DNA from: Pelagomonas calceolata
Taxonomy: Eukaryota; Sar; Pelagophyceae; Pelagomonadales; Pelagomonadaceae
DNA length: 64,000 nucleotides
Assembly: GCA_918797485.1 (NCBI GenBank)
Contig: CAKKNE010000004.1
Span: 4,278,001 to 4,342,000, forward strand
Direction of reading: 5' to 3'
In this document: in pieces, positions 1-64,000 of the stretch
How positions within the stretch are numbered: the first letter of the stretch is position 1
How the letters are laid out: each line of letters opens with the position of its first letter
The notes under the pieces: generated by a model
The model's database searches: none
Told to the model about the DNA's origin: nothing
What the model saw: the letters and a program-made list of their open reading frames with translations, nothing else
Program-made: the position numbers and the translations under genes

Positions 1-5
1 CACAG

Positions 6-119
6 GGCGACGGCCCCGACCACTACCGCCCGGACAGCCCCGACGACTTCCGCGTCGCGTGCCGCGACGTGTCCATGCCGCTCCCGGAAGAACGCTCGTC
101 GGAGGCGTCGTCCTCTTGA
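6..119 (+). CDS. 3'-terminal exon of an unknown gene (partial)
   Basis: An open frame runs from base 6 to a TGA at 117-119 and encodes about 37 residues, acidic and Ser-rich at the end (GDGPDHYRPDSPDDF near the start, ERSSEASSS at the end). The five bases before it are CACAG, which is a 3' splice acceptor and is also the exact 3' end of the introner elements found elsewhere in this window. The piece therefore looks like the last exon of a + strand gene whose intron, possibly an introner, is cut by the window edge. No domain is recognisable. Support is the codon-like composition, the acceptor, and convergence with the following - strand gene. Confidence 0.4.
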   Translation, partial: GDGPDHYRPDSPDDFRVACRDVSMPLPEERSSEASSS

Positions 120-272
120 CAACGTTGTGATATCCCGCCGCATCGACAGCGTGGAGGTTGTGCATATCCTACCGCCACGCCGTCGCTGCGACACTGCCCC
201 CGCCCATCCGGAAAATCTTATCGTCGGCGTTATCACTAGCTGTTGCACAGTAAAAAATGTTAACTAACCTAA

Positions 273-2105
273 TCACGGCGGAGGCCGGAACTTCGCCTTT
301 TTGGCAGCAGCGTCGGCGGCCTTGATGCGCGCCACCGTGTCCTTCGGGTACCTTTCCTTGCGCGCTTTGATGTCCGTCACGTTCACGACGGCCGGGAGCG
401 GCCAGACCGGCGGCCGGTCCTTCGGCAGCGGCTCCTCGAGGTTGTTCCACGCCAGCGCCCACTCGCGGTTGTAGAAGGGCGCATGAATTGTATCCGACGT
501 GTCGTGCAAGACCCGATGCTTCGCCTTCGGCGCCGCGTAGAAGAACGTGTCGGCGGCATGGCCGTAGTAGGCCCTTAAGCGTGCCACATAACCGGAGAAG
601 GTGCTAAAGAAGGTCCCCGTGAACAGCCGACACGGCTTCGCCGAGGCCACGACCTGCTCGACCATGCCCAGCGCGTTCGGGTCGTATAGATCGGACACTT
701 CCTCCTGAAAATCGCGCAGATAGTAAATCTTCGCGAAGGCTTCCTCGAGCGGCGCGAACCAAGTTTTATCTTTTTCATCGGTCAAAACAAACAGCACCTC
801 GTCCTTGTCATAGCCGAAACTCAGTAAGGCATCACGCCACTCTTCGCACGATATCCTCACGGAGACGAACTGCAATTCACCTCTCCTTATATGCGCCGCC
901 TGGTACGTTTCACCGTGACGCGTTAACGCGTCGACCACCCTCCCGGCCGCGCAGAACACTTCATCCTTGTATTTGAGTCTATCGCGCCCGAAGCGCTTGT
1001 AGTAGAGGTCCGTGACACCATCGTCGAACAACAGAAACGTATACCAGTGCGTGAACATCCTATACCCATGGGACGCGTTCGTCGTCATGTGGACCCACGG
1101 CGCGCCCGCGAAGCGTTGATCGACATAGCGCACGCGTCGCGTGTGCGTACAGAATTTATCCGCGGTCAAATGCCGGTATTTGTTGTGAGTAGAGCAGGGC
1201 CCGAAGGCGACGCATTCCTTTAATGGTGCCCAGCGCGGCTCGACGTCCGCATGCCTACGCATCCACTCGCGCAGCTGCCGCCGCGCTATGACACCACCGT
1301 TCGTCGCGCGCTCCGCGAGGCCCTTCAGGTGCCGCCTCGTATTATCATTTTTTATCGTTTCGTTGAGGAATTGAGAGATGGAAATGACCTCGAGCGCGCC
1401 TCGTAAGGCGTCGAAGTCCAGGAACGCGTCGACGCCGTGGTGGGCCCGCGTGTTGCCGGCATGTGTGACTTTCAAGAGATACAAGCGCTGGGGCGGGGGC
1501 ATCACGAGAACTCGACCCGTCGCGTGCGCCAAGACGGCCAACGTCTCAAAGGCCATGCGGATGTTGTTCCAGCCGCCCGCGTCCGGTTCAAAGGTTAAAT
1601 ATTTGCGCTTCGGGCCATAACCAGCGTACGGCGACGCGTGCGTCTCGCCGCGCGACCAGTAGCGCATCCTCTCGATTATGGAAGAGCAGGATTCGCGCGG
1701 CGGCGCGGTCGCGACGCGCGGCGGCGGCGTCGCGAACATGCGCTTGCGCGCGCGGTGCTCGTCGGGCGCCGCTGGCGTCGCGAACGTATGGTGGTCAGGC
1801 GCATGGTCGCGCTTCTCGGGCGCCGCCGCCGGCGACGGCGGCGCCTTCATCCCGTCGAGGAGGTAGTGAGCTTCCCGTTCCACCGCGCCTTCGACCACAG
1901 CCCACTCCTTGCGCACTTCACCTTCTACCACGGCCCAGTCCTTGCGGACCTCGCCTTCGACCGCGGCCCAGTCCCGGCGCACCTCGTCCGCGATGCTGCG
2001 CTCGTGCAGCACGACGAGCGCGCCGAGCGCGACGGCCCAGACGAGGAGGAAGTACTTGGCTAATGCTGCGGCGCCGCCGCCGCTGTTCGGGCGGCGTCGT
2101 GCCAT
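273..2105 (-). CDS. GDP-fucose protein O-fucosyltransferase-like type II membrane protein
   Basis: 610 residues. A short basic N-terminus is followed by one membrane segment (about residues 15-34), as expected for a Golgi/ER type II glycosyltransferase. Residues 41-78 hold three and a half 11-residue repeats of the form EVRxDWAxVEG, probably a helical stem. A Pro/Ala-rich linker leads to the catalytic region. YLTFEPDAGGWNNIRMAFE (about 168) is the typical opening of the O-fucosyltransferase superfamily, and AAHIRRGELQF (about 400) matches its conserved H-x-RRG-x-x-Q nucleotide-binding motif. The likely role is transfer of a sugar from a GDP-sugar to secreted proteins; donor and acceptor cannot be read. 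The ATG at 2105 directly precedes the basic/membrane N-terminus. It is divergent from the next gene, with a palindromic motif between them. Confidence 0.75.
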   Translation of the reverse strand: MARRRPNSGGGAAALAKYFLLVWAVALGALVVLHERSIADEVRRDWAAVEGEVRKDWAVVEGEVRKEWAVVEGAVEREAHYLLDGMKAPPSPAAAPEKRDHAPDHHTFATPAAPDEHRARKRMFATPPPRVATAPPRESCSSIIERMRYWSRGETHASPYAGYGPKRKYLTFEPDAGGWNNIRMAFETLAVLAHATGRVLVMPPPQRLYLLKVTHAGNTRAHHGVDAFLDFDALRGALEVISISQFLNETIKNDNTRRHLKGLAERATNGGVIARRQLREWMRRHADVEPRWAPLKECVAFGPCSTHNKYRHLTADKFCTHTRRVRYVDQRFAGAPWVHMTTNASHGYRMFTHWYTFLLFDDGVTDLYYKRFGRDRLKYKDEVFCAAGRVVDALTRHGETYQAAHIRRGELQFVSVRISCEEWRDALLSFGYDKDEVLFVLTDEKDKTWFAPLEEAFAKIYYLRDFQEEVSDLYDPNALGMVEQVVASAKPCRLFTGTFFSTFSGYVARLRAYYGHAADTFFYAAPKAKHRVLHDTSDTIHAPFYNREWALAWNNLEEPLPKDRPPVWPLPAVVNVTDIKARKERYPKDTVARIKAADAAAKKAKFRPPP

Positions 2106-2301
2106 CCTGTTTTTATGAGTGCTGCGGCCGACGAGGGCTTAATTGGTGCTGCACAGCTTGTGGACCATTTTGATCTAGAGTCGCATTCGCTGCGGCAGCG
2201 ATGCTTGGGCGGCTATCTTAGCTTTACAAAAGCAGTAAGAATACGGCCTACACGCAATGATTGCGCACGTTATGCGTAAAATGGCAGCGACCCAAATTTT
2301 A

Positions 2302-2325
2302 GCTAGCGGCCTGTGACACACTAGC
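2302..2325. promoter_or_regulatory. CTAG palindrome motif, copy 1
   Basis: Reads GCTAGCGGCCTG then TGACACACTAGC. It lies in the 488-bp divergent gap, 197 bp from the fucosyltransferase-like ATG and 269 bp from the ATG at 2594. It is one of twelve copies of a motif whose outer arms GCTAG..CTAGC are inverted repeats. Nothing else was recognised in the gap 2106-2593. Confidence 0.6.
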
Positions 2326-2593
2326 AAGCACCTACTTTTTGGCCAATCGACGCAATTTAGCCCGCTTCCGCGCAATAGTGACGTAGGGGCTGTTCATAGA
2401 TCACGTTCGACATCCTGCATCCGCTCAGAGCGCTGTCGTAGCGAGAACCATCTCAGCAGAGCCACTCACAGCCTGCTGCTGTGCGCGTCGCCCGCGCTAG
2501 CGCCGCGAAGCGATCGGGCCCAGCCGAGCCGACCCCGTAGAGGTGACAAGATCAGCTGCTTTTGGCGCCTTACGCCATCGCCGCGATACAAAA

Positions 2594-3076
2594 ATGAATT
2601 TCGACGACACCGAGAGCGAGGACGACGAGCCACAGCAACCGCAGGAACCGGTCGCGCCGCCGGCGCCGGCCCCGGCGCCCGAGAGCGACCTCCCGTCGGC
2701 CGCGAGCATCCTCGACGCCGAGGCCACGCCGGCCTACGTCGTCACCCAGCCGAGCGTCAACGGCCTCGAGCCCATCCAGGAAACCGCAACGCCCGCGGTT
2801 GTCCCGACGCCGACGCCGATCCGCGACACCGGCGAAAAAGAGGCCGAGGAAGAGCGCATCATGAAGGCCCAGCACGAGGCCCTCAAGAAGCAGGGGCGGG
2901 CGCGCCAGCGAAAACGGGCGAGGGAAAAAGCCGAGCAGAACGAGGCCCGGCCGGCCTACGAGCGCCAGAGTATGCACGGCCAGAAGATCGCCATCTCCGT
3001 CGGGCCCTCGTCCTTACCGGACACGTGCCGGACGACGTGGTCGGCGATCCCGCACAAAAATACGAAGTGGAAGTAG
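2594..3076 (+). CDS. Unknown charged protein with Pro/Ala-rich N-terminus
   Basis: 160 residues from the ATG at 2594, chosen over upstream codons because it follows an A-rich CAAAA context shared with other starts in this window. Residues 1-15 are very acidic (NFDDTESEDDE), followed by a Pro/Ala-rich stretch. A strongly charged segment predicted to be helical follows (EAEEERIMKAQHEALKKQ, then RARQRKRAREKAEQNEA) and a short C-terminus ending NTKWK. The layout of an acidic tail plus a basic helix vaguely recalls clathrin light chains, but no diagnostic motif is present, so the function is unknown. It converges on the VHS-GAT gene with only 15 bp between the two stop codons. Confidence 0.6.
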   Translation: MNFDDTESEDDEPQQPQEPVAPPAPAPAPESDLPSAASILDAEATPAYVVTQPSVNGLEPIQETATPAVVPTPTPIRDTGEKEAEEERIMKAQHEALKKQGRARQRKRAREKAEQNEARPAYERQSMHGQKIAISVGPSSLPDTCRTTWSAIPHKNTKWK

Positions 3077-3091
3077 TAAGTGTGTGAAGTA

Positions 3092-4075
3092 TTAAACAGT
3101 GGGGTTCGTCGGCGGCGCCGACAGGTCGAGCAAGGAGCCCTCCGCCGCCGCCGCCGGCGCGGCCGCGGGCGGCGCCGAGAAGTCTAATAACGATCCCTCG
3201 GCTGCAGGAGGAGCAGGAGGCGGCGCCGACAGGTCCAGGAGCGTCTCCTCCTGCGCGGGCGGCGGCGGCGGTGTGGGCCGGTTCTCCGACGCCGCCTCGT
3301 CCGCCAACACCTGCTGCACGGCGTCGTTCACGGCCAGCAGGTGCGCCACCGTGTCCGCGTCGCCCAGACCGCCCGCCAGGCCCACCTCGACCAAATTCGC
3401 GAGGCGCGGCCGGCACGCCTCCAAAAAACCAACAACCTCCGACATGGCCTCGTCCTCCTTAATACCAGGGCTGTTCGGCAGCATCGACTCGAGCAGGGAC
3501 ACGTGCTCCGCGACGACGTCCAAATCCGTGCGCACCTTCACGATCGCGTTGGCTCGTTCCAGCGACCCGTCCGCGAGCGCGGCCGCGAGGGCCGCGTCGC
3601 TCTCCGACGCATTTGACAAAGATGGCTGGGTTCGAGGCGGCGTGAACACGGGCACGTCCGTCGGCTCGCCGAACGGTAAACCCTTGACCCTTAACGCGTA
3701 GTACGTCTCGCAGAACTTCGGGTAGCTCTGCTTCAGGGGCTCGAAGGCGACGCCCCACTGCTGAATTAACTCCAAAGCTCGCGTCTGGACTTCGATATTT
3801 GACGGCGCCTGCGCGAGGTTCGCGACGGACGGTAGGGCCCCCTGCTCGACGGCGCCGTGGCAGTTCTCGCAGTTCTTGACGCACATTTCTAGTAGAGTTA
3901 GTGATAGTAACTGCACGTGCGCGTCGTTCTTGCCCAGTCTACGTTTGACCGCCGCCACCAACGCCAAGGCTTCGCTCGGGTCTCTTCCTACGCAGTCGCA
4001 GATCTCGAGGTTCTTGCCGTAGTCGACGGCGCCCTGGCGGATCTCGGCCGTCGCGGCCTCGACGAGCTGGTCCAT
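3092..4075 (-). CDS. VHS-GAT domain trafficking adaptor (TOM1/TOL-like)
   Basis: 327 residues. Residues 1 to about 135 form a VHS superhelix: MDQLVEAATAEI, then LALVAAVKRRLGKNDAHVQL and LLEMCVKNCENCHGAV, which match the conserved VHS helices. A GAT-like helical region follows (about 165-260). The C-terminus is Pro/Ala-rich and carries three clathrin-box-like motifs, ETLLDLS, GSLLDFS and GSLLDLS. There is no GAE ear, so it resembles TOM1/TOM1L and plant TOL proteins rather than GGAs. The expected role is binding ubiquitinated cargo and clathrin on endosomes. Three near-identical LLDL/LLDF boxes within about 60 residues are a neat repeat. The ATG at 4075 opens the VHS domain directly. Confidence 0.85.
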   Translation of the reverse strand: MDQLVEAATAEIRQGAVDYGKNLEICDCVGRDPSEALALVAAVKRRLGKNDAHVQLLSLTLLEMCVKNCENCHGAVEQGALPSVANLAQAPSNIEVQTRALELIQQWGVAFEPLKQSYPKFCETYYALRVKGLPFGEPTDVPVFTPPRTQPSLSNASESDAALAAALADGSLERANAIVKVRTDLDVVAEHVSLLESMLPNSPGIKEDEAMSEVVGFLEACRPRLANLVEVGLAGGLGDADTVAHLLAVNDAVQQVLADEAASENRPTPPPPPAQEETLLDLSAPPPAPPAAEGSLLDFSAPPAAAPAAAAEGSLLDLSAPPTNPTV

Positions 4076-4324
4076 CCTTCTGTTTTCTTTTAAAACGGCT
4101 CGCGCGGCGCTACGCGCTGTTGATCCGGGGCGACGCCAAATTGTTATTGCTCCCTCGAGGCCTCACAGCTGCTGGGTCACTTGGCTGGGAGAGAAGCGCA
4201 GCGGGTTCCGATCGTTGCGCTTTGCCTTCTCTGCAAAAATTATTGCTCTGAGAGTATGCTGTCGTAAGGCCAAGCGGTAGAACCGCGTAGACTCCTCCCT
4301 GCCGGAGAAGATGCCAGGGGCTTT

Positions 4325-4347
4325 CTAGTGTCTTACATGCCGCTAGC
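4325..4347. promoter_or_regulatory. CTAG palindrome motif, copy 2
   Basis: Reads CTAGTGTCTTAC then ATGCCGCTAGC, 250 bp upstream of the VHS-GAT start. The left arm lacks the leading G. It lies in the gap 4076-4849, which otherwise contains only the short orphan open frame at 4457-4632. Confidence 0.6.
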
Positions 4348-4456
4348 ACCAGACACCGCGACGCCCGACGGGCATCAGTGCCGTCCTTGAGGAGCTGCTC
4401 ATTGCTGGTAGAATACTGTTTCGACCAGACCGCGCTGCGCCAGCACAATTTCGTGA

Positions 4457-4632
4457 CGCGGTCCCTCGCCGGTAGGCGCGCGCACCTCAGCCACAGAAAG
4501 CCGACCGACGACCACCATCTACGAAGCCGACGCCGGCCGGCGAGATATCCCCATCACGGTCACGATCAATTACCGCGCGGCACAGCCTTCCGCTCAGTCG
4601 CCACTTTATTATGAGGAACGAGACGTCTGCTA
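4457..4632 (+). other. Possible orphan coding exon
   Basis: A stretch without a usable ATG reads protein-like up to a TAA at 4630-4632. Its latter half translates as TTIYEADAGRRDIPITV followed by TINYRAAQPSAQSPLYYEE. This balance of hydrophobic and polar residues is unlike the Arg/Ala-rich shadow frames of this GC-rich DNA. AG acceptors are available just upstream (ctcag, 4486-4490). It could be the last exon of an unrecognised + strand gene or a gene remnant. No upstream exon could be assigned. Confidence 0.25.
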
Positions 4633-4849
4633 AGCCAGACGAGGATCGCGCACGCGCAGTGGCAATCATTACTGACGACGAGTGGTGCGCGGGCGCGGGA
4701 GCCGACGCGTCGATGGCCCGAAACCGGAAGCCCAGCCTTCGAAGACGACGGGAGGGCGTCCGCGGCGAAACCCCGCCCCGAAGCTATTATATTCATGACA
4801 TCCGTTAAACACGCGCCTAGAGGCGACGCGTCGTCGACGGAACCGGGCC

Positions 4850-6455
4850 CTACAAGCTCCAGTCGATGGGCTCGAGCTCGAGCTCTTTGAGGGCTTCGTT
4901 CGTCTTGGAGAAGATGTTCGACGCGGCGAACGGCTCGGCCCCCGAGAACCGCGCTCTAGACGACGGGTGCGACGCCGTGATGACGCGGTGGACCGTCGTG
5001 TCGATGTCTTTGATGTGTTCCTGAGCGTTCTTGCCCAACGCGATGAACACGATGCCCTGCTTCTTCCTGAATTTGCAGATGATCTTGATGACTTCCTTCG
5101 TGAAGATGCGCCACATGTCGCTGTGCGACCCTGGATCGCCACTCTTCACCGTAAGTGCACTATTCAACAACAAGACGCCGCGCTGCGCCCATTTGGTAAG
5201 GTCACCGTTCGTCATGTGGATGTCAACGTTCGCCTCGGGCACGTCCGTCTCCAACAACGCGAACATGTTGCCCAGTGAAGGTGGGATGCTCGTGTGCTCG
5301 TCGACGGAGAAGGCGAGGCCGTTCGCTTCGCCTTTATTGTAATAAGGGTCCTGGCCAATCATGATCGCTCTAGCCTGTTCTAATGGCGTCTCTTGAAAGC
5401 ACCTGAAAATGAAGCGCTTCTCCGGGAAGATGCTGTATTGTGTGGTGCGCTGCCTATACATGTCGTCGATGGTATAGAAGACATCCCTCTGGTCGCGGAT
5501 CACAGGTTTGAGCTTATTGCGCCAGCCGTCCGGGAGCATTTCCAGGTAAAAATGGAGGCAGGACTCCTGGGGCTTTGCTTTGTGTTTCGAGCGAATGTCT
5601 TCATCATAAGCGTGGCTCGGCTCCGCGCACGCGAGGTCGGACACGTCTCTGCAGAAGAACTGATCCTTAGCTTTAAGTGTCGCTTCCAGATTGCGTGGAA
5701 CAAAGCGCCACGCGCCGCACTCGTCGCATAACATCTGCTCGGCGCAGCCCTCAACTCGCCCGTGGTACACGCTGCCGGACATGGATGGCGCGAGGCCCGG
5801 CGGCAGGAGAGGCACTGGTATAGGTGTATCGTTGGAGACGACGCCGAGAACAGAGAGGAGGTTCAAACAATATTTGCAGGCGGGGTGGTACAAAGACGCG
5901 GCGATGTAAGTATCGACGCCACGTAGCAAGACCTTGATAATGGCCTGTTCTTCGCCGTGGTGCGCGGCATGACGCGCTGCCTCAGCCCAGGCGCGCTGCG
6001 CAACATGGGGGCCGCCTGCGCGAAGACGACTTACCGAAAAGTACGGATGAGGACGCGGGACGCTTACGTCGTTTCACGGAGACCTTGGCCCATTTGGTGA
6101 TGACTGCTGCGACCTTCTTCAAGTCGCCGAATTCATTGAGCTCGTCTCTGCCAATGCATCCGGCGGCGCCGAAGATGGTGTCAAAACTATCGAGCACTCG
6201 GCCTTCGTCGAGCTGCACCTCGCGCACCCGCCCGCAGCCGTACGATTCGGACGTCACCTCACACATGCTGCACGCATTCGCGCCCGCCAGCAGAAAAGCA
6301 TAAGCCACGTTCGCCATCACGCCCTTGTCCGCGGACGTCGCGGAGACGACCGAGGTGTCGACGCCGTCCAAGGGCTTCGCGAACGCAATGGTCTCATTCT
6401 CAGCCTTCAGATTGAGCTTCGGCAAATTCATGGTGTTGATGATTTTAGTACGCAT
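4850..6455 (-). CDS. CW zinc finger-uracil-DNA glycosylase (family 1 UNG) fusion
   Basis: Proposed join of exon 6455-6068 and exon 6015-4850 around a 52-bp GTAAGC..GCAG intron, giving 517 residues. The second exon has no ATG before 5782 but is open and in frame right up to the acceptor, so one spliced gene is preferred. An alternative is a shorter UNG starting at 5782. The C-terminal half is a family 1 UNG that removes uracil from DNA: GQDPYYNKGEANGLAFSV (about 349; the usual GQDPYH has Tyr for His), LLLNSALTV, ASHPSSRARFSGAEPF (about 480) and FSKTNEALKELELEPIDW. Upstream, at about 223-265, CDECGAWRFVP and the following Cys residues form a CW-type zinc finger, a module known to read methylated histone H3K4. 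The N-terminal 130 residues are unrecognised. Confidence 0.7.
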
Positions 6456-6733
6456 TCTGTTTTGGGATTTGGCGAGGGGCGCGCCGCCTGCGAGGTGAAA
6501 AGTATTGTACGTCCGTCACTGGTTGAGTTCTACACTACGTAGCACGGTACAGCTCCACAGCGCGCTTCGAGAGTTCATCGGCCGGCCTATCTGTGTCTGT
6601 CGAGATTTCTTCAAGCGCAGCAACGAGCATACCTCTGTCGTGGAACGTGTTGCCGTCGTCTAGAGGTTCGAGGCGCAAAGTACTACCTTCGGTGGGCACC
6701 GGCCGCAGCGCTTCCTTGGACCGTCGATCGGTG

Positions 6734-6922
6734 AGCCTGTGCGGTACCGTTGAATCTCATACCTCGGCGACGACGCGGTCGTGCGTGACTGAATCGAACG
6801 GCGCGAGCCTCGCATCGCCTCGCCATCGAGCAGACGTCGCGGCGATGGCGTGGGCGTCGACGCGGTAAAAACGTCGCCGCGATGGCGTGGGCGTCGACGC
6901 GCGAAGGTGCCGCGAAATCTGA
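6734..6922. repeat. Decayed introner-like sequence with a 30-bp tandem repeat
   Basis: The 3' flank of the SAP/zinc-finger gene holds two copies (6835-6864 and 6872-6901) of a 30-bp unit containing GATGGCGTGGGCGTCGACG, differing at one base and separated by GTAAAAA. The surrounding bases (CGCCATCGAGCAGACG, then CGAAATCTGATT) resemble the interior and end of the introners. It is probably an old or partial copy. The rest of the gap 6456-6733 shows nothing. Confidence 0.4.
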
Positions 6923-8479
6923 TTAGTGCGCTGCCGCGGACGCGCACTTCTCGCAGATAGGTATAAGCAAGCCTTCGACGAACACGCGCTGTGGCCCTTT
7001 GCAGTCGCGGTCGAGGCAGCTCGGGCACACCCACTCGTCAAACAAGCTGTTTTCCGGGTCTCGGAAGTCGAGGCGGCTTATAATGGCTTTCGGAAGCTTT
7101 GCCACATCTGAGTCTGCTATCTGTTTCAGCATGAAGTGCTGCTCCACCACGTTCCGGAACTGGGGATGATCAATCTCGGTCTGAGGCTCCACCGCTCCTT
7201 CCAAATCGCTGCCCTCGCCCTGCTTTTTTAGTTCAGAAGCTTTGGCTGCTCTTGACGCCCGAGCTATATCTTCGTCGAGGGATAAGCGTGCGAGCTCTTC
7301 GTTGTTGGCGGCCTCGGCGTCCACGAGGGCCGCGGCCGCAACGGCGTCTTCCTGGCTCAAAGCGGAATGATTGGCGCGGAGCTCGGCGAGTTTGAGCTCG
7401 CGCTCGTCGATGGCTATTTGTAGGTCGCGGTACATCTCGGACGTCACCACGCGCTGCTTGTTTCGCCGTGCCTCAAAATTTGCAGTCGCGGAGCCACAGG
7501 CTTCGCAGAGCGTCGACTGGCCATCTGGACCGTCTTTTATCCCACCGGCTTCGTCATGGTTGCGGCCGCAGTTTGTGCAGAACCACTCATCGAGCGGCGG
7601 TAATGGAGGTCGCCCAGATCTAAAACGTCCGCAGCACGATCTACAGGCCGTCCTCATGCCGTACGGTCCATCGTAGCGCCAGCCGCCCAAAGCCACGGCG
7701 CACGACAAGCAGTTCTCGAGGCGTGGCAAATTTTTGAGCTTCGGTCGTGACGCACGTCGCCGGTCAAAACATCTCCTACATATTGGCCCTTCGTCGGTTC
7801 TAAGAGCGGGACGCGGGGTTCCACACTCGGACTCGGGTTGGTCGCAGTCCGCACACGTCCAGTTTCTCGGCGGCGGCGGAGCAGGTGGCGGTCTCGTCAA
7901 TTTCAATAATAGAACACTCCTGGAACAGTTTCGGCCCTTGCATGTGACCGGAATCCCCCGCAGCTTGCACTCGGCCTTTAGCTTCTCCAGATAGTTCTCA
8001 TCATTGGGATCGAGCGACGCGGGGTCGAACGGTTCCACCACCGTCGCGACCACGGGTGCGTCGGCGACGTCTGGGGCCGCTTCCGGCGCCGCTTGCGGCT
8101 CGGCGGCCGCGCCGACGGTGCTAGATAAAGGGTCCGCCGCGGATGGCGCCGGCGCCGGCGCTGTCGATTCGGCCTGCATCGGCGGCGCGACCGGCGCGTT
8201 CGGGGGCGTCGGCGGCACCGCGGGTTCGAAGCGCGTCGGGTCGGCGGCTACGGAGGAGGGCTGCATCTCGGGCTGCTGGGGCGCGGTCGGTTCGGCCTCC
8301 ATCTCGGTCTGCCGCCTAAGCGCGATTTCGCGCGCGGCAGCGAGGGTCGCCATGACTTGTTGCCCGTGGGCTCTTTCCCGATCGTCGATGTTGACAATGT
8401 TGTCGGCCTGGCGCATTCCTTGCAAGGCTGCATAGAATAAACCGTCGAATGCAGCATCGTTACGAGGGTCGCTGGCCAT
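6923..8479 (-). CDS. SAP-like plus four GATA-like Cys4 zinc fingers
   Basis: 518 residues from the ATG at 8479; an in-frame TGA upstream rules out an earlier start. The N-terminal 150 residues are Ala/Pro-rich. About residues 160-195 (LEKLKAECKLRGIPVTCKG then SVLLLKL) resemble a SAP DNA-binding helix pair. Four Cys4 units follow: CADCDQPESECG..CRRC (about 206), CLSCAV..CRSC (about 255), CTNCGRNHDEAGG..LCEACG (about 302) and CPSCLDRDC..CEKC (about 487). The third is closest to a GATA finger. A charged helical region separates fingers three and four. It is probably a nuclear DNA-associated protein; the target is unknown. Its 5' leader is interrupted by the 304-bp introner at 8543-8846. Confidence 0.7.
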   Translation of the reverse strand: MASDPRNDAAFDGLFYAALQGMRQADNIVNIDDRERAHGQQVMATLAAAREIALRRQTEMEAEPTAPQQPEMQPSSVAADPTRFEPAVPPTPPNAPVAPPMQAESTAPAPAPSAADPLSSTVGAAAEPQAAPEAAPDVADAPVVATVVEPFDPASLDPNDENYLEKLKAECKLRGIPVTCKGRNCSRSVLLLKLTRPPPAPPPPRNWTCADCDQPESECGTPRPALRTDEGPICRRCFDRRRASRPKLKNLPRLENCLSCAVALGGWRYDGPYGMRTACRSCCGRFRSGRPPLPPLDEWFCTNCGRNHDEAGGIKDGPDGQSTLCEACGSATANFEARRNKQRVVTSEMYRDLQIAIDERELKLAELRANHSALSQEDAVAAAALVDAEAANNEELARLSLDEDIARASRAAKASELKKQGEGSDLEGAVEPQTEIDHPQFRNVVEQHFMLKQIADSDVAKLPKAIISRLDFRDPENSLFDEWVCPSCLDRDCKGPQRVFVEGLLIPICEKCASAAAH

Positions 8480-8542
8480 CACCGCGACGTGGATCGCCTC
8501 GACGGCTGCCCTCCGAGATCGTCGTCAGTGATGTGTTGTTGC

Positions 8543-8846
8543 CTGTGTGGAAATCAAAATTTTACGGCGCCTTCGTGCTGAATCATCGCGTCGTCCTCGA
8601 CGCCATCGACGCGACGCCTGCTCGATGGCGTGGCGATGCCGGTTCATCACCGCTCGACGGAGCCAGCACGGCCACGTCATCACCGAGAAATGACTTAGTG
8701 AAGAAACGCCATCGACGCGACTGCTCGATGGCGCGGCGATGCCGGTTCATCACCGCTCGACGGAGCCAGCGGCCACGTTATCACCGAGAAATGACTTAGT
8801 GAAGAATCGTCGGGTGCACCCGACGCACTGGTTGATTTCCACACGG
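8543..8846 (-). mobile_element. Introner element with internal duplication (5' leader intron)
   Basis: The ends are CTGTGTGGAAATCA and its inverted copy TGATTTCCACACGG, flanked by the exact 8-bp duplication GTTGTTGC (8535-8542 and 8847-8854). About 95 bp of the interior (roughly 8609-8704) is repeated in tandem (to about 8807), making this the longest copy here. Only the - strand reading ends in CACAG, so it fits as an intron of the 5' untranslated leader of the SAP/zinc-finger gene. The rest of 8480-9179 holds no recognisable gene and probably contains two divergent promoters. Confidence 0.8.
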
Positions 8847-9179
8847 GTTGTTGCGGTTCCGTGGCGATCGACTGCGACACCGTCGCGGTCGGGGCCTACG
8901 GCGACTGGGTCGCGGAGCGCCCACCAGAAGAAAGGGTGCCCGGAGGCTGCTACTAAAAGAGGGGGGGCGCCCGAGGAAGCAAGGGGCGGTGCGGTGTGGG
9001 GTGCACGGCGAGCCGTGGACCGGGGCTGTCGCGCTGCTCGTGCGGGTTCTAGGCCGGGCGTGTGAATTAGGCATTGTTGTATTACTTAGACTCGTTCCTG
9101 GGCCGTTTTACGGCTGGGGCTCGCGAGCCGGCTTCAGCACCATGACACAATTTCAATTGCGAGGGCAACGAGTTCAGGT

Positions 9180-9482
9180 ATGACGTCTACGCCAAATAAC
9201 GCAGGAATAGCACCATTCGAGGCCACACAAGCGCCGGACAAGCGTCTCCCGCCGTACACAGGCGAATACAGCCGTGAAATTGTAATCAAAGCCCTGGATG
9301 AGCTATACTGGATGGGCGTCGACGAGATGCGTGACCTCGCCTGCATGTACGGAAGAAGGCTGAACTGGACGCCGCCGCATTTACCCAAAGGCGCGATCGA
9401 CGAGGCCGAGGCCAGCGCGTCGACGACGGCGGCGGCGGAGCCAGCCCCAAAGAAAGCGCGCTTGAGCGGCCGCGGCGTGTAA
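9180..9482 (+). CDS. Small hypothetical protein
   Basis: 100 residues. The central part (EYSREIVIKALDELYWMGVD followed by EMRDLACMYGRRLNWTPP) is predicted to be helical and protein-like. The C-terminus is acidic then Ala/Ser-rich and ends with a basic cluster, PKKARLSGRG, resembling a nuclear localisation signal. No family is recognised. It would be divergent from the SAP/zinc-finger gene. Support is composition only, and an additional exon is possible. Confidence 0.45.
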   Translation: MTSTPNNAGIAPFEATQAPDKRLPPYTGEYSREIVIKALDELYWMGVDEMRDLACMYGRRLNWTPPHLPKGAIDEAEASASTTAAAEPAPKKARLSGRGV

Positions 9483-9668
9483 GTTGAGGTATCTATGCGC
9501 ACTCACTTCGGCCAGACACGAACTAGCTATCGCACGGGGTCGGCTCGGGACATATCGCCGACTGACCTCCGACGTGCGTGGGTTTAGGTTTAGTCCCGTT
9601 AACTAAAAGGCGTGGTGCTAATTCCCCGGACACCTCCAGCTGCCGCACGTTGTTAAATTCGTTGTCAT

Positions 9669-9721
9669 AGCGGCTTTTGATGCCCCGTACCATTATCGGT
9701 ACGGGGCATTGATGAGCCGCT
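9669..9721. other. Strong intergenic hairpin
   Basis: A perfect 12-bp stem, ATGCCCCGTACC (9680-9691) with GGTACGGGGCAT (9698-9709) and a 6-base loop, is extended by an outer stem AGCGGC (9669-9674) with GCCGCT (9716-9721). The internal loop on the 3' side is TGATGA, which is also a box C sequence. It sits in the gap 9483-10131, where no protein gene was recognised. It could be part of a non-coding RNA or a small inverted-repeat element. Confidence 0.45.
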
Positions 9722-10131
9722 CGAACTTCTTCCGTGCACGCCGCGGCGGGCGCGCCGGGACGTTCTACGGGTTTCTGATCGCTCGCGTCGTAGTCTGGGC
9801 TAGTAAGTGGGAGGGGCCCGGTGAGCTAGAGTTGCGGAAATCCTAGCATGAGTGTACGCTAGTTCATTATATATCGGCGCACAGTCAGCGTGCAATTCGC
9901 GGTCGCACACAGGCTGCAAGGGCACTGTACTGTGGTCGACCACCGTCTCAAGGTCACAGCTGCTCGTGCACAAAAGTGCAGGCTTGGCTGCATCGTAAGG
10001 CACGAGTTATGCGTGCTGTCACACTCATCCTTAGTGGAGCCGCAGCTTTTGCTCCCCGCAACGCCCTGCCGGTCACTGCTCGCCGCTCGCCGACGCGTCA
10101 GACCGCCAGGATGGTTATCGGATGATCGATA

Positions 10132-10505
10132 ATGACTATCGGCAAGACGATAGCCGCCACGCCGGATTTCATCCAGCAAAAGCCGAACACCATCGTGCAG
10201 GGCGCCGGGATCAGTGTGGAAATCAGTCAGTGAGTTAGCTTATGCGTGGACCTTTGTGAATCCCCACGCCATCGAACCGACGCGGTCACGGAGACAACAT
10301 CGCGTCGATGGCCTGAAAACTCCACGTCATCGAGCAGACGCAGCTACGGAGACAACATCGTGTCGATGGCGTGGGCGCCCGAAATTTGATTCCCACACAG
10401 GCTGGCATGCTCGGCGGGTTAGTGTACGGCATCGACGAGGATGGCGAATGGTACTTCAACGGAAGTGGCAAGCGTCCCGAGGAGCTGAAGAAAGAAGAGG
10501 AGTAG
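10132..10505 (+). CDS. Small two-exon protein split by an introner
   Basis: Exon 1 starts at the ATG at 10132 (MTIGKTIAATPDFIQQKPN); exon 2 runs from 10401 to the TAG at 10503-10505 (AGMLGGLVYGIDEDGEWYF, NGSGKRPEELKKEEE). Splicing GT at 10216 to AG at 10400 keeps the frame and gives 62 residues. A GC donor at 10204, the first base of the left target duplication, would restore the pre-insertion sequence VQGAGMLGGLVYG. The product has a short hydrophobic Gly-rich segment and a highly charged Lys/Glu tail. No family is recognised. Each exon is too short to stand out alone, but both read as protein across the element. Confidence 0.55.
10212..10400 (+). mobile_element. Introner element inside the small gene
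   Basis: Begins CAGTGTGGAAATC and ends GATTCCCACACAG. The presumed duplications GCCGGGAT (10204-10211) and GCTGGCAT (10401-10408) match at 6 of 8 bases, which suggests an older insertion. Internally it carries two diverged copies of a unit like ACGGAGACAACATCG plus TCGATGGC. It acts as an intron of the 62-residue gene. Confidence 0.75.
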
Positions 10506-10659
10506 GCTGCGCCCCTCCCACGCCGCCACGGCGCCAGACGCGCGCGCGCACGCGAGATGACGACGCCGCGACCCTATTGACGGTCGCGGCGTCCGACACG
10601 CTGCCCGCGCGGCGGTACGGCGCCGGAGTGCAGGCTATTCCCAAGTAAACATATGTGAA

Positions 10660-11244
10660 TTAATATCGCACCGGCCCCTGGGGCGAACACACCAACCGCG
10701 TCCGGGCCCGCCAGTCGTCGTCGGGCTCGGCGGGCGCCGGCGCGTAGGGGTTCGGCGCCTCGAGGACCTCCTCGGCGGCCTCGACGGGGAACTCGCGCTT
10801 GACGGGCGAGACCTCGCCCGGTTCCGCGCCCGCGACCGGCGCCGCGCTTTTACCGGGCAGCTCGCCTTCCTCCTTGACGCGGGCCGCATCGACGACGTGG
10901 ATCGTCGAGTCGAAGCGCACGCCGGCCGCGTAGAGCGTCTCCTTGTCGCGCAGCGCGCGACCGTTCCACGTCACGCGCAGGTTCTTCGACGACCACCCGA
11001 GCGTCTCACGCACGTGGTCGCACACGTCTCGTGCCGTGAGCATCTTCCCCTCCCAGTCGTCGCAGTCGTCGTCTTCCTCAGAGTCGTCGCCGGGCCGGAT
11101 CGCGACGACGTCGCCCGGGCCGCCCGGGTAGGTGTCCGCGACCATCACTCGCAAGCTATCGAGGAACCGGACCGTGGCCATGGGCAGCTCGTCCAGAGAT
11201 TTGTCGTGGGGCGGCCCCCGCCAGCGCCGCTCCCACTCCCCCAT
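10660..11244 (-). CDS. Ubiquitin-like domain protein
   Basis: 194 residues. About residues 65-120 read as a ubiquitin-like beta-grasp fold: DVCDHVRETLGWSSKNLRV, TWNGRALRDKETLYAAGV, then FDSTIHVVD, matching the ubiquitin pattern of helix, strand, turn, I/V-x-V-V. There is no C-terminal Gly-Gly, so it is a domain protein rather than a conjugatable modifier. An acidic stretch (DDSEEDDDCDDWEG) precedes the domain, and a Pro/Glu-rich tail follows. Two possible starts exist; the ATG at 11244 has the better GCTGCC context, while the next ATG at 11181 would drop 21 residues. The role is unknown, perhaps a proteasome or trafficking adaptor. Confidence 0.6.
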   Translation of the reverse strand: MGEWERRWRGPPHDKSLDELPMATVRFLDSLRVMVADTYPGGPGDVVAIRPGDDSEEDDDCDDWEGKMLTARDVCDHVRETLGWSSKNLRVTWNGRALRDKETLYAAGVRFDSTIHVVDAARVKEEGELPGKSAAPVAGAEPGEVSPVKREFPVEAAEEVLEAPNPYAPAPAEPDDDWRARTRLVCSPQGPVRY

Positions 11245-11299
11245 GGCAGCCTCCTCTGTGTGTTGGCTCTCACGGCTTCGGGCAGCCGACGGAGCGACC

Positions 11300-11352
11300 G
11301 CAGCAGCTCGGACGCGTCACGGAGAGGTTAACGTCGCGTCGACGGCGTGCAG
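11300..11352. repeat. Introner-interior-like remnant
   Basis: GACGCGTCACGGAGA followed by TCGCGTCGACGGCGTG closely matches the interior unit of the introner at 10212-10400. No terminal inverted repeats or target duplication are visible. It lies in the 5' flank of the ubiquitin-like gene. Confidence 0.35.
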
Positions 11353-11448
11353 TGGTCGCGTGAGAGCGCCGCAGCGCAGCATGCGCAGAGAGGCCCTGGG
11401 TGCGGGTTCGTGCGCGGGGAAGCGGCTAAGAAGAAACACACCGGGCCC

Positions 11449-11907
11449 TTACGAGTCGCTCATCATCATGTTCACGTACTCCTTGTAGTTGACGAGGCCG
11501 TCCCGGTCCGGCTCGAGCTGCGCGACCAAATCCCGAGCCTGCTCCTCGCTGAGCTTGTCCGAGCCGTCGGTAGTCAACGCGCGCACCAGCGACTCGACCT
11601 TGATGTGGCCCGGCGGCGCGCCGCTCTCGAAGACGCGGAACGCGCCGCGGACCTGCTCCGCCGTGTACGTCGCAGAGACCTTCCTAGACATCACAGCGAC
11701 GAACTCATCAAAATCAATCACACCATTGTTGTCCTCGTCGATCTCCGCGATCATCAAATCAATTTCTTCCGGCGTCGCGTCAATTCCAAGCGTTTCCATG
11801 AGCTCCCCGAGCTCCTCCTTGCTGATCGTGCCGCCGCCGTCCTTGTCCACTAGGTTGAAAATTTCCCTAAACTCGGCGAGCTCCTCGGGCGTGAGCTTGT
11901 CGCCCAT
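11449..11907 (-). CDS. Calmodulin-like EF-hand protein with degenerate C-lobe
   Basis: 152 residues, the normal calmodulin length, in four EF-hand positions. EF1 (DKDGGGTISKEE) and EF2 (DEDNNGVIDFDE) have complete Ca2+-binding loops. EF3 (ESGAPPGHIKVE) has lost the ligands, and EF4 (EPDRDGLVNYKE) starts with Glu instead of Asp. The N-terminal lobe should therefore bind calcium while the C-terminal lobe is impaired. The linker and the C-terminus (YVNMMMSDS) resemble calmodulin. It is probably a calmodulin paralogue or light-chain-like regulator rather than the canonical sensor. The ATG at 11907 gives the expected MGDKLTPEELAEF opening. Confidence 0.85.
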   Translation of the reverse strand: MGDKLTPEELAEFREIFNLVDKDGGGTISKEELGELMETLGIDATPEEIDLMIAEIDEDNNGVIDFDEFVAVMSRKVSATYTAEQVRGAFRVFESGAPPGHIKVESLVRALTTDGSDKLSEEQARDLVAQLEPDRDGLVNYKEYVNMMMSDS

Positions 11908-12188
11908 GCTATACTGGCTCCTTGTTTAGCACCTCTCAGCTGCCTCCTTGGTTATACGTCCACGAGCGTTGGGCAGCCCGCTTGCGACGCAATCCGTCCG
12001 CGCAGGAATTGATTCGTACGACGGCGTGGAAGGGGCGGCGCCACGCTGCGCACCCTCCAGTGTCTGGCTTTGGCGTTGCTCCCAACACCCTGGCCGGCCC
12101 ATAGGCAGCATGCTACGTACCAGCTATCTGTCCCGTGTGGGCACTCCTGCAGGCCGTTCCGACGACTGCTCGCAAAACAGGCGCATGT

Positions 12189-12210
12189 CTAGCGGCCGTA
12201 AGACACTAGC
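12189..12210. promoter_or_regulatory. CTAG palindrome motif, copy 3
   Basis: Reads CTAGCGGCCGTAAG then ACACTAGC. It lies between the calmodulin-like ATG (282 bp away) and the ATG at 12404 (194 bp away). No gene is seen in the rest of the divergent gap 11908-12403. Confidence 0.6.
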
Positions 12211-12403
12211 AAAATGCTGCTTGGACGCGGTGCCCGGCTGCTCTGCACGGCTGCGCAAGAGACGTGGTGGTCGTTGAAACTTTTTTCAAACGTGCCTACT
12301 ACTCGCTGCAGTCCAGCTGGCATCTGTGCTGCTCGTGCGGTGCGTGACTGCAGGCTAGGCTGCAAGGCTGCCAGCGCAACACGAGCGCGCACCAGCGACA
12401 AAA

Positions 12404-13058
12404 ATGGCGGGCCGACTGGCGAGAGTCCGTTCCAAGGCCGACAGCGCGCTCGACGGCCACCGCTACGAAAGCACGGACTCGAGCGACGACGAGGCGATGC
12501 GCGCCGTGCCGGCAGGCTGCCTCGGCCGCACGGGCGTGCGTCTCGTCGCGGAGGCGCGCGCCGGCGAGGACGAGCGCGGGCGCACCGGCGAGAAGGGCTA
12601 CTCGGTCGTCGACACGAATCAATTCAGGAATACGCAGGTCGGCTCCGGCTACCAGGCGTCCTTCGTGGTAAGGCAGCCCGGCGCGGCGCCCGCGGCGCCG
12701 CCGAAGCGCGCGGCGCCGGACGCCCGGGACGCCAAGAAGCGCAAAAAACCGAAGGATAAGAAGTCCAAAAAGAAGCACAAGAAGAAGAAGGCGCGTCGGC
12801 CGCGTCCTACGCCATCGACGCGCCACTTACCCGTCGCTGCCCACGCAGGACAAAAAGAAAAAGAAGCGGAAGGCCTCATCCTCCTCATCTTCAGACGACG
12901 ACAGCGCCGACGACGCCGCCGCCGCCGTGGAGCCCGCGTACGACGACGGCGTCGGCGGCGCGGACGTGCTCCCGCGGCGCCTGGCCCACTTCGAGGCGCT
13001 CCTGACCGACGCCCTCGAGCGACGGCCCGCCAAAAAGAAGCGAGGTAATATGTTGTGA
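12404..13058 (+). CDS. Lys-rich nuclear protein with a frame discontinuity
   Basis: The first part, from the ATG at 12404, is coherent (SALDGHRYESTDSSDDEAM; GYSVVDTNQFRNTQVGSG) and runs into a dense Lys/Arg block. Near 12790 the protein-like frame shifts by one base: DKKKKRKASSSSSS, an acidic run, then VLPRRLAHFEALLTDALERR and a TGA at 13056-13058. Only one AG acceptor (12855-12856) lies near the shift, and no GT donor in the Lys block has the right phase. A canonical GTAAGG donor at 12669 would join in phase but removes the Lys block. The choices are that long intron or a one-base indel. Function is unknown; basic clusters suggest the nucleus. It ends 22 bp from the urea transporter stop. 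Confidence 0.5.
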
Positions 13059-13080
13059 TGATGGTTATATACAAAACTGG

Positions 13081-14205
13081 TCAGCGGAGCTTGAGGCCCG
13101 GCACGTGGTCCCCGAGGAGGTAGCAGCCCGTCGCGACGGCGCAGAAGGGTAGCGTCAGCGCGGGCACGGCGAACGCCCCGAGGGCCGTCTTCAGGCCCCC
13201 GAAGACGACGGCGGTTACGGCCGCGCCGGCGCCCGCGAGCACGTACGTCTGCCGCGACGGCTCGTAGAACACGGCGACGGACAGCGCCGTCAGCGCCGAA
13301 TTAAAACCCCACAGCCCATGCAATACTTCGTCCAGCGGCGCGCCCATCATCAAACCGGTCAGCGCCCCGACCGCGGAGCCGCCGACGGCGTGGAACGCCC
13401 ACGACGGCTGCTGTACTAATAAACCAAGCGCGATGACGTTGCCGCTCACGACGTTGTCCACGACAAAAATCTGGGAGATGCCCACGAAGGGCGTGTCTAA
13501 GACGGCATTCAACAACTCGTAGTTCGAATCAATGGAAGCGGGCGGTCCCGGTACGGAATCGGCGAACGGTCTCGTATACAACAACGCCGACAGCGTCGCC
13601 GCGTTGAAGGCGAGCGTCCACTGCGGCACTTTGCCGCAGAGCGGTTTGAGCACGGCGGCGAGCGGCGCCGTGGCGGCCGCGCCCGCGACCGTGGCCGCCA
13701 AAGCTACCGGAGGACTCACGGCGAGGAACTGCGAGAAGGCGCAGCCGACTAAAACGCCGTTGTAGCCCATCAATCCATTATCTGTCGCCTCCTCATCGAA
13801 ACCGACGGCCCGCGCCGTTACGGTGGCGGTGGCGCCGCCCGCGAAGCCGAGGCCCGCGAGGTACGGGTCGCCTATTGCTAAGCCGATAAGCGCGAGGGAC
13901 CCGGCCGCGGGCTTGTCCATGAAGATGACCTGGCCCACGTTGCGCAATAGGCCCTCCGGCGGGCCGAGGCCGTACTCGGGCTCCGGCGTCGGGCGGCTTT
14001 GTTCCTCCGCGTCCCCGTTGTCGGGCGGCTTTGTTGCCAGTGCTCGGACGCAGCCCGTCCTTCCGAGTGCACCTGAGGAGCAGGCCGCCCTGCTGACCGT
14101 CCTGCCTGCCCAAGTCCCGAGTGCAGGAGTCGTGCAGGCCCTGCTGAGGGCTGCCGTCGACCGCGTTACGGACACGAACACTGGACGAACGGCCGCCAGA
14201 GCCAT
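13081..14205 (-). CDS. Urea transporter (UT family) with organelle-type N-terminus
   Basis: 374 residues. After about 85 residues the protein follows the UT channel fold twice over: GLMGYNGVLVGCAFSQFL, PQWTLAFNAATLSALLYTRP, GISQIFVVDNVVSGNVI and HGLWGFNSALTALSVAVF. These are the two pseudo-symmetric halves that line the urea pore, with many Gly/Ala-rich membrane helices. The first 80 residues are Arg/Ser/Ala-rich without acidic residues until about 62 (RAACSSGALGRTGCVRALAT), which looks like a mitochondrial or plastid presequence rather than a plasma-membrane signal. It would move urea passively. Upstream of 14205 is a 240-bp divergent promoter shared with the RRM gene. Confidence 0.85.
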   Translation of the reverse strand: MALAAVRPVFVSVTRSTAALSRACTTPALGTWAGRTVSRAACSSGALGRTGCVRALATKPPDNGDAEEQSRPTPEPEYGLGPPEGLLRNVGQVIFMDKPAAGSLALIGLAIGDPYLAGLGFAGGATATVTARAVGFDEEATDNGLMGYNGVLVGCAFSQFLAVSPPVALAATVAGAAATAPLAAVLKPLCGKVPQWTLAFNAATLSALLYTRPFADSVPGPPASIDSNYELLNAVLDTPFVGISQIFVVDNVVSGNVIALGLLVQQPSWAFHAVGGSAVGALTGLMMGAPLDEVLHGLWGFNSALTALSVAVFYEPSRQTYVLAGAGAAVTAVVFGGLKTALGAFAVPALTLPFCAVATGCYLLGDHVPGLKLR

Positions 14206-14445
14206 TTTCGAGCAGTCCTGCGGCGTGCAATGCGTTTCGCAAGTGGGGGGCTGTCGCGCACGGCTCTAAAATAGCTCTGGCCCTGCCGGAGAGCAGCAAC
14301 AGGGCGATTTTGCTCTTGTGACCGCTCACACGCACGCATACATCACCGTCCAGGCATATAGGCCGGCGCAGTAGACCACCGCGACCTCTGCCGATCGCGT
14401 CACAGCGTCTGCGCTGCCTCCGCGCGCTGCGACCGCTGTGAGAGC

Positions 14446-15351
14446 ATGGGCTCACTCAAGGACAAAGTGCGCAAAAAGAAGCGCAAGGACGCCGACGCGG
14501 CAGTAGCAACCGAGGACGACGCCGAACGCGCCGAACGCAAACGTCAGAAGAAGGAGAAAAAGCGCCTCGCCGCCGCCGCGGACGCCGCGCCGCCCGCCAA
14601 GGACGACGCGGCGGCGCGCAAGCGACGCAAGAAGGAAAAGAAGGAGCGGCAAAAAGCTAAGGCCGCGGCTGCCGAAGCGACGCCGGCCGCCGCGCCGGCG
14701 CCGGCACCGTTCGACGACGAGGCCGCCCGGACCGTCTACTGCGAGGGGCTGCGGTACGACGAGGCCGAGGACGACGTGCGGGCCTTCTTCGCGGCGCACG
14801 GTGCGATCAAGGAGCTGCGTTTGCCCAGGTACCAGGACTCGGGTCGGCTCAGGGGCTATGGCCATATCGAATATGAATCAGCAAACAGCGCCACCGCCGC
14901 ACTCAAGGCGTCCGGATCGAGCCTCGGCGGCCGCTACGTGACGATCCAGCCGTCCAAGGCCAAGGACCAGGCGACCTGGACGCCGCGGCCGCGGCCCGAC
15001 GGCTGTCGGACGGTCTTCGTGAAAAACCTGCCTTACGATATTCCCAGCGACGCCCTGCGCCGCTCCTTCGAGAAGTTCGGCAAGATCAACGACGTGCGCT
15101 TGGCCGTGCACAACCACACGCAGCGCCAGAAGGGCTTTGGCTACGTGACCTTCGTCAAGGAGACGTCGGCCGAGGCGGCCGTGCGCGGCCAGGGCGGGGT
15201 GACGGTGCGGGGGCGGGCCGTCTACGTCGACTACGACGCGCCGGGGGGCGGGCCCAAGGCGTCCTTCCGCGCGGCGACGGGGCAGCCGTGGGCCAAGACG
15301 AAGGCCGGGAAGCGCTTCAAGCGGGAGCAGAGGTCTGCGGGGTACGGGTAA
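14446..15351 (+). CDS. Two-RRM nucleolar-type RNA-binding protein
   Basis: 301 residues. The first 85 are alternating Lys/Arg and Ala/Asp ([32 protein letters not shown]), typical of nucleolar proteins. RRM1 is about residues 95-175 ([28 protein letters not shown]), with RNP2 and RNP1 present but lacking the usual central Phe. RRM2 is about 185-265 ([26 protein letters not shown]), with canonical RNP motifs. The layout resembles nucleolin, NSR1 and Nop12-like proteins of ribosome biogenesis. The end is basic. It converges on the ABC transporter fragment with 11 bp between stops. Confidence 0.8.
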
Positions 15352-15362
15352 TTATATGTCTC

Positions 15363-16425
15363 CTAGCGCGTCGAGTAGTTGATGCGCTCGAGCGCGTAGA
15401 ACGTGGCGAACCGGAAGAACAGGATGAACGCAACCTGTGTGGACATCGAATTTCGGACGCCACACGCCATCGACGCGAGGTTGCCTCCATTCCTGGTCTG
15501 CTCGATGGCGTTTAGGTTGACATGACCTAGCTTACTGTTGATTTCCACACAGAAACGGACCAAGATGATCATGTTCTGGAACCGGTGCGACCAGACGAAC
15601 TTGCCGCCGAAGAAGGAATCGTCCCAGTGCGACGTGTAGAAGCGGCTCAGCGTCGGCTCGTTGCCCGGCGGAAACCCCGGGGCGCCTTTCACCTTCGTTT
15701 TTGCGCCGTGGAACTGCGTCACTACCAATCCCTCGAGGACATAATGAATAGGCGCAAGCCAGTACATGAACCTGTGTGGAAATCAAAATTTTACGGCGCG
15801 TTCGTGCTGAATCGCCGCGTCGTCCTCCACGCCATCGACGCGACGCCTGCTCGATGGCGTGGCGATGCCGGTTCCTCGCCGCTCGACCGAGCCAGGACAG
15901 CCGCGCCATCGCCGCGAGGTGACTTAGTGAAGAATTGTCGGGTGCACCCGACACACTGGTTGATTTCCACACAGACATGAACATCCAGCCGCCCGGGATG
16001 TCTTGCGGTCTGATGGCGAATCCCGAGACGTTCGCTGTCATGCTCAGGTAGGCCATGCCGAGCGACGACGCCACCTGCTGGTTCGGCATCGCTGCCGCGA
16101 GGAATTGCGCCATGTATGTGAGGAGGGATATGAACAGGAAGAAGTAGCACGCGTAGTACCAGAAACCGTAACCGTCCTGCGGGAAGAAGTCCACAAGGCC
16201 CCAGAGGATGCCGCAGTGTAACAGGGTGTACGCTACGAGGTATGGGAATTCAGAAATCCCAAACGTCAGCGCGTACGGGGCCGACTGGTACATGCGGGAC
16301 GCCTTCTCGCGGTAGTATGAGTCGCGCTGGCTGACCATGTTCGGGATGGCACTTGAGTAGAAAATGATCGCCATAAAGAAGACGTCCAGGTACATCACGC
16401 CCATGAACGAGAACGAGTCGTTCAT
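15363..16425 (-). CDS. 5'-truncated ABCG/PDR transporter, membrane part only, three exons
   Basis: Exons 16425-15983, 15771-15561 and 15434-15363 join in phase to 241 residues. They match the second half of a PDR-type ABC2 membrane domain: SQRDSYYREKASRMYQSAPY, DIPGGWMFMYWLAPIHYVL, EGLVVTQFHG, and the end NMIILVAFILFFRFATFYAL. Both introns are introners, and splicing restores these family sequences exactly. The nucleotide-binding domain and the first membrane helices are missing. A TAG in frame shortly upstream and a fibrillin gene ending at 16600 leave no room for them. It is either a pseudogene, a fragment moved from elsewhere, or a short protein of new function. The chosen ATG at 16425 is the first in frame. 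Confidence 0.75.
15435..15552 (-). mobile_element. Introner element, second intron of the ABCG fragment
   Basis: 118 bp. On the + strand it runs from CTGTGTGGACATCGAATT to TTGATTTCCACACAG. On the gene strand the intron is 15560-15435, from GT to CACAG. The flanking octamers GTCCGTTT and GTTGCGTT share only about half their bases, so the target duplication is weak here. Confidence 0.75.
15772..15974 (-). mobile_element. Introner element, first intron of the ABCG fragment
   Basis: 203 bp with ends CTGTGTGGAAATCAA and TTGATTTCCACACAG. A perfect 8-bp duplication, GTTCATGT on the gene strand, flanks it (15982-15975 and 15771-15764). The spliced intron is 15982-15772: its GT is the start of the left duplication copy and its AG is the element's end. 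Relative to this gene the element lies in the opposite orientation to the copy at 39922. Confidence 0.9.
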
Positions 16426-16599
16426 ACTGTTCACCGAGCCCGGTCGTGACTTAGCAGGGCTTTCCTACCCTCCGCCGCACACGCACGAACATAAGGAGCC
16501 TGTCGAGTAGTAAACCTAGACGCGTCAGCGGCTCGGGAGGCGTGGTCTAAACGCGACAGATAAGGAGCTTATGAGTGACTAATATGAGCACAGTTACTA

Positions 16600-17622
16600 C
16601 TAGTATGCCCGCTCGTGCACGAACAGGTACCCGCCCTCAGTCCGCGTCACGCGCACGCCATCGCTCACGTACGTCGCGAGGAGCTGCACGGTCGAGGCGT
16701 CGGGCGTCAGCTGCAGCGCGTTCGACAACGCATCAAACGCATTTTTCGTCGGGAAGGCCAGGTCCGACACGAAGCCCAGACCGGGCAGCTGCGAGAGCGT
16801 CGAGTCGCGGACCTCGGTCTTCTCGAGCGTGAGTTCCAGGCCCGTCGCGGTCGGCACGGCCGACGCCGTCGACGTCATTAACGAGCGACCGACGGGAGGT
16901 AAATTCGGCAGGGGCTCGATGGACAGCTCGACCTCCGACACGAGTTGCGTCGCGGTGATCGTTTGCGTGGCGTCGCCCACCGTATAAAAGGGCCCCAGCG
17001 CGTCGGTCACCGCGTACACGGCCTCGGCGAGCTCCGAATTCTTGGCGCCCGGCACGGGCGTCGGCGACGTCTTGCCCTCCAACAACCGCGAAAAGCTCCA
17101 GAAGAACGGCGATGATCTATACAAGCCCGGCTCCGACGAGTAGACCAGGCTCCAGACGCCCTCGAGGCGGCACGGGTCGAGCGGCGGCGCGAGCGCCTCG
17201 AGGGAGCGCGCCAGCCGCTCGACGTCGTTTCTATCGGCTTCCGACGCCGACGCACCCCGGTCCACGCCGAGGCACCGGTCGAGCAGCGCCGTCTCCGCGT
17301 CCAGCGCGAGCTCCTCGTTCCACGCCTCCACGGCCGGCGCGGCGCAGTCCTCGCCAGTGTCACCCTCGACGTCGGAGGGCGCGTCCGCCTCCTCGCCGGT
17401 CGGCTCCGGCTCGGGCTCGTCGGGCACGGCGCTGTCCGACGGGAAGTCGTCGGCGTCCTCGGCCATGGAGCGCAGCTGCGTCGCGGCGGCGGCGCCTTTT
17501 CGTTGGCGCATTTGTGTCGCGGCGGCGGCGCCCTGCGATCGCACCGCGATGCCGCCCGGTACGCCGCGCGGCGTCATAAATGCCACGGCAGCCGTCAAGG
17601 TGAGGAGCTGGCTGTACAGCAT
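16600..17622 (-). CDS. Plastid-lipid-associated (PAP/fibrillin) protein
   Basis: 340 residues from the ATG at 17622, preferred over an upstream ATG because MLYSQLLTLTAAVAFMTPRG is a signal peptide followed by Phe at the cleavage point, the bipartite plastid-targeting pattern of red-lineage algae. An acidic region rich in Glu/Asp/Ala follows (about 60-110). The PAP/fibrillin domain occupies about 130-340: LEGVWSLVYSSEPGLY, then FSRLLEGKTSPTP, VSEVELSIEPLPNLPPV and the closing ATYVSDGVRVTRTEGGYLFV. The family binds lipids in plastoglobules and thylakoids. A second member lies at 55038-55814. Confidence 0.8.
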   Translation of the reverse strand: MLYSQLLTLTAAVAFMTPRGVPGGIAVRSQGAAAATQMRQRKGAAAATQLRSMAEDADDFPSDSAVPDEPEPEPTGEEADAPSDVEGDTGEDCAAPAVEAWNEELALDAETALLDRCLGVDRGASASEADRNDVERLARSLEALAPPLDPCRLEGVWSLVYSSEPGLYRSSPFFWSFSRLLEGKTSPTPVPGAKNSELAEAVYAVTDALGPFYTVGDATQTITATQLVSEVELSIEPLPNLPPVGRSLMTSTASAVPTATGLELTLEKTEVRDSTLSQLPGLGFVSDLAFPTKNAFDALSNALQLTPDASTVQLLATYVSDGVRVTRTEGGYLFVHERAY

Positions 17623-17760
17623 CTTGGGGTGCCTTGTGGGTCGAGGTTCGTGCTTGTGCCGCAAGCTAGTAGTGCCGCGAATCTCTTCTGAGTGCACGCG
17701 TGTCTGTTAGGGCTTGGATGCCGCAGTGGAGGGCCAAAAAGTGTCGGGTGTCGGAGAGCG

Positions 17761-17784
17761 GCTAGTGTGTCTAAAAACGCTAGC
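17761..17784. promoter_or_regulatory. CTAG palindrome motif, copy 4
   Basis: Reads GCTAGTGTGTCT then AAAAACGCTAGC, 139 bp from the fibrillin ATG and 242 bp from the BAR-SH3 ATG. The rest of the divergent gap 17623-18025 shows no gene. Confidence 0.6.
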
Positions 17785-18025
17785 TCTGTGATTTTTGGCG
17801 CGGGATCAGCGGGTCCCATCCGCATCTGTGCAGAACTGTACATCCAGAGAAGCGCTGGCCTGCCAAGCACACGCGGCAGCGGCTGCCACACAGCCCTCGT
17901 CGTGCCGTAACCTATAGAAGGAGGAGTGCTCATATTTGATACTTTTGGCATCGGACCGCACGCACGCGCAGAGCACTCACTCTCAGTGCCGGCAGCAAAA
18001 GATAAACCACAACCACAAAAAGAAA

Positions 18026-19075
18026 ATGTTCAGCCGCGAGAACCGCCGCCGCAACAGGGAGCGCCTCCTCCAGGCGGCCGGCATTCATCAAGTGACCAAA
18101 GACGACGAGGCCTTCGTCGCGAAGCTCGACGCGTCGAAGAACCTCGAGAAGCGCTTAGATGACGCTAGACGGTGCGTCTACGAGTACTCGCTCGCGCTCC
18201 ACGCTTTGTCGGACAAGAGCGCGTCGCTGGCGACGGCGTTAGCGGCTCTCAGTGACGACGCCCACGGCGACGCGCAGCAGGCGCTCAATGAACTACAAAC
18301 CCACGAGATCAAGCTGAGGAGGACGCACGCGCCGGCGGCTTTACACGCGCTGCAGGAGCTCGTGGGCGCGCCGCTCGACGGCGCCGCGGCCGGGTCCAAG
18401 GACGTCGAGCGCCTCACGAAAGCTAGAAGGGACAAATTGCTGGACTGCGACTCCTTCGCGGCGCGCGGCGACGAGCGCCTCGAGGCGGCGCGGCGCGACC
18501 TGCAGCACCTGACCGCGTCGTGCGAGGCGGCGTTCGTCGCGTTTTCTGAGGCCGTGGGCGACGCGACGGCGCGCTGCGCGGGCGCGCTGTCCGGCGTCGT
18601 CGCGCACTTCCACTGCGGCGTCGCCGACGCCGCTTGTGCGAGATGTGAAAGCGCGCCTTCGTCCAGACTCGCGACGCACGCCGCGGCAGCATTAGGATTA
18701 TGCGCGGCGAACGCCGCGGCATTGGAACACGGGCCGCCGGTCGCTCCTCCCGCCGTCGCGGCGCCCGCGCCGGACGACCTCCTCGGGCTCGGGACCGCGA
18801 CGCCGCCGCCCGCGGCGCAGCCCGTCGCGCACGCGTTCGCCGCGGCGCCGCCGCCGCCCGCCGCCCGCGTCGCGCCGCCGGTCCTGCCGGCGAGGCCAAC
18901 GCAGGAGGTGACGGCGGCCTACGCCTACCAGGGCCAGCGCGCGTCCGACCTGTCCTTCGCCGCGGGCGACGTCATCGTCGTCACGCGGAAGAAGGCCAAC
19001 GGCTGGTGGGTCGGCCACGTCCGCGGCCGCGACCCGGCCACGGCCGGCGAGTTCCCGTCGAACTACGTGCGGTGA
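18026..19075 (+). CDS. BAR-SH3 membrane-remodelling protein
   Basis: 349 residues from the ATG at 18026 (AAGAAA context). About residues 1-215 form a helical BAR-type region: FSRENRRRNRERLLQAAG, SKNLEKRLDDARRCVYEY, then DSFAARGDERLEAARRDL. An Ala/Pro-rich linker contains DDLLGLG, a short clathrin/AP-2-type motif. The C-terminal 58 residues are an SH3 domain (TAAYAYQGQRASDLSFAAGD; NGWWVGHVRG; EFPSNYVR) with the ALYDY-like, GWW and PSNYV signatures. The arrangement matches amphiphysin, RVS167 and endophilin, which bend membranes during endocytosis and recruit partners through SH3. Confidence 0.85.
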   Translation: MFSRENRRRNRERLLQAAGIHQVTKDDEAFVAKLDASKNLEKRLDDARRCVYEYSLALHALSDKSASLATALAALSDDAHGDAQQALNELQTHEIKLRRTHAPAALHALQELVGAPLDGAAAGSKDVERLTKARRDKLLDCDSFAARGDERLEAARRDLQHLTASCEAAFVAFSEAVGDATARCAGALSGVVAHFHCGVADAACARCESAPSSRLATHAAAALGLCAANAAALEHGPPVAPPAVAAPAPDDLLGLGTATPPPAAQPVAHAFAAAPPPPAARVAPPVLPARPTQEVTAAYAYQGQRASDLSFAAGDVIVVTRKKANGWWVGHVRGRDPATAGEFPSNYVR

Positions 19076-19213
19076 CTCGCCTTCGCCGCACTCCTAAGTT
19101 TTTACAAGTTTACTACACGCTGCACGACCGCCCCAGCTGCAGTCGGGGCAGCCACGACACGCTCGACGAGCCTTCGTAAGCAGAAACTCCGTCGGCACGC
19201 CGTCGCCGCGAGA

Positions 19214-19978
19214 TCAGACCCGCCGCTGCACAAAAGCCCGCGCCGCGCCCCAGCTGCAGTCCGGGCACTTTATGAGCCACTCCACAACAAAGTGCGGCGA
19301 GGGCAATGCGACGTCGAGCGTCACGACCCAAGCGCCCCGTTTCAGCGCCACTGCGCGCGCCGCGATGCGCGCCATCTGCGCCTCGTCGAAGACCGTCGAC
19401 GCCGCGAAGACGACGTCCGCGTCCCGCCAGACGGCGGCGCCCTCATCAGAAACGAAGTCCCGCTGATGGATGCTCCATTTGCACTCAACGTGCGCCAGCG
19501 TCTCGCGCGAGGACCGCACGTAGCCATCTAACAACTCGAGTCCTATGACTTCCGCGAACGAACCGAGCGTCGCGGCGTAGACCAGGGGCCGTCCGGTGCC
19601 GCTGCCGAGGTCGACAAATTTACCCTTCAGGGAGCAGGCGCCGAGGATGCGCGCCAGCGACAGCGCGCCGACCTCGCCGGACACGAAGTTGCGGTACGCC
19701 GGCCGGTCCTCGAGGTCCATGAGGCGCGACCGGCGGTACTTGTGTGGTACGTTCGCCGTCGCGCGCGCGGCGGCCGCGGCGGCCTCGCAGGCCGCGACGG
19801 CGGCTTTCGCGCCATCAATGCGTCGGGGCGCCCAGGGGCTCGCGTCCGTTACCGCGTGATGCCAGGCCTTCGACGCCTGCGCCGCCGCGAGCGCGTCGAC
19901 GACGCTTAGGTACTGTGCTAGCTTGGGCCATACTGTGGTTATCGGTGGACCCGGCTGTTGTGCCGATGCCTGCTCCAT
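19214..19978 (-). CDS. DOT1-like SAM-dependent methyltransferase
   Basis: 254 residues from the ATG at 19978; the frame extends 13 codons further but without an ATG. The N-terminal third is Ala-rich and helical. About residues 115-250 carry the class I SAM fold: GKFVDLGSGTGRPLVYAATL (motif I), FAEVIGLELLDGYVRSS, then ADVVFAASTVFDEAQMARIA and RGAWVVTLD. The order and spacing resemble the DOT1/KMT4 histone methyltransferase core (DLGSGxG, then a V-F-x-x-S-x-x-F segment). The short length and lack of other DOT1 parts mean the substrate cannot be assigned. It converges on the BAR-SH3 gene 138 bp away. Confidence 0.7.
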   Translation of the reverse strand: MEQASAQQPGPPITTVWPKLAQYLSVVDALAAAQASKAWHHAVTDASPWAPRRIDGAKAAVAACEAAAAAARATANVPHKYRRSRLMDLEDRPAYRNFVSGEVGALSLARILGACSLKGKFVDLGSGTGRPLVYAATLGSFAEVIGLELLDGYVRSSRETLAHVECKWSIHQRDFVSDEGAAVWRDADVVFAASTVFDEAQMARIAARAVALKRGAWVVTLDVALPSPHFVVEWLIKCPDCSWGAARAFVQRRV

Positions 19979-20029
19979 CGCTGCGGCAAGTGGGCAGCCC
20001 TTTGACTGCCTTGGCAAAAGCCATGCTTT

Positions 20030-20054
20030 GCTAGTGTCTTTACAGGCCGCTAGC
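20030..20054. promoter_or_regulatory. CTAG palindrome motif, copy 5
   Basis: Reads GCTAGTGTCTTTACAG then GCCGCTAGC. It starts 52 bp upstream of the DOT1-like ATG and is 341 bp from the FkbM-like ATG. It is nearly identical to copy 6 at 24809. No gene is seen in the rest of 19979-20394. Confidence 0.65.
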
Positions 20055-20394
20055 GTTCCCTGTCATGAGTTATCCCGCACGCGATGCAATCGTCCTAGTA
20101 TCACTCACATGCGTGCTCCTTGCTTCTCAGTTCAATTTCACCCCTGATGCTGAGCAAAAAAACCGCCGACGCGAGGCTAAATCGAGAGCATAGATGCTCG
20201 TGCTTGCATCAGGGCTTTAGAACGATATATTTCGACGTACACAATGCTTCGCGGACTTCGCGTTGGCCTTCTCGTTTCGGGAGGCTCTGCTTTGTCCTTG
20301 GTCCTTTGGTTCAATGCGCTGAACATCTTGAGACTCTTCGTGAGCATGCTGCATTGAGGATAGACGTCGACGACTCGTCGAAATGTGATTGACG

Positions 20395-21191
20395 ATGGCG
20401 CCGAAACGGCTGCTCCTCCTGGCGGCGAGCGTCGTCGCCGCACTTGACGCGAACGCGCCGCCCTCGCTCGTGAGCGACTGCACGGTACCCGCAAGCGCAT
20501 ACGCGATACGAGCCTGCGCAGCTGAGAGATTGAACCTCGCGCACGGCGATCCGGCCCTGCGCCCCCTATCCGAGGAGGAATCGATGCGCGGCGTCATTTC
20601 TGCAGCATCCCGAATGGCCGAAACCTCGACTTTCGAGAGATCGGCCTGGGTATAAGCTTCCATCCCTACCGCGTGCTGCCGCAGATCAAAGCGATGCCGG
20701 CGCGGCGCCGCATCTTAGTAGACGTCGGCGGCAATCAATGGCTTGGCTCGCCGAAGGCTCTCCTCGACCACTATCTCGCGGCCGGCGCGCCGTTCGACGA
20801 AGCCCACATCTTCGAACCGAACGGCTTGGACGGCGCTCCCTCGACATACTACAACACCACGATACACGTTCACCGAACCGCCGTCGACGTCGGCACTCGC
20901 GATGAAAACGACATCCTCCAGTGGCTCCAAAACACCGCCCGCGAAGACTTCGTCGCGCTCAAGTTCGACGTCGACAACGACTTCTCGCTCGGGCCGACCA
21001 TGGAGTGGGGCTTCCTCGCGGACCTGTTGCGGCGTCCGGAAGCGCTCGCCCTCGTCGACGAGTTGTTCGTCGAGCTCCACTTTTACGCGCCGTCGCTCCG
21101 CTGGGTGCACCCGACGCACTCGATGAAGCAGGCCTTCGACGTGCTACGCCAGCTCCGCGCGTGCGGTCTGCCCGTACACGCGTGGCCGTAA
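20395..21191 (+). pseudogene. FkbM-like methyltransferase family gene with an apparent frameshift
   Basis: From the ATG at 20395 the frame reads a signal-like N-terminus (APKRLLLLAASVVAALDA) and a coherent region to about LSEEESMRGVISAASR, then hits TAA at 20653-20655. In another frame the sequence from about 20605 continues as NGRNLDFREIGLGISFHPYR, RRRILVDVGGNQWLGSPKAL, FVALKFDVDNDF, EWGFLADLLRR and VDELFVELHFYAP, to the TAA at 21189-21191. DVGGN and the KFDVD segment fit an FkbM-type SAM methyltransferase fold. No GT-AG pair joins the frames in phase near the break, so this is a one-base indel (mutation or assembly error) near 20600-20630. The 3' end is partly duplicated just downstream. 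Confidence 0.6.
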
Positions 21192-21277
21192 TATCGTCGG
21201 CGACGCTGAACAGCGAGCCCTCCGCGCCACCGCGGCAGCGCTGGACGAGCGTCTACCCGTACACGCTTGGCCGTAAT
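21166..21277 (+). repeat. Tandem duplicate of the FkbM-like gene's 3' end
   Basis: The last coding bases at 21166-21192 (CTGCCCGTACACGCGTGG then CCGTAAT) recur at 21251-21277 with 25 of 27 bases identical, including the TAA. The 58 bp between the copies are not coding in any clear way. Confidence 0.6.
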
Positions 21278-21291
21278 TATCAATCACTCTC

Positions 21292-21726
21292 TTAGAAACA
21301 ACTCACGGACACCATGTCCGTGCAGGTCGGCGTCCACTCCTCGTCGGAGCCGTCGTCGCCGAGGCCGCCGAAGCACCACGTGGGCGGGGGCTCGGCGTCG
21401 TCCGCGGCGTCTGTCGTCGTCGTCGTCGCGAGCTGTCGAAAGTCGGGCGGCGAGGGTGGGGAGTCGGGCGGCGAGGGCGGCGGCGTCGGCTTGAGCGTCC
21501 GTCGGCACTCGGTGATCTGCTCCTCGAAGGTCGGTGGCGACTGCAGCTCGTCGGCGGCCAGGGCGATCTGTTCCGCGAACGATGGCGAACGAGGGGACTC
21601 GTCGTCCACGACGGGCGCGACCGTGCTGCAGACCGGCGTCGTCAGCGTGGGCGGCGGCGCCACGGAGATGGGCGACTCCTTCTTCCTTTGCGCGATGCGG
21701 CGTGGGCGCATGTGGGCGCTGCTCAT
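21292..21726 (-). CDS. Hypothetical Pro/Ser/Thr-rich protein
   Basis: 144 residues. It has a short basic N-terminus (MRPRRIAQRKKES), two similar segments SPSFAEQIALAADEL and SPPTFEEQITECRRTL (a repeated [SP]-x-F-x-EQI motif), a Pro/Ser tract, and an acidic C-terminus (FGGLGDDGSDEEW). It appears mostly disordered. No family is recognised. The repeated F-x-EQI element suggests a real protein with two short binding motifs. It converges on the FkbM-like gene. Confidence 0.5.
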   Translation of the reverse strand: MSSAHMRPRRIAQRKKESPISVAPPPTLTTPVCSTVAPVVDDESPRSPSFAEQIALAADELQSPPTFEEQITECRRTLKPTPPPSPPDSPPSPPDFRQLATTTTTDAADDAEPPPTWCFGGLGDDGSDEEWTPTCTDMVSVSCF

Positions 21727-22290
21727 AATCTACGGTCGATGGGGCTGATGCCGCGCTTCGTGGGTCGCTGGAGCTCGGGTACGAGCTTGGGATGCAATGC
21801 AGCAAACAATGTCAAATCGGCTGCCCCTCGCGGGGACTCGGTACGTGCGCGTTACGCTGCGGCGACCGTGGCGTTCCGGAATCGATAAAAAAATATCAAA
21901 TAGACTCTACTACGCAGCCCCGGATCAGCGCCGCGCATGACAACAACATCATCTGCCTATCTGCTCTCTGATCCCCCCCCTCTCCCTAGGGCCCTAGAGC
22001 CGCGGTTCGATCGCCTGCGAGCCATGGAGCCGCGGCCGGTGAGCCTCCGTTCGTAGCACAAAGAGTGTCCAAACAGGACTGGCCTTGGGCCAACCAGATA
22101 GAGATACCATACCTCGTACGAGACACCAGCCACACACGCATCGTCGCCGCGCGAGCCTGCCACAGCGACCTAGCAGCCGACAGCGCTCGAGCAGCAAGCC
22201 GCAGCAACCACCATCCATCGCCGAATCATCGGAGCACGCGCTTGCACGGCAGGCGAGATCCAGGCACCTGGTTCCCCAGCACATCCAAGC
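21727..22290. other. Intergenic region, divergent promoters
   Basis: 564 bp between the hypothetical gene at 21726 and the LPAAT start. It contains a run of eight C near 21974 and a less GC-rich patch at 21885-21960. No gene, introner end or CTAG motif was found. Confidence 0.3.
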
Positions 22291-23187
22291 ATGGGTGCGC
22301 CAAAAAACGCGTTAGCCTTCCCCCCGAAGCTCGAGGACTACGACCCTCCTTCCAAAATCACGACGGCGTGCCTCCTCGTCGTCGCCGTCAGCGGCTGGGT
22401 CGTCACGTGGTGCGCGCAGATCATCTTTTCGTGCACGGTCGGCCTCACCATGTCGAAGAAGCGCAAGCAGTACTGGAACGGCTACCTGTTTCGACTGCTG
22501 AGCGCGGCGCCGGTCGCGCGCTTGACGCCAGGAATTAAAGTAGAAAAGACGAAGGACTCGTACGAGTTCACCCCCGATCAAATCAACGGCAAGAGCGCCG
22601 TCATGGTCGTCTGCAACCACCGCTCGGATTTTGATCCGTTCGCGCTAGCTGCCGCGATTCTACCTCTAGAAACCAAATACGTCGCGAAGTCCGATTTGTT
22701 CAAGGTGCCCTTCGGCGGCTGGGCGATGCAGCGCGCGGGCGACCTCGCCGTGCGCTTCGACCCGAAGCGGGCCGGCGGCTGGGGCACGGTCAAGGGGTCG
22801 ACGGGCCAGTTATTAGCGGACGCGGCGGCGCACTTCCAGGCCGGCAACTCCATCGCCATCTTTCCCGAGGGGAATCGACTCGGCGCCTACGTCGACAAAA
22901 CTATTGAAGCGGGCAAGCACCCCACAAAACTCATGCCCTTCAAGCCGCCGTTCTTCGACTGCGCGCGGAAGAACGGGGTCCCGGTCGTCTGCGTGAGCAT
23001 GGCGGGGACCGACGCGGTCTGGCCCGTCAAGACGCTGTCGATGCGCCCGGGCAGGGTGACCGTCCACATCCACGCGCCCATCAACGGGGCGGACTACGCG
23101 GACGACCAGGCGTTCTGCGACGCGGCGCGGGAGATCGTCGGGAAGGGGTACCTGGACCTCATCGACTCGCTGGGGAAGACGAACTAA
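22291..23187 (+). CDS. 1-acyl-sn-glycerol-3-phosphate acyltransferase (PlsC family)
   Basis: 298 residues. A membrane segment at about 25-52 (TACLLVVAVSGWVVTWCAQI) is followed by the acyltransferase blocks. These are CNHRSDFDPFAL (about 109, the catalytic HX4D with Asp), KYVAKSDLFKVPFGGWAMQR (block II region), IAIFPEGNRLGA (about 190, the phosphate-binding FPEG motif) and VPVVCVSMAGT. The enzyme should transfer an acyl chain to lysophosphatidic acid to make phosphatidic acid in membrane lipid synthesis. No plastid presequence is evident, which favours the ER. The ATG at 22291 is followed directly by the membrane-anchor sequence. Confidence 0.85.
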   Translation: MGAPKNALAFPPKLEDYDPPSKITTACLLVVAVSGWVVTWCAQIIFSCTVGLTMSKKRKQYWNGYLFRLLSAAPVARLTPGIKVEKTKDSYEFTPDQINGKSAVMVVCNHRSDFDPFALAAAILPLETKYVAKSDLFKVPFGGWAMQRAGDLAVRFDPKRAGGWGTVKGSTGQLLADAAAHFQAGNSIAIFPEGNRLGAYVDKTIEAGKHPTKLMPFKPPFFDCARKNGVPVVCVSMAGTDAVWPVKTLSMRPGRVTVHIHAPINGADYADDQAFCDAAREIVGKGYLDLIDSLGKTN

Positions 23188-23339
23188 GAAGGTTCGCTTA
23201 TCTATTGTCGAGCGGCTTTGGGTCGATGGCGTCACGGTGGATCTTTTGTTAGGTGCCAGTGCTAGGACTAGTGGGCGGGGCAGCTGGCGGGGCCCCTGGG
23301 GGTAGACACCACCGACGACGCCAGGGTACTAGAAGTAGG

Positions 23340-24635
23340 TTAGGTCGCGGGGTACTCGTGCTGGTAGGGCTGGTGCCGCGCGTAGCCGCCGCGGCTCCGC
23401 AGCCGCTTCGCGCGGCACGCGCGGTAGGGCTGGCCGACGTCCGCGGGCGGCAGGTCCCGCTCCAGCGCCGCGGCGAGCTCCCGCGCGAAGTTGTAGACGC
23501 CGTGGTCGTGCACGTTGAGCCTCGCCAACTTTCTTCGATCCTCCGCGGAGAAGTGGATCGTCTCGTCGCCGGGCCCGAAGGACTGCCTCAATTCCGCATT
23601 ATTTGGACGGCACCAGCCCAGCCGGTGGAAGAGCTGGTCGAAGCCCCGGTCCAGGTTCTCCAAGATCAAGACGGCGTCGAAGTCGGAGAGGACCTCGATG
23701 GCCTGCGACGCGTGTGCCGCCGTGATCTTCCCGGGCGGCGTCGTCTCGTAGACGTCGCCGCCCAGCAAACTTCGCACGTAGAAGTTGTCCACGACCGCGG
23801 CTCCTCTTTGAATCGGCGTCCCGGCCGCGCCCGCCGCGACGGACGGCAGCCGCGTCCAGGCCAGCGCCTCCTTCGCCGAGATGTGCTCGAACCGACAATG
23901 GCTGACGATGCGCTGCACCGGCTCTCGGAGGACCGTAACGAAGAAAAAAGACGTATGACACGACGCGAAGGTCCTGGTGTCGAGCCACCGCTCCACGGCC
24001 AGGAAGTCGACCTGGCGCTTCAGGGCCTCCTGCCGCCGCAGCTTGCAGTGGCCGTCTAACTTCTTGTTGGCGTAGCCGAACGGCGCGCTGCTTAAGGTTC
24101 GAGGCCCGTCGCCGGGAGCGTTGCAGTTGCGCTTCGCGGCGTTCAGTTCGTTCGACATGCGGGCCACGTGGCAGACCGTCGTGCCGCCGGCCTTGTGCAG
24201 GTGCAGGAAGTAGGGCAGGCGCCCGTCGATGCCCTGCTGCGCGCGCTTCACGGCCTTGGCGATGAGCGCGCGCCGATCTGTAATAACTGGGCGGCGTGCC
24301 ATCGGCTTCGGTCGCGGCTCCTCCTCCTCGTCCTGCTGCTCTTCTCGCTCTTCGAGCGCCGCTTCTCGTGCCGCGAGCGCCGCTTCTCGCTCCGCTAGGC
24401 TCGCCACGGCCACTTCATGCGGCGACGCCCGCGTCGCGCGGTACGACGCCATCGCAACCACCAGAACGACCGCGCAGACCAAAGGCAGCAGCCTCTGCGG
24501 CAGCCGCTCCGCGAGGCTCCGCGCGGCGCGCTGCAGCCGCTTGCGCGGCTTGCGCATGCGCGCGGCCGCCCGCTTGTGCTCCAGCTCGATGGCCGCGCCC
24601 AGCGCGCCGTAGCCGCTGCGCACGGCTTCCTCCAT
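23340..24635 (-). CDS. Type II membrane sulfotransferase
   Basis: 431 residues. A basic cytoplasmic segment (RMRKPRKRLQRAARSLAERL) precedes one membrane helix at about 48-63 (RLLPLVCAVVLVVAMASY). A coiled stem follows (SLAEREAALAAREAALEERE). PYFLHLHKAGGTTVCHVAR (about 140) is the 5'-phosphosulfate-binding loop, and FFFVTVLREPVQRIVSHCRF (about 230) is the 3'-phosphate-binding region of Golgi carbohydrate sulfotransferases. LENLDRGFDQLFHRLGW fits the downstream helix. It should use PAPS to sulfate a glycan in the Golgi. The family resembles heparan sulfate 2-O/6-O enzymes; the substrate is unknown. Cys residues in the lumenal part suggest disulfides. Confidence 0.75.
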   Translation of the reverse strand: MEEAVRSGYGALGAAIELEHKRAAARMRKPRKRLQRAARSLAERLPQRLLPLVCAVVLVVAMASYRATRASPHEVAVASLAEREAALAAREAALEEREEQQDEEEEPRPKPMARRPVITDRRALIAKAVKRAQQGIDGRLPYFLHLHKAGGTTVCHVARMSNELNAAKRNCNAPGDGPRTLSSAPFGYANKKLDGHCKLRRQEALKRQVDFLAVERWLDTRTFASCHTSFFFVTVLREPVQRIVSHCRFEHISAKEALAWTRLPSVAAGAAGTPIQRGAAVVDNFYVRSLLGGDVYETTPPGKITAAHASQAIEVLSDFDAVLILENLDRGFDQLFHRLGWCRPNNAELRQSFGPGDETIHFSAEDRRKLARLNVHDHGVYNFARELAAALERDLPPADVGQPYRACRAKRLRSRGGYARHQPYQHEYPAT

Positions 24636-24808
24636 TGTCCTGCTCTACTGCCGAAATGCTGCCCTGTGAGTGAGCTCCGGTAATGGCTGCCCTTTGAGGC
24701 CTGGAACGGCGCAGGACGATGAGAGGGAGCCCCGGCTGAAGCTCGTGTGTTGTGGTGCGCGAGCGGTGTCGATTGCGCCGCGCATCGCAGCGCGGTGCTT
24801 TTGCTCAT

Positions 24809-24833
24809 GCTAGTGTCTTTACAGGCCGCTAGC
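24809..24833. promoter_or_regulatory. CTAG palindrome motif, copy 6
   Basis: Reads GCTAGTGTCTTTACAG then GCCGCTAGC, 174 bp upstream of the sulfotransferase ATG. It is identical through the core to copy 5, 4.8 kb away. Confidence 0.65.
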
Positions 24834-24930
24834 ATTGCGGATTTCCTAAACGCCGCCCACTAGTCCTAGCAACGTGACAGATAGACGCGCCCGACGCCTA
24901 GTCGACGCGAACATTCACAAACAAAGCTTC

Positions 24931-26007
24931 TTAGACAATGCGGGGCACCGGCGGCTGCAGCCTCGCCCGGGCGGCCAGCGCCCGGAGCTCCGGGTCGTCC
25001 GACGCTTCGAGCTTCGCCAGCCACGCACGCGCCATGCCCTTGCGACCGGACCGCGTCCGGTCCCAGGCGCCGTCGAACGAACTTCGAGACACGAAGTTCT
25101 GCGTCACGGCGACCGTGTCGTCCAAGTTGAGAACCGCGTGCCACCACCCTGCCGGCACATATAATGTATCCCCGGGCCGCTGCACGACCTCGATGCGCCG
25201 CGCGTGGGGGTACGTTTGTCTGATCCTTGGCAGGATGTCCACGAAGTAGTTCACGGCCTCGTCGTCCTCGCCCGCCTTGACTAAGTGCGACCCCGTCGCG
25301 ACTTTCTTGGACGTGCCGGGCTCGAAGAGGACCCAGCGCTTCCGCCCCGCGAGGAGCGTGTTCCAGGCCGCCGTGCCGAGCGGATCGATGTGGACGCACG
25401 TGCCGCTCCGCTGCGGTCCCAGGAGAAACCACTGGTACGGCGGCCTTCTGTTTTCACCCACGAGCTCGAAGAGGTCGTCCCTCGCGCAGAATTTCGGTAT
25501 GCTGTAGAAATCCCGGCCGTGCTTCTCGCAGAAGGCCTGGTCGAAGACGTACAGCGGACTATCGTCCCGGTTGAACCGCGCATAGCTCACAAAGTCTCTC
25601 AGTGAAACGCGGACCGTCTTCCCGTCGTCGTCCTCCCCGACCTTCATCCGGAATACGTCGAGGTCGCCGCGGTTCGTAGGTCGTCCGTTTATTGATGTCC
25701 AGTTCCGGAGCGCCCAGCCTTCTCGCTCGGGCACGTTCGTCACTAAACAAGGCTCGCTTCGACGCTCGAAGCGCGTCGCGAAGTCGGCGGGCGCGATGCC
25801 CGCGTCGACGCGCGTTATTGGTGAAGCGCACTTGGGGACCGCGTCAAGTCTTTCAACCTCGGTGCGCCGCCGCGTCGCGAAGCCGTCGCGGGTCCAGTCG
25901 GCGAGTTTCGGGCGGTGCTTCTTCTTCGCTTGCTGTAGGGTTTCTTGCCACGTCGCGTGTCTTTTTTCGGTCGCGGCCTGGGCTATGACGCTGCGCGGCG
26001 ACGACAT
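24931..26007 (-). CDS. JmjC-domain oxygenase, JMJD6-like
   Basis: 358 residues. The JmjC 2-oxoglutarate/Fe(II) core is clear: YQWFLLGPQRSGTCVHIDPL (about 197, with the His-x-Asp metal pair), then GTAAWNTLLAGRKRWVLFEP, and RPGDTLYVPAGWWHAVLNLD (about 285, the distal His). VTQNFVSRSSF follows. This run closely matches JMJD6, which hydroxylates lysines in splicing factors and has been reported as an arginine demethylase. The N-terminus (KRHATWQETLQQAKKKHRPK) is basic and helical, fitting a nuclear protein. Length is slightly shorter than animal JMJD6, lacking its Ser-rich tail. The ATG at 26007 begins a plausible N-terminus. Confidence 0.85.
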   Translation of the reverse strand: MSSPRSVIAQAATEKRHATWQETLQQAKKKHRPKLADWTRDGFATRRRTEVERLDAVPKCASPITRVDAGIAPADFATRFERRSEPCLVTNVPEREGWALRNWTSINGRPTNRGDLDVFRMKVGEDDDGKTVRVSLRDFVSYARFNRDDSPLYVFDQAFCEKHGRDFYSIPKFCARDDLFELVGENRRPPYQWFLLGPQRSGTCVHIDPLGTAAWNTLLAGRKRWVLFEPGTSKKVATGSHLVKAGEDDEAVNYFVDILPRIRQTYPHARRIEVVQRPGDTLYVPAGWWHAVLNLDDTVAVTQNFVSRSSFDGAWDRTRSGRKGMARAWLAKLEASDDPELRALAARARLQPPVPRIV

Positions 26008-26258
26008 GTTATTGCTTCGCGCGCGTGCTGGGATGGTGGCTTCGGCTTGTTCTGAGCAGGCGTGCGACTCGTATCGCTTCGCGGCGTCGGCGCGCGGTGA
26101 TTACTGTAGTTTGATGCTGGGTGTGGTATGGCAGTCTGTCGAGCGCGCGCGGGCGACAGCAATCGCCGCTGTCAGAGCAATGCGGCTCTGAACCCCCTGA
26201 TGCGTGCAGCACTTATTTTTGGTCTCGTTATCGCGAGTTTGGTGAGCGCGCCTCGGCG

Positions 26259-26282
26259 GCTAGCGTCCTGTAAGGCACTAGC
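26259..26282. promoter_or_regulatory. CTAG palindrome motif, copy 7
   Basis: Reads GCTAGCGTCCTG then TAAGGCACTAGC, 252 bp upstream of the JMJD6-like ATG. No gene is seen in the rest of 26008-26410. Confidence 0.6.
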
Positions 26283-26410
26283 AGCAGAAACGCGTCGCTC
26301 TCTCTCTCTTAACGCGTACTGATATGTTATGAAAAGAGTCCAGAGAGGAGGCGCCACCTGACGCCGCCGCCGCGAAGAAGTAAGGCTCAAGAACTTAGGC
26401 GGATAGGATC

Positions 26411-27190
26411 TCACTTCTTGTACGGCGCGACGAGCTCGTCGATCTGGGGCCCGATCTCGGCGGGAGCTTTCGCCGCGTCGACCTCCTTGACGACGGCCTT
26501 GTAGTGGTCGAGTAAAGGCGTCGTCATCTCGTGGTAGCCCTTGAGGCGCTCGACGAGCGCTTCCTTCGTGTCGTCCTTGCGCTGCATGAGCGGCTCGTTC
26601 GTCTCATCATCCAGCATGTTCTCGGCGCTGGGCTCCGCGCCGTCGGGCAGGGACTTGGGCTTTTTATTGGTCGCGTGGTACGACCTGCCAGAAGCCTGGT
26701 GGATCCAGCGGCCGCAGATGCGAGCCTCCAAGTCTTCGTCCGGGACACATAGTCTCAAAACCATGCTCACGCTTTCGTTCGTCTCCTTGAGGATGGCATC
26801 TAGCTTCTCCGCCTGGCCGACGGTCCGCGGGAAGCCGTCGAGCAAAAACCCGCCCTTGCAATCATCAGCAGCGATCCTATCCTTGATGATCGCCGCCACG
26901 AGGTCGTCATCGACCAACGCGCCGCTCTTCATCACTTCATCAGCTTTTTTTCCTACTTCCGTCCCGGCCGCGACGGCCGCGCGCAGCATGTCCCCCGTGG
27001 ATAACTGGGGCGTACCTAACGCGTCCACGATCCTGGGAGCTTGTGTGCCCTTGCCCGAGCCCGGCGGGCCGAAGAGGATGATGATGGTGCGGCCCGGTTC
27101 CGCCGGAGGCGCGGCGGTAGCCTCGGCGCCCTCGGCTACGGTCGTGACCTTCGCGCCGTCTTCGGTCAGCTCCTTCGTGGACTCGGCCAT
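26411..27190 (-). CDS. Adenylate kinase, long (LID-containing) form
   Basis: 259 residues. After about 30 Ala/Glu-rich residues the kinase is complete: ILFGPPGSGKGTQAPRI (P-loop), LSTGDMLRAAVAAGTEVGKK, GALVDDDLVAAIIKDRI, GGFLLDGFPRTVGQAEKLD, ICGRWIHQASGRSYH starting the LID, and EPLMQRKDDTKEALVERLKG. It interconverts AMP, ADP and ATP. The LID has no Cys4 zinc site, as in mitochondrial/cytosolic AK2-type enzymes. The N-terminal extension is acidic rather than basic, so it is not an obvious organelle presequence. The ATG at 27190 follows a GGCAGCCC box about 20 bp upstream. Confidence 0.9.
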   Translation of the reverse strand: MAESTKELTEDGAKVTTVAEGAEATAAPPAEPGRTIIILFGPPGSGKGTQAPRIVDALGTPQLSTGDMLRAAVAAGTEVGKKADEVMKSGALVDDDLVAAIIKDRIAADDCKGGFLLDGFPRTVGQAEKLDAILKETNESVSMVLRLCVPDEDLEARICGRWIHQASGRSYHATNKKPKSLPDGAEPSAENMLDDETNEPLMQRKDDTKEALVERLKGYHEMTTPLLDHYKAVVKEVDAAKAPAEIGPQIDELVAPYKK

Positions 27191-27605
27191 GGTGCTATGC
27201 GGGCTGCCTCTGGTGCACGCTGGTCGTGCAAATTAGCGCTGCGGGAGCAGCATCTCGGAGCGAGAGGGGGGGGTCCCGCGTATGGGTCCGGTTTCCACCG
27301 TTCTGTGCACGTAGGTGGACGTATGTGACCGTTCCGACTGCCGGGCGCGACGCGCGTCGGCCACCAACCCCGCGCGACATCCCGACGACGACGGACGGAA
27401 GTATGCTTGCTATTGCCCACCGCCGCAAGGAACCGGCGACGCTCGATGTCTCCCTGCCTCCGGGGGGGTGCCCACTCCTCGGACCGTGACGGGCGTGCGG
27501 TCACGCAGACCCCGTGGCGGCTTGGTGGCTAGGCAACCTCGAAAAAACCAACGCCGAGCTCTGAAGACACGAGGGCTATGATCAAGTACATACTTAGGCC
27601 GAGCC
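27191..27605. other. Intergenic region without a recognised gene
   Basis: 415 bp between the adenylate kinase start and the 3' end of the coiled-coil gene. It includes a run of eight G near 27268 and a short inverted repeat CGTGAC/GTCACG near 27485-27505. No tRNA, introner end or CTAG motif was identified. Confidence 0.3.
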
Positions 27606-28310
27606 TCACTTCTTTTGCCGCGAAGCCTGCTGCGCCAGCAGGAACTCCCGGTACGCGCTCGTCGCCGGCGTGGCCGCGACGGCCCGCAACCTCCGGCGCC
27701 GCTGGGCGTCGTCGTCGCCCGGCGCCCGCGCGCGACTCTCGCCGTAGTACGGCTGCTCCTCGAGCCCTTCCGGCAAAGTTAAGTTGAGAGCCAGCACCGA
27801 CCGCGCCAGGATGTTGATGTACAGCGCCATCTGCACCTCCTGGTCCTCGCTATCTAATAATCTTTCTTCCTGATACTCCAATAAACCTTCTTTCTCCCAG
27901 AGCTGGAACTCCTTTTCTTCTAGTACTGTCCTCACGTCGTCGAGGCCATTCATGAGTGCTTCGGACGACTCCTTGAACGACGCCAGCCGCTCCCTGTTGC
28001 TATCGACGTTCAAGTCGTGCGCCGACCGCCAGTCGTCGAGCTGCTTGGACATCTGGCCGAAGATATTTTTGTAGTCCTCTTTTTCGGCACCCAATCGCTT
28101 GTTCGTTTCTTTGATCCCCGAGTGGAGATCCCGCTGTCTCGCCTTGTTTCTCTGTAAGCGTAGCTTCTCGGCTATTACAGTACCTCCTAAGGCTGCTAGG
28201 AGTAGTAAGACGACCTGGAACAACCCGGCCTTGCTCACGATGACGTGCTGGCTCCCAGAAATGATGTTGAATTTCGACGGCGCCGCAGCCTTCTTGTCGT
28301 CCTCGCCCAT
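27606..28310 (-). CDS. Membrane-anchored coiled-coil protein (divergent paralogue A)
   Basis: 234 residues from the ATG at 28310. One membrane helix at about 26-48 (KAGLFQVVLLLLAALGGTVI) near the N-terminus is followed by a long helical region. The signature EEKEFQLWEKEGLLEYQEER (about 128-147) and the later LPEGLEEQPYYGES are shared with the gene immediately upstream on the other strand (28807-29373). Other shared points are EK-x-DY before the coil, ALMNGL/RLMEGL, and YIN in the last helix. The C-terminus is longer and Arg-rich. No known family is recognised. It is probably a small organelle or endomembrane protein exposing a coiled coil. Confidence 0.7.
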   Translation of the reverse strand: MGEDDKKAAAPSKFNIISGSQHVIVSKAGLFQVVLLLLAALGGTVIAEKLRLQRNKARQRDLHSGIKETNKRLGAEKEDYKNIFGQMSKQLDDWRSAHDLNVDSNRERLASFKESSEALMNGLDDVRTVLEEKEFQLWEKEGLLEYQEERLLDSEDQEVQMALYINILARSVLALNLTLPEGLEEQPYYGESRARAPGDDDAQRRRRLRAVAATPATSAYREFLLAQQASRQKK

Positions 28311-28806
28311 GGTTGTTGGTACGCGCGCGCGGCGGCGGCGTGTTGGCTGCAAAAAGGAGCTGTCTCAGGGAGAGGCTAATTCGTGTTGGCCGCGCGCGCG
28401 GCGCAGCACAAATTGGATTGCGGACCCGTTTGGGCTGTCGACGACGTTCCTAGCGCCAGCGGGCGTGTCGCAGTCCGCTGCCGACGTGATTTGGCCGAGC
28501 TGTTTTTGCCTCTTAAATAATTCAGCAAAAAAGGCGTCGGCTTGGCTGGGCCCGCGAGTCCTGAGCTGCCACAAAAAATCACAGCCAGCCACGCGTGGAC
28601 TGCTCCCGAGCCCCAGCCGGTGGCCAGCTTGCAAGAAACGCGAGGCGCGCCCGGGCGCTTAGCAAACACATCTCCCAGCAGTCAGGAGGAAACAATACGA
28701 CGCCCGGCGCCGCGTGTAGAGGTGCTCGAGCCTATCAACGCCAAAAAGCCGCGCCGCGTCACAACAAAGGCGTCAGACCCCGTCGACGCCCGCCGCCACC
28801 ACAAAA
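28311..28806. promoter_or_regulatory. Shared divergent promoter of the coiled-coil paralogue pair
   Basis: 496 bp between two head-to-head paralogues. It contains CTTGGCTGGG (28549-28558) and a less GC-rich patch (28500-28530); the CTTGGCTGGG string also occurs near 4180 and 61188. No CTAG palindrome is present. Confidence 0.35.
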
Positions 28807-29373
28807 ATGTCCGGCATCCAGTCCGGCTCGAGCCACCTCATCATCCCGAAGCGCATCTTCGCCGTGGTCACGCTCGGCGCGTTAGGTGGATTGAGCGGAG
28901 TCCTCGTGTCGAACCACCTCTACAATAGACAAGTAGAGCAGTTCCTCCACGAGAAGACGTCCGCGGCGAAGCGCGCGAACACGCAATTAACTGGAGAGAA
29001 GGATGATTATAGGGCGCTGTTCAACAAACTCACGGTCCAAATGGACGAGGACGCCAAGGACGGCAAGATCACGCAGGAGGAGTCGGGCGGGTTCCACCAG
29101 CTCGCGCAGCGGTTGATGGAAGGTCTGCAATCCATGCAGGATCTGTTGGAGGAGAAGGAGTTTCAATTGTGGGAGAAGGAGGGGCTGCTCGAGTACCAGG
29201 AGGAGCGGTTAGTGAACACGGAAGATCTAGAAACGGAGATGGCCGCGTACATCAACGAGATGGCCTCGCAGTTACTGAAGCGGGGCAAGGCCCTGCCCGC
29301 GGGCCTGGCGGACCAGCCCTATTTTGGTGGGGCCAAGAAAGCGGAGGAGGAGCGGAGGCGGTTTAGACCCTAG
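28807..29373 (+). CDS. Membrane-anchored coiled-coil protein (divergent paralogue B)
   Basis: 188 residues from the ATG at 28807 (CACAAAA context). A membrane helix at about 17-36 (IFAVVTLGALGGLSGVLVSN) is followed by a coiled coil. The block EEKEFQLWEKEGLLEYQEER is identical to that of paralogue A on the opposite strand. QLTGEKDDYRALFNKLTVQM, RLMEGLQSMQDL, AAYINEMA and LPAGLADQPYFGG also align with it. The two clearly arose by inverted duplication and then diverged outside the core. Function is unknown. The strong conservation of the EKEFQLWEKEGLLEYQE core implies a specific partner or oligomerisation surface. Confidence 0.75.
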   Translation: MSGIQSGSSHLIIPKRIFAVVTLGALGGLSGVLVSNHLYNRQVEQFLHEKTSAAKRANTQLTGEKDDYRALFNKLTVQMDEDAKDGKITQEESGGFHQLAQRLMEGLQSMQDLLEEKEFQLWEKEGLLEYQEERLVNTEDLETEMAAYINEMASQLLKRGKALPAGLADQPYFGGAKKAEEERRRFRP

Positions 29374-29458
29374 GCTCGCGTAAGGGACCGTCTCGTGTGA
29401 CTCGGTTGTGTCCTCGTCGCGGCGACGGCGTAGGAACAAGAGGTCACAAACGTGTCTC

Positions 29459-30382
29459 TTACCACTCCTGGAGGAACTTTTCCTCGCGCGCCTGCGTCAT
29501 CTTCTCCCGCAACCGGTTCTTGGGCTTTGTCCGCCGCGGCGGCGCGGCCACCAAACGGCCGCCCTCGGGCGACGCCGTCTTGCGGACCGTCGCCGGCGAC
29601 TCGAGCAGCTCGCCGACGAGTTTCGACTTGCCGAAGGAAATGGGCGAGTCGACGATGGCGCCGCCCGGCACGCGCTTCAACAAGCCTTTGACGTCCCGCG
29701 CGTGCTCCTGCTGGAGCCACCTTTTTTCAAGTTTTTGAGAAACCCTCCGCAAATCCTGCAGCGACGGCTTGTCCTCACTTGTTTTCGTGGGCGTCCGCCG
29801 ATGCCGCTCGCAGACAGCTCTTTCCTCCTCGTCAAAAAAATTCGTGAGGCGCGCGATCTCCTCCACCAAATCCTCGGCTTCCCGCTCGAGCAGGCGCCGC
29901 GCCTCCGCCACGACGTCGGAGCTGTCTCCCCTATCAATGAATAAGTCGGCGAGCGCGTCCATCGGCCTTTTCGGTGCGGGTGGCGGCGTTCGCTTCTCCG
30001 GGTTCGGCTTTTTTGGAGGCGTCGCGATTTGCCTCGCTCGTTCCGCGGCGGCCTTGCGCACATAGGCCGCGACGCGCCGCTCCGGCTCCGACCCCGCGCC
30101 GCCCAGGTAGTCCAAGAGCATGGAGACCTTGCGCTCGAGCATCTCGCGCTCGGGGCCGTCGCCGAGCCGATCGGCCTGGGCGCGCTTCTGGGCTCGAGAT
30201 TCGTCCAGCTCGGCGTCCCGCGCGTTCTGCTGGGCGTAGTCCTCCACGATGTCGCGGAGCGCGTCGGCCTCATTCCTGAGATCGGTGCACTTCTCGATCA
30301 AGGAGCAGCCGACGGCTATTTCTAATGCGGGTAACTCGGCGGCCGGGACGAGCGAGGCGATGACGCCCCAGGCGCCGGCCAT
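29459..30382 (-). CDS. Unknown coiled-coil protein
   Basis: 307 residues, mostly charged and helical. KCTDLRNEADALRDIVEDYA and EREMLERKVSMLLDYLGGAG are heptad-like. A Pro/Lys linker (PPKKPNPEKRTPPPAPKRP) separates a second helical region (ARRLLEREAEDLVEEIARL). The C-terminus is basic with SPISFGKSKLVGELLESPAT and KNRLREKMTQAREEKFLQ. No catalytic or binding motif was recognised. The start at 30382 is the first ATG after an upstream stop. It could be cytoskeletal or centrosome-associated, but that is only a guess from the coil content. Confidence 0.6.
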   Translation of the reverse strand: MAGAWGVIASLVPAAELPALEIAVGCSLIEKCTDLRNEADALRDIVEDYAQQNARDAELDESRAQKRAQADRLGDGPEREMLERKVSMLLDYLGGAGSEPERRVAAYVRKAAAERARQIATPPKKPNPEKRTPPPAPKRPMDALADLFIDRGDSSDVVAEARRLLEREAEDLVEEIARLTNFFDEEERAVCERHRRTPTKTSEDKPSLQDLRRVSQKLEKRWLQQEHARDVKGLLKRVPGGAIVDSPISFGKSKLVGELLESPATVRKTASPEGGRLVAAPPRRTKPKNRLREKMTQAREEKFLQEW

Positions 30383-30830
30383 CTTTTTGCTGTTTTGAGG
30401 TGCTGCCCCTCAGGTTTTGTAGGGGTGGGGCGGGGCTGCCTCGCGGGCTTTTGGTGTGCTCGCCGGAGCGCCTCGGCTGCGTCGGACGCGGGGCACGCCT
30501 CGTAGGGGCGGTTGGTGCCTCGGGGCGGACGTCAATCCCCGGCGCGTTGTCCGCCGTCCCGGTCTTGCCCCGCACCTTGGTGTCAATCGCGTTTCTCCGG
30601 TGAGGAGTCTTACCGCACCGATCCAAGGCCGCTCGCGCCCCAGTACCGGCTCTAAGTGCGGCTCCTCCCACGCACTCGCAGAGCAGCTCCTGGTGGAGGC
30701 GCTGCCCGCAGAGCGAGTGAGCTGCCCCTCGACAGACGTTCGAGACGGCAATCAGCACAAATAATACGCGACCGAAAGGCCAAGTGCCCGCCCCGAGTTT
30801 GCTGGCGCCCGCAGCACCAGGGGATTCATC
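30383..30830. other. Intergenic region, divergent promoters
   Basis: 448 bp between the coiled-coil gene and the membrane RING gene. Open frames here are Arg/Pro-rich and not protein-like. No motif copy or introner was found. Confidence 0.3.
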
Positions 30831-32669
30831 ATGGAGGAGGCTGCCACTGAGCTGCCGCCGGAGCCGACGGCCGAGCCCGCGGCCGAGCCCACGGAGGCCG
30901 CGGCCCCGCCGACCCCCGAGGCCGCCGCCACTCCGGAGGAGGAGGCCGGCGGCCCGGCGCCGGCGCCCGGCTCCCAACAACCGCCCGCGCCGACGCACGC
31001 CGACGCCGCCGTGGCCGTGGCCCCCCACGCGCTGGGCTGCGTCTTTTTTGGCCTGTTGCTGCACCGCCTGAATGAAAAAGAATTGGCGTGGCCGGTCGTC
31101 TTCGCGCCGCTCTTCGCCGCCGACGCGATCACGTTTGGACGAAGGCTGCTCGACGCGCGCCAGGCGTCGGTCACGCTCGCCTCTTCGGATGCGACGGGCG
31201 CCGCCCTCGCGGCCAAGACGCTCGACAAACTAAGACCGACGTGCGCGGCCGTCGACGCGGTCGGCGCCTGTGCCGCGAAGGCGTTGATCGTCCTCCTTCT
31301 ATGCGAGGAGGTGGACTGGACCGTGGCTACAATTCTAATACCATTCTGGGCCGCGACGGTCGTCTCCGCGCTATTAAGGGGGCGGTGCTTCGTGCTGCGA
31401 AGGGACGTCGACCGCGCGGCACGCCAGGCCGAGCTCGGGCGCCGCGCGCGGCGGCACGGGCATAATTTACATGGTCCGGTGGGCATGCCGCCGGCGGCCG
31501 ACGCACAGGCGCACGTGCCCACGCTAGACGAGGTCCTGGACGGGCCCTGCGAGGCGTGGGCGCGCGCGTGCGCGTTCACGCAGGGCGCGTTCCTCCACGG
31601 CGTCGGCCGCGCGCTGCAGCCGGCGCTCGTGGCCGCGAAGCTCGACGGGGCGCTCGAGGCGCGCTGGGGCTTGATCTTCGCGCCGGCGTGGGCGTTGCTG
31701 GCCGCGCTCGCCGGCGTCGCGGCGACGCTCTGCAACTGCGCGCCCGTCTTGTCGGCGGGCATGCCGCCGCGCGTGAGGAGAAGGGCCGTGCGGCTCGTGA
31801 GTCTTTGTGCCACCCAGTTATTAGTCTTGAGCGGATGCACGTTCCTCTGTCTGCTCAGGCTCTCCAAGAGGTTAGACGCGGACGAGGCCGCGGCCCGGCG
31901 CTTCCATGATAGGTGGGACCGGCGGGACTGCGACGCGTTGATCTCTTCATCAAACGTGACAACTTATGAAAGTCTGTGCGCCCCGCTGTCGAAGGACGGG
32001 CCGCGTTCACCGACGCCGCTGGACATCCTCGGGCCCCTCATCCTCATGTACGCGCTTTTATTTATTCTGCACCCGATCGTGCTGCGGGACAGCCGGCGCT
32101 TCCAGCGCGTCGTCCAGATCGTCGTGGTCGACGCGGACGACCTCGAGGCGCAACGGCGCGCGCGCGGCGCGGGCTTCGACGTGTTTTTGGGCGCGCCGGC
32201 GTCGCTCGTCGGCGTCCAGGACAACTCCGTGATCATCGAAGCTTTGGAGAACCCGACGCGGCTCCTCAAGACGTCTTCCACATTATACGAGCGCATGGAG
32301 GCCGACTCCCCGAAGCAGACCCAGATCGCGCACTGCGCGCCGGCGCCGGCGGCTTGGGACGACGACGACTGTAGTATGGGCTCGTCCCGGTTCGGCGACG
32401 ACGACTTGGAAATCGCGGAGGCGCCCGCGCCGTCGCCGAGCCACCTCTGCTACGTCTGCTGCGTCTCCCGAAAAAACGCGGTCATCATGGAGTGCGGCCA
32501 CGGCGGCATCTGCTTCGAGTGCGGGAAGTCGCTCGCCTCCAGACATCCGCGGAACTGCCCGATCTGCCGGGCGCCCATCTCCGCCGTTTTAAGGGTCGAG
32601 CGGCGGGAACCGGGGTCGCCCCACGTTTTTAGTCCCGAGGGCGTCGTCGTGCAGCCCCGGCGGAGTTAA
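30831..32669 (+). CDS. Multi-pass membrane RING-type E3 ubiquitin ligase
   Basis: 612 residues. Residues 1-60 are acidic and Pro/Ala-rich. Several hydrophobic helices follow between about 60 and 430 (LGCVFFGLLLHRLNE; ALIVLLLCEEVDWTVATILI; WALLAALAGVAATLCNCAPV; LLVLSGCTFLCLL; LILMYALLFILHPIVL), giving perhaps six or seven membrane passes. The C-terminus is a C3HC4-type RING at about 541-585: CYVCCVSRKNAVIMECGHGG, CFECGK, then CPICRAPISAV, as in the MAPL/MUL1/XIAP-type RING. This predicts a membrane-embedded E3 ligase. The N-terminal membrane part resembles no family I can name with confidence. It ends 12 bp from the convergent gene's stop. Confidence 0.75.
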   Translation: MEEAATELPPEPTAEPAAEPTEAAAPPTPEAAATPEEEAGGPAPAPGSQQPPAPTHADAAVAVAPHALGCVFFGLLLHRLNEKELAWPVVFAPLFAADAITFGRRLLDARQASVTLASSDATGAALAAKTLDKLRPTCAAVDAVGACAAKALIVLLLCEEVDWTVATILIPFWAATVVSALLRGRCFVLRRDVDRAARQAELGRRARRHGHNLHGPVGMPPAADAQAHVPTLDEVLDGPCEAWARACAFTQGAFLHGVGRALQPALVAAKLDGALEARWGLIFAPAWALLAALAGVAATLCNCAPVLSAGMPPRVRRRAVRLVSLCATQLLVLSGCTFLCLLRLSKRLDADEAAARRFHDRWDRRDCDALISSSNVTTYESLCAPLSKDGPRSPTPLDILGPLILMYALLFILHPIVLRDSRRFQRVVQIVVVDADDLEAQRRARGAGFDVFLGAPASLVGVQDNSVIIEALENPTRLLKTSSTLYERMEADSPKQTQIAHCAPAPAAWDDDDCSMGSSRFGDDDLEIAEAPAPSPSHLCYVCCVSRKNAVIMECGHGGICFECGKSLASRHPRNCPICRAPISAVLRVERREPGSPHVFSPEGVVVQPRRS

Positions 32670-32681
32670 TGACATATGTGT

Positions 32682-33380
32682 TTATTTACTTGCTTCCCGC
32701 GACAGGGCGATCTCCTGCAACTCCGGCGGCAGCCACAACAACCCTGGCCGCGCGATCATGGACCAGAGGCGGGACCCGGGGCCGCTAAAGGCGCCGGACA
32801 CGACGGGCGTCGGGCACGACTGCGACGAAAGAGGTGAGGACGGCGGCGGCGGCGGCGTCGAAATCTCGAGTTCGATGGGCGCACGCGCATCCGCGGGCGA
32901 GCGGGTCCCGCGGCGCTCCCGGGGCCAGTTCTCGACCGTCCGCCGGTCGAGCTGGCGCTCGAGCTCCGCGATGCGCGCGCGCGCGGCCGCGAGCTCCCTC
33001 GTGAGGCGCTCGTTCTCTCCCACAGTGTCGAGCTGGCGCTCGAGCTCGTCGACGTCGTCGTCCTCCTCGTCGAGCGTCGACGCGCGGCTCCTGGGGCTGC
33101 TCTCCGCCCGGAGCCGCGCAATTTCCGCCTCGGCGTCGCGCGCCCGGTGCTCCGCGGCCTCGAGCTTCCGCGTGAACGCCGTCCACTCGGAGTCCCAGAC
33201 GCACTGCGCCGACTTGAGCTTCCCGTTCTCTACTTCCAATTTGCGGCAGCGCGCGAGGAGCGCCGCGTCGCCGGTTTGAGGGGGGCTCGGCGGCGGCCAG
33301 AGCTCCTTCGAGAGCTTCGAGGGTGTAATTGGGGATTTTGGGATGCTGCTTGTCGGCAGCTTCGCCGGGGACTTGGACAT
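32682..33380 (-). CDS. Hypothetical coiled-coil protein
   Basis: 232 residues from the ATG at 33380; the frame extends further upstream, but that part reads like a leader. A Ser/Pro/Lys-rich N-terminus (SKSPAKLPTSSIPKSPITPS) resembles a phosphorylated, disordered tail with several SP sites. Two heptad stretches follow, ARCRKLEVENGKLKSAQ and LTRELAAARARIAELERQL, separated by an acidic hinge (TLDEEDDDVDELERQL). The C-terminus is Pro/Ser-rich. No family is recognised. It is divergent from the large repetitive gene, with GGGCTGCCCC just upstream of its start and GGGCAGCCCC just upstream of its neighbour's. Confidence 0.55.
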   Translation of the reverse strand: MSKSPAKLPTSSIPKSPITPSKLSKELWPPPSPPQTGDAALLARCRKLEVENGKLKSAQCVWDSEWTAFTRKLEAAEHRARDAEAEIARLRAESSPRSRASTLDEEDDDVDELERQLDTVGENERLTRELAAARARIAELERQLDRRTVENWPRERRGTRSPADARAPIELEISTPPPPPSSPLSSQSCPTPVVSGAFSGPGSRLWSMIARPGLLWLPPELQEIALSREASK

Positions 33381-33649
33381 ACTGCCAACCGTCGATGGCT
33401 TGGGCTGCCCCACTGAATTGCGTAGCAGCCCCTGGCGTGTCCTAGTCGCGCCTGTTTCGATATTTTTTGCGCAGATCAGATCGATTTGGTTCGGGTTCGG
33501 GTTTTTTCTCTCGCGGCCTTTGAAATGGGCCCGTGCTGCCCCAGTAGTTGAGATCTGCACGCACGGAAACGCCGTCGGGCAGCTACATCAAGCAATCTTT
33601 GGGGCTGCGCCACACGAGCACTCTTTGGGCAGCCCCATCGGTCCATAGG

Positions 33650-36600
33650 ATGACAGCCGTGCTGACCCCCGCCGGCAGCAGTGGTGCCGGAGCAGGCTGG
33701 ACGCCGGGCCGGAGTCGGACATCATGGCCCACGGCCCGCAAGCAGGCCACCTCCGTCCTCATGGCGCCGACGCCGGCCTGCGACCCGAAGACGGCGCGCG
33801 CGAAAGCCGAGGCCCAGGGCTACGGCCGCGGCGCCGCGCGCGCGTTCGCCGGCTTCCTGAACCCGCGGAACAGCCCCGACGCCGGCCGCCTCGACGGCGT
33901 CGAGGGGCCGCGCGGGGCCGTCCGCGAGCCCGTCGAGGCAACGATTGCTCCGATCGACGAGGCCGTGGCCCACGTGGCGGACGGCTCGCCGTCGAAGCTC
34001 GACGAACTGAGGCGGCGCGCGGAGCAGCGCGGCTACGGGCGCGGCGCCGCGCTGGCCTTCGCGGGCCTCCTGTCGCCCGCGTCCCCGGCGCTGCTCAAGA
34101 CGCCGGGCGCGGAGAGGTCCTGGACCGCGCTCGACGAGGCCGCGCGGTCGCTCGCCGACGACGCGTTCGCGGCCGTTGTTGAACCGGCAGAGACGCCACC
34201 GGCGGTGCGCGAGGCGCCGTCACCGTCGCCGGAGGTGCGCTGGTACGACGACCGCGCCCCGTCGCCGGTACGCCAGGAGCGCCGCGACGCCGGCGCGACG
34301 GAGCGCTTCCGGCGCAAGGCCGCGAAGGCCAAGGAAAACGGCGAAGACGCCCAGCGCGAGGCCCGGCAGCGCGAAGGCGAGCTGAACCGTGAGCGCGCGC
34401 GCGTCTACGCCGCCGAGCAGCGCGTCAAGCAGCGCCTCGAGACCATCCGGCGCCAGGAGCGCGCCGTCGAGGCGCACGAGGCGGCGCGGAGCGGCGCCGC
34501 GCGGCGCGCCTTCCGGGCGTGGCGGCGGGCCCTGGCGACGCCGTCTCCCGCAGCTGAGGCGAGCGGCGGCTACGGCGAGGGCGCGGCGCGCGCCTTCGCG
34601 GGCCTCCTCGACGCGCGGAAACGCGACGCTGCGGCGCCGGTCTCGAAGCGCTCGGAGCTTGCGGACGTGCGGCGCCGGCTCCGGGGCCGCGCGCCGCGTG
34701 ACGACAGTTCCGTCGAGCCTGCGCGGCCACCACCGCCCGCCCGCGCCGCGCCAATGGCGCGACCACCGCAGCCGCCACACGCGGCGCGCGTGCCGCCGCC
34801 ACCCGCGGTCGCCGCGGCGCGCGTGCCCACGCCGCCCCTCCCGCCGCCGGCGCCGCCGCCGCCGCCCCGGCGGCCGACGCTCCTGACGCCCGAGGGCCCC
34901 GGCCTGCGCAAGGGGTCGTCGGGCATCTTCGCCGAGGACCCCCTGGTCGGCCTGTCGCCCCCGGAGGCGCCTCCGCAGTACCCGCTCACGCAGAAGGTGG
35001 CGCAGGAGCTGAAGGCGATCATCTTCCCCGTGCCCGAGCACCTCCGCGCCGACCCCGCGCCGGCGCCGGCGCCCGCGGCCGCCCCGGCCGACATGAGCGC
35101 CTACGACGACGACGACGACGACGCCGCCGCGGCGCCTACTCCTGAAGCGGCAGACATGACAGCCTACGACGACGACGGGTCCGAGGCGCCGACGCTTACA
35201 AGGGACGACGGAGCCGCGGCCGACATGGGCGCCTACGAGGACGACGGCTCCGAGGCGCCGGCGGCGGACCCGAGCGCTCCCGAGGACGACGGCGCCGCGG
35301 CGGCGGACCTGAGCCTCTACGCGGACGACGCCTCGGACGACGCCGACGACTGGCCCGTGCGTTCGTCCTCGCCCGCCGTCGAGCGGCCGGCGCCCGCGGG
35401 CGTCTCAGTGTCTCTGGAAGACGAGCCGTCGCCGCCGTTCGCCACGCCGCGCGAGCCGTACGAGCCCGCGGCGTTCTCCCGCGCCGCCGTGGACCTTTCG
35501 ACGCCGCTCAAGCCGCCGAGCATCTACGAGCGCGCGAGGGGCGCGGCCCGCGCGCCCGCGGTTGCCGAGACTTCACCGCGGCCGCCGCTCACCGGCAAGA
35601 GGGCGACGTTGTCGCCGGGAAATGTGGACGAGCTCGACTTTAGGCCGGACAAGGCCGTGGCGGCCGCACCAGCTGCTGCACCGCCGGAAGCGAGCGATGC
35701 CTTCGCGGTGCCGCCGACGCCCCACAACTCGCGCTCGGACCTGGCCGACGACGAGGCCACAGACCCCGGAGTGGGCTCGTACCCGACAGACGACGCGGTC
35801 GCCGCGGCCGCGGCCGCGCCGCATGACGTGGAGCCCGCGCCGGTCGCAGAGGCCATAGTAGGTGCGGCGCCGCCACCGACCAGGGCAACGGAACCTTCAG
35901 ACCCGTCTGACCCGGTCGCCGCGGCGGAGGCCGACGCGACGGTCGACGAGGCGGCCGCGAAGCTCAGCCTCGGCGCCGTCGCGCGCCTCGGCACCGCCGC
36001 GGCGCGCGTGCGTCGCATGCGCCGCCGCAAGCCCTCGGAGGCCATGCGGCGCGTCCTGGCCGAGGTCGAGCGCGGGCACGCGCTCCGCAGCGCGCCGCCC
36101 GTCGCGGCCGCCGCGGCGCCGCCGCGGGCGCCGTCGCCGGCGGTCGCCGACGGGTGCCTGCGGTCGCGCCTCAGCCAGAGCGCCGTGGTCGACGCGAAGC
36201 TCAAGGCGGACCTCGTGCCCGGCGCGGCCGCGACGCTCGCCGCGATCCGCGCCACGGACGAACCGACGGCGCGCCGGGCGGCGGCCGCCGTCGCGAGCGC
36301 CGTCCGGCGCGCGAGCGACCCCCAGCGCCAGGCGTTGCTCCGCGACCTCGGGAGCCGACCGACGTCGCCGTCCGCCGCGGCCACGATGCTCGCTGGTAGG
36401 GCGGCGTCGCCATCCGCGGAACTGGTCTTCGAGGGCACGGGCGGCGTCGTCGCGCCGCAGAAGTACGTGGAGACGAAGGCGGCCCTCGTGCCGCCGCCGC
36501 CGCGGGAGACGCCCCCGGCGGCGCCCACGAAGCTGAGCCCGGAAGTCGAGGAGCGGCGGACGTCCCTGAAGCCCGTCGACGGCGTGCCACTATCGACAAT

Positions 36601-38353
36601 CTCGCCGCGCAAGAAGCGGCGCAGCGTCGGCGGCCCGGACTCGGCCTTCTTTACGCCCTCGCCGTCGGCGCCGCACGAGTTCCAGTCGCGCCGCGCGTCG
36701 CTCAAGCGCGTGGCCCGCGACGAGGCGCCGGCCCCCCGGGCGATCCTGCGCGAGGCGATCGGGGACGGGGCGGCGCCGGCCGAGTTGCAGCCGGAGTTCC
36801 TGGCGCGGCGCGCGTCGCTCAAGCGCGTGGTTCGTGAAGATGCGCCGGTTTCTGCGCCAGAGACGTCTCCGATCCCGCGCCGGGCGATCGGAAAAGGGAC
36901 GGCGCCGCCGCCGACGCGTCCCACCGCGCCCAGCCTCGACGAGATGGAGGCCGAAGTGGCGCGTGAGCGCGGCGAGGCCCGGCTCCGAGAGGCTGTGGCC
37001 GCCGCCAAGGCCGAGCGCGCCGCGGCTGAGCGCGTCGCCGCGGAAGAGGCGGAACGAGCTCGGTTAGAAGCTGAACGCATCGAGGCGGAACGCGTCGCGG
37101 CTGAGCGGATTCTGGCCGAGAAGGCCGAGGCCGAGCGGTTGGTGGCGGAGCGCATTGCCGCTGAACGAGCGGAGGCCGAGCGGTTGGCTGCGGAGAAAGC
37201 CGAGCTCGCTCGGGTAGAGGCCGAACGCGTCGAGGCCGAACGCGTCGAGGCTGAACGAATCGAGGCTGAACGATTAGCGGCGGAGCAGGCCGCCGCGGCG
37301 CGAGCGCAGGCGGAGGCGTTAGCCGCGGAGGAGGCGGCGCGGCGCGCCCAGGAGGCCGAGCGCGAGGAGGCGGCCGCGAACCTAAGGTCGGCGGCGCTCG
37401 CGCGCGCCATTTCCGAGGAGTTGGAAGCCAAGAGCCGAGAGGAAGCGAGGCGCAAGGAGGAGCAGCTGGGCTGGGAGCGGGCCGCGCGCGAGGCGACGGA
37501 GCTGGACGCGTGGCTGTCGCCGCCGACGAGCCGGCAACCGTCGACGGTACCCGAGCCGCGGCCGTCGACGCCCGAGCCGACGGTCCCCGCGAATCCTGCA
37601 CTCTTCTCGCCGCGGCCGATGAGCCCCGACGAGTACGAGTTCGTCATCGTCGAGGAGCGGACCGACAGCGAGGGCAGCGGCTCCGACGAGGAGTTCGAGG
37701 AGTTCTACGAGGAGGTGTCCTCTTCCCCCAGCCCTGATGGCAAGGTCGCCGCGCCCTCGCCGCGCCGACCGCCGGTTGATTCAGGCGTGTCGCCGCCCGC
37801 CAGCGCCGACGGCAAGGCCGCGGCGCCACCCGCAGCGGCGGCACCGGCCCCAGCGTCGACGTCGCCGCGGCGCCCACCGCCGGCTCCTTCAGGCGTTGAA
37901 GAGGAGAAGGGCGACGAGGCCACCGTCCGCGTGGTTTCGTCGGACGTGGCGTGGTCGCCGCCGCGGCCGCGACGGGGGCGCGCGTCCGAGGCGTCCGAGT
38001 ACTCGCCCGCGGTCGAGCTGGACCTCGACCGGCTCGCGGAGAGCGACCTGACGGAACCGCGGCTCCCGGTCGCGGCACCGACGCTGACGCCCGCGACAGC
38101 CGCGGCACCGACGCCGCCGCGGCGACGAGATCCCCTCGGCGCCCGGCGAAGCTCGTCGTCGTCGAAGCCAGCGGAAACGCCGACGCCGCCGCGGAGACGG
38201 GATCCCCTCGGTCGCGCCCGCCGCGAAGAAGGACCATCGAGCGCCTCGGGGCCGCCGGCGCACCTCGGTCCCGCCGTGCAGTCCATGCGCGCCGGTTCTC
38301 GCGGCCCCCCGGACTACGAGAGCAGCCGTGCGCGGCGACGTTCGCCGCGGTAG
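33650..38353 (+). CDS. Very large repetitive, mostly disordered protein
   Basis: 1567 residues from the ATG at 33650 (an alternative ATG lies at 33761). Three copies of a GYGRGAARAFAGFL-type motif lie at about 56, 125 and 305, each preceded by a charged helix. Other repeats are acidic units DMSAYDDD, DMTAYDDDGSEAP and DMGAYEDDGSEAP (about 480-560) and RRASLKRV-type basophilic sites, two identical plus one RRTSLKPV (about 965-1065). An Ala/Glu/Arg helix of dozens of AERxEAERV units runs at about 1110-1250, predicted as a long single helix. The C-terminus is Pro/Ser-rich. No enzyme domain is seen. The RRxSLK sites look like kinase targets. It may be a scaffold, but that is inference. Confidence 0.65.
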   Translation: MTAVLTPAGSSGAGAGWTPGRSRTSWPTARKQATSVLMAPTPACDPKTARAKAEAQGYGRGAARAFAGFLNPRNSPDAGRLDGVEGPRGAVREPVEATIAPIDEAVAHVADGSPSKLDELRRRAEQRGYGRGAALAFAGLLSPASPALLKTPGAERSWTALDEAARSLADDAFAAVVEPAETPPAVREAPSPSPEVRWYDDRAPSPVRQERRDAGATERFRRKAAKAKENGEDAQREARQREGELNRERARVYAAEQRVKQRLETIRRQERAVEAHEAARSGAARRAFRAWRRALATPSPAAEASGGYGEGAARAFAGLLDARKRDAAAPVSKRSELADVRRRLRGRAPRDDSSVEPARPPPPARAAPMARPPQPPHAARVPPPPAVAAARVPTPPLPPPAPPPPPRRPTLLTPEGPGLRKGSSGIFAEDPLVGLSPPEAPPQYPLTQKVAQELKAIIFPVPEHLRADPAPAPAPAAAPADMSAYDDDDDDAAAAPTPEAADMTAYDDDGSEAPTLTRDDGAAADMGAYEDDGSEAPAADPSAPEDDGAAAADLSLYADDASDDADDWPVRSSSPAVERPAPAGVSVSLEDEPSPPFATPREPYEPAAFSRAAVDLSTPLKPPSIYERARGAARAPAVAETSPRPPLTGKRATLSPGNVDELDFRPDKAVAAAPAAAPPEASDAFAVPPTPHNSRSDLADDEATDPGVGSYPTDDAVAAAAAAPHDVEPAPVAEAIVGAAPPPTRATEPSDPSDPVAAAEADATVDEAAAKLSLGAVARLGTAAARVRRMRRRKPSEAMRRVLAEVERGHALRSAPPVAAAAAPPRAPSPAVADGCLRSRLSQSAVVDAKLKADLVPGAAATLAAIRATDEPTARRAAAAVASAVRRASDPQRQALLRDLGSRPTSPSAAATMLAGRAASPSAELVFEGTGGVVAPQKYVETKAALVPPPPRETPPAAPTKLSPEVEERRTSLKPVDGVPLSTISPRKKRRSVGGPDSAFFTPSPSAPHEFQSRRASLKRVARDEAPAPRAILREAIGDGAAPAELQPEFLARRASLKRVVREDAPVSAPETSPIPRRAIGKGTAPPPTRPTAPSLDEMEAEVARERGEARLREAVAAAKAERAAAERVAAEEAERARLEAERIEAERVAAERILAEKAEAERLVAERIAAERAEAERLAAEKAELARVEAERVEAERVEAERIEAERLAAEQAAAARAQAEALAAEEAARRAQEAEREEAAANLRSAALARAISEELEAKSREEARRKEEQLGWERAAREATELDAWLSPPTSRQPSTVPEPRPSTPEPTVPANPALFSPRPMSPDEYEFVIVEERTDSEGSGSDEEFEEFYEEVSSSPSPDGKVAAPSPRRPPVDSGVSPPASADGKAAAPPAAAAPAPASTSPRRPPPAPSGVEEEKGDEATVRVVSSDVAWSPPRPRRGRASEASEYSPAVELDLDRLAESDLTEPRLPVAAPTLTPATAAAPTPPRRRDPLGARRSSSSSKPAETPTPPRRRDPLGRARREEGPSSASGPPAHLGPAVQSMRAGSRGPPDYESSRARRRSPR

Positions 38354-38370
38354 AATTAAAAGTTGATAGG

Positions 38371-38739
38371 TTAGTCCCCGGCCTTCCGCCGCCTCGCCTC
38401 ATCCAGTATCCGCTGGAGCTGCGCTCGTTGTTCGTCCGCGCCGGCGTCGGGCCGGAACCCCGGCCGCTCCCGCAGCCGCTCGCCCCGCGGGCCGATGCTC
38501 GCGTGCGAGCGGCCGATGGCCCACTGCATGACGTAGTAACCGCCGACGACGACGGGCACGGGGTAGACGAACTGCATGTACGTCGCGGCCGGCACGCCGA
38601 GGACGTCCGGCAATTTTATCCGCGCCCCGTGGATCGGCTTGATGACGTTCTCGCGCCACCAGTCGAAGACGGAGAAGTTTCGCCTCGGTCGTTGGATGGC
38701 GTGCGGACGCGTTGCGACGCGACGCAAGGCTGAGATCAT
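38371..38739 (-). CDS. Small mitochondrial membrane protein, unknown
   Basis: 122 residues. The N-terminus (ISALRRVATRPHAIQRPRRN then FS) is Arg-rich without acidic residues, a mitochondrial presequence with a likely cut near RRNFS. One membrane helix follows at about 57-73 (FVYPVPVVVGGYYVMQWAI), then a charged tail (RAQLQRILDEARRRKAGD). The size and topology resemble small single-pass subunits of respiratory complexes, but no specific subunit is recognised. It converges with the large repetitive gene, with 17 bp between stops. Confidence 0.6.
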   Translation of the reverse strand: MISALRRVATRPHAIQRPRRNFSVFDWWRENVIKPIHGARIKLPDVLGVPAATYMQFVYPVPVVVGGYYVMQWAIGRSHASIGPRGERLRERPGFRPDAGADEQRAQLQRILDEARRRKAGD

Positions 38740-38884
38740 TGTTGTGCGTCTTGTGCCGGTCCGATCGTTATGATACCTTGCAGTCGCTGAGTTCAGCCAG
38801 CCGTGCGACCACTGCTGCAGCGACTTTGTTATCAGAGCTCGAGAAGGCCTAGATCACACCCTTTGTGTTTTGTAGAGCTGGAAT

Positions 38885-38907
38885 GCTAGTGTCTTACAGG
38901 ACGCTAG
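38885..38907. promoter_or_regulatory. CTAG palindrome motif, copy 8
   Basis: Reads GCTAGTGTCTTAC then AGGACGCTAG, 146 bp from the small mitochondrial gene's ATG and 200 bp from the PH-DnaJ-PDZ ATG. Nothing else was recognised in 38740-39106. Confidence 0.65.
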
Positions 38908-39106
38908 GTTTGTTTGGGGTCCCAACGTTGGGGAGATTTGTGCCTACCGCGTTGGCATCGACTACGTCACGCACGCGGGCAGCCGCCTCGTCAGCCTAAG
39001 CGCTCCGGGCAGCATTCGCTAAGCATCCGCATCGGGCTCTCAACAAAGCACAGTTTGACCCTTGCCCCCCACACCGCAGCGGACGCCGTCGACGCGACGT
39101 ATAATA

Positions 39107-40945
39107 ATGGAGGGCTTCCTCGAGAAGAAGGGCGGCTCCCACAGCGGCCTGGGTTTCCTCCCCGTCGGGCGCCGCAACTGGAAGCGGCGGTGGTTCGTGC
39201 TCGAAGGGGCCGTCCTGACCTATTACGAAGACTTCGACCCGGCGACGAACGCGCCCGTGGGCGCGGCGAAGGGCTGCGTCGACCTAAGAGGTTGTCAAGC
39301 AAAACTGTGCCCCCACAAGCCGCGGAAGGGCACGCCGCGCGTCCACACTTTTAGTATAGAAAAACCCAAGGGCGAGCGGCTCCTCATGGAGGCCACGGGC
39401 CCGATGGCCGAGAAGCTCAAGTTCGCCTGGCTGCGCGCGTTGGAGGACGCCATCGCCAAATCCATGTCCAAGGAAGGGCGGCGCGCGTCCCTCCGGGCGG
39501 CCCAGGATGTGGATCAACCGGAACATTATCAGCGGTTAGGCCTCGAGAAACGTGACGATCTGACGGACAAGGACATTCGCAAGGCCTACCGGCGCGTCGC
39601 CGTGGCGCGGCACCCGGACCGCGGCGGCGACCCTGAAGCCTTCATCGCGCTGCACGAGGCCTATGAGGTGATTATCAATGCAAGGGCGGCGCGGCGCGAG
39701 GCCCTGCGTTACGGCGAGTGCGTCTTCGAGGGTCGGATCAAGAAGGAGCCGAAGGGCGGTTTTGGATTGACGGTCTGCGAGCGGAAGGAGGGCGGCGTCG
39801 CCATCAAGCGCGTCGTGTTCTGGTCGTGTGCTACCACATGCGTCGAGCGCCCCGAGGGTATTGCACGGGAGCTGCCGTCGTCCGAATTGTCTTTTCGAGC
39901 CGGGGACCGCATCGTTGGCGTCTGTGCTGAAATCAAATTCCACGGCGCGGTCGTGCTGAATCATCGCGTCGTCCTCCACGCCATCGACGCAGCGCCTGCT
40001 CGACGGCGTGGCGGTGCCGCTTCCTCACCGCTCGACGGAGCCATCACGGCCACGTCATCGCCGAGAAATGACTTAGTGAAGAATTGTCGGGTGCACCCGA
40101 CGCACTGGTTGATTTCCACACAGGTCGGCGTCGAGGGCGACGACACGCGGCGCTGGTCCGTGACGCGCTTGATCCAGCGGCTGGACAACTTCCGGGTCCC
40201 CGCCGAGGCGTCTATATTGTTACGCGTGGCGCGGCCCGTGCTCCTGGACGTCCACGCGGAGCCGCGGCGCCCGTCCCGCGCGGAGCCGTCGCCGCGCCCG
40301 TCCCGCGACGGCGGCGCGGAGCCTTCCCGTGACGACGGCGCGGAGCCTCGGTCTGCCCGCGATGACGGCGTGGAGCCCCGGCCTTCCCGCGAGGATGACG
40401 GCGCGGCGGTGTCGCCCCCGCCGCCACCACCGCCGGACGACGGCCCCGCGGCCGCGAGCGGTCCGCCCGAGCGACCTGCGAGGCGGCGGTCGAGCGCGGC
40501 CGTGAGCGTGGCGAGCGAGCCCGACGCGGAGCTCCGGCGGGAGAACGACGAGCTGCGGAGCGAGGTGCTGCGGCTCCGCGAGTCGCTGGCCCTCGCGGAC
40601 GCAAAACGGGCGACGGCCGAGCGCGAGCTGCGCGACGCGCGCGAGGACGCGGCGGCCGCCGCGCCGCCGCGTACGCCGCTGGCGGCGCGCAACGCCCCGG
40701 AGCCGGCCCCGGCCGCGAGCGCGGACATTGCGCGGCGCCTCGAGCGGTTCAAGAAGCGGCTCGGCGCGATGAACACGAAACCGGTCCCGGACCGCCAGGC
40801 ACGGGTGCGTCGCGAGTCCTTCGTGGAGCGGGGTGATTTGCAGAAGCGGGCGGCCGCGATCGACCTGAGGTTGAGGTTTCGGCCCTCGGACGAGGATCTG
40901 CGGCGGGCGAACATCTGCCATTTTCATCGGCAGTGGCATTTGTAA
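39107..40945 (+). CDS. PH-DnaJ-PDZ multidomain protein with an introner
   Basis: Exons 39107-39913 and 40124-40945 give 542 residues. A PH domain opens the protein (EGFLEKKGGSHSG, RRNWKRRWFVLEGAVLTYYE, ending FAWLRALEDAI). A J domain at about 142-198 has HYQRLGLEKRDDLTDKDIRK, YRRVAVARHPDRGG with the HPD motif, and AFIALHEAYEVI. A PDZ-like fold follows (GGFGLTVCERKEGG, then SFRAGDRIVGVEGDDTRRWS). The PDZ carboxylate turn is restored only by splicing. The rest is an Arg/Pro/Asp-rich repeat region, a short coiled coil and a basic tail. PH suggests membrane phosphoinositide binding; the J domain should stimulate an Hsp70. Unspliced RNA stays open and would insert 70 residues. Confidence 0.8.
   Translation: MEGFLEKKGGSHSGLGFLPVGRRNWKRRWFVLEGAVLTYYEDFDPATNAPVGAAKGCVDLRGCQAKLCPHKPRKGTPRVHTFSIEKPKGERLLMEATGPMAEKLKFAWLRALEDAIAKSMSKEGRRASLRAAQDVDQPEHYQRLGLEKRDDLTDKDIRKAYRRVAVARHPDRGGDPEAFIALHEAYEVIINARAARREALRYGECVFEGRIKKEPKGGFGLTVCERKEGGVAIKRVVFWSCATTCVERPEGIARELPSSELSFRAGDRIVGVCAEIKFHGAVVLNHRVVLHAIDAAPARRRGGAASSPLDGAITATSSPRNDLVKNCRVHPTHWLISTQVGVEGDDTRRWSVTRLIQRLDNFRVPAEASILLRVARPVLLDVHAEPRRPSRAEPSPRPSRDGGAEPSRDDGAEPRSARDDGVEPRPSREDDGAAVSPPPPPPPDDGPAAASGPPERPARRRSSAAVSVASEPDAELRRENDELRSEVLRLRESLALADAKRATAERELRDAREDAAAAAPPRTPLAARNAPEPAPAASADIARRLERFKKRLGAMNTKPVPDRQARVRRESFVERGDLQKRAAAIDLRLRFRPSDEDLRRANICHFHRQWHL
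39922..40123 (+). mobile_element. Introner element inside the PDZ domain of the PH-DnaJ protein
   Basis: 202 bp ending TGGTTGATTTCCACACAG. Target copies GTTGGCGT (39914-39921) and GTCGGCGT (40124-40131) match at 7 of 8. The intron is 39914-40123 (210 bp, a multiple of three, no stop in frame). It contains the palindrome GTCGGGTGCACCCGAC. Confidence 0.9.
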
Positions 40946-40963
40946 TAATTAAAACAGTACTAT

Positions 40964-43057
40964 CTATGTTGGCGCCGGCCCGAACAAGTCCGCCGCGGCC
41001 GGCGCCGGCGCGGCCCCAAAGCCGCCTCCCGACAGAGGATCGTCGGGGAACAAGTCGGCGGCCGCCGCAGGAGGCGTCTGCGGCGGCGCGGCCGCGGCCG
41101 GCGGAATAATCGTCTGGCCCTCCGGAATGGGCGGCGCCGCGAAGGGCGGCGCCGGCAACGTCCGCGGCGGCGTCGGCACCGGTGAAACCGCAGAAATTTC
41201 GCTCACCGCACTTTCGGCCATGAAGCTGTGGTCCGCAATATCGCTCCCGAAGAGGTCGAACGCGTCGCCCGCGGGCGGCGGCGGCGGCGGCGGCGCCGTA
41301 CGCGGTTCCGCCGGCGGCGGTCGCAGCAGCGGGTCTGGCGACGGCATCGGCGCGCGCGCGATCTCCGGCTGCGGCGGCGGCGGTGTGTCGGCCGGCGGCG
41401 GCGTGGCCGGCTCCGCGGGCAGCCCCGCGCCCGTGTCGACGGCGCCGGGGGGCGGCGTCGTCGTCACGTCGACGTAGAGCCGGTCCGCGGGCGGCGGCGC
41501 CGCGAAGACCGCCTCCTGGGGGGCGATGCCGGCCGAGGACATATCTAGCAAGTTCGACGCCGACGAATTTGTGGAGGGTGGTGCATCAGTAGGCGACGCG
41601 AAGACGTCGGGCTGGGCGGGTTTCGGCGACGCCTCGCGCGTGAAGACCGTTGAGTTCGACCGCTCCGGGACGGCGGGCAGCGGCGTCGAAACGCCCGTCT
41701 CGGCGACCACCACATCCAATAAGTTCGGCATTACCCACTCCTCGTCCGTGTCGAGCTCGACGACGGCGCAGCCCGTCAATTGCCACATGCCCGTTTGCTG
41801 CGCGTAGAACTTTTGTTTGATATTTGTGCGCGACCGGCCCGCGACCTTGCCGATGTTCGTATAAATTTTCCCAGCAGCCAAGACGCCCGGCGGCATGTCA
41901 TTCATGCGCCACTGCAACTGCAGGTTCCGCGGCTCGGTTAAACGGTTCACGACGACGCACGTGGCCTCGTACTCCTCGTTCAACTGGAGCTGCGCCGGTA
42001 GACCCCGCACTTCCACCCGAATTTTCATGCGATCCGTGTCCCGCGCGTCGGCCGGCCGCCTTCTTTCACTATTCGGCGACGCAACCCCGGCGCCGGGCCG
42101 CGGCGCCCAGTCGATCGGAGACGTCGCCGTGGCGCCGCCCTCGCCGTCGCCCACGCGCCAGGCGACGCGGACGACGCCCGCGCGCGCCGGGTAGGCCGGC
42201 GGGTCGAGGTCGTGGTCCGGCGCCTCGCCCGTCAAAAAGGACGACGCCCGGACGCGCGACACGACGAACAGCCGTCGACAGCTCCCGCCCGCCGGCATGA
42301 CGTCGATACCGTCGCTCTTCAACGGGACGCCCTCCTCCGGCGGCGACGGCGCGGGCTCCCTACTCTGAAACCCCTGCGGCGGCCGCAGCACCGTCGCGAT
42401 CAAGTGGCACGTGTCGTGCGCGAGGTTTTCGATGTCGCACTCGACGACGCCCAACAACTCGGGCTCGTCATCATCAAACACGCCCGGCGGCGGCCTTGGT
42501 AGTAACCACGCCGCGGTCCGGATCTGCAGCGGCGCGAGCACGTTAAATCTATAAAATTTTCGGAGAGACCGCGGCTCCGCGTCCGGCGCGTCGCCCTCTC
42601 CCCTATAAGCCACGCTCACTCGTAATGTATGGGTACCAACTTCATCCAGCGTCTTCTCGACGATCTGTTCCGTGTGGCGGTGCTCGTCCAGCAGCGACGC
42701 GGGATTCTCGGCGACGGCGTCATTTGGCCGCGGCACGTCGCTCGTGCGCCAGCCGTCGACATCTAGACCCGCGGCCTCGGCGGCGTCCCGCTTTGAAGTG
42801 AAGGTGTCCGGTAAATCTACGGCGCGCTTCGCGGAGGGCGCCTGGAGCTTCGCGGTCACGAGCACGTCCCTCAACGGCCGCGGGCCGCCGTTCGTCACGG
42901 CCACGTAGGCGACAAACGGCTCGCCCGCGTAGATGTTGCCGAACGACTCCGGCAGGATGAGGGCCGAGCTCCCGGGCCGCGGCGCCGACGGCCGGTAGAG
43001 GCGCATCACGCGTAGCGTCGGCGGCGGCGGCGGCGGCGGCTGCTGCGGGCTCGCCAT
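40964..43057 (-). CDS. TRAPPC13: TRAPPC13 (DUF974) homologue with a clathrin-motif-rich tail
   Basis: 697 residues. About 20-460 match the TRAPP complex subunit 13: RVMRLYRPSAP, LILPESFGNIYAGEPFVAYV, VGTHTLRVSVAYRG, SLRKFYRFNVLAPLQIRT, ECDIENLAHDTCHLIATVL and NLQLQWRMNDMPPGVLAAGK. TRAPPC13 belongs to TRAPPIII, a Rab activator in autophagy and Golgi traffic. The remaining 240 residues are Pro/Ala-rich and unusual, carrying NLLDMSS, DAFDLFGSD, ADLFPDDPL and ADLFGPAPT, which resemble clathrin-box and DLF/DPx adaptor-binding motifs. A tail of this kind is not a known feature of TRAPPC13. It ends 18 bp from the convergent gene. Confidence 0.8.
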   Translation of the reverse strand: MASPQQPPPPPPPTLRVMRLYRPSAPRPGSSALILPESFGNIYAGEPFVAYVAVTNGGPRPLRDVLVTAKLQAPSAKRAVDLPDTFTSKRDAAEAAGLDVDGWRTSDVPRPNDAVAENPASLLDEHRHTEQIVEKTLDEVGTHTLRVSVAYRGEGDAPDAEPRSLRKFYRFNVLAPLQIRTAAWLLPRPPPGVFDDDEPELLGVVECDIENLAHDTCHLIATVLRPPQGFQSREPAPSPPEEGVPLKSDGIDVMPAGGSCRRLFVVSRVRASSFLTGEAPDHDLDPPAYPARAGVVRVAWRVGDGEGGATATSPIDWAPRPGAGVASPNSERRRPADARDTDRMKIRVEVRGLPAQLQLNEEYEATCVVVNRLTEPRNLQLQWRMNDMPPGVLAAGKIYTNIGKVAGRSRTNIKQKFYAQQTGMWQLTGCAVVELDTDEEWVMPNLLDVVVAETGVSTPLPAVPERSNSTVFTREASPKPAQPDVFASPTDAPPSTNSSASNLLDMSSAGIAPQEAVFAAPPPADRLYVDVTTTPPPGAVDTGAGLPAEPATPPPADTPPPPQPEIARAPMPSPDPLLRPPPAEPRTAPPPPPPPAGDAFDLFGSDIADHSFMAESAVSEISAVSPVPTPPRTLPAPPFAAPPIPEGQTIIPPAAAAPPQTPPAAAADLFPDDPLSGGGFGAAPAPAAADLFGPAPT

Positions 43058-43461
43058 GATCTATTTGGTAGCCGCCTATTTGGTAGCCGCTCGGCGACCG
43101 GCGTCGAGCTTTAGGGCTATCGCGCGGCGACTTGGACCCGTGTGGCGGCGAGGGAGCACAGGCTTGCGCAGCGGCTGCCGAGCGCAGTGGTTGCTGGACG
43201 GCTGCAAGCGCTGGAGATGAATGCCACACGCAGTCCTATGTCGGTGAAACGAGCACAGTACCGCGCCGTCGCGAGTTTGTGCGTGCGGCCGGCCTAAAAA
43301 TGGGTTCTAAAACGGGTTTTACAAGTTTTTGAGGAACGCGTTCCGCGGGGTCCCCGTGTGCTAGAGGGGCTAGCTAGAATAAGCCCAGGCTGTCCTGGAA
43401 CCAAATTACGCTGCCGGGGGGTGAGGGCCGTCCGGACGCAGATCAGGTAATGCTAAAAATA
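43058..43461. other. Intergenic region without a recognised gene
   Basis: 404 bp between the TRAPPC13 start and the CLP1 stop. A direct repeat ATTTGGTAGCCGC occurs twice at 43063-43090. GGCTAGCTAG near 43368 resembles half of the CTAG motif but lacks the second arm. No gene is seen. Confidence 0.3.
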
Positions 43462-44991
43462 TTACGTATAAGACGACTCCATCCACTCGAGCTTGCCCAT
43501 CAACAAATGGCACGACGGCAGGCCACCCGAGCACGGCGCCAGCAGCGTTAGGGTCTGCGCGTCCATGGACACGTTCGTGACGACCACAAACCCCGCCGCC
43601 GCCCGGTTCAGCAAGTGCTGGTGCGGCGACGTCGTCGACGACGCGGCCGGCGCCTCCTCCCCTTCGTCCTCGTCGACGTGGCAGACCGCCATGACCGTGT
43701 GCACTAATGCCGCGGAGATCGGCACCGCCACGACCTGTAAAGGTTCTAAGAGAGATGCCTGACCGACGGGGAGCATGGCGTCGTCCCGCGCGGCGCCGGC
43801 CATGACCTGATACACTTTCACCTTCTTGAAGGGCAATTCATGCGTCGCGGGGGCGAGCGGCGGCAGGACCTTTTCCAGAATAGTCTCCTTGTCCGCGTTC
43901 TTGTAGATCCCTCTTACGTGACTCTGGGGGCCATAAAAATACTCGTGGACCTTCTTGTTCCTCGCGCGCCGTCGATGCGCCGGTTCCCGCTGCACGACGC
44001 CGCCCGACCTTGCGAGCTTGGCCACGGCCACGGTCCGTGGCAACGCCGCCCGCAGATCCGCGAACAACCGATCATGCGCCAGCACCAGCACGCAGTCCAC
44101 GGAAAACGCCGACGCGATCCTTAATAAGGACTGGAAGCCGTCGCCGTCGACCCAGCCCGACGAGTTGATGATGAGCCCCGACACGTCTAGCGTTCGGTCC
44201 GCGTGTAATCTCTCAGCACAGGCCTTGGCTAATTGTTCCACCACATGATCGTACAACGCCGAGTTTTCCTGCGGTTCCGTGGAGCCGACCCAAAATGCCA
44301 GCGGAGCATCATCAACCCCACCCACAACACCTTCTTGTACTGTTGCTCGATCTCTATCAACTCTACAAGCCGCGATGGCGCCGGGCGGCGCGCCGCAGTC
44401 CCCTAAACCGGGATCCAGGTCGACGAAGACCGGCTCTCGGCCTAACCTCGCTGCATATGCGCACAGCGTCGCGCAGAGCGTCGACTTGCCGGAGTCCGTC
44501 GGGCCACACACCAATACCCTAGGCCCGCGACACTCCGACGTAGGTGCGCAGGCTTTGGAGTACTCAGCACAGACACCACTCAATGCAGAGGTGCTCTCGT
44601 CGGCCGGCATGGCCGTCTCGCCCTTCGCAATACCCAAACCGGTCTCGCAGGCCTTGTAGGACGCGCCCGCGATGGACTCCGAGACCTTGCGCGCCGCCTC
44701 GTCCCTCCTGGTCTCCAAGTACGAATGCGCATTTAACGTCGCGTGCTGCGTCGTTTCGCCTCTACCGGTAGCGTAGCAGCTCGTCGTCTCGCCGACGACT
44801 TCCACGCGCGCGCCGAACCAGGTGTAGATCGCGACCTTCGCACCAGCAAAAGCGTACTCCTTGCCTTGGGCGAGCTCCAGGCCCAGCACTTCCGCGATGC
44901 CCTCCTTGACCGTCACCACAACAATCTTGTCGAAGTCGACCTCTAACCTTAGTTCGCTCTCGCCCTGGAGGACGAGGGTCTGGGTCGTCAT
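43462..44991 (-). CDS. CLP1: CLP1 polynucleotide 5'-hydroxyl kinase / pre-mRNA cleavage factor
   Basis: 509 residues in the three-domain CLP1 layout. An N-terminal beta domain (LVLQGESELRLEVDFDKIVV; YAFAGAKVAIYTWFGARVEV) precedes the P-loop domain: RVLVCGPTDSGKSTLCATLC (Walker A), PVFVDLDPGLGDCGAPPGAI and DVSGLIINSSGWVDGDGFQS. The C-terminal domain includes VKVYQVMAGA and ends LLMGKLEWMESSYT. CLP1 acts in mRNA 3'-end formation (CF II) and tRNA splicing. Length and all three domains are complete. Insertions (for example STSALSGVCAEYSKACAPTS) occur before the P-loop. It is divergent from the next gene with a CTAG motif between. Confidence 0.85.
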   Translation of the reverse strand: MTTQTLVLQGESELRLEVDFDKIVVVTVKEGIAEVLGLELAQGKEYAFAGAKVAIYTWFGARVEVVGETTSCYATGRGETTQHATLNAHSYLETRRDEAARKVSESIAGASYKACETGLGIAKGETAMPADESTSALSGVCAEYSKACAPTSECRGPRVLVCGPTDSGKSTLCATLCAYAARLGREPVFVDLDPGLGDCGAPPGAIAACRVDRDRATVQEGVVGGVDDAPLAFWVGSTEPQENSALYDHVVEQLAKACAERLHADRTLDVSGLIINSSGWVDGDGFQSLLRIASAFSVDCVLVLAHDRLFADLRAALPRTVAVAKLARSGGVVQREPAHRRRARNKKVHEYFYGPQSHVRGIYKNADKETILEKVLPPLAPATHELPFKKVKVYQVMAGAARDDAMLPVGQASLLEPLQVVAVPISAALVHTVMAVCHVDEDEGEEAPAASSTTSPHQHLLNRAAAGFVVVTNVSMDAQTLTLLAPCSGGLPSCHLLMGKLEWMESSYT

Positions 44992-45165
44992 TGGTGCGCG
45001 CGCGCGGCGACGGCGAGTCGCGGCCTCCTCCTGTTGTGCTGTTAGGCACGCGAGTGCTGACTGTATTGCCGCCGCGCTGTCAGATAAAGACCGTGAGGTC
45101 TGTATGTGGTACCGCTAAGTTGCACGCAGCAACGCAGCGTGCGCGAGCGCGGCGGGGCTGGGATA

Positions 45166-45188
45166 GCTAGCGTCTAGTAAGACACTAG
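45166..45188. promoter_or_regulatory. CTAG palindrome motif, copy 9
   Basis: Reads GCTAGCGTCTAG then TAAGACACTAG, 175 bp from the CLP1 ATG and 203 bp from the ATG at 45391. No gene is seen in the rest of 44992-45390. Confidence 0.65.
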
Positions 45189-45390
45189 GAAGCAAGCAAA
45201 AAGCCGCCGCAGGCCCGCAGCTCGCGAACGAAGCCGCTGCTGCGCCTGGCCCTGGTTTGACGGCCGCATCGATCACCAACTGGTCGCTCGCCAACGCGAC
45301 GTTGAAGACCGCACGCCCTGCGCACTCGCAAAGCCCTAGAACCGCTGCACACTCAAAGCCCAAGGAGACGCCGCCGCCGCAGCAAAACCG

Positions 45391-46767
45391 ATGGCCGAGG
45401 AGTCCAAGTCCACGACCCCGCCTTTACAAAATCCCTTACCGAAAGACACGGACACGTCCCTCAAAACTTTTGATGAAGTAGACGTCGAGGAGGCTTTGAA
45501 CGGCTGGCAAATACCGGAAGAGTACTTAGAAGAGACCAGACAAGGCTTAAAAAAGATCTTCGGGGATATAGATATTACGAAACTACCTTTTGACGACATC
45601 CCGGAAGGCTGCGACGACTACCCGCCGCCCGGCTCCGCGTGGGAGACCGCCTGGGATAGGAAGCAGCGCGAAGACGCGGAAGACCCGCAGCTCCAAAGGG
45701 CCCTCAAAGAATCAGCTAGGATAGCGCCGAAGGTTGATGTTTGTGAACCACCACCACCACCTCTGGTCACGAACACGGAGAAACCGAAGGACCTTGAGTC
45801 GGCCAAAAAACAGATGTGGGCGGCTTTGGGCGCGACGCCGCCGGAGCAGGCCGAGGAGAAGGATCTCGTGGATGATGGGTTGGGGACGAAGCGCGTCCGA
45901 AAAGGAAAAGATTTTGATGGAGATGAACCGTGGGTCGTTCCCGATTGGTACGACCCGTCCGGCAAGGACTGGACGCCCGAGCCCGAGCCCGAGACGGAGC
46001 CGCCCTTCGAACCGAAGACTATCGACGAGTTGTTACAGGGTCTACAGTGCCCGCGCGGCTTGCACGAACATGGTTTTGGCTCGTTCGAGAAACTCCCGCC
46101 GGAAAAAGGGACTTGGTTACCTACCGCTCTCTTCGAATGCACGGAGCAAATAACGAGTGATAAGTGGGGCGGCGCGAAGACGTGTTTGACGATCGCGCGG
46201 AGTGCGCTACCGGTGCTCATCGGCGAGATCAACATGGACCACGAAATGCTCCGCACGGTCGTATGTGTCGGTGCCGAGGCGTCCGCTCAGATCAGGCAGC
46301 ACTTCCCGGCGCTGTGTGTGGTCGAGGTGTCGTCGACTCAAGTCGACTCATACGGAGGGCCCTGTATTGCTGTGGTGTGCGATTGTGCGAGCGCGGGCGA
46401 CGCCGCGTTGGCTCTCGCGTTCCGGTCGCACGCGTCGTTCGTCGTGTCTTGTTTTAATGGAGACGGTGAAGCGACGGCCAATGAAGATCGGGTCGTCTGC
46501 AAGGACCCTTCCATCGCTCGCTCCGAGTGGCTGTCGAAACAAATGGGACCGCACTTGACCTACGCCGACATCACGGAGGCGGCGAAAACATCCCTGCCGG
46601 CTAGAACAGTCGTCGCTCTCGATAAACTATGCAGCTGGGGCGAGGAGGACGCGAAGTTCACGTGGGTCTGCGGGAAATTGGTCGCGACGGACCCGAACGC
46701 TACAGACATCATCCTGGTGGGCACGCAGCGGGACGAGTACGACAAGAAGCTGCGGCGTTTGGGCTAG
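45391..46767 (+). CDS. Unknown 458-residue protein
   Basis: The N-terminal half is acidic and Pro-rich with several Trp-containing patches (NGWQIPEEYLEETRQGLKKI; PPPGSAWETAWDRKQRED; DGDEPWVVPDWYDPSGKDWT). The C-terminal half (about 240-458) reads as a globular alpha/beta domain: GTWLPTALFECTEQI, LPVLIGEINMDHEMLRTVVC, FPALCVVEVSSTQVDS, GGPCIAVVCDCASAGDAALA, HASFVVSCFNGDGEA and DIILVGTQRDEYDKKL. It has alternating hydrophobic strands and helices, but no motif ties it to a named family. Codon use and a clean start (AACCG before ATG) support a real gene. It is divergent from CLP1. Confidence 0.65.
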   Translation: MAEESKSTTPPLQNPLPKDTDTSLKTFDEVDVEEALNGWQIPEEYLEETRQGLKKIFGDIDITKLPFDDIPEGCDDYPPPGSAWETAWDRKQREDAEDPQLQRALKESARIAPKVDVCEPPPPPLVTNTEKPKDLESAKKQMWAALGATPPEQAEEKDLVDDGLGTKRVRKGKDFDGDEPWVVPDWYDPSGKDWTPEPEPETEPPFEPKTIDELLQGLQCPRGLHEHGFGSFEKLPPEKGTWLPTALFECTEQITSDKWGGAKTCLTIARSALPVLIGEINMDHEMLRTVVCVGAEASAQIRQHFPALCVVEVSSTQVDSYGGPCIAVVCDCASAGDAALALAFRSHASFVVSCFNGDGEATANEDRVVCKDPSIARSEWLSKQMGPHLTYADITEAAKTSLPARTVVALDKLCSWGEEDAKFTWVCGKLVATDPNATDIILVGTQRDEYDKKLRRLG

Positions 46768-46786
46768 GGGTTGTAATATCAGGTAG

Positions 46787-47014
46787 ATGATAGCCTTACC
46801 CCGGCGACGGCGTCTCGCGGGCGCGGAGCGCGGCTACGGAAAAGAACACCCATTTGCGAATGCCAGCCGGCGATCGCTTACTTATGCGCGGCTTAAGCTC
46901 TCGGCGCTCGAACGCGACGGTGTCTTTGACGAAGGGCTGCTATGCGCGATACTAGAGCGAACCTGGCTCCGCGAGGATGGGGGCGCGCCTCGCAAAACGA
47001 GGGCCCTTTCGTGA
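46787..47014 (+). CDS. Possible small ORF or gene remnant
   Basis: 75 residues starting 20 bp after the previous stop. The middle (ERGYGKEHPFANASRRSLTY, LSALERDGVFDEGLL) is more protein-like than neighbouring shadow frames. The segment RGYGKEHPFA recalls a motif in the C-P lyase subunit PhnI, but nothing else matches. It could be a decayed gene piece in the gap 46768-47116, which otherwise shows nothing except an introner-like CGCCATCGACGC at about 47097-47108. Confidence 0.25.
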   Translation: MIALPRRRRLAGAERGYGKEHPFANASRRSLTYARLKLSALERDGVFDEGLLCAILERTWLREDGGAPRKTRALS

Positions 47015-47116
47015 GCCTCGGAAAGCAAGCCCTCGGTCCTCATTTCTATTGACTAAGTTTACTACATTTTAACATGTCCCAGCTGGACCGTCGCGGACGC
47101 CATCGACGCTAAAAAA

Positions 47117-49222
47117 TCAAGACGCCGCGGCCGCCGCCTCCGCGATCGCTCGATCAAACAGCGCGGGATTGGCCGCGACGTCGGCGAGCCTCTCGGCGAC
47201 GTCCCGCGACGCCGCGAGGTCGGGCGACGTGATGCGATAGCTGACGTCGACGCCACTTCCGCGCGCCGCCGCCGTGACGCCCAGTATTTCTACGTCCGTG
47301 CCTCCGGCCACGCGCCAGATCGCGTCCTGGAGGACGGCTTGGACCGCGGGCGTCGACGCCGCCGCCAACGATATCCCCGAGACCGTGGTGGACCCCGTGT
47401 TGCTGAACGGAGCTGGTGCTGCCCCGGAGCTCGCCCGCCGCAGGAACGCCGCCCACTCCTCCACGGACTCGTCATCATTGAATAGATTCCCGTCGGCGCG
47501 GCAGACGGCGGCCTCGAGCGCCCCCCGTTTCGCGGCGTCGGCGGCGAGCTCCTGGGCCCGCTTCACGTACGCGTCGACGCTATCGACGATCGGCGCGTCC
47601 GCTATATTTAACCGTCGGTAGAAGCCCGCCGCGAGCGCGACGACGCTCTGTAATGATGGAGCCGTGACCGCTAGCCGACACACGGAGAACGCCTCGAGCG
47701 TCGTCACGCCGCCCCCAAAGGGAAACGGGTCGAGCAGCAGCGTCGCCGCGCGCAGCAGCCCGAAGAACTTGTCGCCCAAAGCCAGCGGCAGGAACACGAT
47801 CCGGGGATGGTGCCCGAGCCGCCCTTGTAAGACGTGCAGCCACAGCGCCTTCTTCGGGTCGTAGGTGACCACTACTTTGGCCCTCGCATCCTCCGAGACG
47901 AGCCTCAGTAAAACCTCGTCGAAGGCCGGGTGGAACTTTGGTAAAGATTGAGGACAGAGATATAAAGGATCTGTATCCGTCATGTTCAGTTGGCGTCGGA
48001 ACGCGGCCCCGTCGCTTATCGGAGGCGCGTAGAGATTTTGAGGCCTTCGAAAATAAATCCCGGGCGTCGCGAAGCGCACGGCCTGCTCCGCGTATCTTCT
48101 GGAGAGATCATCATTCGGCGGCTCGAAGCCGTCCGACGACACGAAGTAGTCGATCGAGTCCGGCAGGCCGGACGTGTGCGGGTGGCCCCAGAACAACACC
48201 TGGACGGGCGCGAGGCGCGCGTGGGCCCAGGTCAGCGCTCGAGCTCGCATTCCTAATTCAGCATACACCAAGACATCAACGTCCTGCACCTGGGTTCGCG
48301 ACGACAGCGTCATGTCCATTGGTCTATGCAAAGCGCCCGTCCCCAACGTCCACGTTAACCAGTCGTCGGACTCCTCCGTCGCGTCGAAGAGGACGACCTC
48401 GAAGTCCGGCAAAGCCGCGAGGCCCCGCACAATGCCGCACAACAATTTGCAGACGCTGTGGCGCTTCCAATAGGCACCGGCAAACCCTATCCTCAACCGT
48501 TCTTTCTTGGTCGTGGCGACGAGCTGCTTTTTTAGTGGAGGGTGGGCCCGTTGATACGCGCGTTGGATCGACGTCATCAACGACGCATCCTCAAAACCGA
48601 GGTAGACGATGTAGAAAGTTCCGGGCATCGAGATGCCGTCCAACGTCTCCAGCGTCTCCGGTAAAAGGGCTATTCTATTCTCGAGCTCACGATACGTCGT
48701 GTTCACCGCCTCTTGACTAGAAGAGACGGCCGGCACGAGCAGCGCGCTCCGGAACCGCAGCCGCGCGTCGTCCGGTTTTAGCAAGGACGCTCGCCGCACG
48801 TGTTCCGACGCTTCGACCAAGGCCCCGGAATCCTCCAAGACCGTACTCAGCTGGAGGTGGCCCTCGAAGGCCACGTCGTCGCTCACATTCGTCTCGTCGA
48901 GTTTCTTCAGCAGGAACGCGCCCGACCAGTAGACGTCGCCCAGACCTCCGCACGCGTCGCCGTCTCTAAACAAGACCGCGAGCGGTGGTAATGCTTGGGG
49001 GTCAATCGTTTTGGCCTTGCGTCGCGCCGCGACCGCTTTTGCGACGTCGCCGTCGATCAAGTATAGCGTCGCGAGCGCTTGCAGGGCGCTCGCCGTTTCT
49101 CCAGCTTCCGTAAATGAAGCTTTGGCTCGCGCAAGGTCGGCTGCTCGTGCGGCTGCCAGGCCTCGCTCGTAGTAGGGGTCTGCTGCCGTGCAGAGGTGGA
49201 GGAGCAGGGCTGCCCTGATCAT
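47117..49222 (-). CDS. Secreted OGT/SPINDLY-like O-GlcNAc transferase family protein
   Basis: 701 residues. A short signal peptide (IRAALLLHLCTAADP) is followed by TPR-like helices (DPYYERGLAAARAADLARAK; ALATLYLIDGDVAKAVAARR; LQLSTVLEDSGALVEASEHV). The GT41 catalytic region starts near 240: KKERLRIGFAGAYWKRHSVC, then VDVLVYAELGMRARALTWAH, APVQVLFWGHPHTSGLPDSI (the diagnostic GxPxTSG), DYFVSSDGFEPP, YLCPQSLPKFHP and LLLDPFPFGGGVTTLEAFSV. Nuclear/cytosolic OGT has no signal peptide, so this member probably works in the secretory pathway. A Ser/Ala-rich C-terminal region after 600 has no match. The ATG at 49222 begins the signal peptide. Confidence 0.8.
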   Translation of the reverse strand: MIRAALLLHLCTAADPYYERGLAAARAADLARAKASFTEAGETASALQALATLYLIDGDVAKAVAARRKAKTIDPQALPPLAVLFRDGDACGGLGDVYWSGAFLLKKLDETNVSDDVAFEGHLQLSTVLEDSGALVEASEHVRRASLLKPDDARLRFRSALLVPAVSSSQEAVNTTYRELENRIALLPETLETLDGISMPGTFYIVYLGFEDASLMTSIQRAYQRAHPPLKKQLVATTKKERLRIGFAGAYWKRHSVCKLLCGIVRGLAALPDFEVVLFDATEESDDWLTWTLGTGALHRPMDMTLSSRTQVQDVDVLVYAELGMRARALTWAHARLAPVQVLFWGHPHTSGLPDSIDYFVSSDGFEPPNDDLSRRYAEQAVRFATPGIYFRRPQNLYAPPISDGAAFRRQLNMTDTDPLYLCPQSLPKFHPAFDEVLLRLVSEDARAKVVVTYDPKKALWLHVLQGRLGHHPRIVFLPLALGDKFFGLLRAATLLLDPFPFGGGVTTLEAFSVCRLAVTAPSLQSVVALAAGFYRRLNIADAPIVDSVDAYVKRAQELAADAAKRGALEAAVCRADGNLFNDDESVEEWAAFLRRASSGAAPAPFSNTGSTTVSGISLAAASTPAVQAVLQDAIWRVAGGTDVEILGVTAAARGSGVDVSYRITSPDLAASRDVAERLADVAANPALFDRAIAEAAAAAS

Positions 49223-49795
49223 AGTGGTGGGGTCTTGCTAGCACGCTCTGCAGCGCACAACTGCGGCGCAGCGATGGCGTTTGGGCCTGGATTGCTTCGC
49301 ACGAGTTATCTACAGCGTGTTTCGTTTGCTTTGCGTGCTTTGGGCATGCCGGCAGCCTCTCGAAGTCTTGCGGGTTTCCGTGGCCGGAGCCAAAACAGCA
49401 AAAAAACCTGTCTGGCTGATCAACGTAGGCCTCTGAAGCCTGGGACAAGTCCTTCGAGCTTCGTTTGCGGGGTTGAGGGGCGCCTCCTCAACACTTACAC
49501 GCTCGAGATAAAACGCTCTGCGCGACGCGCTCAAGCTCCACCGCGGCCGCCCGACTTGCTTATCCTCATCCTTCACAGCGCGGCCGTGATCTGTGAAGAC
49601 GCCAGGTCGAGACTCCTCCTCGGCGCGGAGATACAGGACATTCATCAGGGCCGGTGAGATACATCAAGGCTCAAGCCTCACGAGTGCCCGCTCAATCTGA
49701 CTCTCTCAGTTACATCACAAAACTGATCCGCTCCTCTGAGCCCCTCCTCCCCCCAGAAAAAGATATTTAGTATTAGTGAGAATCAAATCAAGACG
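49223..49795. other. Intergenic region without a recognised gene
   Basis: 573 bp of divergent promoter DNA between the OGT-like gene and the cNMP-binding gene, with a mixed-composition stretch near 49650-49780. No motif copy or introner was found. Confidence 0.3.
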
Positions 49796-50681
49796 ATGGA
49801 CACGACCCGCTACGCCAAGGCGACCTCGAAGCCGCGCCCGTGCCTCCCGAGCCTGCAACGCTCCCGTTCCCGCACCCGCGTCGCCGCGCCGGGCCGCGCC
49901 CGAGCCGTCTCGCTCGACGAGGTCTCGGATCGTTCGCTGTCGCGCGACGACCTCGTGTGGGAGACTCGCATGTGCCTGCAACCCAGTACGGCTCCAAGCA
50001 TCGACGACCTCGGCTTCGACGAGGAAGACGCCTACGACGAGGGCGAGGTCGAGGGCTCGTTCGAGAACAACCGCAAGGCACTCGAAGACGACGGAGAAGA
50101 CATCTTCCCCCAGGACGAGAGCGTCAAGGGCGTTGAGGCCCTCGTGCTCACGGAGGCGCCAGCCCTCGTCACGCCGCCGGCGACGCCGCGGAGCCTCCCG
50201 CTGCCGTTGTCTCTCAGCGGCGCCAAGTACCTAGCCACGCGGGTCCTAGGCTTCGCGGGCCGCGAGCTTGGTTCGGTCGTCTACTCGCTGTCGGCGTGCT
50301 GTTCGATGCAGTGTAGAAATCAACCAACGTCGCGTCGATGGCGTGGGGCGCTTGAAATTTGATTTACGCACAGGCTCGATGCAGACCATCCGGCGGGGCG
50401 ACTACCTCTACGACGAGGGCGAAGACTCGAGCGCCTTCTACGTCGTCCTGAGCGGCAGCCTCAAGGACCTCGGCAACGGCGTCATCAAGTCCGACGGAGA
50501 AGTTTTAGGCTTCGACGACTACTCGCTCACGCGCCCGCGGCACGCGGCGGTCGTGGCTCTAGATCGAGTCGTCGCCGTCATCTTCAACCAGCGGACCCTG
50601 GACGCGATCGGCCGCCGCGACGCGCACGTGTTGTCGACCATTGTCCGAGCCGCGGCGTCGTCGGGCCACGACCAGCTCTGA
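49796..50681 (+). CDS. Cyclic-nucleotide-binding-domain protein with a tiny introner
   Basis: Exons 49796-50300 and 50374-50681 give 270 residues. Exon 1 is disordered, with a basic start (RYAKATSKPRPCLPSLQRSR) and an acidic middle (DDLGFDEEDAYDEGEVEGSF). After splicing the sequence runs ...SACCSMQTIRRGDYLYDEGE, then DSSAFYVVLSGSLKDL, SDGEVLGFDDY, RPRHAAVVALDRVVAVIF and a final helix. This is the beta-barrel pattern of a cNMP-binding domain (G-D-x-x-x-x-E-G, Y-V-V-L-S-G, G-E-V-L-G). The Arg/Ala phosphate cassette reads PRHAAVV. It may bind cAMP/cGMP or be a degenerate sensor. Splicing at the GT of the target duplication is needed for frame. Confidence 0.75.
50309..50373 (+). mobile_element. 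Minimal introner element (65 bp)
   Basis: Begins CAGTGTAGAAATCAACC and ends TTGATTTACGCACAG. Target copies GTTCGATG (50301-50308) and GCTCGATG (50374-50381) match at 7 of 8. The spliced intron 50301-50373 is 73 bp. Little more than the two inverted ends remains. Confidence 0.85.
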
Positions 50682-50824
50682 GCTGGCTTTTTTGTACATA
50701 TGTCGTTGAGCGCGCAGCGCTCCGAGAATCCTATCCCCCACCCCGGAAATCCAATCAGAAACCGAATCTTAGTCCCATGTGTATAGTAACCTTATCCGAA
50801 TAACGACCCACGAGGACCATGTGA

Positions 50825-52600
50825 TTATTTACTTCGTTTACCCCTCACAACACGCCCCCGCTTCTTCGCGGAGGGCTTCTTTTTCTTCGCGGCGACGAGC
50901 TTCGCCGCGACACTCTTCGCGTCGGCCTCCTTCTTCTCGGGAAGCTGCAGCCGCCGCGACGCCAGCCCCGCGGCGACCAGGCCGATGCACCGCCGCTTCT
51001 GCGCCATCGCGGCGTCGCTCTCGGGAAACGTCTCGGGGAACCGGTGCGCGAGCCACAGGTAGCAGTCCAGCACGTTGTGCTTGCCGCACATGTCGTGCAG
51101 GTCCCGCAACGTGCGCGGCTTGTGCTTCGGCAGGCGCACGTTCGGCCCGGCGCGCTCGCCCCGCGCTCTAGCTCGCGCGTACTCCGTCAGCATGGCCACG
51201 GCCAGCCGATCCGAGGAGTTGCAGGGCGCCGCGCAGAACGTGACCATGTCTTCCAACGGCAACGGCACGTCGAGCTGCGTCGCCACCTTCTTGAGCTCGA
51301 CATGACCCGCTAAAGCGTAGCGCGCCGCGTCGATCTGGCAAACATTCACAAAGGCGTCGACGACGGCCGTTATATCCGTTTTTGACGCTATCTTCGTCTC
51401 GCGCGCGAAGGCCGCCAATAATTCCGAGGGAGGGAAGAGGCCCGCCTTTGTGACTTTATCTGGTTTGGCATTTAACGCCTTGCGGACGTATTGGGCGTCG
51501 CGCTCGTCCATGGCCGCCACGCCGCCACCGCCTTCGCCGAAGGCCGTGGACATCCTTCCCGCTCTTCCCGCGATCTGTTTTACGAGTGCCCGATCCGCGG
51601 GCAACTGGCCCAGCCGTCGCGCATCGTCCCGGTACTCCGGCGCCACACTCGCCAACCGAGCTTCGGAAGGAGCGTTCCCGGCGTACTTGAGCACGCGTCG
51701 GAACAACACTCGTCCGATATTCAGATTCAACCCCATGCCAATCGCGTCCGAGGCCACGAGCACATCGTACCCGTTGCCCTCCGTGTTGAACAGCCGGGCT
51801 TGCTCCGCCCGCGTCTCGGGCGGTAGCGTACCGTACACGACACAACATTTGGTACCTGGCTTCGCCTCTTCTATGAGTCGTTTCACCGCATGAATATCAT
51901 CTCGCGAGAAGGTCACCACGCAGTCGCCGGCTCGCACGTCGCGCCAGCCTTTTAGTACGGGTAGCGGCTTCAGGGGCGTCAGTCGCTCGTACGTCTTGAG
52001 CACAAAATCGTCTCCACATTTTTTCGCCAAATCCTCCACGAGCTCGGACGCATCCAAAGCGCCGCAGACGTGGATCTCCCGCGCGTCGAGGCCTAGTAAC
52101 GCCCTTGTCCACGAGTGGCCCCTCTCGCTCGACCCAATCAGCTGGATCTCGTCGATGACGGCGACGTCGTAGCGCTCCTGCAACGACACCATCTCGATCG
52201 TGGAGGACGCGTGCGTGGCGAAGGGCACTTCTCGTCTTTCTTGACCCGTAAATAAAGAGCAATACACGCCGGCGTCGTTCAGCCGCTCGTGGACCTCCAA
52301 CGCTAGTAAACGTAATGGTCCCGCATACACGCCGTTCTCGGCCCGCTTCAGTGCTTCGAGGGCGTGGTAGGTCTTGCCCGAATTTGTGGGGCCGCCGTGG
52401 TAGATGATCGTGCGCTTCGACAGGCGCGCCTTCGGGTACCACCACTCGGGCCGCCGCATGTCCGCGACGGTTTTTGGGTCCGGCGGCGGCTTTGGCACCA
52501 CGGCGGCGGTGGCGTCTTGCACCGCGGCGGCCGTCGATGCGCTGCGCAGTGCTGCTGGCCGCACAGATGCGACGCGCCGCAGCGCTCGTGTTAACAGCAT
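50825..52600 (-). CDS. SUPV3L1: SUV3-type mitochondrial ATP-dependent RNA helicase
   Basis: 591 residues. An Arg/Ala/Ser-rich N-terminus (LTRALRRVASVRPAALRSAS) is a mitochondrial presequence. The helicase core follows: IIYHGGPTNSGKTYHALEAL (motif I), VYAGPLRLLALEVHERLN (Ia), SLFTGQERREVPFATHASST, YDVAVIDEIQLI (motif II, DEIQ), RGHSWTRALLGLDAREIHVC, VYGTLPPETRAEQARLFN, YDVLVASDAIGMGLNLNIGR and QIAGRAGRMS (motif VI). DEIQ and this motif VI are typical of SUV3, the RNA helicase of the mitochondrial degradosome. The C-terminus ends in a Lys-rich tail. It is divergent from the kinesin. Confidence 0.9.
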   Translation of the reverse strand: MLLTRALRRVASVRPAALRSASTAAAVQDATAAVVPKPPPDPKTVADMRRPEWWYPKARLSKRTIIYHGGPTNSGKTYHALEALKRAENGVYAGPLRLLALEVHERLNDAGVYCSLFTGQERREVPFATHASSTIEMVSLQERYDVAVIDEIQLIGSSERGHSWTRALLGLDAREIHVCGALDASELVEDLAKKCGDDFVLKTYERLTPLKPLPVLKGWRDVRAGDCVVTFSRDDIHAVKRLIEEAKPGTKCCVVYGTLPPETRAEQARLFNTEGNGYDVLVASDAIGMGLNLNIGRVLFRRVLKYAGNAPSEARLASVAPEYRDDARRLGQLPADRALVKQIAGRAGRMSTAFGEGGGGVAAMDERDAQYVRKALNAKPDKVTKAGLFPPSELLAAFARETKIASKTDITAVVDAFVNVCQIDAARYALAGHVELKKVATQLDVPLPLEDMVTFCAAPCNSSDRLAVAMLTEYARARARGERAGPNVRLPKHKPRTLRDLHDMCGKHNVLDCYLWLAHRFPETFPESDAAMAQKRRCIGLVAAGLASRRLQLPEKKEADAKSVAAKLVAAKKKKPSAKKRGRVVRGKRSK

Positions 52601-53023
52601 TTTCTATCGTATTCTAACCATAATAGCTCGTGTTAGTGATATAGCGTGGCGTGCGCCGCCCACGGCCGCGCGATGATGGCCGCTTTGCGGTACCGGTACC
52701 TCGGTACCTCGTATGGTACCAGTACCCCTGCGAGGACTACTACCACAGAAATACGACTCGTGCCAGAACACCCCTCGACGGACGCCTCAAGCTGTCGCAG
52801 AAGAGCCGTAGCGGACGATTCTGGCCGCCTTCCCGATAGTAGGGGGTGATGCGCAGCGCAGTCGGTTTGGCGCTGGTCGTAAAGCGCTGCAGGGCGCTAC
52901 GAACGAGCGCGGCGGCTGCCTGGCGATCGTGCCGCGCACGGGCAGCCCCGGGACCGCGGCGCCGGCGGCCGGCACCGACCGTCGCGTCGGGACCGTCGGT
53001 TGGGGGCAGCCCCACACGACAAG
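52601..53023. other. Divergent promoter between SUV3 and kinesin
   Basis: 423 bp. A short run of repeated GGTACC palindromes occurs at 52690-52726 (GGTACCGGTACCTCGGTACC then GGTACCAGTACC). GGGGCAGCCCC sits about 10-20 bp upstream of the kinesin ATG. No gene is seen. Confidence 0.4.
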
Positions 53024-55024
53024 ATGGCGACGCGCCGCCAGCGCGCGAAGCAGCGCCAGCCGCAGCCGCCGGAGCCGGCCGCGGACTACGAGCACATTGG
53101 GGTGGTGCTCCGGCTGCGGCCGCTCTTGCGGTGGGAGCGGCGCGAGGGCTTCCGCGAGGCCGTCGCGAAGTATGCCGATGCCGCTTTGCAGGTCGACGGT
53201 CCGCAACCGAAACTATGTCGCTGCGACAAGGCGTTTGATGGGGATACGGGCCAGCGGGAGTTCTTCCGCGACTCGGGCGTCGTGCCGTTGATTGATAGTA
53301 GTTTTGAGGGCTTCCGGTCCACAGCATTTGCATATGGACAAACAGGAGCAGGCAAGACGTACACGATGGTCGGCGGGGACGACGCTCTTGGTGGGTTGGT
53401 CCAGTCGAGACGCGGTCGTAGGCGAAGAGCCGAAACGCCGGGGACGGACGAGGACGACGGTTTGTTGCCACGGGCCCTTGCGCATGTTTTTGCGAGAGTG
53501 GACGCATTACGTAGAAAACAAAAAACGAGAGTCAGGATGACCTGCCTGGAGATCTATCGAGATGTCGTGACAGATATGCTCGCGCCCGAATCCGCCCAAA
53601 ACAGGCCGGCCCTCAAGATCCGCGAGCACGCGTCGCACGGGTTCTTCGTCGAAGGCTTACGAGCGTGTGATGGTACGAGTGCGGCGCAGTGCGCCGGCGT
53701 CCTGGGCAAGGCCCTGGCTTGTCGACGAGTGGGAGCGCACAAATTGAATGCGCGTTCCTCGCGGTCGCACTGCGTCGTCACGTTATATGTCGATAGCGAG
53801 CCGAAGAACGGAGGAAGAACGACGTACGGGAGCGTGTCCTTCGTCGACCTCGCAGGGTCCGAACGACTCAAGGAGACGGGTTCTGGCAGAGACAAGCGGA
53901 TGCTCGCCGACGCGGGCCACATCAACAAGTCGCTCTATACGCTGGGCAAGGTCATCCGGGGCTTGGAGCGGTTAGCAAGGGACCCGTCGACGGCGCCGCG
54001 CGTGCCGTATCGCGACTCGGCCCTGACGAAACTACTGATCAGTTCCCTGGGAGGCTCGTCAAAAACATTAATGGTCGGCTGCTGCGCGTCGTCGGACAAG
54101 GCCATCCCCGAGACGCTGAGGACCGTGGACTTCGCGGCGCGGGTCCGCGGGATCAAGAACTTACCTAGAGTTCATGTGGCCGAGCACCAGAACTTGGTCC
54201 AGCGGTTGCGGGAGGAGATCGCGCGGCTGAAGCAGGAGAACGCGGAGCTGCGGTCGCAGCTCGCGGTGAGCCGCGGTGGCGCGACGGAGCTCGACGTCGA
54301 TCAAGCTCCGGACGACGCGATGCTCCCGACCTGGACGTCGTCGCGAGGTCGCCCCGCGGCCGTGTCTCCATTATCGATGTCGCGCAATTCATTAAATGAC
54401 CAGGAGTTTTTTCCCGACGTGCCCTCCAAAAAGCGCGAGCCGCGGCGAAGACGTAGAAGGCGGTCGACGAGATCCGGGAGGAGCCCCGAGCGGGCGCCGG
54501 GCATGCGCGCGAAGACGCCCTGGCAGCGGTCGCCCATCGACATGCTGCCGAGCGTGTCCCCCAAAAAGAATAGGAGGCGGCGCGGGCGACGACGGCCGCG
54601 ACGGCGCGACGACGCGGACGACGCGTACGCGCTGGGCAGCCTCAACGGCGACCACGGCCTGAACGGGGATCATGACGACCCCGAGGACGCCTACCGGGAC
54701 GACGACGCCCAGGAGCGGCAGCTCGTGGCCATGCTGAGCCAGGTCGCGACGGGCGGCGGGAGCCCGGCGTCGCAGTTCGGTCAACATGACACGACGCCGC
54801 CGCCGGCGCGGGGCGCGCGGCGGCGGAAGGGGCGCGGGGGGGACAAGGGCCGGTCGCCTTCCTCAGAATGGAGCGACGACGGGTCCGCCGGCGGCGGCAG
54901 CCTGCTCTCGACCGAGACGCCGTTCGGGAAGCGGGCCGCGCGGGCCGCGAACGCCGCGTCCGAGCAGGACCGCGAGGACGAGCTGACGGCCATGCTGATG
55001 CGTGCGATGAGCGGGGCCGGGTAA
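53024..55024 (+). CDS. Kinesin motor protein
   Basis: 666 residues from the ATG at 53024. The motor domain is N-terminal (about 25-385): IGVVLRLRPLLRWERREG, FAYGQTGAGKTYTMVGG (P-loop), NARSSRSHCVVTLY (switch I), FVDLAGSERLKETG (switch II), HINKSLYTLGKVIRGLERLA and VPYRDSALTKLL. A neck coiled coil follows (VQRLREEIARLKQENAELRS). The tail is basic, Pro/Arg-rich and acidic by turns (KREPRRRRRRRSTRSGRSPE), with a repeated LTAML/LVAML segment near the end. It should be a plus-end-directed microtubule motor; the subfamily cannot be fixed by eye. It ends 13 bp from the convergent fibrillin gene. Confidence 0.9.
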   Translation: MATRRQRAKQRQPQPPEPAADYEHIGVVLRLRPLLRWERREGFREAVAKYADAALQVDGPQPKLCRCDKAFDGDTGQREFFRDSGVVPLIDSSFEGFRSTAFAYGQTGAGKTYTMVGGDDALGGLVQSRRGRRRRAETPGTDEDDGLLPRALAHVFARVDALRRKQKTRVRMTCLEIYRDVVTDMLAPESAQNRPALKIREHASHGFFVEGLRACDGTSAAQCAGVLGKALACRRVGAHKLNARSSRSHCVVTLYVDSEPKNGGRTTYGSVSFVDLAGSERLKETGSGRDKRMLADAGHINKSLYTLGKVIRGLERLARDPSTAPRVPYRDSALTKLLISSLGGSSKTLMVGCCASSDKAIPETLRTVDFAARVRGIKNLPRVHVAEHQNLVQRLREEIARLKQENAELRSQLAVSRGGATELDVDQAPDDAMLPTWTSSRGRPAAVSPLSMSRNSLNDQEFFPDVPSKKREPRRRRRRRSTRSGRSPERAPGMRAKTPWQRSPIDMLPSVSPKKNRRRRGRRRPRRRDDADDAYALGSLNGDHGLNGDHDDPEDAYRDDDAQERQLVAMLSQVATGGGSPASQFGQHDTTPPPARGARRRKGRGGDKGRSPSSEWSDDGSAGGGSLLSTETPFGKRAARAANAASEQDREDELTAMLMRAMSGAG

Positions 55025-55037
55025 TTTCTCAGGATGA

Positions 55038-55814
55038 TTACTTGTCTAGCTCCGGCCGCACGTGGACGAAGAGGCCTCCCCGGTTGCCGCGCGTGACGCG
55101 GAGCTTGTCGTCTAAGTAAGTGACGTCGAGCCACCCGAGGCCCTTCAACGGGAGCGGGATGCGGAGCGTTGGAATGCCAAACCGCTTGCCGACCTGGATT
55201 TGTATCGACGCTGCGACGATGTCGCTCAGGAGGCGGTTCGGGATGCCCTCGGAGACCTCGTACGCGACGTCCGCGACGACCGCGACGCGCTTCTTGCTGA
55301 GTCGCGCGACGTTGCGGAAGACCTTGCGGCCCTTGTCATCAGTAATAAAGTCGCTGTCGGCGGGATGACCCGTCTTGTCGGGCGCGAGCGCCTTCTGCGA
55401 CCGCTGGGCTTTCTTTCCATCCAATTGATATTTCAGGCGCCAGGGGCCTTGTATTTTGGCCTCGGCGAAGGACCGCCTGTCGTAGCTTTCCTCGCAGGCG
55501 TCGATTAATGGGCCGAGGTCCGCGCCCTTCGTCTTGCCCGTGAGCGCCTCGAGGAGCTCCGCCCCCGCGGTCGGATCGGCTACAGGTGCCGCCTCTACTG
55601 CGAACGATGCTTCCAGCGCCGCGCGGGAGGCGTCGGTCGCCGCGTCCGATTCAGTCTTTGCCGCAGCCGGATTGTCCGTCTCCGGGCCGTCGACCGGCGG
55701 GAAATTGGACTTGAACGCACCGAGAGGGCTGCTGCGGGCAGCAGCTCTCAGATGAGGCACCAAGGCATTACAAGCCCCAGCGATGGCCAACAGTTGCAAG
55801 CCTCGTGCGTTCAT
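55038..55814 (-). CDS. Second PAP/fibrillin-type plastid protein
   Basis: 258 residues from the ATG at 55814. NARGLQLLAIAGACNALVPH reads as a signal peptide, followed by an Arg/Ser-rich transit-like stretch (LRAAARSSPLGAFKSNFPPV). The PAP-type domain lies at about 85-258: ELLEALTGKTKGADLGPLID, IQGPWRLKYQLDGKKAQRSQ, RNVARLSKKRVAVVADVAYE, FGIPTLRIPLPLKGLGWLDV and the closing YLDDKLRVTRGNRGGLFVHV. The closing motif is the one that ends the other fibrillin gene at 16600 (DGVRVTRTEGGYLFV). It likely binds plastid lipids. A CTAG motif lies 91 bp upstream of its ATG. Confidence 0.7.
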   Translation of the reverse strand: MNARGLQLLAIAGACNALVPHLRAAARSSPLGAFKSNFPPVDGPETDNPAAAKTESDAATDASRAALEASFAVEAAPVADPTAGAELLEALTGKTKGADLGPLIDACEESYDRRSFAEAKIQGPWRLKYQLDGKKAQRSQKALAPDKTGHPADSDFITDDKGRKVFRNVARLSKKRVAVVADVAYEVSEGIPNRLLSDIVAASIQIQVGKRFGIPTLRIPLPLKGLGWLDVTYLDDKLRVTRGNRGGLFVHVRPELDK

Positions 55815-55904
55815 CTTCTCGCGCGTCTCGCAGCTGCACACAGTGTCGCAACGTTGCTACGAAGTCACACGTGGCAAGCACGCGCAGATTTTGCATAGGA
55901 TCGC

Positions 55905-55926
55905 GCTAGCGTAGTAAGACACTAGC
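55905..55926. promoter_or_regulatory. CTAG palindrome motif, copy 10
   Basis: Reads GCTAGCGTAGT then AAGACACTAGC, 91 bp upstream of the second fibrillin ATG. It lies in a same-strand gap, between that gene's start and the stop of the P4H-methyltransferase gene. Confidence 0.6.
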
Positions 55927-56007
55927 ATTTAAGAAGTCATCCGCCCACCAGTCCTAGCACCAAAATATCTCGGGACTAGTCATCCACGTACATACAAACA
56001 ACAAGAA

Positions 56008-58050
56008 CTAACTCGCCCCCACACCAGAAGAAGATGAACCCCACCGCGCCCGCACGACGCGCACGCGATGCGTCGCCGCCGCATCGACGTCCGGCGTGAC
56101 GGTCAGCGCGAGCACGGAGTCCTCGACGACAAAGCCGCGTTTCCGCAGCAGCTCCCCGCACAGCTTCAAGGGCGCCCGCTTCTCGTCCGAGCACAGGACG
56201 GCGGTGCCGCCGGGCGCAAGACGGAGCGGGATACACGCAGCCAGCGCCTCGGCGTCCGCGGCCCGGTACGCGATCTCCGCGCCGAGCACGAGGTCCGCCG
56301 GTGCCGGCGGCTCCGACGGCTCCGCGGACGCGTCCAGGCCGTCGAAAGTCCCCCCACCCGCGAAGTTGTACAAACAAACCTCGACGCCGTCGAGCTTCCG
56401 GAGGACGGGCAGGAGCGCCGGCGCGCCGTCGGTCAACGTGACACGCCCGCCCAGGGCGGCGGCTGCGCGGCCCGGCAGCGCACACGCGCCGCAGCCGAGC
56501 TCGACGACGCGAGCGCGCGTCAGTGTTTCTCGCCCCACGACGAATAGCGTCAGCGCCACGGCGCCGGGCCAGAGCGCGTGGCCCGTCCCGGAATTCGACG
56601 CCGTAGCCGCGAGCTCGTCGACGACCACGGTGATATCACCCCCAAACACCAGGCGTTTCTGCGCGCCGTCACGCGTAAAAGTCACTTCGCACTCACATGA
56701 AGCGACCTCCTCGCCCCCGTCCGATAGAGTGTAGCGCGCGCGCCGCCACGAGAGCGTGCCTGACGGACCATGCGCTCCACCAGCGGCGGCGTAGGTCAGC
56801 AGGCGCGGAGGCGCGCCGTCGTCACTGCTCTCTTCGCCAAAGACGTCGAAGGCGCCCCCGTCGTCGTCCGTCCGCAGCGCCGCCGCGACGAGGTCCACCA
56901 ATACAGCATCCGGCGCCGGGCCGGTGGCAGAGACCACCTCCCCATCATAGGCCACGCGCGCGTCGCACCAGTCGCCGCGCAGGTCCGTCGCGAGGCGCGC
57001 GGCGACGGGCGTCGAGGACGCGTCGTCCAGTAGGTCGCGGCGCCTTTGATCTTGCGCCATGAGCGACGTCTCGGCCGCGGACCGCAGCAGCGCGTCCCAG
57101 GACGCGTAGGGGTCGCCGCCGCCGCCTCCGGCCTCGAAGAGCGGCCCGGGATCACTTGTCGCGTGAAACAGGGCCGTCAGCGCAAAACGGCACCCAGAAG
57201 ATACCTTCTCGACGGCGTGCAGGTTCGTCGCGTCGCCGCGGAAGCAGATGACCGTCCCCGCGGACGGCTCGAGGTAGCGGTCCACGCCGTCGCCGTCGTA
57301 GAAGACGAAGCGGCCGCCCGTGAAATCGCTCCCATGATCCGACAGGTAGAGCAGCGTCGTGTGCTCGTAGGTCTCGACGTTGTACTCGTCAACGTGCACG
57401 TTCCAGTAGCAGCGCGGCTTCGACTCGAGGGCCCGCCGCCGCGACGACGCGCCCGGCGGCTGGAGCCGCGCGAGGAAGGCGCCGGACAGCGCCAGCCGCC
57501 GCTCGTCGACGCCCGCCGACTCGGCGGCGAGCCGCCGCAGCTCGACGACGCAGCGGCGGATCGTGGCGATGCTCTCGTCGTCCAGACGACCTTGAAGGGC
57601 TTCCGGCGCGGCGCAGCCGAGCGTCGTGCTGCCGTTGTTGCGGAACGCCCCGACCATGCCCCGCGCGGCGGCTCGCGCAAGAGCTTGGGCCTGGCTGCGG
57701 GCTAAGATGGGGCAGTCGCGCAGGACCCGACGGTACGACTCGCCGCGCACGTCGACGAGGGGCTCTTCGCCCCTCGTCGGCGGCCGTTTCGCGTACGCGG
57801 CCTCCGCCCGCGCCTCGTAGAAGGGCCTTTCGCTGGTAGGCGGTGGTGGCGGCGGCGGCGGCAGCGGTGCGGGCGCGGCAGCGCCGGCGAGCGTTTGGGC
57901 GGCGCGGTGCCGTTCTTGCAACGTCGCGACGCGCACGAATCGTTCGATGTAGCCGGCGTCCGAGGCATCCGTGCCGTCTTGCACCGCTTGGAGTGCGGCC
58001 TCTTGCCGTGCTGCATGCTCGAACGCTTTGCAACGATCCGTGGCCGACAT
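56008..58050 (-). CDS. Prolyl-4-hydroxylase-type oxygenase fused to a METTL16-family (lysine) methyltransferase fold
   Basis: 680 residues from the first ATG (58050); the frame is open further upstream without an ATG. About 60-330 hold a 2-oxoglutarate/Fe(II) dioxygenase: PRCYWNVHVDEYNVETYEHT with His-x-Asp (about 218), LLYLSDHGSDFTGGRFVFYD, then SAGTVICFRGDATNLHAVEK (distal His, about 273) and GCRFALTALF. About 500-670 hold a class I SAM domain: RARVVELGCGACALPGRAAA (motif I), GRVTLTDGAPALLPVLRKL, APADLVLGAEIAYRA and GGTAVLCSDEKRAPLKLCGE, the order seen in Methyltransf_16 protein-lysine methyltransferases. In between is a beta-rich segment. Hydroxylation and methylation on one chain suggests paired modification of a protein; the substrate is unknown. 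Confidence 0.8.
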   Translation of the reverse strand: MSATDRCKAFEHAARQEAALQAVQDGTDASDAGYIERFVRVATLQERHRAAQTLAGAAAPAPLPPPPPPPPTSERPFYEARAEAAYAKRPPTRGEEPLVDVRGESYRRVLRDCPILARSQAQALARAAARGMVGAFRNNGSTTLGCAAPEALQGRLDDESIATIRRCVVELRRLAAESAGVDERRLALSGAFLARLQPPGASSRRRALESKPRCYWNVHVDEYNVETYEHTTLLYLSDHGSDFTGGRFVFYDGDGVDRYLEPSAGTVICFRGDATNLHAVEKVSSGCRFALTALFHATSDPGPLFEAGGGGGDPYASWDALLRSAAETSLMAQDQRRRDLLDDASSTPVAARLATDLRGDWCDARVAYDGEVVSATGPAPDAVLVDLVAAALRTDDDGGAFDVFGEESSDDGAPPRLLTYAAAGGAHGPSGTLSWRRARYTLSDGGEEVASCECEVTFTRDGAQKRLVFGGDITVVVDELAATASNSGTGHALWPGAVALTLFVVGRETLTRARVVELGCGACALPGRAAAALGGRVTLTDGAPALLPVLRKLDGVEVCLYNFAGGGTFDGLDASAEPSEPPAPADLVLGAEIAYRAADAEALAACIPLRLAPGGTAVLCSDEKRAPLKLCGELLRKRGFVVEDSVLALTVTPDVDAAATHRVRVVRARWGSSSSGVGAS

Positions 58051-58214
58051 CTGCGCTGCGCGGCTCTCACCTTTGCAGGCGTCTAGCGCTTGACCGTTGC
58101 CCGAGATTTTGATCCATAACGAATCTGCAATGATTCTGAAGTAATTGTGCTGCTTCGCAGCAAAAGCCAACCTCGTGCTTGCCGCTGCAAGCAAAAAAGA
58201 GCGCCGCACTTCGA

Positions 58215-58239
58215 GCTAGCGGTCTGTAAAGACACTAGC
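58215..58239. promoter_or_regulatory. CTAG palindrome motif, copy 11
   Basis: Reads GCTAGCGGTCTG then TAAAGACACTAGC, 165 bp upstream of the P4H-methyltransferase ATG. Confidence 0.65.
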
Positions 58240-59769
58240 AAGCACAAACTCGGAACGCAGCATGCAGCTGTTTGAGTATCGATCAGTTCGCTAATGGTCC
58301 AAAGAGATCAATTGGACACGTACTGGGGGGCGAAAAAGGAAATTTTTTAATTCGCGGCCGAGGGCGCCCCTCGGTCTATGGCGGGCGCGCCGGTTTAATC
58401 CTGTCAATCCCTGCCCAAGAGGTGTCCCTGGGGTTGCCTAGGGTCGGTACTCTACACGCGCAAGCGCCTACACCGCATGCGCCGCCGCTTCAATCATTTT
58501 TGGTCGATTTCTCTCAGCAGGCCACAGAGGAATAGCAACTTTTATGCCTTTGTTGCTTCCAGGGCTCTCCGAGAGCACTAGACCGCTGCATCGATGGCGT
58601 AAGCGGTGCAGGCGCTTACCCACTACCAGACCTACCCCGAGAGACCTCCAGGAGCCGATCTACATCCGAAAAAAGTGCGCAATTTGGACCCGATGGCGCC
58701 TCGTTCCCGTCAAAAACGTCAATTACCCGAGGGCCCCCAGTAGTCGCCGTAGCGGTCTCGTTGAACCCTATACTACCCCAGCGATAGTCAATTACGAGTA
58801 TATGACATCTACATTATAAGAAGGGTACTTTTGGCTGCCCACACTCGGGACGTGAACATCTTGATCTGGACCTCGCGCAAGTCAATTTATCATGGAACAA
58901 ATGTTCGCGTCATGGTCCATGGTGATGGTACACGGGCTGATGGTCGCAGGTCCGGGTTTAAAGCCCATCTAATTGAGATCGTGGGGTCGCGAGACCGAAG
59001 ATCCGCGCGGAGTAAACGGGACCTTTCGTCCAATGTAGTTCACGCCCAGGCCGGTTATCTGGCCCATCCCGTAACCGAAGCGCCTCAAACGCGAATTTAT
59101 TTTATAAACCACCGGTCTGGGGCCTTTCCGGTGCTCCGTCTCCGCACCGTCGCCCGCGGAGAACGGGCAAGTCGGTCGATTGTGAATAGAACAACGGCGT
59201 TATGGTCCATCTGGATGGTGCCGTCGCTGATACTCGCAGGTTTGGTTTCTGGGCTGGTTTTCATATAAACACGCGGTACCGAAGTCGTCGAATCCCGCGG
59301 CTCTAATGGAAGATCTAAAATAGCTCAGTGGACGCTGATGCGGTTTGGATGGACTCTACCACTAACAAACGGAAGGAAACGAACATAAACTCGGGAGTTG
59401 TCTAGTAGAACTCTTCTCCCGCCCTCCGAGCGCGGGCCGTCGGCTCTGGTTCCGTCGAACTTGTATGAAAACTGGGCTGGAGTTGATATAATGTACCATT
59501 TGGACGATAGATCGCGGCATCAATCGCTGGTCTACTTTGGCAAGCCGGAAGACTCATCCGCGAATGTCGCGGGCGGTGCCTTCCGGGAGGCGCGAGGGTA
59601 TGTTCCCGGGCCGCTACTCTGAAATATTTGGTCTCGGCGAAGGACTAGGATGTATTCTGAATTTTGGCTATTCTTTTGACGCTATCGAAGCGCATCTTTG
59701 GATTTGCTAGTAAGTCGATTACGCTAGCTATCGACGAGTCATAAAGAGAGCAACTTACCCCACAAGCAC
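58240..59769. repeat. Gene-poor, less GC-rich block with a diverged 290-bp tandem duplication
   Basis: About 1.5 kb lacks any convincing gene and is visibly richer in A/T than its surroundings. Bases 58877-58960 and 59167-59250 align without gaps at an offset of 290. Both begin GCAAGTC, share ATGGTCCAT and CTGAT..TCGCAGGT, and the similarity resumes at ACCGAAG (58994 and 59278) after a small indel. Open frames across the block (for example 58831-59268) are not protein-like. It may be a decayed transposable element or LTR remnant, or a non-coding RNA locus. No introner end or CTAG motif is inside it. Confidence 0.5.
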
Positions 59770-61041
59770 CTAAGGCGCCGCCACGACGCCGACCTCCTTC
59801 GGCGGGGTCGCCCCCAGCGCGTTGAAGCCCGACGGCTCCTGGAACTCCAGGAGGTCGCACTGCGCCTTCTGCTGCATGAGCGCGTCGGCCAAGACCAGTG
59901 CGACCATGGACTCGACCATCGGCGCCGCGCGCGGCAGCACGCACGGGTCGTGGCGGCCCTTGCCCCTTAATTCGGTCTCCTGGCCGTCGCGCGTCACCGT
60001 GTTCTGGAGCTGGCCGATCGTCGACGTCGGCTTGAACGCGACGCGGACCCAGATCGTCTCGCCATTGGAAATGCCGCCCTGGACGCCGCCGCTGCGGTTC
60101 GACCGCGTCCGCGTCCGGCCGTTGGCGTCGACGTAGAACTCGTCGTTGTGGTCTTTGCCAGCTAGTAAAGTGCCGCCGAAGCCCGAACCAATTTCAAAAC
60201 CTTTCGAGGCGGGCAGCGACATGCAGGCCTTGGCGAGCTCCGCCTCGAGCTTGTCGAAGACCGGCGCGCCTAACCCAGCAGGTACGTTGTAGGCCACGCA
60301 CTCGACGACGCCGCCGATGGAGTTGCCCCCCCTCCGGATCTGGTCGATGCGCTCGATCATCTTCTCCGCCGTCTCCGCGTGCGGGCAGCGCACCATGGAC
60401 GCCTCGACGTCCTCGAGCGTGACGGAGTCGCGGTCGAAGTCCTCGGGCATGCGCACGTCTTGCACAGCCTGGACATAAGCTAAAACTTCGACGCCCGAGT
60501 AGAGCTTGAGCACCTCCCGCGCGACGGCGCCGCCGGCCACTCGCCCGATGGTCTCTCGTGCCGAGGACCGGCCGCCGCCCGCGACGGCACGAACACCGTA
60601 CTTCGCATCATAAGTCGCGTCCGCGTGCGACGGTCGATAGGCCTTGGCCATCGTGTCGTAGTCGTTCGACTTTTGATCTTTATTTCTCACCAACATGGCG
60701 ATGGGCGTGCCCAGGGTCACTCCACTTTCTTTGTCGACGCCGCTCAAAATCTCGACGGTGTCGGACTCGTTCCTGGGCGTCGTCAGTCGCGACTGGCCGG
60801 GCCTTCTCCTATTCAACTCGAACTGCACGGGCTCCTCGGTCAGCGGCACGCGCGGCGGGCAGCCGTCCACCACCACGCCGACGCCGCCGCCGTGCGACTC
60901 GCCCCACGTCGAGATGCGGAAGCACCGTCCAAAGGAATTGCCCATGCCCATCCTTATTTGGGCCCTCTGGCGCCCCGGCGCGACCAGTCCCGATGCGCTC
61001 ATGGCCAGCGCGAGCAGCGCCAGCCTGGTTGACGATGCCAT
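59770..61041 (-). CDS. Chorismate synthase, plastid-targeted
   Basis: 423 residues. The N-terminus ([20 protein letters not shown] then PGRQRAQ) is a signal-like plastid-targeting leader. The enzyme starts at [20 protein letters not shown], the standard chorismate synthase signature, and continues with [58 protein letters not shown] then [54 protein letters not shown] and [20 protein letters not shown]. It removes phosphate from EPSP to make chorismate, the last shikimate-pathway step, in the plastid using reduced FMN. Length and motifs are complete. Confidence 0.95.
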
Positions 61042-61288
61042 GGCTTTGCGTTGCTCTGCTGTTAAGGGTGACGAGCACTGGCGAGGCGTTGATAGCGGTC
61101 AGCAATCAATCGGAAGAGCACGCTGCTTCACTCCTTTGAGCGATGTCACGGCCGCCAGCAGTGTCTCGCTCTACTGCTACCTTGGCTGGGCTTCAGCCTG
61201 CGTCTGCAAAATTGATTGCTCCTTGGCTCGTGCATTCGTCGTGACGCGTCTGGAGGACTCGGCAACCCTCCCGGCAGCTTTTCGTCTT

Positions 61289-61313
61289 GCTAGTGTGTCT
61301 TACAGTCGCTAGC
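61289..61313. promoter_or_regulatory. CTAG palindrome motif, copy 12
   Basis: Reads GCTAGTGTGTCTTAC then AGTCGCTAGC, 248 bp from the chorismate synthase ATG and 151 bp from the ATG at 61464. The same divergent gap (61042-61463) holds CTTGGCTGGG and CTGCAAAATTGATTGCTC, both near-repeated at about 4180-4248. No gene is seen there. Confidence 0.65.
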
Positions 61314-61463
61314 TAAAAGCATTGGTTTGAGTTTTTGGCTTTGCACGCGCATCTAGCGCACGACTGGTGCGCCTGCTGTTGCACGCATAAGACACGTTTT
61401 TTGGATTCGTGCTGGAAGCTGCGGCTTCCTGGGCTGCAGGGCTAGGTGTGGCGAGGACACAGC

Positions 61464-63860
61464 ATGGCAGGCATTATCTCCCATGCCGCTGCGGCGAAAG
61501 CTGTCGAGATGGAGGCTGGAAAAGGAGGGGCGAGCAGAGACGTCCAAGCAAGCACTGCAGCGGAAAAGAAACAACACGTCTGCACACACTGCGGCGCCCA
61601 GCACGCCTCGCGCTCCGCTCTCTTCCGCCATTTAAGGGCCCAGTGCGACCCGACGCTCAACAAGGAGAATGTGGCGAAGCTCGCCGTGGTCGTCGCCTAC
61701 GCCGGCGACGCGCAGCTCGGCGCCGACGCGAGAAATGGCGGCCCGGCGGCGACGACGCAGCTAGTCGTGAAAGCTGTTGGGAACGCGTGCGCAGGCGCGG
61801 CTGGGGGCGGCGCGGTCGTCCAGTCGACGCACGCCGCTGTCAGCACGGAGAAGCACGCCGGCGCGCGCGCGAATATTGTGCTTGTGGCGCTGCGCAACAT
61901 CCAAGCCGGCGCGCGGCTCACCGCCACGACGCTCGACGAGCGCCTGCCCGACGGCCTGCGCGTGCTCGCGGCTAGGTTCCTCACAAACAGCGCGGCGGAC
62001 CAGGCGCTCGCGGGGCGGCTGACGAAGCGCATCCGCCGCTGCGCGCACGTGATTGCGGTGCCCTACGCCGCCGTCGTTGTAGACGAGGACGAGCGCGACG
62101 ATGGCCGGTCCGTATTTGTGGTGGCGACGCGGCCGGGCGGGCGCGACCCGGCCGTGGACGAGGCCTGGATCCGCGACGTAGCACGAATGGCGGACGCGCC
62201 GCCGCCGGACGCGGTGGAGGGCGTCTGCGGCGGCGACGCCTTCGCGAAGCTCTCGTACGGCGACGCGGAGCTTGCGAAGAATGCGGTTTCAAAGCTCGAC
62301 GGCCTCGCGCGAGGCGACGTCGTTCTCCAGGTGATGCCGTGGCGCGAGGCCCGGGCCAAGCTCGACGCGCACAAGCGCCTCAAGGACGCACTCGCCGCCG
62401 CGAGCCGCGCGGTCTTCAGCGGCGCGGCGTCCGTGCTGCGGCCCGCGTCGCTCGCGCGCGACGTCCGCACGGTCGGCGGCGACTGGCGCGACGACTGGCT
62501 GCTCGTCCGCGTCCGCGGTTTTGCGCAGTGCCCTAATCAAATTTCCGCCCATGGGCAGTACGGCTGCGTCGTCGTCGAGAAATGACTCACTGGTTGATTT
62601 GGCACAGGCGGCGCGGGCGACACGGGCAAGGGCGGCCCGCCGCGGGGCGGCACGCGGACGGCGCGCCTCTGCCTCGGCGCGGCCGTGGCGGTCTGCCGCG
62701 GCGCCGAGGGCGCGGCCTGGCTCGCGACGCGCGGCGCCGATGATACCACCGGGCCGGCCGCGCCGGCGCGCGCGCTCTACCTCGAGGGCTTCGCGCTCTA
62801 CCTCGCGAAGAGCGACGCGCGCTGCGCCGACGTTGATGAAAATGCGCCGGCGGAGGCGCGGCGGCGGGCGCGCGCCCTCGTCGTGGCCGCCGCGACGAAC
62901 GACGCCGCGCGGGACGCCTGGCGCCGAGTCATTCGCGATATCGATGGCGGCGCCACGCGCAACGCTGACGACGCGGCGTTGCGCGCCGCGGCGGCGCGGG
63001 GCGACGGCGAGGAAGTGGCCGCGCTGCTGGAGGCAGGAAGGGCGCGCGTCGACGCGGCCGACGAGTACGGTCGCACGGCGCTGTTCCTCGCGGCGGCCGC
63101 GGGGCAGCGCGTCGACCGGTTGCTCGCGGCCGGCGCGGACCCCACGCGTCAGGCGCACGGCGGCTGGAAGCCCAGCCACTTCATACCCCGAGAGCCACTT
63201 CCGCTGCTCGGCCCGACGCCGCCCGCGTGGCGGCTGATGATTGCGCGGGACCCGCCGGCGCCGACCGCGACGACGCGACCGCTGCGCGGCCTCGCCCACC
63301 CCGGCGCCGGCAGCGTGATCGTCGACGGCGCAGCGACGGCCGACGAGGTCGCCGCGTTCCTGGAGCTGGCGCGGGGGTTGCCCGTCGCGCCGGCGGAGAA
63401 GGCCGCGTGCGCGGACCGGAGCTATTTTTATGATGCCGACGGCGCGTTCGGGCGGCGCTTTGCGGGCGTCGCCGCGGCGGCGTGGGGCGTTTCCGTCACT
63501 CGTATTAGAGTGAACAAATGTTACCGCGTGCTGACTTATGCGCGGGCGGGCGGGTGTCTTCCCGCGCACGTGGACTTGCACCGCGATTTAGGTGATGGCG
63601 GCCCGCCGACGACGCACACCTTCCTTCTTTACCTCAGCGACGATCCCGAGGGCGGATCAACGTCGCTGCTGAGTGCGCTTCCCGGCGACGACGCGCTCGC
63701 GCTGTCGGGAGGCCTCGTCGACGGCGCGCGGACGACGCTCTACGCGGTGCATCCCAAAGCCGGCCGCTTATTTCTGATGCCGAACGCGTGTCCCCACGAG
63801 GCGGCGGGTGTGGTGCGGGCGCCGAAGGTGTTGATTCGGGGCGAATTGCGGCTTCGCTAG
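61464..63860 (+). CDS. Zinc finger / PUS1-like pseudouridine synthase fold / ankyrin / 2OG-Fe(II) oxygenase fusion
   Basis: Exons 61464-62517 and 62608-63860 give 768 residues. A C2HC finger (C40, C43, H56, C61; HVCTHCGAQHASRSALFRHL) starts the protein. About 68-430 follow the TruA/PUS1 fold: AKLAVVVAYAGDAQ, ARANIVLVALRNIQ, LDERLPDGLRVLAARFLTNS, LTKRIRRCAHVIAVPYAAVV, DWLLVRVRG and PARALYLEGFALYLA. The catalytic RTDKGVSA stretch is replaced by STHAAVST (about 119), so the Asp nucleophile appears lost. Two ankyrin repeats follow (about 472-545; DEYGRTALFLAAAAGQRVDR). A 2OG oxygenase ends the chain: RVLTYARAGGCLPAHVDLHR with His-x-Asp (about 671), THTFLLYLSDDPEGGSTSLL and LMPNACPHEAAGVV (distal His, about 747). 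An introner splits the PUS1-like part. Confidence 0.75.
62526..62607 (+). mobile_element. Diverged introner element in the PUS1-like gene
   Basis: Begins CAGTGCCCTAATCAAATT and ends TGGTTGATTTGGCACAG, an inverted-repeat pair with different bases from the main type. It retains the internal GAGAAATGACTCACTGG. Target copies GTTTTGCG and GCGGCGCG are only half matched. The spliced intron 62518-62607 (90 bp) keeps the frame; if retained, the TGA at 62583-62585 ends translation. Confidence 0.75.
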
Positions 63861-63936
63861 TGTTGTACTTTTGTGTACCTTGGTACTTATTTCGTAGGGG
63901 GAAGGAGGGGAGTAGTCGTGGTAGCGTGGCCCAGGC

Positions 63937-64000
63937 TTAGTACGGGCAGGCCGGGTTGGCCAAAGCGCCCTTGAGATCTTCGCCCGAATTGTCGAACTTG
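63937..64000 (-). CDS. C-terminal fragment of an unknown gene (partial)
   Basis: On the - strand an open frame enters from beyond the window edge and ends at a TAA (63937-63939). It reads KFDNSGEDLKGALANPACPY, a natural-looking C-terminus. It converges with the preceding gene with 76 bp between stops. Too short to identify. Confidence 0.5.
   Translation of the reverse strand, partial: KFDNSGEDLKGALANPACPY

Follow-up and report, generated by a model that had tools for sequence, protein, structure and literature searches.

A long dyadic sequence element recurs thousands of times in the nuclear genome of the pelagophyte Pelagomonas calceolata and is probably a bidirectional promoter-organising site with the character of a core promoter element, a reading that draws on its confinement to promoters, its single occupancy and central position there, its occurrence in both orientations, two footprints in the adjoining DNA, and its conservation between diverged flanks. 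To our knowledge, the promoter architecture of pelagophytes is almost unknown, and no published description of the element was found in the open-access literature; the literature hits to its sequence string were biomedical papers and evidently unrelated.

The original prediction had placed twelve copies, upstream of genes and in both orientations, in a 64-kb window (the whole stretch of DNA that was analysed, 64,000 nucleotides), and all twelve were found where it put them. Eight are exact matches to GCTAGYG-N3-30-CRCTAGC, for which shuffled sequence leads one to expect 0.04, and in the remaining four the sole deviation is at the outermost G or C. All twelve are noncoding and lie 52-281 bp from the facing start codon, in seven divergent and five tandem gaps. 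Copies 5 and 6, described as nearly identical, share an identical 23-bp core set in unrelated flanks. RNA families and tRNAs were also looked for within the window and none was found. The copies are listed below, the strand being the one on which the CTAGTG arm comes first and the score that of a weight matrix.

Copy 1, 2303..2324, minus strand, divergent gap, score 38.7
Copy 2, 4325..4346, plus strand, tandem gap, score 38.2
Copy 3, 12189..12209, minus strand, divergent gap, score 36.3
Copy 4, 17762..17783, plus strand, divergent gap between a fibrillin gene and an SH3-domain gene, score 26.3
Copy 5, 20031..20053, plus strand, divergent gap, score 34.2
Copy 6, 24810..24832, plus strand, tandem gap, 23-bp core as in copy 5, score 35.2
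Copy 7, 26260..26281, minus strand, tandem gap, facing the JmjC-domain gene at 24931-26007 (minus strand), score 30.7
Copy 8, 38886..38907, plus strand, divergent gap, score 36.2
Copy 9, 45167..45188, minus strand, divergent gap with the CLP1 gene on the left, score 40.4
Copy 10, 55906..55925, minus strand, tandem gap, score 33.6
Copy 11, 58216..58238, minus strand, tandem gap, score 39.0
Copy 12, 61290..61312, plus strand, divergent gap with the chorismate synthase gene on the left, score 31.9

A whole-genome pattern search and a check of conservation in related pelagophytes had been proposed together with the prediction, and both were carried out. The genome searched comprised 32,445,274 bases in eight contigs, the published assembly of this species consisting of 32.4 Mb in six nuclear contigs in addition to the plastid and the mitochondrion (PMC9481584). 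The pattern CTAGYGN{8,12}CRCTAG gave 4,136 matches in the whole genome, against 56 for a reversed-pattern control. For statistics, a two-arm weight matrix was scanned over a 264-kb sample, made up of the window and 200 kb of unselected sequence, with a score above 12 as the cut-off for an element; this returned 46 elements versus one in the reversed sequence and, by extrapolation from these 264 kb, indicates about 5,600 elements per genome when mismatches are allowed. The score distribution in this sample is sharp, in that elements either come close to the consensus or are missing and weak sites are not in excess, which is unusual for an ordinary factor site and counts against the reading of the element as a promoter anchor. 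The CTAG tetramer is rare, as had been claimed, with 469 occurrences observed and 839 expected in the 264 kb. Viral contigs searched with the element gave no match.

Aligned copies yield the consensus gcTTG-CTAG-TG-TCTTACAGGMCG-CTAG-CT or, with its conserved flanks, about TTG-CTAGTGTCTTACAGGMCG-CTAGCT, in which the CTAG-to-CTAG length ranges from 17 to 24 bp and is most commonly 22; the flanks stay conserved for no more than about 5 bp beyond one end and about 3 bp beyond the other. The element had been described as a palindrome, and its arms are indeed almost palindromic, but the choice of T or C in them is not free, CTAGTG being paired with CTAGCG in 3,983 of the 4,136 copies (96%). T/T pairs number 120, some of them belonging to a separate repeat, CTAGTGGCGCAAAACTCACTAG, and the 33 C/C pairs are at background (30). 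The element is an asymmetric dyad without the free variation of a homodimer site. A transcription-factor dimer site, one of the identities first suggested, is compatible with the copies, but the fixed T/C asymmetry of the arms makes a simple homodimer unlikely. The information content, as a column sum over pattern-selected copies, exceeds 30 bits versus the roughly 13.5 needed to specify 5,600 sites among 65 million positions, and this excess points to multiple protein contacts or to very strong selection. Free half sites were looked for as well; the left half is seldom found by itself, with 42 hits scoring above 14 compared with 46 full elements. The repeat CTAGTGGCGCAAAACTCACTAG is a family of its own with two CTAGTG arms, an exact 22-mer found about ten times on contigs C1 and C2 (for example C1:1196660-1196681).

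Placement relative to genes was assessed with home-made gene models from a self-trained coding HMM without introns, and gene statistics were based on the 264 kb together with 30 loci, from one contig end. None of the 46 elements lies in coding DNA, though this accounts for 71% of the 264-kb sample, and the 36 strict copies comprise 19 in divergent gaps, 15 in tandem gaps, one in a convergent gap, one at a sequence end and none in coding sequence; at most one of 40 convergent gaps carries the element. An even spread of copies relative to genes was tested for and did not occur. A stretch of low GC content (49.7%) at C2:3500001-3520000 (loci L037 and L038), in keeping with low-GC regions that the genome paper mentions, holds one copy with no predicted genes flanking it. 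The distance to the facing start codon has a median of 212 bp (middle half 169-267 bp), and the element sits centrally in divergent gaps (P 5e-5 versus a uniform distribution). Both orientations occur, without bias in tandem promoters (12 versus 10). Among promoter gaps of at least 200 bp, 41 have no element, 37 have one and a single gap has two, whereas length-weighted random placement would give 7.5 gaps with two or more (P 0.0005). The element is found at 59 of 114 tested gene starts, that is, about half. In the other half of promoters no alternative motif was found, nor did any k-mer or gapped inverted repeat stand out in non-motif promoters and masked motif promoters. Likewise, no common functional theme emerged from Pfam searches, in which 15 of 20 genes with the motif and 18 of 20 without it had hits.

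Avoidance of upstream ATGs marks transcribed leaders. On the gene-facing sides of the element, sense ATGs number 16 against 20.4 expected at 10-30 bp from the element centre, 6 against 32.4 at 30-60 bp and 34 against 103 at 60-150 bp, alike in divergent and tandem promoters, whereas upstream of tandem copies their number is as expected (32 against 28.3). The change point falls 18-31 bp from the element centre, and, taking avoidance as the mark of a leader, we infer that transcription would start about 20-30 bp from this centre. The element itself is probably not transcribed, because the avoidance begins outside it. The motif explains the onset only modestly better than the start codon does (permutation P 0.037), the avoidance being partly tied to the latter.

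The second footprint is a CpG-poor patch 138-168 bp from the element, restricted to gene-facing sides, where CpG observed/expected is 0.70 and TpG+CpA 1.40. Re-pairing motif distances among start codons abolishes it (mean 1.13, sd 0.06; z -7.5 in the scan, matched by none of 800 permuted scans), which ties its phase to the element and not to the start codon. The patch is absent on sides that do not face a gene and in divergent gaps without the motif. Its CpG observed/expected is about 0.6 in the window and the C1 loci, whereas the random 200 kb (0.89) and tandem promoters (0.87) show a milder depletion. No second linker or nucleosome ladder was seen beyond it out to 700 bp, and an apparent CpG dip at 75-90 bp failed permutation. 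According to published work, pelagophytes use DNMT5 to methylate CpG in the linkers between nucleosomes (PMC9998398, PMC5728721), and a DNMT5-like open frame of 2,232 aa with DNA methylase and SNF2 domains is present at L051:578-7276, within C1:2767600-2774900. On the simplest reading, the patch would be what decay has left of a methylated first linker, and the +1 nucleosome would occupy the space from the element to this linker.

The conservation check rests on one related contig and one further copy. Within a 257-Gb prokaryote collection the long exact form of the element occurs in only two contigs, both from MAGs. NZGT01000013.1 (L052) shows collinearity to P. calceolata contig C6, with 83-94% identity, and is, judging from this likeness, evidently DNA of a related pelagophyte mis-binned as Spirochaeta; CAJWOS010000634.1 (L053) has 339 bases of 89% identity at its end. 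The element occurs in five of five promoters of the former (at 462, 2199, 4291, 5353 and 7636) and in one promoter of the latter, likewise in its P. calceolata orthologue, and all orthologous P. calceolata gaps carry it, two of the six comparisons (5353 and the CAJWOS010000634.1 copy) having been ascertained by the search pattern. At 2199 and 4291, 21 of 23 and 19 of 20 motif columns match P. calceolata, as against just 14 and 25 of 60 upstream columns. The P. calceolata counterpart of 462 is degenerate; the copy at 5353 is inverted relative to its orthologue, which fits an orientation-free function; and at 7636 the copy of the relative is shortened, with a full P. calceolata copy near the same place. 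Two similarity blocks of NZGT01000013.1 start at the element or a few bases away.

Both bacterial MAG records are thus contaminated by, or chimeric with, pelagophyte DNA, and records of this kind are a source of comparative sequence for the group. A dispersed repeat of about 157 bp is common to P. calceolata and its relative (NZGT01000013.1:299-455 and 2050-2172) and present in at least 40 places in P. calceolata (for example L043:7738-7892, L007:2197-2352 and L033:8296-8412), the 40 copies scored of 230 candidates being 81-88% identical. The majority of the copies that could be located follow a stop codon at 33-143 bp, in the sense direction, which makes the repeat look 3'-UTR-associated.

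Among known systems, the oomycete (Phytophthora) core promoter motifs INR, FPR and DPEP are 7-16 nt long, near the start codon and orientation-biased (PMC3599244). The P. calceolata element is likewise a stramenopile promoter element that lies near the apparent transcription start and is present in only some genes, in a group where TATA boxes have not been detected; it differs in its length of about 24-28 bp, its distance of about 200 bp to the start codon, its dyadic form, its unrelated sequence and its lack of orientation bias, the last of which sets it outside the oomycete directional set. General regulatory factor sites are exemplified by those of yeast Reb1, Abf1 and Rap1, with NRF1, ZNF143 and BANP as animal analogues at divergent promoters. 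Such sites are found at promoters genome-wide, are often dyadic, orientation-free and nucleosome-phasing, and the element shares their promoter confinement and free orientation; on the other hand, it has a far higher information content, a variable length of 17-24 bp, fixed T/C arms, at most one copy per promoter and an apparently fixed 20-30 bp to the start. This last distance resembles the canonical -30 position of the TATA box, the site of TBP, for which one gene was found in the genome, although the element differs from a TATA box in sequence and length and would act to both sides.

The most serious alternative, which we nevertheless consider unlikely, is a proximal regulatory site at which an ordinary or pioneer transcription factor with a large regulon opens chromatin while other signals set the starts. 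The presence of the element in only about half of promoters and its free orientation are what such a site would show, and the motif-phased CpG patch suits a nucleosome-positioning factor; yet the apparent starts lie just 20-30 bp away on both sides, copies are single and not clustered, and no functional class emerged from the 20 motif and 20 non-motif genes. A boundary or insulator between genes, or a mark of replication origins, without a direct role in transcription start, would account for the central position in divergent gaps, but there is very little chance of it given that tandem promoters carry the element about equally, convergent gaps hardly at all, and the footprints are restricted to sides facing a gene start.

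The tiny mobile palindrome originally suggested, which would insert into open promoter DNA, is similarly improbable. Its case lies in the thousands of near-identical copies with sharp present-or-absent scores and in the introners of pelagophytes, which are mobile and favour linkers. Against it, target-site duplication across 72 copies does not exceed chance (among 1,152 flank combinations the best gave 5 where 0.5 were expected, lay at an arbitrary offset and was not significant once corrected), homology stops about 5 bp beyond one end of the element and 3 bp beyond the other, and copies are absent from coding DNA, avoid sharing a gap, keep a fixed relation to the apparent start and first linker, and persist at orthologous promoters despite diverged flanks. 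Hardly credible at all is a hairpin acting at the RNA level in 5' leaders, the T/C asymmetry being a G-U pair on one strand: the arms are complementary, with the wobble falling on the strand where CTAGTG comes first, but the unbiased orientation relative to the gene, the T-C mismatch usual at the next inward pair of aligned copies and the onset of ATG avoidance outside the element all speak against it.

The bidirectional promoter-organising site remains the preferred reading, and two of the identities suggested at the outset, a core promoter and an element shared between divergent genes, are supported by single occupancy, both orientations, conservation in the relative, and the footprints of the putative start site and first linker, which are aligned to the element. 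Under this reading, a putative sequence-specific protein or complex would bind the asymmetric dyad of about 24-28 bp, TTGCTAGTGTCTTACAGGMCGCTAGCT; transcription would begin some 20-30 bp away from its centre, to one side or both depending on where genes start; and the first nucleosome would sit between the element and the linker at about 140-170 bp. The element would act as core promoter element and nucleosome-organising general regulatory factor site together, serving roughly half of all promoters. The binding of a protein, the place where transcription starts, the link between CpG patch and nucleosome, and any bearing on expression are what we infer from the DNA. It is possible, and proposed here only tentatively, that this is a lineage-specific core promoter system, in which a dedicated initiation factor would read the long asymmetric dyad, stand in for TATA/Inr-type signals at around half of the genes, fire symmetrically both ways, and set the starts and the first nucleosome in one docking event. 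In conclusion, a single site readable from sequence may predict the starts and the position of the first nucleosome for roughly half of the promoters of this organism and would explain how its compact divergent genes share promoters, while also offering a bait for a new general transcription factor and, through CpG decay, a way to read nucleosome phasing in genomes that methylate their linkers.
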